In this document: one piece after another, positions 1 through 24,035 of the stretch | Position numbering within the stretch: position 1 is the first letter of the stretch | How the letters are laid out: every line of letters starts with the position of its first letter | Virus record (IMG/VR): IMGVR_UViG_3300027834_000029 | Span: 1-24,035 of that record | Origin: a virus | Reading direction: 5' to 3' (one strand) | Length of the DNA stretch: 24,035 nucleotides | The notes under the pieces: model-generated | Seen by the model: only the letters and a program-made list of their open reading frames with translations | Told to the model about the DNA's origin: nothing | The model's database searches: none | Translations under genes and position numbers: made by a program

Positions 1-110
1 TGGCATTCCTGCCTGTGGTGCCATACCGGGCGCTGGCATTCCTGCCTGTGGTGCCATACCGGGCGCTGGCATTCCTGCCTGTGGTGCCATACCGGGCGCT
101 GGCATTCCTT
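1..110. repeat. 33-bp tandem repeat in the 3' part of the ssDNA-binding protein gene
   Basis: Three full 33-bp units start at 1, 34 and 67, and a partial fourth starts at 100. The copies are essentially identical and the array continues off the window. Each unit keeps the frame and encodes 11 residues ([11 protein letters not shown]). Near-identity at the DNA level suggests recent expansion by slippage or recombination. Confidence 0.95.
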
Positions 111-741
111 GCGGGGCGTTAGGGTTTTGTAACGGTAAATTTGTCGGTGCGACATAATCACCAAACATTTCGTCAACCGATGCCCCGCCGCTAATTTCTT
201 GATCTTGTGAAGCAAGAATAAGTCCGTCAAGGTTCATATAAACACCTGCTTGCGGTCCTTGTTTGTCATTTCCTGCACACGTGAAGCTTGCGCCATACCA
301 CCACCCGCGTTTTTGTTGTTCATGGCTGACTTGGTTTCGTTGTGCATCAAAACACTTAAATGGGGTTTTTGATCGGAACCAAATAACGAAACAACCTTTC
401 GAGTTGTCATTATATTTACCTTGCTGGTCAGGTAAATCACCGTCTGAAATTTTCCAAGAAAAACCGAGACCTTTTGGTAAAGTAAGTTGTTGCGACATGT
501 ATGCGTAACCGTTTTGAATAGATTGTTGCGTCGCCGGGTTAACAGCAAAATCAGTCAAAGCATGGGTTGTGATAGTATGTAAAACTTGCGCAAAAGCTTG
601 ATCTTTTGCAAATGCAATACCAATTGAATACCCTTGTTTGTCGAAGGGGATAGGGTTTTTGTCATAATCGATAGTGTCTTTTTCAGTCATTGACCCTGAA
701 ATCCAACGACCGGTTAATCGCATTAAAGTTGATTTACTCAT
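1..741 (-). CDS. DUF2815-like ssDNA-binding protein, 3' end cut by window edge
   Basis: The reading frame is open from ATG 741 to the window edge (247 codons, no stop), so the C terminus is missing. The body (residues 1 to about 200) resembles phage DUF2815 proteins, a family treated as ssDNA-binding proteins of recombination/replication modules. Visible pieces are a [12 protein letters not shown] start, [18 protein letters not shown] and [13 protein letters not shown], the last two matching the family's W-Y-x-A-S-F and V-Y-x-N-x-x-x-x-x-L/I positions. The tail, from about residue 210, is a tandem Pro/Met/Ala/Gln repeat of 11 residues ([11 protein letters not shown]). The start overlaps the GapR stop by ATGA, implying translational coupling. 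A DUF2800 nuclease two genes upstream is the usual partner of this family. The family call is from memory of motifs, not a search. The repeat tail is unusual for the family. Confidence 0.72.
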
Positions 742-1097
742 TTTGTCACCGCCTTTTTCGTTGCTGGTTTTTTAGCCGGGGCTTTTGGTGCCGGGGCTGG
801 TTTAGGAACTGGAATATTCAACGCTGACCAATACAGTTCAAACATTGCTTCTTCTTCTTCCCGTTGAGTTTTGTCTTTTTTTCTGTATGCGATGATTTTA
901 CGAACGGTTTTATTATCAAAACCATTTGCTTTTGTTTCACCGTATACCTCTTTTATATCATCGGCAATTTCCTTTTTTTCTTCCTCAAGACGTTCAATTC
1001 TTTCAATGATTGATCGCAACTGACCTTGTGTAATTGCTGTTTTTTCTTCCGGTTCATTAGGTCGGGGTAATCCGTCACTTGTATTAGATGTCGACAT
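738..1097 (-). CDS. gapR-like: GapR family (DUF2312) DNA-binding protein with basic tail
   Basis: This 119-aa protein carries a recognisable GapR/DUF2312 core at residues 24-93: [20 protein letters not shown], then [17 protein letters not shown], then a KIIAYRKKD...[10 protein letters not shown] end. Cellular GapR of alphaproteobacteria is a nucleoid-associated protein that encircles overtwisted, AT-rich DNA and helps topoisomerases ahead of replication and transcription. A phage copy could do the same for phage replication or act on host chromatin. After the core there is an added Pro/Ala/Lys tail (residues 96-119, with [16 protein letters not shown]) resembling histone H1-like tails. The gene overlaps the DUF2800 stop by 14 nt and the ssDNA-binding protein start by 4 nt. 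The family call is strong; the role is inferred. Confidence 0.9.
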
Positions 1098-2157
1098 CGT
1101 TGTGTTCCTTTACGTATTCAACCAACTTACCCGGTAACCGGGGTTGTGTACTAAATGCGTTTACAATTTTTTTTGATACACCCATTTTTTCCAGTGCCGC
1201 CGGGGTTGTTGGTTTTTCTAAATTAATTTTGTGACCTGTCAAAATTTCAATTGTCAAAGGGTCGGTTGTGAATTTACGTTTTCCTTGACCGTGTTCGATT
1301 TGAAAATCAGGAATAAAAGTGTCGTTGGCTCTAGCTAACGCTTCAGCTTCAACCGCTTTTTTCCGTGATGTGAATATCTTATCGACGTAACGTAAATATT
1401 TTAATTCCTTTGACAATTCTTCAGGTGACATTGATCGTTGATTGTTAGACAATACGCGATCAATGAATTTATAGTTTGTATGTGTCAACGCTTCACATTT
1501 TGCGCCAACCTCACAGTGAAGACACCACGGGCCGGGTATTGCTGGCGACTTCGGGTCAAGGCATCTATTCGCTTTTACGAGGATATCGGCGCAATAACCT
1601 TGAAGTTCGTCATAATTTAACGTCCACTTGCGGTGAATTCCTTTGGTATGATGTGACCGAGGTTGAAAAACTGATAATTGTATCAGTTCAACCCCTGTCA
1701 TGTCATAGTTTCGAAACATAGACCCGGCGTAAATGATTAACGGTTCATTTTCGAAAACGTCGACAATTGTTCGACCATATTTCAATTCATGAACCCTTAA
1801 CACTCGCCCCGTGTTTACAGCGTCAATCCTACCCGAAATTTCGGGTTGATCTGAAAATGATACTTCTAATTCAATAGCAAAATCACCATAACCTTTAACT
1901 AGGTCAACATAATCTTGAATTAAAACAGCCATTCCATTTTCAATCAACCACCCGTTTTGATGTGATTGCCCGACCAACGATTTACAGTCAGGTGCAACCC
2001 CCCGAAGCACCTGTTCAGCCAACCACCCGGCGGCGACACCTTCACGTTTTTCGTCAGTGTCGACCGCCTCAACGGTTTCCGCAAATCGGGGATAGGCCGG
2101 ACAACCACACCACCGCGCCGCATTGTGAGGGTTAAGTTTGAGGGATAAAGGTTGCAT
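1084..2157 (-). CDS. DUF2800 family PD-(D/E)XK nuclease-like protein
   Basis: This 357-aa protein begins with the N-A-A-R-W-x-x-C-P motif typical of DUF2800 phage proteins, which belong to the Cas4/RecB-like PD-(D/E)XK nuclease group. The putative catalytic residues are D112 in SGRIDAV and E124-x-K126 in HELKYG, with the conserved QDYVDLV segment at 81-87. A C-terminal Cys set (C199, C212, C215, C221, in [12 protein letters not shown]) could hold a metal or Fe-S cluster as in related Cas4/AddB nucleases. DUF2800 genes commonly lie beside DUF2815 ssDNA-binding genes, as here, suggesting exonuclease-type recombination or DNA-end processing during replication. Upstream overlap with the 239-aa gene is 26 nt. 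Activity is inferred from motifs. Confidence 0.85.
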
Positions 2158-2851
2158 TATCGAGTTCCAGTTTTACAGCGGCGCGTAGCGTTTCGTCAGT
2201 TCCGATCACATTAAGATCAGTAATGCCGAGTTTAGTGTAAATCCCTTGTACAATTGTCGGCATTTGTTCGGCACCAACACGGGCAGTCAATGACGCAACC
2301 GATGCACCAAGGTCTTCAACGGTCACAGGTGCCGGTGCCGGTGTTGGCATTGGCACACCAGCAAGAGGATTCGCCACTGGCATTGGCGCAAGTGCTGGCA
2401 TTCCTGCAACCGCACCCGGTGCTGGTTCAATCGTTGGTGCTGGTTCAATCGTTGGTGCTGGTTCAATCGTTGGTGCTGGTTCAATCGTTGGTGCTGGTTC
2501 AATCGTTGGTGCTGGTGTATTTGTAAATTGTTTTTCATAAGCGTCAGCAGCAATTTTATCGCAACCACTTCGGCGTTTCCAAGACCCGTCTTTTTTTACT
2601 GATTTCGTCCCTGCGTGGTGCATTGGCGACCACACGACACCACGCGTGTCACGTTCATATTCATCTTGACCTGTTGTGACCGCTGGTTCAATTCGTTCTT
2701 CACCGGTGCTGATTGCCGCAACCGGGTCAGCTAATACTGGCAAAGCGTCATTTGGTAATTCGACAAATGACACACCTTTATCGGTGATATGTGACTTGAA
2801 TTTTTCAAATGTTTCGTCGTCAATTTGCATTACGACTTGAATTGTTTTCAT
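2132..2851 (-). CDS. Phage protein with DG-W-(K/R)-x-R-x-G-(C/V)-D motif and APTIEP repeats
   Basis: This 239-aa protein is first in the leftward operon, with a good ribosome binding site (AAAGGA) ahead of ATG 2851. Residues 68-98 (DTRGVVWSPMHH, then KKDGSWKRRSGCD) match a short motif I recall from phage proteins of the form D-x-x-G-x-P/V-W-x-x-x-x-H...DGxWxxRxGxD, usually next to DUF2800/DUF2815 and polymerase genes. A linker at about 113-145 contains five APTIEP repeats, then more Pro/Ala-rich sequence. Residues 180-239 form a predicted helical C-terminal domain (VEDLGASVASLTARVG onward). The biochemical role is unknown; context suggests a replication accessory. The N-terminal 60 residues show no motif I know. 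Confidence 0.8.
   Translation of the reverse strand: MKTIQVVMQIDDETFEKFKSHITDKGVSFVELPNDALPVLADPVAAISTGEERIEPAVTTGQDEYERDTRGVVWSPMHHAGTKSVKKDGSWKRRSGCDKIAADAYEKQFTNTPAPTIEPAPTIEPAPTIEPAPTIEPAPTIEPAPGAVAGMPALAPMPVANPLAGVPMPTPAPAPVTVEDLGASVASLTARVGAEQMPTIVQGIYTKLGITDLNVIGTDETLRAAVKLELDNATFIPQT
2418..2516. repeat. 18-bp tandem repeat, five copies plus a partial one
   Basis: Five identical 18-bp units (GGTGCTGGTTCAATCGTT on the + strand) start at 2418, 2436, 2454, 2472 and 2490, followed by a partial unit. In the leftward gene they encode the six-residue APTIEP repeat. This is an in-frame minisatellite likely to vary in copy number between isolates. Confidence 0.95.
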
Positions 2852-2874
2852 TTTTGTTTTCCTTTGGTTTTTAA

Positions 2875-2918
2875 TTGACAGTAACCGTCATTTACATGTA
2901 ATGAACAACACCTGTCAA
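2875..2918. promoter_or_regulatory. Divergent, dyad-symmetric promoter/operator region
   Basis: The intergenic gap between the leftward (start 2851) and rightward (start 2946) operons holds TTGACAG at 2875-2881 and its mirror image CTGTCAA at 2912-2918. Both are centred on the palindrome TTACATGTAA at 2892-2901 (axis at 2896.5). The outward boxes read as -35 elements for both directions, with weak -10 candidates at 18-nt spacing: TAATGA at 2899-2904 rightward and TAAATG leftward. About 14 of 22 positions match between arms. Inference: overlapping divergent promoters that share one symmetric regulator site. The -10 boxes are poor, so an activator or a different -10 register is possible. Confidence 0.55.
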
Positions 2919-2945
2919 CAAAAAATTAATGAGGAATGAAATAAA

Positions 2946-3308
2946 ATGGATGTTTTAAAGGAAATTAAAGATGGTCGCTCATTAAAACGTGCGTTATGGG
3001 TTGGTGATACTCACATTAAATTAAAAGGTAATCAAATATGTATGTGTGAGCGAAACGGTGTTCAAATTTTAACACATAATGAAATTATTGATTTTTTCAC
3101 CAGTTCTGACGATTGGGTTATTTACAATGAAGTGCTCTTTTCCGAAATTGTTGCTCACATGGAAATCGGAGGAATTATTGAAGTCAACAGTAGTCATTTT
3201 AGAATCTATAAAAACAAACTTCAGTGTTATCACAAACGTAAAGAGTGGTTGCTTTCTGATATCAGCTTTACTGATTTAATGAATTTTAACCCGAAAATAA
3301 TCAAATAG
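2946..3308 (+). CDS. Small phage protein, paralogue of the 8226 gene
   Basis: This 120-aa protein is the first gene of the rightward operon, with GAGGAA about 10 nt before the ATG. The N-terminal half has the layout of small phage proteins beginning (F/L)-x-x-I/A...G-x-x-x-(K/R)-R/A-x-W, followed by a short beta segment and ending in W-x-I-Y (here DDWVIY at about 56-61). This layout recalls the Tad2/DUF2829-type fold. The second half contains IVAHMEIGGIIEV...FRIY, matching IAVGHMERGGVARF...YCIR in the 8226 gene, so the two are paralogues with the same two-part build. Function is unknown. It abuts the helicase gene with no spacer (stop TAG, then ATG). Confidence 0.7.
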   Translation: MDVLKEIKDGRSLKRALWVGDTHIKLKGNQICMCERNGVQILTHNEIIDFFTSSDDWVIYNEVLFSEIVAHMEIGGIIEVNSSHFRIYKNKLQCYHKRKEWLLSDISFTDLMNFNPKIIK

Positions 3309-4931
3309 ATGTCATTGATTTTACGTGATTATCAGCAAACATTAAAATATGACATTTATGATTCATGGAACGCCGGTTATAAAAACACTATGGCGGTTTT
3401 AGCAACCGGCGGCGGTAAAACCGCAGTCATGTCGTCAATTTTCAAAGACTATGAATCCGAACCGTCTGTCGTCGTCGCACACCGTCAAGAATTAGTGTCG
3501 CAATTATCACTTGCGCTTGCAAAAAACGGTATTTATCACAATGTTGTTGCCGCACAACCTGTCGTCGATTTTTCGATCATTCAACATATAAAGCACACCG
3601 GCACAAACTATCATCATGAAAACGCGCCAGTTATGGCGGCGGGTGTCAGAACGTTTATAAACAGGGCTGAAAAATATGCACAATTTGCATCACAGGTAAA
3701 ACTCGCCGCAACTGATGAATGTCACCATGTCGCACCAGAAAACCAATGGTGGACCGTGTCGAAAATGTTCACCGGGGCGTTAGGACTCGGTGTAACAGCG
3801 ACGCCAACAAGGACCGACAAGAAACCGCTAGGAGCGCATCAAGGCGGATTTTATCATAATATGGTACAAGGACCACCGCCCGCCGAATTAATGCGACAAG
3901 GGTTCTTGTCACAGTATCGTGTGTTCATTCCACCGGCGAGTTTTGACCGGTCGCAAATACCCGTGTCACCGACGACAGGTGATCTAAATGAACACGCAAC
4001 ACGTAAAGCCGCACACAAATCGAAAATCACTGGTGACGTTGTTGAACATTATTTTAAAATTTGCCCCGGTGCGAAAGGTCTAGTGTTTACGGTTGACGTT
4101 AAACAAGCAAAAGAAGTTGCCGATAAATTCAACACCGCCGGTGTTCCTGCGATTGCGTTGGACGGTAAAACACCTGACAAAATACGTCAAAAAGCGCTTG
4201 ATAAATTAGAATCTGGTGAAATTAAAGTTATCACTAACGCACAATTATTTGACGAAGGTTTCGATTGCCCTAGTATCGATTTTATTTCAGACGCTAGGCC
4301 GACTCTTTCACTTGGTCGGTATTTGCAGACATGGGGGCGAGTTCTAAGACCCGGTAAAATTGCGATTTATATTGATCATGTCGGAAACTTTAACCAGCCC
4401 GGTTTTGGTCCGCCTGATATGAATCGCATGTGGTCGTTGAATACTGATCTTGTTACACGACGCGACAGTGACCCGCACGCCATACCGTATCGCGCCTGTT
4501 CTAATTGCGCTCAAGCATATGAAGCAACAACAAACGTATGCCCGTGGTGTGGTCACGTCGAAGTCCCTGATTCGCGATCAATGCCACACTTTGTCGATGG
4601 TGATTTAATTGAATTAGACCCTGAAATTCTGGCACAAATGCGCGGTGAATTAACGACACTGTTAACATCTGATGCAAAAATTCCTTACGGTGCGTCAGTC
4701 AACGTTGTTAATGGTATCAACGCACGACACGAAAAAACACAACGCATTAGACGTGAATTAGGTGAAGCGATTGACCAATGGGCTGGAATCCAGCGATACG
4801 TTTATCAGCGCACCGACGCACAATCATATAGAGCCTTCTATCATATGTTTGGGGTTGATGTTGTCACCGCTCAAACCCTCGACAGAAAAGACATGGTCGT
4901 GACGCTAGAAAGAATTAGAAACAGCTATTGA
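3309..4931 (+). CDS. SF2 DEAD/DEAH-type helicase with C-terminal zinc ribbon
   Basis: This 540-aa protein has all core superfamily 2 helicase motifs in order. They are RDYQ (6-9), Walker A ATGGGKT (32-38), VVAHRQEL (motif Ia, 55-62), Walker B/DExH box DECHH (136-140), GVTATPTRTD (motif III, 161-170), ITNAQLFDEGFDCPSID (motif V region) and QTWGRVLRPG (motif VI, with arginine finger). After the helicase core comes a four-Cys zinc ribbon, C-S-N-C...C-P-W-C, then a C-terminal region I do not recognise. Such helicases are common in phage replication/recombination modules and unwind or remodel branched DNA or displace bound proteins. The start directly follows the preceding stop. Its stop codon overlaps the -35 box of the next promoter. 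Confidence 0.9.
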   Translation: MSLILRDYQQTLKYDIYDSWNAGYKNTMAVLATGGGKTAVMSSIFKDYESEPSVVVAHRQELVSQLSLALAKNGIYHNVVAAQPVVDFSIIQHIKHTGTNYHHENAPVMAAGVRTFINRAEKYAQFASQVKLAATDECHHVAPENQWWTVSKMFTGALGLGVTATPTRTDKKPLGAHQGGFYHNMVQGPPPAELMRQGFLSQYRVFIPPASFDRSQIPVSPTTGDLNEHATRKAAHKSKITGDVVEHYFKICPGAKGLVFTVDVKQAKEVADKFNTAGVPAIALDGKTPDKIRQKALDKLESGEIKVITNAQLFDEGFDCPSIDFISDARPTLSLGRYLQTWGRVLRPGKIAIYIDHVGNFNQPGFGPPDMNRMWSLNTDLVTRRDSDPHAIPYRACSNCAQAYEATTNVCPWCGHVEVPDSRSMPHFVDGDLIELDPEILAQMRGELTTLLTSDAKIPYGASVNVVNGINARHEKTQRIRRELGEAIDQWAGIQRYVYQRTDAQSYRAFYHMFGVDVVTAQTLDRKDMVVTLERIRNSY

Positions 4932-4956
4932 CAACCCTGTCTTAAAGACGTAGAAA
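4928..4956 (+). promoter_or_regulatory. Promoter cassette copy 1 with GTCTTAAAGAC operator
   Basis: The -35 box TTGACA is at 4928-4933, the 11-bp palindrome GTCTTAAAGAC at 4939-4949 and the -10 box TAGAAA at 4951-4956, giving a 17-nt spacer. The same geometry recurs at 15031-15059, 21952-21980 and 23630-23658. Downstream, the leader GGTTATGTTAGATCAATAAA resembles the leaders of the two leftward copies. The -35 overlaps the helicase stop codon. It should drive the small-gene operon starting at 4990. Confidence 0.75.
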
Positions 4957-4989
4957 GGTTATGTTAGATCAATAAAGGGAATTGACAAC

Positions 4990-5619
4990 ATGATGTATGA
5001 TAAAACTTTACCAATAAAAGGCGGGTGGGTGCTAGTCATTCAAAAAGTACCTACCGAAATTGACGTGCCTGTTTTATCAATTTGGTACGCAATGCCTAAA
5101 ATAATTTTTGATAAGCAGTCACAGTTTCCAAACTACCCTAGACCGACCGGTGACGATATAGACATGGCGCTGAAAACTTTATGGCGTCGACGTTGTGGTG
5201 CTAAAATTGACGACGATGATTCAAGTCGAATGGCTCGCGTATTTCAAAAATATTATGGTTATGATGCTGACGAATTTGCTGAAGATGTTGACCTTGTCAT
5301 GAAAGTTGAAATTCTCACACCTGAAGGCAATGTTTGTTTAATGCCGCATGAGTATAATATCGTCAGCAATATTGACGATTATTTTGATATGATTGACGAC
5401 CACCATGTTCAGTTGAAAGAACTTGGAGGGGTGAAAGCTGCAAAGAAAATTAAAGAGATGATTTTTTATTGTCAAACTCGCGGTATATCAAGGGTTGATG
5501 CTCTTAAACTTTGTGCAGGGGAAATCAGAAAACAAAATATTTTATATTTACAATTACACGAAGTATATGGTGAGTTTTTTGGCTTGGTTGACACTCAAAA
5601 ATATAAATTTGTGAAGTGA
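4990..5619 (+). CDS. Hypothetical protein (209 aa)
   Basis: This is the first gene after promoter cassette 1. AAAGGGA lies upstream of an ATGATG double start, so the second ATG (4993) is an alternative. The protein has a GGWVLVIQK beta-like N terminus and a middle segment rich in Asp (IDDDDSSRMARVF, DADEFAEDVDLVMKVE). The C-terminal half is helical and could be an HTH-like region (GISRVDALKLCAGEIRKQ at about 165-182). I do not recognise the family. Its position behind a dedicated promoter and ahead of a chain of small genes suggests an early or middle accessory gene. Confidence 0.75.
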   Translation: MMYDKTLPIKGGWVLVIQKVPTEIDVPVLSIWYAMPKIIFDKQSQFPNYPRPTGDDIDMALKTLWRRRCGAKIDDDDSSRMARVFQKYYGYDADEFAEDVDLVMKVEILTPEGNVCLMPHEYNIVSNIDDYFDMIDDHHVQLKELGGVKAAKKIKEMIFYCQTRGISRVDALKLCAGEIRKQNILYLQLHEVYGEFFGLVDTQKYKFVK

Positions 5620-5624
5620 TCACC

Positions 5625-5784
5625 ATGACATCACTCAAGGCGCACAAATTTATCAGTGAGAAAATTACAGGTGATCATAAACGATATTCAGTTCATTTGT
5701 CATTTGTTGCTGACGACAATTCCTGTTGATTTACCTTTGCGGAATATTGACGTTTTTGAACTTAAGAAAGTAGTAAAAATATGA
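5625..5784 (+). pseudogene. Small phage gene split by a +1 frameshift
   Basis: From ATG 5625 the frame reads MTSLKAHKFISEKITGDHKR... and stops at TGA 5727-5729 after 34 residues (ending FVADDNSC). In the +1 frame, starting at CCT 5722, a matching continuation PVDLPLRNIDVFELKKVVKI runs to TGA 5782-5784. That stop overlaps the next ATG as ATGA, exactly as at most junctions in this operon. The simplest reading is one gene of about 53 codons disrupted near 5718-5724 by a single-base indel, a sequencing error, or programmed +1 shifting. No classical slippery site is evident. Function is unknown. Confidence 0.6.
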
Positions 5785-6212
5785 ACGAACAATTTAAACA
5801 CGCTTTTTGGTTGTTATCAAGACACACAATAGCGCGATATTTATTAAGCAACACAATCGGTCGTGAAGACGGATATGAAAAGGCTGAACGTCATAGGGAA
5901 CTATGTCAAATGTTTGTAGCACTTAAATATTCTGTAACACCTGAAGAATCGTGGGAGTATGATCGACAGCGCATTAGTCGACGATATGATTCGCTTAAAT
6001 TGTCAAAAAGTACAATTTGTTTAGCGGGTGAAGCGCCTATTGATTTCGTACACGACCACACGCAAGAATTGACGGGTCATTTAGAAAAAATTGGAATGCC
6101 AATGGATAAAACATATCCTGACTATGACGTGTTAGCTAAAAAATTTAATGAGCGTTTTTTAGAACTCGCAAATGACGCTTGTGAATTCTGGTTAAAGGCG
6201 ACCGAGATATGA
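5781..6212 (+). CDS. Hypothetical helical protein (143 aa)
   Basis: The ATG sits in an ATGA overlap with the shifted-frame end of the preceding small gene, which supports both calls. The protein looks mostly alpha-helical and charged, with segments such as YEKAERHRELCQMFVALKY and LAKKFNERFLELANDACEFW. It has no signal peptide, no membrane segment and no motif I recognise. It is part of the tightly packed rightward operon under promoter cassette 1. Confidence 0.72.
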   Translation: MNEQFKHAFWLLSRHTIARYLLSNTIGREDGYEKAERHRELCQMFVALKYSVTPEESWEYDRQRISRRYDSLKLSKSTICLAGEAPIDFVHDHTQELTGHLEKIGMPMDKTYPDYDVLAKKFNERFLELANDACEFWLKATEI

Positions 6213-6233
6213 AACACAAAAGAGGCTGAAGAA

Positions 6234-6443
6234 ATGAAAAACACAGACCCGAAAAGCACGCTAATTGAAGGTGATGCTATAGATTTCGAAAATCGTGATC
6301 TAATTTTTCAAAGTGTTTACAGAGCAAATACTGATGGTGAACCAGACGGTAAATATTGGCGAATTCTGACAGGGAACAATCACATGTCCCGGTGGGTACG
6401 ACTGATTTACAGATATGAAATTGAAACAAAGGCGACGTCATGA
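6234..6443 (+). CDS. Hypothetical small protein (69 aa)
   Basis: The start ATG 6234 follows a GAGGCTGAAGAA purine-rich ribosome site. The protein is short, with a W-R-I-L and R-W-V-R-L-I-Y-R-Y pattern suggesting a small beta fold. I know no family. The stop overlaps the next start (ATGA at 6440-6443), so it is coupled to the small membrane protein that follows. Confidence 0.65.
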   Translation: MKNTDPKSTLIEGDAIDFENRDLIFQSVYRANTDGEPDGKYWRILTGNNHMSRWVRLIYRYEIETKATS

Positions 6444-6595
6444 AACAAATTTTATTAATAATTCTTTTGACTTTTGTCGTGTCATTGGTGCCGTTAGCTT
6501 ATTTTATGATTTATGATTTTAAAGGGGCAGTTCAAGCGTCGTTTACAACCGTGATCACATTATTATTTTGGGTAATGGTGGGGTTAAAATCATGA
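6440..6595 (+). CDS. Small membrane protein, two transmembrane segments (51 aa)
   Basis: This is a short frame (51 residues) bounded by ATGA overlaps on both sides, the operon's standard junction. It starts MKQILLIILLTFVVSLVPLAY (first hydrophobic helix, about 3-24), has a short polar turn YDFKGAVQAS, and a second hydrophobic stretch TTVITLLFWVMVGL. A two-helix hairpin membrane protein could be an early membrane modulator or a superinfection-exclusion type factor, but the sequence alone does not say which. Confidence 0.7.
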   Translation: MKQILLIILLTFVVSLVPLAYFMIYDFKGAVQASFTTVITLLFWVMVGLKS

Positions 6596-6945
6596 GTGAA
6601 TATAAATTATCATATGGTCGTTATAACCACGCGCCAGATTTTGAAAAATGTGCATATGAAGTACCAATTCAAGGTGTTTGGAGCGGATACAAACAATGTT
6701 CAAAAACCCGTGGTCACGGACCTAATGAATCATATTGTAAGATTCATGACCCTAATCGTATTGAAGCAAAGAAAAAAGCAAAAGCCCGACAACATGACAT
6801 TGAATATAATCAGCGTTTGAAATTAACGTTCGGTCCTGTATTTTTTCGAAAACTTGAGGAAATTGCCGCCGGTCACAACGACCCGCGCGGTTTAGCAAAC
6901 GATACGATTAATGAATTTAACAATATGTTGAGGGAAATCAAATAA
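6592..6945 (+). CDS. Small Cys/His zinc-binding-like phage protein (117 aa)
   Basis: I chose ATG 6592 because it overlaps the preceding stop (ATGA); an in-frame ATG at 6568 lies inside the upstream gene. Residues 20-52 contain C20, C36, H42, C49 and H52 in the arrangement C...W-x-x-x-x-Q-C-S-x-x-x-G-H-G...Y-C-K-x-H-D-P. I recognise this as a recurrent small phage family with a probable treble-clef-like zinc site. The rest is a charged helix (EAKKKAKARQHDIEYNQR) and a helical tail. It is likely a nucleic acid or protein binding accessory; specific function is unknown. It ends with a TAATG junction to the next gene. Confidence 0.75.
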   Translation: MSEYKLSYGRYNHAPDFEKCAYEVPIQGVWSGYKQCSKTRGHGPNESYCKIHDPNRIEAKKKAKARQHDIEYNQRLKLTFGPVFFRKLEEIAAGHNDPRGLANDTINEFNNMLREIK

Positions 6946-7382
6946 TGGACTCTTTAAGTTTTTATATCGGTGGTATGGTTGCTGTTTCTGTGACTGTTCT
7001 TGCTGATATATGTGACACTCGAACACTTTTAAAACGGGACATTATACCGATTATTTTTACAGGTATGTTTTGGCCCGTGATCATAATTGGTTACATTATT
7101 GACGTTATCGGTCAATCAAGATTTTTTCGCGTTAATATCGCCAGATACCGGGTGAAGAAATTAGTAAATAAAATGGGTGAAGGCTGGCAACCGCATATAA
7201 TTGAAGATAATGCCGGTGATTTTCAGGTGACTGCAACAAAAGGAAACATCAGAATCCATCAAGATAAATATTTTTACTCCGCCAACGTTGATGGTGCACC
7301 GGGTTATCATGAAACAGACCCATATCAAGCGATCGAAAATGCAAAAACAATGATGAACATAGTAAAGGGTTTTGAATCATGA
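6945..7382 (+). CDS. Membrane-anchored hypothetical protein (145 aa)
   Basis: The start is in a TAATG overlap. The N-terminal 60 residues hold two hydrophobic helices (about 5-21, SFYIGGMVAVSVTVLA, and about 33-53, DIIPIIFTGMFWPVIIIGYI). These are followed by a soluble domain with a beta pattern (WQPHIIEDNAGDFQVTA, then IRIHQDKYFYSANV). The soluble part would sit on one side of the inner membrane. Family unknown. It is coupled to the next gene by ATGA. Confidence 0.7.
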   Translation: MDSLSFYIGGMVAVSVTVLADICDTRTLLKRDIIPIIFTGMFWPVIIIGYIIDVIGQSRFFRVNIARYRVKKLVNKMGEGWQPHIIEDNAGDFQVTATKGNIRIHQDKYFYSANVDGAPGYHETDPYQAIENAKTMMNIVKGFES

Positions 7383-7909
7383 GTTTGAAAAAATGGCGCG
7401 ACCTTTATTTATGTCAATTTCCTGAATTAAACACCTCGAATTATTTAAGCACTGTTCATGAAATTAGACAATGCTTTGTCAATAAGATGTGCAAAAATGA
7501 CACACAACAACCTTATGTTCGACAACCTGACGTGAAACTTAATGCAGGGTTGTATTTAACACCGCATTTCGTCGACATTCACACACATGACTATGCTGTT
7601 TTGTTTGGAGAGGATTACACTAAATGGTTGCCTTTAGTGTTGTTTGTAAATCCAAGAATAACGACGTCGGCTGAAATGTCACCGTCACATATCATACAAC
7701 AACCTCGACACCGACAATCAATTCGAATTGTTGGAAGGTCTGACGGATATGTTGACCCTTCAGAAATGAAAAGATTTAGAGTTATCACAAATCAATTTGA
7801 TTATGAATTTTCCGGGCTAGTTAGTGAATACACCCGAACGGCTTGGAGCGATGATAGTTTTGTCACCGCCGATACAACAATTTTTTACACAGGAGTTTCA
7901 GAATCATGA
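7379..7909 (+). CDS. Hypothetical protein (176 aa)
   Basis: The start is in an ATGA overlap. The protein is soluble with mixed composition. A histidine-containing segment FVDIHTHDYAVLF (about 63-75) superficially resembles metal-dependent hydrolases, but I see no second metal motif, so I do not assign enzyme activity. The C terminus looks beta-rich (RFRVITNQFDYEFSGLV). Family unknown. Confidence 0.68.
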   Translation: MSLKKWRDLYLCQFPELNTSNYLSTVHEIRQCFVNKMCKNDTQQPYVRQPDVKLNAGLYLTPHFVDIHTHDYAVLFGEDYTKWLPLVLFVNPRITTSAEMSPSHIIQQPRHRQSIRIVGRSDGYVDPSEMKRFRVITNQFDYEFSGLVSEYTRTAWSDDSFVTADTTIFYTGVSES

Positions 7910-8229
7910 AAAAAGGTCAATTTGTAACAGCTATAAACGACCGGTGGAAATCAAGACCGCCGTTTGAAAAAGCACTGGAAATATTATCCGTCAAAAATCG
8001 AATACGTTGTCAAGTCAGGTCAGACAGGACAACACAGAAATGTGGATATAGATTGCTTTTACAGTCGGATATTATAGCGGTTTTTGACGATAAAAAAATC
8101 GCTGATGAAACAGCAAAACAAGCATATCAGACTTGGACACTATTAAACAATCAGGTAATTGACGCTGAAAAATATCGTGACAACGAAGTGAAGCAAATAT
8201 TACAATCAAAAGGAGAAATTAAAAAATGA
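7906..8229 (+). CDS. Hypothetical protein (107 aa)
   Basis: The start is in an ATGA overlap. The N-terminal half is a short basic beta-like domain (GYRLLLQSDIIAVFDDKKIA) and the C-terminal half is a charged helix (ETAKQAYQTWTLLNNQVI...YRDNEVKQILQSKGEIKK). No known motif is visible. It is translationally coupled on both sides in the cassette 1 operon. Confidence 0.68.
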   Translation: MKKGQFVTAINDRWKSRPPFEKALEILSVKNRIRCQVRSDRTTQKCGYRLLLQSDIIAVFDDKKIADETAKQAYQTWTLLNNQVIDAEKYRDNEVKQILQSKGEIKK

Positions 8230-8618
8230 AAAAAATTGAAGCATATGTTGAAATGGTCAACAACGGAAAAGTAATTAAAGCTAAAAATTGGGAACCTCAC
8301 CAACACATTAAATTAAATAAAAATAATTGTGTTGTTGATGAACAGGGGCGTGACCATTTGACAAATATTTTTAATGAAGGTGACGAATGGAACTTTGCGG
8401 ACGAATGGACACCGGTTAACACATTTGAAATTGCGGTTGGTCACATGGAACGCGGCGGTGTAGCAAGATTTAAAGGGCGCGAATATTGTATTCGACCTGA
8501 CGCGGTTGGTGACATAACTTTACAAGAAACGATAAAATTGGGAATGCCGCCAAGTTTGAACTCATTTTTACCGAATCCGTATACTTCTTTGAAAGGAAAA
8601 TGGGAAATTAAAAAATGA
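8226..8618 (+). CDS. Small phage protein, paralogue of 2946, W...W-x-(I/F) layout
   Basis: This 130-aa protein starts in an ATGA overlap. Its N terminus, KKIEAYVEMVNNGKVIKAKN followed by W, fits the E-A-x-x-x-M-x-x-G-K-x-x-(K/R)-x-x-x-W pattern of small phage proteins, with a following GDEWNFADEW. Its second part FEIAVGHMERGGVARF...EYCIR aligns with the 2946 gene, making these two-part paralogues. A third relative lies at 9184. The layout recalls Tad2/DUF2829-like proteins, some of which counter Thoeris immunity by sequestering the signal nucleotide, but similarity is by pattern only. The function stays open. Confidence 0.7.
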   Translation: MKKIEAYVEMVNNGKVIKAKNWEPHQHIKLNKNNCVVDEQGRDHLTNIFNEGDEWNFADEWTPVNTFEIAVGHMERGGVARFKGREYCIRPDAVGDITLQETIKLGMPPSLNSFLPNPYTSLKGKWEIKK

Positions 8619-9127
8619 AAATCTTAACAGAACATTCCAGTGCGGTCATTTCAACCGATGGTGTTTATCGTTACTGGTTGCATCGACGGTGGAAAACATT
8701 AAACCCGGAAAAAACAGCGATATTTGTTATGTTGAATCCTTCCACCGCTGATGAAAAAACAGACGACCCGACAATTCGAAAATGTATCAAGTTCGCTGAT
8801 AAATTTGGTTGTGATCGACTTAGTGTTGTTAATCTGTTTGGGTTAAGAGTGACGAATCCCGATGAATTATCGGGTCATCTTAACCCTGTCGGACCTAATA
8901 ACGATCTTCATTTAAATATATGTTTTGAAACCAATAAAAAATCGTTAGTAATATTCGCGTGGGGTAATCAAGGTAAGCTTAATCAGCAAGACGAACGTGT
9001 CAGACAACTAGCATACAAAGCAGGTATCACACCATTTGCTTTTGGGTTCAACAAAAACGGCACACCGAAACACCCTCTTTATCAGCCTGACAACCAAGCA
9101 TTGTTCGCTATGCCGGTGACACAATGA
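8615..9127 (+). CDS. DUF1643 family protein
   Basis: This 170-aa protein starts in an ATGA overlap. It has the DUF1643 signature: YRYWLHRRW near residues 18-26, VMLNPSTADEKTDDPTIRKC at 38-57, then FADKFGCDRLSVVNLFGLR and, later, IFAWGNQGKL (113-122). It ends with a KHPLYQP motif. Family members occur in phages and bacteria and have no established reaction that I can cite with confidence. The conserved N-P-S-x-A-D and A-W-G-N patterns suggest a ligand or nucleic-acid binding fold. Family assignment is strong; function is unknown. Confidence 0.88.
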   Translation: MKILTEHSSAVISTDGVYRYWLHRRWKTLNPEKTAIFVMLNPSTADEKTDDPTIRKCIKFADKFGCDRLSVVNLFGLRVTNPDELSGHLNPVGPNNDLHLNICFETNKKSLVIFAWGNQGKLNQQDERVRQLAYKAGITPFAFGFNKNGTPKHPLYQPDNQALFAMPVTQ

Positions 9128-9162
9128 CACCAACTTCGTTAACGGAATATTTGAAAAATTAG
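9124..9162 (+). other. 12-codon mini-ORF after DUF1643
   Basis: The ATG lies in an ATGA overlap with the DUF1643 stop, giving MTPTSLTEYLKN then TAG. It follows the operon's junction style but is very short. It may be the decayed 5' end of a lost gene or a coupling peptide. Low confidence that it makes a functional product. Confidence 0.25.
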
Positions 9163-9183
9163 TCGACCCTAGGAATTGAAATA

Positions 9184-9573
9184 ATGAATAAATTTGAAGC
9201 GATCACTTTAATGTATGAAGACAAAGCGAAAATCCGGTCAATGAATTGGCCTACCGGAAAGTATATAAGATTATCTCAATTTGGCGCTATTATCTATCAA
9301 GACAACAGCCCGACTTCAATTACACACTTACGCGACAAAAGTTCATGGGAAATTTATGATTCTGCGTTTATTGATTCTGATATTCAACCCGGTTTAAAGG
9401 TGTGTTTGAGTAAACAGTTCACAAGCACCTATCAATTTATTACAACTCGCATAAACGGGCAGATTATCTGGTTAATGGTCAACGTTGAAAAGTCATTTGT
9501 AGGCAAGAAATTTAACAACGCTAGTGAAGTCGTGAAATACTTAAACAAAAATCATTTTTCAAAGGCGGCATAA
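9184..9573 (+). CDS. Third member of the W...W-x-I-Y small phage protein set
   Basis: This 129-aa protein has AGGAA 9 nt ahead of its ATG. The N terminus MNKFEAITLMYEDKAKIRS, then W, and the downstream SSWEIY (about 56-61) match the pattern of the 2946 and 8226 genes. Its C-terminal half differs, ending in a helical segment (FNNASEVVKYLNKNHF). It is the last clear gene before the hairpin at 9615. It may be diverged or recombined, since only the first half resembles its relatives. Function unknown; Tad2-like by layout only. Confidence 0.68.
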   Translation: MNKFEAITLMYEDKAKIRSMNWPTGKYIRLSQFGAIIYQDNSPTSITHLRDKSSWEIYDSAFIDSDIQPGLKVCLSKQFTSTYQFITTRINGQIIWLMVNVEKSFVGKKFNNASEVVKYLNKNHFSKAA

Positions 9574-9614
9574 TCATGACCCTTTACTTTCTCGACCGAA
9601 CGGCGCAAAATCAA

Positions 9615-9648
9615 AAACCCCGACAATGTTTTAACAATGCCGGGGTTT
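9615..9648. terminator. GC-rich hairpin between operons
   Basis: The 8-bp arms AAACCCCG (9615-9622) and CGGGGTTT (9641-9648) can form a stem with an 18-nt interior. The rightward side lacks a clean U-tract (TTTCGTGAGG). On the leftward strand the stem is followed by GGTTTTTGATTTTG, which is better. It probably reduces read-through from the small-gene operon into the primase gene; termination is unproven. A 25-codon frame (ATG 9576) runs through it and is likely not a gene. Confidence 0.5.
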
Positions 9649-9666
9649 CGTGAGGGAACGAACAAA

Positions 9667-9726
9667 ATGAAACCTATAAGACAGGGAACACCGTTCAATG
9701 ACAACAATAACACCGACAAGCGGTGA
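9667..9726 (+). other. Possible 19-codon leader ORF overlapping the primase start
   Basis: ATG 9667 is preceded by GAGGGAACGAACAAA, a better ribosome site than the one for the primase gene. The frame MKPIRQGTPFNDNNNTDKR ends at TGA 9724-9726, 29 bases inside the primase gene. It could couple or limit translation of the primase-helicase, or be chance. Low confidence. Confidence 0.25.
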
Positions 9727-12319
9727 TAGTCAACAGTTCATTAATGCCATATTCGGCAACTATGTCAGTCATGCTATTACCGGGACCGAACTTCAGTCAG
9801 GAAAAATTCTTCACAAGTTCGGCACCGACCCGACATTTGAAGCATGGTCAGAACAACAGAAATATTTCAACACCTGTACAACCGATGGAACACTGACCGA
9901 ACGCGGCAACCCGTCGCGAAAAAATGCGGCTTGTGCTGCGTGTCATGCTATTGTTTGCGACGACGTCGGAACCAAAGCAAAAGCACCGCCGGTCGAACCG
10001 TCTTGGATTCTTGAAACCAGCGCCGGAAACTTTCAATATGGTTACTTGATTGAACCGGCGACCGATTTCGACACCGTATCACAATTCGTTTCAGCTTTAA
10101 TTCTTGCCGGATATTCTGACAAAGGTGCAACAGGTTTTAATCGGTTGTTCCGGGTGCCGGGTTCGTTTCATAAAAAAACCGGTGTCACAGCGGCGTTGAG
10201 AGCATGGAACGGCAAGCGGTGGGCGCTAACCGACTTAATTGCTTCAATGGGTGTTCCATTGCGTCAACAGCATAAACCGGCAACAGTGACGCCCGCTGAT
10301 GTCGCCTTGTTGCAGCAGCGCATGAATGAACACCCGGAATTGAAAGCCAACATTGCAAATTATATCAGAAAACGCGCTGATAATCTTTTAGACGATCTAG
10401 CAAATGCGTCGTCTGGTGAGCGAAACACTTTATTAAACAACGTTGGAATGGAATTATTCGGTTATGTCATTTATGGAACTATCGAACGCGATTACATTTG
10501 GTCGGAACTATGGCGGGCGTCAGTTTTAAACGGTGAAGTTGCTGTGAACGCGCCCGGTTGTGAACGAACAATGAATTCGGCACTAGGTGCCGCCGGTGCG
10601 ACCGCTTTACCGTATGACATCACATCACCGTCAGCGACAGAAATGTTTGACGGATTCACACCTATATCAACGTTGTTACCGGTTCCAGATGCGCAATTAA
10701 CTGACACAAGGGTATCATCACTATTACCTCCCTTAGCGTTTTCACCTGACACAAGTATCATTCAACAAATTGTCGACCAAACAACCGTTGATTCTGGTTA
10801 TCCGTTTCAACCTGAAGTCAAAGCACAAATTGCTGGTCTTGCTGACCATGAATATCAATCGTTACGCGGTAAAATAAAAGCTATCAAAAACGGCCCGCAA
10901 GTTTCCAGACTAGACGCGTTACGTGTTGTCAAACGTGAACGCAACGAACAGTTTTCGACCATGGTCAACACGACGGGTCACATCATTGAACCTGTCGGAA
11001 CTGTCGACAAAGGCCCGTGGTTTGATTATTATCAGCATAATTATTATTGTATTGAAAATTACGGCGGTAAACCTGTCGTATTCAATCGATTCGACGAAAC
11101 AAATCAGCACATGCTTGTGCATGATTTTATTCGGGCTAAATCACACACAATGGTCGCTGACGGTGTTTCAAAAGCCGGTGACGAAATATTCGAAATTGCT
11201 GCAAAATGGTGGTACGAAAACGAAAAAGCAACACGATATTACAAACGGTCGTTCCACCCTGACAGATCGGCCGGCGAATTCTTAACCGACGATGGTCGAA
11301 AAATAATGAACACATGGGAAGGTTTCGCCGTTCAACCTGTCGCTGGCACATGGGAAAACATTCAGTTCTTTTTGTTTTTTATCATATGCAACAGTAATCA
11401 GGTAAAATACGAATGGTTAATGGCGTGGTTAACGCAATTATTTTGTGAACCTCACATTAAATCAGGAATTGCCCTTGTGCTTCAATCTAAAACGCATGGG
11501 GCGGGTAAAAACAATTTTATCAACTTCCTGTCTCATATGATTGGACAACGCATGGTGTTGACCGATGCAGATTCAGAAACATTCGTCGGCGGATTTAATG
11601 ATGCAATTTTTGATAAGCTGTTATTGGTCGCAAATGAAGCGTTTGCTGCAAATGACAAAACCATTGACGGGAAATTAAAATCAATCGTCACTGAACAGAT
11701 TTTATGGAAACACCCGAAGGGCGTCGGTCGTACACCTGAAGCACACAGTGCCAGAATGATATTCCTTTCAAATCACGATTGGGTTGTGAACCTTGAAGCT
11801 GAAGACCGTCGAACGGTTGTTTTTCGTCTTATGGGTTGGCCGGGTGCAACACGTCAGCAATGGGGTGAACTAATAAGAAATATGCACGCTGAAGCCGGTG
11901 CCTTTTTAAATCACATGTTATTAAACCCCGTGTCGTTTGAAACAATGCCGCCGCTACTGGAAACAATCGAACGCACTGAACAGATTGTTGATTCGTTTAA
12001 AGGTCTTCAACGCGTCGCATATGAAATATTACAAAACGGTGAAATGCGAAACGTGATGAAAAACCAAGCGGGTTTTCAATTGCTGACGTCTGAAGGCTTA
12101 AAAGAAATCGCAAAAGAACATCATTATAACGTCACAATTCCAAAAAAACTCGCTGAATTACTCACACCGTGGGAATGGGGGATGAATAGATTTGGTCAAA
12201 GGACCATTCGTTCAGCACGTTTAGCAACGTTAAATGAAGCGCGAAAACATTTCGCTGAAAAAATAAATGTTAAAATTGAATGGGATTTAAACGTTGATGA
12301 ATGGGTGATTGATTTTTAG
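9698..12319 (+). CDS. Replicative primase-helicase (AEP-like primase plus DUF5906/D5-like helicase)
   Basis: This 873-aa protein has an N-terminal archaeo-eukaryotic-primase-like domain. It includes AIVCDDVGTKA (84-94, with the acidic pair expected for metal binding), SWILETSAGNFQYGYLIEP (102-120) and FNRLFRVPGSFHKK (147-160). The C-terminal part is an SF3/AAA+-like helicase of the DUF5906 type: WLMAWLTQLFCEP, then Walker A THGAGKN (about residues 598-604, Asn in place of the usual Ser/Thr), KLLLVANEAFAANDK (Walker B-like) and ARMIFLSNHDWVVNLEAEDRR (sensor/arginine region). Such fused proteins, as in NrS-1-like phage polymerases, synthesise primers and unwind DNA at phage origins. An iteron-like region follows immediately at 12320. 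AGGGAA lies 10 nt before ATG 9698. Polymerase activity is not shown. Confidence 0.88.
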   Translation: MTTITPTSGDSQQFINAIFGNYVSHAITGTELQSGKILHKFGTDPTFEAWSEQQKYFNTCTTDGTLTERGNPSRKNAACAACHAIVCDDVGTKAKAPPVEPSWILETSAGNFQYGYLIEPATDFDTVSQFVSALILAGYSDKGATGFNRLFRVPGSFHKKTGVTAALRAWNGKRWALTDLIASMGVPLRQQHKPATVTPADVALLQQRMNEHPELKANIANYIRKRADNLLDDLANASSGERNTLLNNVGMELFGYVIYGTIERDYIWSELWRASVLNGEVAVNAPGCERTMNSALGAAGATALPYDITSPSATEMFDGFTPISTLLPVPDAQLTDTRVSSLLPPLAFSPDTSIIQQIVDQTTVDSGYPFQPEVKAQIAGLADHEYQSLRGKIKAIKNGPQVSRLDALRVVKRERNEQFSTMVNTTGHIIEPVGTVDKGPWFDYYQHNYYCIENYGGKPVVFNRFDETNQHMLVHDFIRAKSHTMVADGVSKAGDEIFEIAAKWWYENEKATRYYKRSFHPDRSAGEFLTDDGRKIMNTWEGFAVQPVAGTWENIQFFLFFIICNSNQVKYEWLMAWLTQLFCEPHIKSGIALVLQSKTHGAGKNNFINFLSHMIGQRMVLTDADSETFVGGFNDAIFDKLLLVANEAFAANDKTIDGKLKSIVTEQILWKHPKGVGRTPEAHSARMIFLSNHDWVVNLEAEDRRTVVFRLMGWPGATRQQWGELIRNMHAEAGAFLNHMLLNPVSFETMPPLLETIERTEQIVDSFKGLQRVAYEILQNGEMRNVMKNQAGFQLLTSEGLKEIAKEHHYNVTIPKKLAELLTPWEWGMNRFGQRTIRSARLATLNEARKHFAEKINVKIEWDLNVDEWVIDF

Positions 12320-12544
12320 TGAAACAAGTGTAACGCTGTGACCCGCAGAAAACAGCCGTTTGTGTCAATGTTTCATGTTTCAGTCCATTCTCAAGTCATT
12401 ATAGGTAAAAAATATATATAATGTTTATTAAATTTCCATATATACATGAAATTATATTGAAACATTGAAACATTGAAACATTTGGCTATTTTCTGCGGGC
12501 TAGAGCGTTTCGATTGAGTTTTTAAAGTGAAACAAAGTGAAACA
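12320..12544. other. Candidate replication origin: TGAAACA iterons in AT-rich gap
   Basis: The 313-bp gap between the primase-helicase and the next gene carries eight copies of TGAAACA. Direct copies are at 12320, 12458, 12466, 12474 (three in tandem with 8-bp period), 12528 and 12538. Two inverted, adjacent copies (TGTTTCA) are at 12369 and 12376. Between them is a very AT-rich stretch (AATATATATAATG, CCATATATACATG). Repeated protein-binding sites plus an AT-rich stretch next to a replication initiator gene is the classic layout of an iteron origin. A cluster of operator sites is the main alternative. The rest of the gap (12545-12632) shows only a 15-codon frame and the ribosome site of the next gene. 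Confidence 0.6.
12342..12499. repeat. Long-range inverted repeat around the iteron region
   Basis: CCCGCAGAAAACAGCC (12342-12357) and its near-complement GGCTATTTTCTGCGGG (12484-12499) match at 15 of 16 positions. They enclose 126 bp holding five of the eight TGAAACA copies and the AT-rich core. The arms could extrude as a large stem, bound an element, or bind a dimeric protein at both edges. Confidence 0.9.
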
Positions 12545-12632
12545 CGTTAAAAAAATGGGTAAGTATGTTGAAAGAATTGGAAAAACACAGTGGAAAAAAT
12601 AGTGCACCCTAAAAATCCGGTGGAAATTTAAA

Positions 12633-12965
12633 ATGGTTAAAATAAAAAATTGCCCGTTCTGTGATAAAGAATTAGAAAAGCGATCAACGTTTTACGTTCA
12701 TGTTGAGCAAAGCTGTATTTTAAGAAATCACATTTTGTTAGATCGTGATGTTGTCCCGTGGAATAAAAGAGTATCACCAAACATAAACGACAGGTTATTG
12801 ACTGCTTTAAAAGTTCAACACCATTGGCAAATGACCGCTGAAGGTTTACATATGGATTACACCGATAGTGACGCGGGCATTCCGTCATTGGATATCAGCG
12901 GGGAATATTTCGATACTGATATGTATGATAAAACTGTTGAAGCGATTTTTGAGGCTGAAAAATAA
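12633..12965 (+). CDS. Lar-like small zinc-finger protein (110 aa)
   Basis: The start has GGTGGA about 9 nt upstream. Residues 6-47 show NCPFC (C7, C10), C28 and a following P-W-N-K-R-V. This resembles the C-P-F-C...W-N-x-R pattern of Lar restriction-alleviation family proteins common in phages, though the usual second C-x-x-C is reduced here to a single Cys plus His residues. The C-terminal half (QHHWQMTAEGLHMDYTD onward) is not recognised. If Lar-like, it might modulate host restriction; that is weak inference. The gene abuts the terminase small subunit (TAA then ATG). Confidence 0.65.
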   Translation: MVKIKNCPFCDKELEKRSTFYVHVEQSCILRNHILLDRDVVPWNKRVSPNINDRLLTALKVQHHWQMTAEGLHMDYTDSDAGIPSLDISGEYFDTDMYDKTVEAIFEAEK

Positions 12966-13571
12966 ATGACAGGACGCAAAACAAATCTTGAAAAATATTG
13001 GTGGTCGGATTCGAAATTTCGAAATCAATTGTCAAAAAAACAAGCAGCGTTTGTTAAAGAATTTTTAATATCGTTTGATGTCAGGCTTGCTGGTGAGGCG
13101 TCTGGTGATTCAAACCCGTGGGTGACGATACAATCTGAAATTGTTCAGCAAGCATTGCGTGAATTTATGACTGATCGTCTGACAAAAGTTGAAATCAGTC
13201 GCGACCGGGTTTTGATTGAACTTGCTAGATTGGCTTTTAGTGACCCGCGTGAATTGTTCGGTGAGGACGGAAAGGTATTACCACCGTCACAATGGTCTGA
13301 CCGCGCGGCCGCTTCTGTGTCGTCATTTGATGTTGTAACTAATATGACGACAAATACCATGACCTATAAAGTGAAACTGCTAGATAAGAATTCGGCGGTT
13401 TTAACACTGGTGAAGCATTTGGGGATGATAGCACCTACAAATGTGAACGTGACAGGTCAAATCGATCACGTTCACAGTCAGGCTCTTGATTTGTCAAAAT
13501 TAAACTTTAAAGAATTGGCGGTGTTTCGTGACCTTGTTGGAAAATGTCAGAATAAACGTATCCCAAATTGA
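12966..13571 (+). CDS. terS: Terminase small subunit
   Basis: This 201-aa protein has the Terminase_2-type features: an N-terminal LSKKQAAFVKEFLISFD helix, then ISRDRVLIELARLAFSDPRE followed by LF, then GKVLPPSQW and an A-A-A-S-V-S-S-F-D-V-V segment. The KVKLLDKNSAVLTLVKHLGM motif comes next. Small subunits recognise the packaging site on phage DNA and stimulate the large subunit. The central HTH region seems shortened or diverged (residues about 41-60). Immediately downstream and overlapping by 44 nt is the large subunit, the standard order. Confidence 0.85.
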   Translation: MTGRKTNLEKYWWSDSKFRNQLSKKQAAFVKEFLISFDVRLAGEASGDSNPWVTIQSEIVQQALREFMTDRLTKVEISRDRVLIELARLAFSDPRELFGEDGKVLPPSQWSDRAAASVSSFDVVTNMTTNTMTYKVKLLDKNSAVLTLVKHLGMIAPTNVNVTGQIDHVHSQALDLSKLNFKELAVFRDLVGKCQNKRIPN

Positions 13572-15030
13572 TGATGAATTTGCTCGACGTGAAATGATCG
13601 GTTCACACCTGTCATTTACTGAATCGATGTTTTTAGAGCAAGAGGGTTTAAATTTTATTGAAGCCGGGTTTCACCCTGTGTTGTGTGACACGCTCGACAA
13701 ATGTTTTACAGGTGAAATCAAACGATTGATAATTAACATTCCACCGGGGTTTGGTAAAACTCTTTTAGCGGTTCACTATTTTATCACGCGTGGGTTTGCT
13801 ATTAACCCGATGGCGAAGTTTTTACATATTTCATATTCGCAACCGTTGGTGTTGGATAATTCAACCAGTGCGCGGGGAATTCTTGGTCTTGATTGTTATC
13901 GCAAGCATTGGGAAGTTGATTTGAAGGTTGACACCAACGCAAAAGGTTTATGGCGAACGACAGCAGGGGGTGCTTTGCGTGCCGCGTCGTCTGGTGAAGC
14001 CATTACCGGTTTTCGTGCCGGGACAATGGACAAAACGAAGTTCACTGGCGCAATGATTATCGACGACCCGTTGAAACCAGATGACGCGTTGAGTGAAACA
14101 AAACGAACGTTTGTGAATAACCGTTGGCATAACACATTTAAGTCACGACCGATGCACCCTGATATTCCGGTGATTGTGATTATGCAACGATTACACATTG
14201 ACGACTTCAGCGCATTTTTATTGAACGGCGGTTCGCGTGACTTGTGGCACCATTTGATTTTACCCGTTGAAATCGACAATAATGTAAAACCTGAAATTCA
14301 TAGTCATGCGATACCTGTCAATTATGATTTACCAAATGGGCCATTATGGGCAGAAAAAGCTGATGCTGATGAAATTGAAATTTTACGAGCTGACGATTAT
14401 GTCGCGCAAGCTCAATACTGGCAAAGACCTGTTCCGTTAGGCGGCGCGGTATTCAAAGAGAAAATGATTGAAGAACGGTCAGTCGATGATTTCCCTAATA
14501 TGAAATATCGTTTTTTAGTCGCTGACACTGCACTGACCGCAAAGACGTCGTCAGATTGGACCGCCATTGGTTGTTATGGTTGGGGTGCTGATAAACGATT
14601 ATATTTGTTGGACATGATGCGATTTAAAATGGAAGTTCCAGAAATGGAAGTCGCCGCCGCTAAGTTTTGGGAAAAACACAAAGTTATCACTGGCGCGCAT
14701 GAACGAATCGCAAAGGGTCCATTACGTAAGTTTTTGGTTGAAAACAAAGCGTCGGGTATTGGTTTGATTCAGCGCTTGCGACGAAAACGTGTTCCTGTTG
14801 TTTCAATTGAACGTGATCGTGATAAGTTGGCGAGGGCGTTAGATTGTACACCGCAGCTTGCGGTTAGTGCGTTGATAATTCCAGATGAAGCACCTTGGAA
14901 ACTCGATTTCATTAAAGAAATACTTCAATTCACCGGTGCTGACGATAAACATGACGATCAAGTCGATACTGTCATGGACGCTGTAGAAGAAACAATGATC
15001 AAGGGTTCGTCAATGGCTGATGTTATGTGA
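13528..15030 (+). CDS. terL: Terminase large subunit (ATPase and nuclease)
   Basis: The 500-aa product is the packaging motor. The N-terminal ATPase has Walker A IPPGFGKT (71-78) and Walker B GAMIIDDP (174-181), with the coupling segment VIVIMQRLH (216-223). The C-terminal RNase H-like nuclease has the acidic residues expected for metal binding: D333 (FLVADTAL), E405 (LVENKAS) and D477/D480 (HDDQVD). GTG 13528 is the first possible start and overlaps TerS by 44 nt; the next in-frame ATG is 22 codons later, so the exact start is uncertain. It translocates DNA into the prohead through the portal encoded at 18083. The stop codon abuts promoter cassette 2. Confidence 0.95.
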   Translation: MTLLENVRINVSQIDDEFARREMIGSHLSFTESMFLEQEGLNFIEAGFHPVLCDTLDKCFTGEIKRLIINIPPGFGKTLLAVHYFITRGFAINPMAKFLHISYSQPLVLDNSTSARGILGLDCYRKHWEVDLKVDTNAKGLWRTTAGGALRAASSGEAITGFRAGTMDKTKFTGAMIIDDPLKPDDALSETKRTFVNNRWHNTFKSRPMHPDIPVIVIMQRLHIDDFSAFLLNGGSRDLWHHLILPVEIDNNVKPEIHSHAIPVNYDLPNGPLWAEKADADEIEILRADDYVAQAQYWQRPVPLGGAVFKEKMIEERSVDDFPNMKYRFLVADTALTAKTSSDWTAIGCYGWGADKRLYLLDMMRFKMEVPEMEVAAAKFWEKHKVITGAHERIAKGPLRKFLVENKASGIGLIQRLRRKRVPVVSIERDRDKLARALDCTPQLAVSALIIPDEAPWKLDFIKEILQFTGADDKHDDQVDTVMDAVEETMIKGSSMADVM

Positions 15031-15059
15031 TTGACAATATTGTCTTTAAGACTTATTAC
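15031..15059 (+). promoter_or_regulatory. Promoter cassette copy 2 with GTCTTTAAGAC operator
   Basis: The -35 box TTGACA is at 15031-15036, the palindrome GTCTTTAAGAC at 15042-15052 and the -10 box TATTAC at 15054-15059, with a 17-nt spacer as in the other three copies. It starts directly after the TerL stop and precedes the two-repeat DNA-binding protein gene. The leader differs from that of the other copies, so the conserved unit is the promoter/operator itself. Confidence 0.75.
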
Positions 15060-15090
15060 TGTTTGAGGGAACAACAAAAGGAACTGAACA

Positions 15091-15483
15091 ATGAGAAAAG
15101 AAACCCGGTGTTCTATAATAACACAACGTCTTCGTGTTGATGAATTTGAAAAGCTATTATCAGCGCCCGCGCCAGTGAGAAATAAAAAACGCGTGGCGCG
15201 TTGGACGCCTGAACTGATACAAACCGAAGCGTTAAAATATAAAACACGATTAGATTTCGCAAAAGGGTCTGTCGGGGCTTATCGTGCGGCGACAAATCTT
15301 GATATTTTAAGCGACGTCTGTTCACACATGCCGCGCGATCTTAAACAGGTTTGGTCATATGAAAAAATCATAGCAGCGGCGGCTAAATATAAAACCCGTG
15401 GTGATTTTAGAACACAGAATGAAAAAGCTTATAACGCCGCGCGACGATATTTAATTCTTGATGAGGTTTGCAGTCATATGTAA
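15091..15483 (+). CDS. Free-standing homing-endonuclease-type repeat protein, no catalytic domain
   Basis: This 130-aa protein contains two copies of a roughly 43-residue module: residues 38-80 (RWTPELIQTEALKYKTRLDF...AYRAATNLDILSDVCSHM) and 88-130 (VWSYEKIIAAAAKYKTRGDF...AYNAARRYLILDEVCSHM). I recognise this W...E-A-x-K-Y-x-T-R-x-D-F...A-Y-x-A-A...V-C-S-H-M module as a repeat usually attached to phage and bacterial homing-endonuclease-like or Vsr/GIY-YIG-like nucleases, where it is thought to bind DNA. Here it stands alone, with a basic N terminus. AAAGGAA precedes ATG 15091. It has its own promoter within the packaging region, so it may be a mobile-nuclease remnant adopted as a DNA-binding regulator. 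Function is inferred. Confidence 0.75.
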   Translation: MRKETRCSIITQRLRVDEFEKLLSAPAPVRNKKRVARWTPELIQTEALKYKTRLDFAKGSVGAYRAATNLDILSDVCSHMPRDLKQVWSYEKIIAAAAKYKTRGDFRTQNEKAYNAARRYLILDEVCSHM

Positions 15484-15496
15484 ATCATGTTATGCC

Positions 15497-15518
15497 TGTA
15501 AATTATAATCGATTTACA
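15497..15518. promoter_or_regulatory. Inverted repeat TGTAAAT...ATTTACA around a TATAAT box
   Basis: Perfect 7-bp arms TGTAAAT (15497-15503) and ATTTACA (15512-15518) flank TATAATCG, which contains a consensus -10 box. The start codon of the virion gene follows at 15529. The same half-site ATTTACA occurs in the divergent control region near 2891. No good -35 is visible, so this may be an activator-dependent promoter, an operator, or a hairpin. Confidence 0.45.
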
Positions 15519-15528
15519 AGGTACACAC

Positions 15529-16089
15529 ATGTCAAACCCTGTTTATAATGACGCTGATTTTTATGCAAAAGGTGAATCACTTAGTGTTGATTCACCTGTT
15601 AGGAAAAGACAATTATTTCAATATTTGGATAGTGTCGGCGATGGTTCCGGTATAAAAAATTTAATCGGGGATTACAGCGGTGCGCCGACCACTTTTAAAA
15701 TAGCACCGGGTGCGGGTGAAATCTTTATTTTAACTAGAATGCTAATTTATATTGAAGACGCCGGGTCTTTTGATACAGGTAGCTACGCCAATGGTGTAAT
15801 GCTGACCAATGGTATTTCGTTAGAACACGATCATATTGACGGGGTTGTTGATATGATGGCCGGAATTAAAGTCACAAATAACGGTGATTGGGCTGGTAAG
15901 TGTAAAGATGTTGACACGCACACATGGGGTGCTGGTAATGAATTTTTAACTGGTCGTTGGTCGTTCGACAGAACCGGTCAAGAAATAGCTTTAAACGGTG
16001 ATGCTGGTCAAGAACTTAGAATCAGCTTGAATGACGATTTTTCAGGTATTGCTAAACATGAATTTATGATTCAAGGGTTTATATTTTAA
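15529..16089 (+). CDS. Putative virion structural protein (186 aa)
   Basis: AAGG lies 8 nt before the ATG. The sequence is beta-rich and Gly/Asp-rich: NLIGDYSGAPTTFKIAPGAG followed by EIFILTRMLIYIEDAGSFD, then GVMLTNGISLEHDH and LTGRWSFDRTGQEIALNGD. I recall similar proteins (a D-Y-S-x-A-P-x-x-F...P-x-x-G-E-I...R-x-x-x-Y-I-x-D motif) in phage structural regions, often near fibre genes. It is plausibly a capsid decoration or tail/fibre component. Linked by a TAATG junction to the following membrane protein. Confidence 0.65.
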   Translation: MSNPVYNDADFYAKGESLSVDSPVRKRQLFQYLDSVGDGSGIKNLIGDYSGAPTTFKIAPGAGEIFILTRMLIYIEDAGSFDTGSYANGVMLTNGISLEHDHIDGVVDMMAGIKVTNNGDWAGKCKDVDTHTWGAGNEFLTGRWSFDRTGQEIALNGDAGQELRISLNDDFSGIAKHEFMIQGFIF

Positions 16090-16388
16090 TGTCGATGTCC
16101 GTCACCCTTGGTGAAGCTCTTCAGATGATTTTATTTGTATTGACCGTCGTTGGTGCATATTGGCGATTGTCGGTTCGTGTGACAAAAAACGAAGGTCGAT
16201 TAACGACGTTTTCGACGCAAATAATTGACGCACAATCAGAATTAAAGCGATTGCGCGGGTTATATGACCGAGTGATAAGAGTCGAAACTGTTTTAGAAGT
16301 TCACGCCGAAATGTTTGGTAAATTAGAACATGTTTTAGAACGCATCGAAAGAAAATTAGACGATAAAGCAGATAAGCGAGGGTCATGA
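16089..16388 (+). CDS. Single-span membrane protein with coiled coil (99 aa), holin-like or structural
   Basis: The N terminus has one hydrophobic helix (about residues 9-27, EALQMILFVLTVVGAYWRL) followed by a long charged helix with heptad-like hydrophobic spacing (TQIIDAQSELKRLRGLYDRV, then VETVLEVHAEMFGKLEHVLE) and a basic end. Similar small TM-plus-coiled-coil proteins near tail genes are often annotated as holins or lysis/tail accessory proteins. No endolysin is visible nearby, so a lysis role is uncertain. It overlaps the fibre gene by ATGA. Confidence 0.6.
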   Translation: MSMSVTLGEALQMILFVLTVVGAYWRLSVRVTKNEGRLTTFSTQIIDAQSELKRLRGLYDRVIRVETVLEVHAEMFGKLEHVLERIERKLDDKADKRGS

Positions 16389-17380
16389 TGTCGACAATCG
16401 AGTTTCCAAGCGGAAACATACCTGTCGGGTATGTTTGGAATTCACCAAATGGTCAACGTTGGGTTATGCAAACTAGCGGGTGGGCTGAAGTTCCGCCGAA
16501 TTCTACACCAGTGGCCGACCCGGATGAAGGTAAACATTACCATACTGACCCGGTCACTGAAGATCGTTTACCTCTTTATTTAGCACAATCGTTGATTGAT
16601 TTACTTGCTGCCCGCACATATGTTGATTCACAGATTGCGGCATTTGTTGATGCGGCACCCGGTGCGCTTGATACACTTAATGAATTAGCCGCCGCACTTG
16701 GTGATGACCCTAACTTTGCAACAACAGTTTTAAACGCTGTTGCGTTAAAAGCTGACATCGCACATGATCACACATTTGCTAGTCTGACAAGTAAACCAAC
16801 GACACTTGCGGGTTATGGTATTACTGATGCTATGACGTCAGCGGCAATTACGGCGGCGTTGGCTTTAAAGTCTGGAACCGGTCATGTTCACACATTTGCT
16901 AGCCTGACAAGTAAACCGACGACACTTGCGGGTTATAACATTACTGACGCTATGACCGCTTCAGTCATTAATGCAGCATTAGCTTTAAAATCTGGAACAG
17001 ATCATGTTCACACATTTGCTAGTCTGACAAGTAAACCGACGACGATTGCGGGTTATGGTATTACTGATGCAAACATTATTTCAACCGTGACATATATAAT
17101 CAGTAAAACACTTGTTATTGAAAATTTAGGTCAGCGACTTATTATGGACGCCGCAACTGATTTGACTGTCACCATTCCATTGAATGCGACTGTTGCCTTT
17201 CCCGTTAACAGTGTTATCCACATTAAACGCGGCGGTGCCGGAAACGTCACAATCGCGGGTGCAGTTGGTGTCACAATTGAATCCGCCGGTGACGCGGTCA
17301 CTATTGCTGACACAAACGCTATGGTTTCATTAATACAAGATTCGGTCGATGTTTGGTCATTGGTTGGTGCGCTGGCGTGA
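16385..17380 (+). CDS. Tail-fibre-like protein with three 40-aa repeats
   Basis: This 331-aa protein starts at ATG 16385 (a second ATG is at 16388). The N terminus contains GYVWNSPNGQRWVMQTSGWA, a common fibre or tail-attachment type segment. A helical region TYVDSQIAAFVDAAPGALDT then LNELAAALGDDPNFATTV follows, typical of phage tail fibres. Three repeats contain HTFASLTSKPTTLAGYGITD. The C-terminal beta region (LVIENLGQRLIMDAATDLTV onward) resembles a terminal receptor or trimerisation domain. Such proteins form trimeric fibres contacting the host surface. The position between terminase and portal is less usual. The stop overlaps the next GTG start. Confidence 0.82.
   Translation: MMSTIEFPSGNIPVGYVWNSPNGQRWVMQTSGWAEVPPNSTPVADPDEGKHYHTDPVTEDRLPLYLAQSLIDLLAARTYVDSQIAAFVDAAPGALDTLNELAAALGDDPNFATTVLNAVALKADIAHDHTFASLTSKPTTLAGYGITDAMTSAAITAALALKSGTGHVHTFASLTSKPTTLAGYNITDAMTASVINAALALKSGTDHVHTFASLTSKPTTIAGYGITDANIISTVTYIISKTLVIENLGQRLIMDAATDLTVTIPLNATVAFPVNSVIHIKRGGAGNVTIAGAVGVTIESAGDAVTIADTNAMVSLIQDSVDVWSLVGALA
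16741..17073. repeat. 120-bp repeat, three copies, in the fibre gene
   Basis: CACATTTGCT starts at 16771, 16891 and 17011, giving an exact 120-bp (40-codon) period. Copies are highly similar at the DNA level, with mostly synonymous or single-base differences (CTAGTCTG versus CTAGCCTG). Each unit encodes an ALKSGT-x-H-V-HTFASLTSKPTT-type motif. This is a candidate for repeat-number change by recombination. Confidence 0.92.
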
Positions 17381-18063
17381 ATCATCTTTTATCAGCAATC
17401 GCTTCAAGCGGCGGTGATAACCCTATTGAGGTCACCGATATATATCATGGTGAAAGTACCGCAAACGCAACCGTATATACTTATAACACCACGGGTTCTT
17501 CGGGTTATGCTGATAAATTCGCTGTTGTAGGTGTTTCCTCACATTCAAGCGACGGTGCGATGCCCGTGTCTGTGACAATAGGCGGGGTAACAGCAACAAA
17601 AGTTGCAGGGTTAGCCGGTAATTCGTCAGTAGATGGCACCTCAACGTTATGGGCGTGTAATCTAGGTGCAAGTCCTACAGACGATATTGTTGTTACTTTT
17701 GCCGGTGGTCAAGTTTCTTGCGCCGTTACATTACTTAGTGCGACAAATATAAACGAAACTGTTTATGACAATGACTATATTACAGCTACCGCCGCAACAG
17801 TGACGACCACTGTTGCAACCGTTGCTGGTGGTGTAACATTTGCTCAATGTCACGCTAAAAATTATGTAGTATCGGGGGTTGTTGAAGGTGATGCAGGGAC
17901 ATTTATTGTACACCATCAACATATTGTTGATGGTCTTGCGCACTTCCATTTGTGCGCTTCTAGAGTAGGTGACGAAATCGCGGTAGCTGACACCATTACC
18001 TTTACACCGAATGACGCGGGTCAAAGGTTAACAATGGCTGTGGCGAGTTTTGAACATATATAA
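17377..18063 (+). CDS. Putative beta-rich virion/fibre-associated protein (228 aa)
   Basis: I chose GTG 17377 because it overlaps the fibre stop as GTGA; a TTG at 17353 is less likely. The product is Thr/Val/Ala-rich with alternating hydrophobics: YADKFAVVGVSSHSSDG, AMPVSVTIGGVTATKVAG, DDIVVTFAGGQVSCAVTLLS. This suggests a jelly-roll or Ig-like beta fold seen in fibre tips and virion surface proteins. No signal peptide. Its place directly after the fibre gene suggests a receptor-binding or attachment partner. Family not recognised. Confidence 0.65.
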   Translation: MNHLLSAIASSGGDNPIEVTDIYHGESTANATVYTYNTTGSSGYADKFAVVGVSSHSSDGAMPVSVTIGGVTATKVAGLAGNSSVDGTSTLWACNLGASPTDDIVVTFAGGQVSCAVTLLSATNINETVYDNDYITATAATVTTTVATVAGGVTFAQCHAKNYVVSGVVEGDAGTFIVHHQHIVDGLAHFHLCASRVGDEIAVADTITFTPNDAGQRLTMAVASFEHI

Positions 18064-18082
18064 CGAGGGGGAGGGTGATCAA

Positions 18083-19450
18083 ATGAAAAACATCAGCGCG
18101 GTAAAACGATATATATCTGACGGGTTCGTAAATTTCGTTTCGGGAATAGGCGTGGCAGGTCGAGATAAATCCGCATCGAACCATTACGGTCAGCCTGTTT
18201 ATGATTATTTACAACAAGAAACGATGTATCGGACGTCATGGTCTGGTCGTAAAGTAATCGATATCCCCGCCGGTGACATGACTCGACAATGGCGGACATG
18301 GGCTGAAAATGATGTTGAAAATGCTAAAATTGAAAGAAAATTCAAGCTTCAAGAACTGTCAAAACAAGCAATCATCATGTCAAAGAAACATGGTGGTGCG
18401 GCAATTTATATCGGTTTAAACGGTATCAGTGATGAAGAATTGTCAGAACCTTTGAATGTTAAAGACTTGAAGCCTGAAGATTTGAAATATCTGACTTTGT
18501 TTTCAAGGGAAGAAGTTGTTCCGGCAAAGTATGACATGAAAGCACTTTCAGAACGATACGGTCGGGGTGAATTGTTCAATATTAAACGCGGTGAAGGCGG
18601 TGAAAGTTTAAAAATTCACCATTCACGTTTTGCATGGTTTGGCGGTGCACCAACGTCAGCAGAAACGGCTCGATTAAATCAAGGGTGGGATGATTCGGTT
18701 TATACATCACTTCGCACGTTAATCGAAACCGCTGATAGTGCGCTTGCCGACCTTGCCGCTTTATTACCTGAAGCACGTGTTGATGTTTTAAAAATTAACG
18801 ATCTTGCTAGTTATTTTGAAGACGAAGAATCTGAATCCAGATTGCAAAAACGAATTCTTGGCACACAATATTTAAAGTCAATTACACAATCATTGGTGAT
18901 TGATGCACAAGAGGACTATGAGAATAAAACCACTCAATTTGCGGGGGTCGTTGATGTGTTTTCCACGGCGCTTGAAACGCTCGCCGGTGCCGCTGAAATT
19001 CCTATCACCAGATTTTTAATGAAGTCACCCGGCGGTTTGAATTCAACTGGTGAATCTGACTTGATTAATTATTATGACAGTATAAAATCACGTCAGGAAA
19101 ATGAGTTAAGCACCGCATTATCAGTGATTGACGATATTTTGTTTCCTGACGCGGCGTTTAAATGGTCAGCGCTTTGGCAATTGTCACCAGATGAACAGGC
19201 GAAGGTTAATAAAGCAAATGCTGAAACAACACAAATTTATGTCGATTCACAGTTGTTTGACAATGACGTTTTAGCGCAAGCCTCTTTAAAGCAATTGGAA
19301 CAAAATAACGTTTATCCGGGTTTGGCTGAAATTATTGAAGGGTTGGGGGGAACAGAAAATGCAATTGACGTTGTCAAAATTCCTGAAGACGACGGGAATA
19401 AATCGAAAACCGTTGACCCTGTTACCGGTTCAACCGGGTCTGACGTTTGA
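18083..19450 (+). CDS. DUF1073-type portal protein
   Basis: I chose ATG 18083 because a very strong ribosome site (GAGGGGGAGGG) ends about 7 nt upstream; an ATG at 18050 lies inside the preceding gene. The 455-aa product fits the DUF1073 portal family: N-terminal R-D-K-x-x-x-x-x-Y...Y-R-T-S-W-S-G-R-K-V-I-D-I-P-A, then MTRQWRTW, the KHGGAAIYIGLNG segment, and DVFSTALETLAGAAEIPITRF followed by NSTGESD, typical of the portal crown/stem region. Portals form the dodecameric DNA channel at one capsid vertex and dock TerL. Some relatives carry an added C-terminal Acb1 anti-CBASS domain; none is visible here. The 3' end overlaps the head morphogenesis gene by 92 nt. Confidence 0.87.
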   Translation: MKNISAVKRYISDGFVNFVSGIGVAGRDKSASNHYGQPVYDYLQQETMYRTSWSGRKVIDIPAGDMTRQWRTWAENDVENAKIERKFKLQELSKQAIIMSKKHGGAAIYIGLNGISDEELSEPLNVKDLKPEDLKYLTLFSREEVVPAKYDMKALSERYGRGELFNIKRGEGGESLKIHHSRFAWFGGAPTSAETARLNQGWDDSVYTSLRTLIETADSALADLAALLPEARVDVLKINDLASYFEDEESESRLQKRILGTQYLKSITQSLVIDAQEDYENKTTQFAGVVDVFSTALETLAGAAEIPITRFLMKSPGGLNSTGESDLINYYDSIKSRQENELSTALSVIDDILFPDAAFKWSALWQLSPDEQAKVNKANAETTQIYVDSQLFDNDVLAQASLKQLEQNNVYPGLAEIIEGLGGTENAIDVVKIPEDDGNKSKTVDPVTGSTGSDV

Positions 19451-20282
19451 ACTTCAATATCGACGATATGGTCGTGACGCTTTAAATGAACAAATCAAAT
19501 ATATTAATTCGGAATTTATGCCGGGGTTGATGCGGGTTCATAGCCTATACACGGCCGACGCTATGTCTGACGATGTTGCCGAACAACTGGCACAATTGAC
19601 AGCAACGTTTGGTCATATCGCTGACAAGATGATAAGTCGAGTCAACGCACTACAACAAAAATTTGCCGGGGCGCATACAAAAAAATGGACCGCGTCAGTT
19701 AAAAAAACCCTTGGTATCGACATTAATTCATTGATCGACAAAGACCTTGACGAACATTTACGTCGATTTGCACTTGGTAATGCGCAATTAATCAAAGGTG
19801 TTTCAAGCGATGTCGCTAAACAGATTTCGATTAAAACACTAGCGGCATTTAGGTCAAATCTGACAGCAAAAGAATTCGGTAAAGTGTTGTCGCAAGATTT
19901 CAACGAAGTGTTACACGGTAAACACACCGGACGCACTGAAGCGAGTCGTAAACGCGCACAACAAGCAAAGCGGGTACTACTACGGCGACAACAAGCGAAA
20001 GACCCGTCAAAAGGCACCGGTCGCCCGTTTAAGTACCAATCAAGGTATGATTTAATCGCGCGTGACCAAACTTCAAAACTGAATTCAGAACTAACGCGAG
20101 TTAGACATCTTGAAGCCGGGATTAAACGCTATCGCTGGCGCACCGCTGGTGATGAACGTGTTAGACACGCGCATTCAATGTTGAATAATCATAGTCGCCG
20201 GTGGAATGAACCGCACCCGACTGAAGGTCATCCGGGAAGCCAAATAAATTGTCGTTGTGTGGCACAAGGTATCATCGAATAA
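19359..20282 (+). CDS. Head morphogenesis protein, SPP1 gp7 / Mu F-like
   Basis: ATG 19359 follows GGGGGGAAC; a TTG at 19335 is a weaker option. The 307-aa product has the family's YRRYGRDALNEQIKYI-type N terminus and a helical middle. The diagnostic C terminus reads LIARDQTSKLNSELTRVRHLEAGI, YRWRTAGDERVRHAHSMLN and a final HPGSQINCRC. The family is a minor head protein that binds the portal and is packaged in proheads. The usual order portal then gp7-like is kept. The stop codon lies inside the T-run of the terminator for the opposing operon. After this gene, rightward head genes are interrupted by a leftward island until 23709. Confidence 0.87.
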   Translation: MQLTLSKFLKTTGINRKPLTLLPVQPGLTFELQYRRYGRDALNEQIKYINSEFMPGLMRVHSLYTADAMSDDVAEQLAQLTATFGHIADKMISRVNALQQKFAGAHTKKWTASVKKTLGIDINSLIDKDLDEHLRRFALGNAQLIKGVSSDVAKQISIKTLAAFRSNLTAKEFGKVLSQDFNEVLHGKHTGRTEASRKRAQQAKRVLLRRQQAKDPSKGTGRPFKYQSRYDLIARDQTSKLNSELTRVRHLEAGIKRYRWRTAGDERVRHAHSMLNNHSRRWNEPHPTEGHPGSQINCRCVAQGIIE

Positions 20283-20309
20283 AAAACCCGGCACCTGTGA
20301 GGCACCGGG
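20281..20309 (-). terminator. Intrinsic terminator of the leftward island
   Basis: Read leftward, CCCGGUGCCU pairs with AGGUGCCGGG around a CAC loop (10 bp including two G-U pairs), followed by TTTTTT. Read rightward, the two G-U pairs become C/A mismatches and there is no T-run, so the hairpin is directional. It ends the 23594-to-20335 operon just before it would run into the head gene from the opposite side. Confidence 0.82.
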
Positions 20310-20334
20310 CAAAGTTCAAGGAAGGATTTTGCGT

Positions 20335-20955
20335 TTAGTTTTTTACCTCACTTTCTGTTATGTTGTCGATTAATATTTTAGGTCTATTTATAACCGTTTG
20401 CTTCAATCCTTTGTAGATGTCATGCGCTTTGATTGTTGCTTTGATTTTGATTGTAGTGTTAATTCGGTCTTCCCAATTAAAACCACCCTTACACACAATA
20501 GGGTTTCCTTTCTGGTCTTCACATATGTTTATAAAGACAACACCCCATTGTGAACAGAATTCGTGAACGTGTTTCACCGTTAAAATAAATTCGCGACGTT
20601 CTTTTATATCACCTACAAATTCGACTTTTTCGTTTTTCGCTTTACACTCCACCGCGTATTTTTTTTCGTTATCGATTGATTTATGATAAGCGTTTCGAAC
20701 CGCTTCGGTTTGTCGTTCGGTTAATTGTCCCCATTCTTGCAAATCTTCCATCATAGAATCCAAAAATTTTGAGTTTGGGCGATAAGGCATCAAGTCAGAT
20801 TCATCACAAGTATAATAACCGCAAAGCCATTCTTCAATTTGCTTTGCGTCATTGTAGGTAGCGAGCCATTTTTTCTTTCGGGTCATACGAGCATTCATTT
20901 TAATTCTGGCTTGAATTGCTGCTTCGTAGCGTTGCGGGTTGTGAATGTGTGACAT
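20335..20955 (-). CDS. Phage protein with probable OB-fold domain
   Basis: I prefer ATG 20955 (MSHIHNPQRYEAAIQ) because AAGGGAA lies 9 nt upstream. A longer frame from ATG 21009 would overlap the neighbour by 17 nt with a poor ribosome site. The 206-aa product has a helical N-terminal half with WLATYNDAKQIEEWL and GQLTERQTEAVRNAY, the pattern of a phage family (S/Q-L-T-E-x-Q-x-x-A-V-R) followed by an OB-like domain. That domain here starts at VEFVGDIKERREFILTVKHV and ends FNWEDRINTTIKIKATIKAH. I infer nucleic-acid binding. It is last in the leftward operon, before the terminator. Confidence 0.72.
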   Translation of the reverse strand: MSHIHNPQRYEAAIQARIKMNARMTRKKKWLATYNDAKQIEEWLCGYYTCDESDLMPYRPNSKFLDSMMEDLQEWGQLTERQTEAVRNAYHKSIDNEKKYAVECKAKNEKVEFVGDIKERREFILTVKHVHEFCSQWGVVFINICEDQKGNPIVCKGGFNWEDRINTTIKIKATIKAHDIYKGLKQTVINRPKILIDNITESEVKN

Positions 20956-20992
20956 GTAAGTCGTTCCCTTCATTGCTTTTGATAATGACGTC

Positions 20993-21235
20993 TCAACCAT
21001 TTTCTTCATTCCATTTCACAACAGCGTCGTGCATGTTGTCGGCACGTTTACCGGGTGCAGAATGTTTCATGCCGTTGTCGATGATTGCTTTTAATAGAAT
21101 GATGTCTTTGTCTGACAATCCGCCGGGAATACTGACCGCCCGAATTGTTGCGTTAATTACACGTCCGGCGTCCATTAAAAAATTTTGATTTGCGGCGTTT
21201 GTTAATATTTTGTCGAGTTTTTCAGCTTCAGTCAT
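20993..21235 (-). CDS. Hypothetical helical protein (80 aa)
   Basis: AAAGG lies about 9 nt before ATG 21235. The protein is small and probably helical, with a possible HTH-like segment GGLSDKDIILLKAIIDNGMK. No known family. It overlaps the preceding gene's stop by 8 nt in the leftward operon. Confidence 0.65.
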   Translation of the reverse strand: MTEAEKLDKILTNAANQNFLMDAGRVINATIRAVSIPGGLSDKDIILLKAIIDNGMKHSAPGKRADNMHDAVVKWNEENG

Positions 21236-21464
21236 TTTCGTAACCTTTCTGATTTAAACAATCATCTAGAAATCGTTCACCAGCGGCGAGCCAAAATTTA
21301 AGCGACCAGTGTCGTAATGACTTGACCATGACCGATCGAGTTCTAAATGTGACACCATCGTCAAACATGAAAAAATAATATTGCCCGCCGCCTGATACCA
21401 AATCAAGATTCTTGTTTCCTAGTTTTTTAAGGATGGTTCGAGTGTTGAAGGTTTGTTCAATCAT
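21228..21464 (-). CDS. Small phage protein of the G-x-Y-(Y/F)-F-F type (78 aa)
   Basis: The protein contains LDLVSGGGQYYFFMFDDG then TRSVMVKSLRHWSLKFWLAA and a helical end. I recognise the layout, (E/D)-(L/I)-V-x-G-x-G-Y-F-x-F...S-(V/I)-x-x-x-x-L...S-(L/I)-x-x-(W/Y)-(L/V), as a widespread family of very small phage proteins without known function. The 21685 gene shows the same pattern and the 21461 gene is a possible relative. Coupled to 21461 by ATGA. Confidence 0.7.
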   Translation of the reverse strand: MIEQTFNTRTILKKLGNKNLDLVSGGGQYYFFMFDDGVTFRTRSVMVKSLRHWSLKFWLAAGERFLDDCLNQKGYEND

Positions 21465-21688
21465 TTTAAATATGTCTTATTAAAATGAATACGTCTTCTT
21501 GCTGACATATAAGCAGCATACGCATGTTGACCTTCAGCCGCGCCGCCACCGGTAATTTCTTTTCGAAACCATTTCCCGTTTGGTAATTTGAAATATGTTC
21601 CGCCGCCTTGATCGACGTTAGTCAAACAATCATTTTGGTGTTGCCTGAAATGTTTGTAATAGTGAAGAATTGAACTATTTACGGTCAT
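21461..21688 (-). CDS. Small basic phage protein (75 aa)
   Basis: This is bounded by ATGA overlaps on both sides. It has a short Gly-rich beta segment VDQGGGTYFKLPNGKWF followed by RKEITGGGAAEGQHAYAAYM and a basic C terminus. The G-G-G-x-Y-F core faintly resembles its neighbours' G-x-Y-Y-F motif, so it may be a diverged relative. Function unknown. Confidence 0.62.
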   Translation of the reverse strand: MTVNSSILHYYKHFRQHQNDCLTNVDQGGGTYFKLPNGKWFRKEITGGGAAEGQHAYAAYMSARRRIHFNKTYLK

Positions 21689-21918
21689 ATTATGTCACTT
21701 TCCTTAAATTCGTTGTAACCTGTCTTCACATGGTCGACATAATCGGCGATTGACATTTCTGACAAATGATTTGAATAAATGCTGGTAATAAATTCTTCAG
21801 AACCTAATGGTGCGTCGTCTGTTGCCGCAAACCAAAAATAACAATCACCTTTGACGATTTCGAAAGGTAAAGAATTTGACTTCAAAGCGGCGTTGATGTT
21901 GTTGACCGTGGTTCTCAT
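21685..21918 (-). CDS. Small phage protein of the K-G-x-x-Y-F-W-F type (77 aa)
   Basis: This is the first gene behind promoter cassette 3, with AAAGGAACC before ATG 21918. The sequence LPFEIVKGDCYFWFAA, then FITSIYSNHLSEMSIADYVD, fits the same small-protein layout as 21228: V-K-G-x-x-Y-F-x-F, a short linker, then S-I-Y-x-x-x-L-x-x-x-S. It is a tandem paralogue of that gene. Function unknown. Confidence 0.7.
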   Translation of the reverse strand: MRTTVNNINAALKSNSLPFEIVKGDCYFWFAATDDAPLGSEEFITSIYSNHLSEMSIADYVDHVKTGYNEFKESDII

Positions 21919-21951
21919 GATAAAGGTTCCTTTCGTTGATTTGATATAACC

Positions 21952-21980
21952 CTTTTACGTCTTTAAGACAGGTTAGTCAA
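21952..21980 (-). promoter_or_regulatory. Promoter cassette copy 3 (leftward) with GTCTTAAAGAC operator
   Basis: On the minus strand TTGACT (21980-21975) is followed after 5 nt by GTCTTAAAGAC (21969-21959) and then the -10 box TAAAAG (21957-21952). A leader GGGTTATATCAAATCAACG and AAAGGAACC follow, nearly identical to copy 4. It should start transcription of 21918 to 20335. Confidence 0.78.
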
Positions 21981-21989
21981 GCACTAAAT

Positions 21990-22355
21990 TTATTTTATCA
22001 TTTCCCCATATTCAGCTAATGCTTGTTCAGCGGCGATTTGCCGGGCTTGCATTGTGTCACCTGTGAAGTGTTCTTTCAAGAAAGAGTCATATATTACCGG
22101 GTCAACGGTCCCGTTGTCGAATCCTTCAACCATGTCGGTTGTTTGTTCAACGTGTGCGTTTAATGCAATCAACGCCACGGCAAGTTTTTCAGTGATTTTT
22201 GTCAAGTCTGGCTTGATTGTGAAGAATTCACTCATAGCCGCATTGATTGTTTTTTGGAGCCTTTCGGTAAAATCATTTTTATCAAATACGACAAACCCGT
22301 GTTTTTCAGCAATTACGAACATGTGTGAAACTTCGTCGTTGATTTTATTTGTCAT
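21990..22355 (-). CDS. Hypothetical helical protein (121 aa)
   Basis: AAGG lies about 10 nt upstream of ATG 22355. The product is mainly alpha-helical and acidic, with segments LQKTINAAMSEFFTIKPDLT, ITEKLAVALIALNAHVEQTT and RQIAAEQALAEYGEMIK. It has no membrane segment or known motif. It is the last gene of the promoter 4 transcript before promoter cassette 3, which begins 10 nt after its stop. Confidence 0.68.
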   Translation of the reverse strand: MTNKINDEVSHMFVIAEKHGFVVFDKNDFTERLQKTINAAMSEFFTIKPDLTKITEKLAVALIALNAHVEQTTDMVEGFDNGTVDPVIYDSFLKEHFTGDTMQARQIAAEQALAEYGEMIK

Positions 22356-22368
22356 TGTCCCAACCTTT

Positions 22369-22548
22369 TTAAATTGCGTATAATTTATCGTTAAATTTTA
22401 TGATTTTAAATTCAAATTCGTCGTCTTTATATGTTCCGACATTTTCACCAAATGCTTTGACTTTTAACATTGTCCAATCAGACGCCGCAACGCTATTGCG
22501 ACAAGCAATATAACATTGTGTCGATATCGCCAATGGTGTTTCATTCAT
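22369..22548 (-). CDS. Hypothetical small protein (59 aa)
   Basis: This is a short frame reading MNETPLAISTQCYIACRNSV, then AASDWTMLKVKAFGENVG and a lysine-rich beta-like end FEFKIIKFNDKLYAI. It is supported by the ATGA overlap with the preceding gene's stop (22545-22548) and by filling the gap between two operon genes. Function unknown. Confidence 0.6.
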   Translation of the reverse strand: MNETPLAISTQCYIACRNSVAASDWTMLKVKAFGENVGTYKDDEFEFKIIKFNDKLYAI

Positions 22549-22712
22549 GACATCTCTTCCATAAATTTTTTAATTTCGGCGTCACGGGTATTAGCGTAAC
22601 GTTTTAACTTATCGCTAGTTTGCTTCAATATTCGCGCCGCGCTCCGCGGTGCACCATCGTCAAAATAAGCAATTGCAAGTTCAGCGGCGTTTTGGATTTC
22701 GTGAGCGTCCAT
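22545..22712 (-). CDS. Small EIQNAAEL-family protein (55 aa)
   Basis: I chose ATG 22712 (MDAHEIQNAAELAIAYFDDG), since AAAGGAAC lies upstream; a longer frame from 22730 would start inside the ribosome site region. The protein is a compact helical pair: EIQNAAELAIAYFDDGAPRS, then AARILKQTSDKLKRY. I recall the (E/A)-I-x-N-A-A-E-L-A-x-A-Y...D-G-A-P-R-x-A-A pattern from other small phage proteins of unknown function. Its start region repeats the 3' end of the next gene upstream (22714). Confidence 0.65.
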   Translation of the reverse strand: MDAHEIQNAAELAIAYFDDGAPRSAARILKQTSDKLKRYANTRDAEIKKFMEEMS

Positions 22713-22761
22713 TTTAATAGTTCCTTTCATTGAAAATTAGTTCAGCGGCGTTTTGGATTTC
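22678..22761. repeat. 23-bp direct repeat, copies 61 bp apart
   Basis: An exact 23-bp sequence occurs at 22678-22700 and 22739-22761. In both copies it encodes the residues EIQNAAEL in the leftward frame, once near the N terminus of the 55-aa protein and once near the C terminus of the 115-aa protein. It suggests a local duplication or recombination event. Confidence 0.9.
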
Positions 22762-23061
22762 TTTCGGGTCGTCACTGGTCACGGTGTCGTCTTTGTCATG
22801 ATGCAAATATAATAATGCTTCAAGGCAACCGATTGTTGAATGTAAACGTTGTTTCAATTTGTCGATTTCGAAACCAGCGTCTTTCAATTGTTCACGTAAT
22901 TTGTAACCGGGTTCAAGGTCTTTAACCCACACGTTCCCCGACCCGTCACAATAACAATTAAGTTCGTTATTCCATTTTAAAATCAGTTTAGGGTTTTTTG
23001 TTTCGTCCTTTGCTGTGATTGCTTGTTGTTCTGTGTCGAATCGACCGATTATTTTGATCAT
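22714..23061 (-). CDS. Hypothetical protein (115 aa) with duplicated EIQNAAEL end
   Basis: AAAAGG lies 7 nt before ATG 23061. The protein starts with a compact domain (MIKIIGRFDTEQQAITAKDE, WNNELNCYCDGSGNVWVKDL), then a helix (EQLKDAGFEIDKLKQRLHST). It ends SDDPKEIQNAAELIFNERNY. That end looks like a broken copy of the neighbouring 55-aa protein's start. The first 74 nt overlap the end of the upstream gene. Function unknown. Confidence 0.66.
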   Translation of the reverse strand: MIKIIGRFDTEQQAITAKDETKNPKLILKWNNELNCYCDGSGNVWVKDLEPGYKLREQLKDAGFEIDKLKQRLHSTIGCLEALLYLHHDKDDTVTSDDPKEIQNAAELIFNERNY

Positions 23062-23344
23062 AATTTACCTTTTCAAGTTCAGCGTGAAACCGTTTTGGAA
23101 CAACTGTTGTGGTGCATTGGTAGGCGTCTTCGAAATATTGAGGTAGCTTGTTGTTTTTGGTCACATAGGCCCATGCGCGACACATATTAGCATCACGCAC
23201 TAATACCAAGCGCTTGTCGGGTTCGTTTGGTAAACCGGGACATTTGTTAAAAAATTCATGGTCGATAATGTCTTGATCGTTTGGGTTGTCGGTGTGACTA
23301 ATGTCAACTGTTTCAATATCCCATTCATAACTGACTGTAGACAT
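22988..23344 (-). CDS. Small phage protein of the V-P-K-R-F-H-A-E-L type (118 aa)
   Basis: I chose ATG 23344 (MSTVSYEWDIETVDI) because AAGGGAA lies in the repeated 30-bp leader just upstream; an open frame extends further but lacks a ribosome site. Residues show YEWDIETVD, DQDIIDHEFF, RLVLVRD, CRAWAYV, KLPQYFEDAY and VPKRFHAEL. I recognise this order from small phage proteins found in proteobacterial phages, function unknown. In my recollection these end soon after the F-H-A-E-L motif; here a further 28-residue basic tail runs through the next gene's start. Possible stop loss. Confidence 0.72.
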   Translation of the reverse strand: MSTVSYEWDIETVDISHTDNPNDQDIIDHEFFNKCPGLPNEPDKRLVLVRDANMCRAWAYVTKNNKLPQYFEDAYQCTTTVVPKRFHAELEKVNYDQNNRSIRHRTTSNHSKGRNKKP

Positions 23345-23621
23345 GATTTCGGGTTCCCTTCGTTGATTTGAATTAGATGTTATCGACACCGCGTTCGAAT
23401 GAATACTTACAACCAGTGCATTCAAAAGCGGCAACCAGACTTTTAATCAGGTGTTTTTTTGATGTGAAATTAGATGCATATGATTTAATTATTTTGTGAT
23501 TTTTTGGGTCTGTTTCGTCGCGCACGTCAGCACACCAAGGTCGAGCAACCCCGTTAAAAGTGTCTTTCCTCAATATTGCAACAACTGTAAGCATGATTTC
23601 GGGTTCCCTTCGTTGATTTGA
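23342..23621. repeat. Exact 30-bp leader repeat (two copies)
   Basis: Identical 30-bp copies at 23342-23371 and 23592-23621 each cover the ribosome site and ATG of a leftward gene (starts 23344 and 23594). A shorter, diverged version precedes ATG 21918. Read leftward the unit is TCAAATCAACG, AAGGGAACCCG, AAATCATG. A copied translation-initiation leader, either duplicated with the gene starts or maintained by recombination. Confidence 0.92.
23373..23594 (-). CDS. Hypothetical small protein (73 aa), first gene of the leftward island
   Basis: ATG 23594 follows AAGGGAA in the leader of promoter cassette 4. The protein MLTVVAILRKDTFNGVARPW, then CADVRDETDPKNHKIIKSYA, ends with C-T-G-C-K-Y-S-F-E. 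The first half suggests a small beta fold; the Cys residues (C22, C58, C61 by my count) may bind metal but the set is incomplete. Family unknown. It is separated from the next gene by the repeated leader. Confidence 0.66.
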   Translation of the reverse strand: MLTVVAILRKDTFNGVARPWCADVRDETDPKNHKIIKSYASNFTSKKHLIKSLVAAFECTGCKYSFERGVDNI

Positions 23622-23629
23622 TATAACCC

Positions 23630-23658
23630 TTTTTACGTCTTTAAGACAGGCATGTCAA
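23630..23658 (-). promoter_or_regulatory. Promoter cassette copy 4 (leftward) with GTCTTAAAGAC operator
   Basis: On the minus strand TTGACA (23658-23653) is followed after 5 nt by GTCTTAAAGAC (23647-23637) and the -10 box TAAAAA (23635-23630), then a GGGTTATATCAAATCAACG leader. It is nearly identical to copy 3 through to the ribosome site. It drives the whole leftward island from 23594. Confidence 0.8.
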
Positions 23659-23674
23659 CAACTAAATTCAACGG

Positions 23675-23703
23675 TTGCCTATTTTTCTGTTTTTTGTTAA
23701 TGT
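23675..23703 (+). promoter_or_regulatory. Possible rightward promoter for the DUF2213 gene
   Basis: TTGCCT (23675-23680) and TAATGT (23698-23703) are 17 nt apart. A start about 6 nt after the -10 box would fall on the A of ATG 23709, making the transcript leaderless. That fits the lack of any ribosome site ahead of that gene. Weak boxes; tentative. Confidence 0.35.
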
Positions 23704-23708
23704 GCGAC

Positions 23709-24035
23709 ATGTTTAATTTTACTGATTCAATTGAACTCGTGGAACCAAGAAAAACCGCTGACGGTTATTTGGTTGCAGACGCGCGGGTTGCTCGAACCGG
23801 AATTCAAAGTTATTTCGGTTTTGAAGTTGGGATGGCTGACAAAGGAATCGTCAGTGTTTGGCGACCTGAAGAATCAGTATTTAGTAAAGATTCAATGGCT
23901 TCATTTTCCGGTAAACCTGTGACTAGTAACCACCCTTCAACATTGGTTGACGCGTCGACGTGGAAAGAACATTCTATTGGCGGCGTCGGGGGCAGTGTTG
24001 CGCGTGACGGTGAATTTATTGTTGTCCCGTTATCG
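23709..24035 (+). CDS. DUF2213 family phage protein (prohead protease/scaffold region), 3' end cut
   Basis: The frame is open from ATG 23709 to the window edge (109 codons). The sequence fits DUF2213: MFNFTDSIEL, RKTADGYLVADARVARTGIQ, YFGFEVG, VSVWRPEESVFSKDSMASFS, GKPVTSNHP and GSVARDGEFIVVPL. DUF2213 proteins sit between the portal/gp7 genes and the major capsid gene in many phages, and are regarded as putative prohead proteases or scaffolds. That implies the capsid gene lies just to the right of the window. No ribosome site is visible before the ATG. The gene resumes the rightward head module after the leftward island. Confidence 0.87.
   Translation, partial: MFNFTDSIELVEPRKTADGYLVADARVARTGIQSYFGFEVGMADKGIVSVWRPEESVFSKDSMASFSGKPVTSNHPSTLVDASTWKEHSIGGVGGSVARDGEFIVVPLS

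Follow-up and report, generated by a model that had tools for sequence, protein, structure and literature searches.

A putative promoter with a spacer palindrome in four copies in an IMG/VR phage fragment, and its distant counterparts

What might a short palindrome be doing inside four dispersed copies of one putative phage promoter, and which protein would read it? The window analysed here, by which we mean the whole 24-kb stretch (24,035 nucleotides), is an IMG/VR fragment whose phage has Agrobacterium phage Milano and Klebsiella Jedunavirus as distant relatives. The original prediction placed cassettes with TTGAC starts at 4928 and 15031 on the plus strand and at 21980 and 23658 on the minus strand, and all four were found there as exact matches (Table 1). 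It is fairly probable, judging from sequence, that these serve as early promoters of accessory operons and are jointly switched off by a DNA-binding repressor from the phage.

Table 1. Cassettes, operators and surrounding genes of the window
Feature	Position	Strand	Remarks
Divergent core promoter region	2858..2945	.	facing TTGACA boxes, without operator; internal contrast
DNA helicase	3309..4931	+	landmark gene for finding relatives
Cassette copy 1	4928..4956	+	TTGACA-ACCCT-GTCTTAAAGAC-G-TAGAAA; putative driver of small-gene operon 4990-9573
Operator copy 1	4939..4949	.	GTCTTAAAGAC
Small-gene operon behind copy 1	4990..9573	+	about 11 ORFs, mostly without family
Two phrog_6670 genes in copy 1 operon	at 8226 and 9184		
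DUF1643 gene in copy 1 operon	8615-9127		
Primase	9698..12319	+	
Terminase large subunit (terL)	13528..15030	+	
Cassette copy 2	15031..15059	+	TTGACA-ATATT-GTCTTTAAGAC-T-TATTAC
Operator copy 2	15042..15052	.	GTCTTTAAGAC
Protein of two repeats (phrog_20046), predicted all-helical, behind copy 2	15091..15483	+	
Head morphogenesis protein	19335..20282	+	left border of island
Leftward operon behind copy 3	20335..21918	-	five small genes without assigned function
Cassette copy 3	21952..21980	-	TTGACT-AACCT-GTCTTAAAGAC-G-TAAAAG; putative driver of 21918 to 20335, leftward
Operator copy 3	21959..21969	.	
Leftward operon behind copy 4	21990..23594	-	about six small genes without assigned function
Cassette copy 4	23630..23658	-	TTGACA-TGCCT-GTCTTAAAGAC-G-TAAAAA; putative driver of 23594 to 21990, leftward
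Operator copy 4	23637..23647	.	
Head maturation protease (DUF2213)	23709..24035	+	right island border; cut by record end

The invariant layout claimed for the cassettes holds in 4/4 copies, each with zero mismatches to TTGACWNNNNNGTCTTWAAGACNTA and with the same N5, palindrome and N1 inside a 17-nt spacer. Allowing up to three mismatches to the cassette pattern recovered the same four matches in the window and none besides, where shuffles expect 0.08; for perfect matches, the four observed compare with 1.8e-6 expected from base composition. The exact palindrome GTCTTWAAGAC occurs in the window as the four cassette operators only (0.016 expected). TTGAC lies 60-64 nt from the first start codon in all four cassettes, and the leader GGTTAT..ATCAA, predicted for the leftward pair and copy 1, is indeed common to copies 1, 3 and 4, while copy 2 has a recognisable relative of it, GTT-T..AACAANAAAGGAAC. 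At copy 1 the stop codon of the helicase gene (TGA, 4929-4931) shares its bases with TTGAC; at copy 2, TTGAC begins directly after the terL stop.

The cassettes stand before small-gene operons. The leftward pair, copies 3 and 4, lies in a late-region island, the copy 4 operon being flanked by genes for head morphogenesis and for the head maturation protease. Of the components of a lambda-type lysogeny control, no integrase or CI-type repressor was seen among the proteins of the 24-kb fragment.

We would picture the four cassettes as early promoters of the host-sigma70 type that serve accessory operons lying apart, each cassette offering one operator to the same sequence-specific DNA-binding protein. 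The regulator would most likely be a phage-encoded dimeric repressor that, by occupying the palindrome at the -35 and spacer, keeps RNA polymerase out, and the accessory operons, including opposite-strand ones in the late region, would be off together after early expression. Promoter activity, repression over activation, and timing are what we infer here from the letters of the DNA, and the window regulator would presumably be a member or functional equivalent of the class I TetR_N repressor described below. That the divergent core promoter region lacks the operator counts in favour of this explanation.

The original prediction called for the cassette to be sought in relatives, and the outcome was divided: the exact operator is not repeated elsewhere, and its architecture is common to distant relatives. 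Megablast found no close relative among 50,697 phage records, a terminase scan of IMG/VR found none either, and no other record was found in which the exact operator is repeated. The exact cassette gave 20 single matches in IMG/VR, which look like chance: most fall inside coding sequence, and several belong to a single repeated family. A looser hybrid of the Scuro and window patterns gave 71 single matches without any cluster. The test named beforehand as one that could tell against the prediction, a palindrome missing from relatives with -35 and -10 boxes retained, is not directly applicable, since the relatives swap in other palindromes. These promoters of the relatives fall into two classes.

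Class I, which we define by comparison as TTGACN-N4-NGTCA together with a TetR_N gene, has its operator overlapping the -35 box. Across the loci of 87 relatives, TTGAC-N6-GTC was counted 370 times, where other spacings gave 32-83, and in 26 of 78 loci it stands no more than 170 nt upstream of the start of a TetR_N domain (0.18 expected); in these relatives a minimal TetR_N-only gene adjoins the helicase, in the stretch leading to the primase. Because the site so often precedes that gene, the TetR_N-only protein is likely to be an autoregulated repressor in class I relatives. Its identity as TetR_N has support from Pfam (8.5e-7), a PDB profile (1.1e-11) and an AF2 model (pLDDT 94) whose top matches are TetR structures, at modest E-values. 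IME346 has 12 sites of TTGACG-N4-CGTCA.

How far the window belongs here is a mixed matter. It has five N6-GTC sites against 0.64 expected, and all four cassettes fit; however, in place of the symmetric TTGACN-N4-NGTCAA over the -35 box it has TTGACW-N4-TGTCTT. The bases after GTC are TT in the window, and elsewhere an A comes next at about 350 of 400 sites; GTCTT is almost private to the window. This difference weighs against the main explanation. The helicase-primase interval is complete in the window, yet contains no TetR_N gene, and none was found anywhere in the window with Pfam TetR_N and two custom profiles (one of 101 domains); this absence, too, weighs against the main explanation. 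It also counts against it that the closest helicase relatives with a TetR_N gene (L109, L110 and L158) have few N6-GTC sites. A matrix built from Scuro sites puts the four cassettes at ranks 1-4 in the window, a match driven mainly by the -35 box: with the operator part scored by itself, copy 2 is the single one to stand out, and identity of the window operator with that of Scuro was rejected since copy 2 alone matches when the -35 is masked.

Class II is defined here as an identical palindrome at a fixed spacer position in at least two copies before genes. It was found in 12 of the 94 loci, including the window with its four copies, where 59 permuted anchors gave a mean of 0.44 and a maximum of 4 loci. 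Milano has seven sites of TTGAC-N3-TACAAATNATTTGTA. In the relatives taken as a whole, of which RSP with TTGAC..TGTCCGGACA is one more example of the design, the palindrome lies over the -35, within the spacer or at the -10. Among the genes inspected downstream of class II promoters, none was recognised as encoding an HTH protein, and an XRE protein considered as the class II regulator of Milano has no operator upstream of its gene. The window cassette is a class II-like spacer palindrome combined with GTC at class I spacing.

Which protein would read the window operator? The original prediction offered a spacer-blocking repressor or a MerR-type activator; a promoter with a built-in operator is supported, and the MerR part is not. 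MerR promoters have 19-20 nt spacers, and although they share with the window a palindrome between -35 and -10, the spacer is a normal 17 nt in all four cassettes; no MerR-family gene was found among the scanned proteins of the fragment. The normal spacer and the shifting position of the palindrome in relatives fit a steric repressor better. We think it unlikely, more generally, that a phage activator comparable to T4 MotA or to MerR binds the operator and makes these middle promoters. The weak -10 boxes (TAGAAA, TATTAC, TAAAAG and TAAAAA), whose sixth position is never T, could mean that an activator is needed, the -10 of Jedunavirus class I promoters being, in contrast, often TATAGT or TATACT. 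Against this stand a good -35 box and an optimal spacer, the varied palindrome positions, which are hard for an activator to accommodate, and the paired TetR_N gene of relatives, which itself lies behind an operator overlapping its own -35. That a host transcription factor binds GTCTTWAAGAC, a borrowed host regulon site tying accessory genes to host physiology, is distinctly improbable: for some class II phages no cognate gene was identified, and no specific regulator was recognised among the window proteins, but regulation by the host should leave a large number of sites, and a scan for the extended cassette, with promoter boxes required, gave only four single matches among 84,980 genomes of bacteria and archaea, which is chance level; they lie in Lachnospiraceae, Streptococcus and an unclassified MAG.

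The cognate regulator of GTCTTWAAGAC was not found within the window. The two-repeat protein at 15091, proposed at the outset as a regulator because of its place directly behind copy 2, and predicted to be an all-helical repeat protein, scarcely deserves belief as an autoregulated repressor: it matched no Pfam, HTH family or PDB fold, relatives of it turn up in unrelated phages of Vibrio, Rhizobium and Burkholderia, at as many as nine sites in one phage, it does not co-occur with the operator, and no such gene was seen in the genomes of Jedunavirus or Milano with their class I or II operators. The cassettes might instead be recent duplicates of one promoter-leader unit spread by recombination, with the palindrome hitch-hiking and no regulator involved. 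The leaders are similar, and copies 3 and 4 are near-identical through the leader; copy 2, however, has diverged in its leader and pre-palindrome bases while its palindrome arms are intact and the centre base alone is changed with symmetry kept, and unrelated palindromes occupy the same promoter part in relatives far above the control, so that we hold duplication alone to be very improbable.

A phage-encoded repressor stays our preferred reading, and the idea of one coordinated accessory set has gained from the comparison, since distant relatives have the same layout before small genes, including the same late-region island, whose slot is likewise opposite-strand and operator-promoted in Jedunavirus (IME346), MSW-3 and Vibrio 138. 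More tentatively, a large, mostly uncultured phage clade may keep its early accessory operons under a TetR_N repressor without a ligand domain (65-116 aa, or two tandem domains) whose operator is fused to the -35; in side branches this layer would be supplemented or replaced by regulators with private spacer palindromes, and the window branch would merge both in the 22-bp element TTGACW-N4-TGTCTTWAAGAC, giving its phage a private regulatory code. Operator sequence differs by branch while layout, leader and island positions stay, which suggests rapid turnover of regulator specificity, possibly avoiding cross-repression in co-infections.

One repeated motif has in this way led to a testable regulatory system. 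For Klebsiella, Vibrio, Edwardsiella and Acinetobacter phages and many uncultured relatives, the operator TTGAC-N6-GTC and a probable TetR_N-only regulator are now defined, the genes having hitherto been annotated merely as TetR family or hypothetical, without target. The operators flag accessory genes, including opposite-strand ones in the late region; such genes are promising ground in a search for anti-defence and host-takeover functions. Taken with a literature search that found no paper describing these operators and one naming tetR genes without targets, the results suggest a widespread, apparently undescribed control of early phage genes. In that paper the tetR-like genes of phiPLPE, CP-T1 and 138 were considered cellular regulators possibly co-opted by phages; they are given no operator, promoter or regulon, and the words 'promoter' and 'operator' are absent (PMC3391216). 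They are minimal TetR_N genes of the class I kind, that of 138 being gp14.

Class I phages (Jedunavirus, Yokohamavirus MSW-3, Vibrio 138 and Acinetobacter Scuro) resemble the window: they are its kin by helicase/primase or packaging genes and have GTC at a distance of exactly N6 from TTGAC, small-gene operons with similar leader and distance to ATG, and opposite-strand islands in the same late-region slots. Unlike them, the window has no TetR_N gene, and its perfect palindrome is displaced from the -35 into the spacer. Class II phages (Agrobacterium phages Milano, OLIVR4 and 7-7-1, all with TACAAATNATTTGTA, and IMG/VR loci L120, L122, L125, L128 and L150) share with the window a spacer palindrome, mostly of odd length with a free or W centre, in several copies per genome before small genes, and Milano also a leader beginning about 6 nt after the -10; their palindromes are unrelated in sequence to that of the window, most are centred at position 15 from the first T versus 16 in the window, and, as a further difference, several of these phages have a TetR_N gene together with class I sites. 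Among known systems, the stoperators of Cluster A mycobacteriophages are asymmetric sites for a monomeric repressor that also terminates elongation (PMC9283540, PMC6550527). Like the window sites they are many dispersed copies of one site, with relatives differing in specificity, and one repressor reads many of them (PMC9283540, PMC6550527), the same scheme that we propose for the window; stoperators, however, also lie away from promoters, whereas the window sites are symmetric and 4/4 lie in promoters.

We found four mismatch-free matches to the cassette TTGACW-N5-GTCTTWAAGAC-N-TA in the window (copies 1 to 4, at 4928+, 15031+, 21980- and 23658-), exactly where the original prediction had placed a four-copy promoter cassette with its operator between -35 and -10; base composition predicts 1.8e-6. 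Allowing up to three mismatches yielded no further match (shuffles gave 0.08), and exact GTCTTWAAGAC occurs in the window at these four sites only. TTGAC precedes the start codon by 60-64 nt in each, and all four leaders can be aligned, most strongly those of copies 1, 3 and 4. The position of the -10 box is supported by an ATCAA leader beginning 6-7 nt past the 17-nt-spaced -10 both in Agrobacterium phage Milano and in copies 3 and 4. These -10 boxes are weak, with T missing at position 6, so promoter activity is inferred.

Features of the window, and private palindromes in relatives
Feature	Location	Strand	Remark
GapR-like DNA-binding gene	738-1097	-	PF10073, 7e-31
Small-gene run behind copy 1	4990-9573	+	helicase-primase interval
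Two-repeat gene behind copy 2	15091	+	3′ of terL
Leftward genes behind copy 3	20335-21918	-	
Leftward genes behind copy 4	21990-23594	-	
TACAAATNATTTGTA	Milano, OLIVR4, 7-7-1		in spacer, several copies
GATAAATTATTTATC	L120		in spacer, several copies
TAAATWATTTA	L122, L128		in spacer, several copies
GGTTA-N5-TAACC	L125		in spacer, several copies
TTACTAGTAA	L150		in spacer, several copies
TGTCCGGACA	RSP		at -10, several copies

The window spans an entire IMG/VR record of 24,035 bases, which is probably a fragment and has genes for exonuclease, helicase, primase, terminase, portal, head morphogenesis protein and head maturation protease; no close relative was found. In comparisons with cultured phages, the helicase comes closest to the proteins of Sinorhizobium and Agrobacterium phages (43-45%), the terminase to those of phages of Synechococcus and Pseudomonas, and the portal to those from phages of Stenotrophomonas, Xanthomonas and Rhizobium. 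GapR-like proteins are typical of alphaproteobacteria; Milano also has one near its exonuclease-helicase module, and the two phages have one gene order in common: GapR, exonuclease, 2132-2851 protein, divergent helicase. A host among the alphaproteobacteria may reasonably be guessed. The 2132-2851 (-) protein carries PAPTIE tandem repeats. Between its gene and the rightward gene at 2946, a divergent promoter region (2858-2945) has facing TTGACA boxes with a common TTACATGTAA and lacks GTCTTWAAGAC; a similar arrangement of facing TTGAC boxes is found 5′ of the helicase gene of Milano, Susan, L110 and L158. AT-rich non-coding DNA 3′ of the primase (12325-12516), with repeated TTGAAACA/GTGAAACA units and a 51-nt inverted repeat (78% complementary, 90 nt apart), is a candidate replication origin. 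The window starts with a coding tandem repeat (1-120, unit GGCATTCCTGCCTGTGGTGCCATACCGGGCGCT).

The genes behind copies 3 and 4 run against the direction of the late genes, in the stretch bounded by the head morphogenesis gene and the protease gene. Opposite-strand small genes, headed by operator-type promoters, occupy the same late region in Klebsiella phage IME346 (gp40-47, gp49-50), Vibrio phage 138 (gp24-27, gp29-32) and Edwardsiella phage MSW-3 (gp05, gp11-12), so the island's site and separate promoters, though not its gene content, are kept over large distances. Genes 8226-8618 (+) and 9184-9573 (+) match phrog_6670 (9e-6 and 4e-7); 2946-3308 (+), whose match to Tad2-like proteins is very weak (E 0.14), is perhaps a third resembling this pair.

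IME346 has 12 TGACG-N4-CGTCA sites, every one overlapping a TTGAC -35 box, and this TTGAC-N6-GTC geometry (class I) recurs as variants in Acinetobacter phage Scuro, Vibrio 138 and MSW-3. After 80 IMG/VR relatives were added through helicase alignment, a census of TTGAC-Nx-GTC (x 0 to 14; 87 loci, 1.6 Mb) counted 370 occurrences at N6 and 32 to 83 at any other spacing. Most of these phages encode, shortly 3′ of the helicase, a TetR_N-only protein. The exact motif lies within 170 nt upstream of the TetR_N domain start in 26 of 78 loci (0.18 expected), the 26 not all being independent since some loci are close kin; several further loci have near variants, and in IME346 and its IMG/VR relatives the operator in the gene's own promoter is a distinct variant, TTGACCACNCCGTCAA. 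The protein has matches to Pfam TetR_N (8.5e-7) and, among solved structures, to the DNA-binding domain of TetR repressors, and lacks a ligand domain; TetR structures rank first against its model (pLDDT 94), with modest E-values. A probable autoregulated repressor with its operator over -35 is the natural reading. Proteins of 166-168 aa with two tandem TetR_N domains (L113, L115, L123, L126, L129, L154, L157, L163) are possibly single-chain dimers.

Repeated palindromes at a fixed TTGAC offset, each private to its phages and mostly in the spacer (class II), were found in 12 of 94 loci, window included (permuted-anchor control, n=59: mean 0.44, maximum 4). L120, L125 and L128 hold sites of both classes, so two or more regulators are probably active in each of them. 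L033 has six copies of CGGTCGNAGTGACCG (1595, 6509, 7931, 8462, 9498, 10249), just 3′ of a promoter-like TTGA..TAGAGT and immediately 5′ of the ribosome-binding site, either an operator or an RNA hairpin.

The window palindrome is class II by place and form, with its GTC at class I spacing. A five-site Scuro matrix ranks the four window sites first, copy 2 alone standing out once -35 is masked, and GTCTT following TTGAC-N6 is almost exclusive to the window. No TetR_N gene lies in the helicase-primase interval, which is syntenic and complete in the window; either the regulator would have been relocated, or another protein would have replaced it, in which case the operator was remodelled.

We favor a phage repressor. 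The weak -10 boxes would suit an activator, which is possible, but the operator's position varies among relatives, which fits steric blocking better, and the 17-nt spacer disfavors the MerR-type activator originally offered as an alternative. A host factor may bind the operator instead, but the extended cassette is not above chance across bacterial genomes. The two-repeat protein (15091-15483), the earlier candidate for the regulator, is not supported: its repeat family is widespread, unrelated phages having it at as many as nine places per genome, and no solved fold matches its model. Repeats of this kind can accompany homing endonucleases.

In the nearest helicase relatives of the window, a TGACA-N5-TGTCA promoter lies 5′ of the helicase (L110:9943, L158:9953), and a second directly 3′ of it (L110:11616, with a near copy in L158), the same location as copy 1. 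The literature searched, most subscription journals being outside its reach, held no description of the operator family, the TetR_N-only link or the private spacer palindromes. Regulation of phage promoters by a repressor at an operator is already known in general. The tetR-like genes of CP-T1, 138 and phiPLPE have been listed without targets (PMC3391216).
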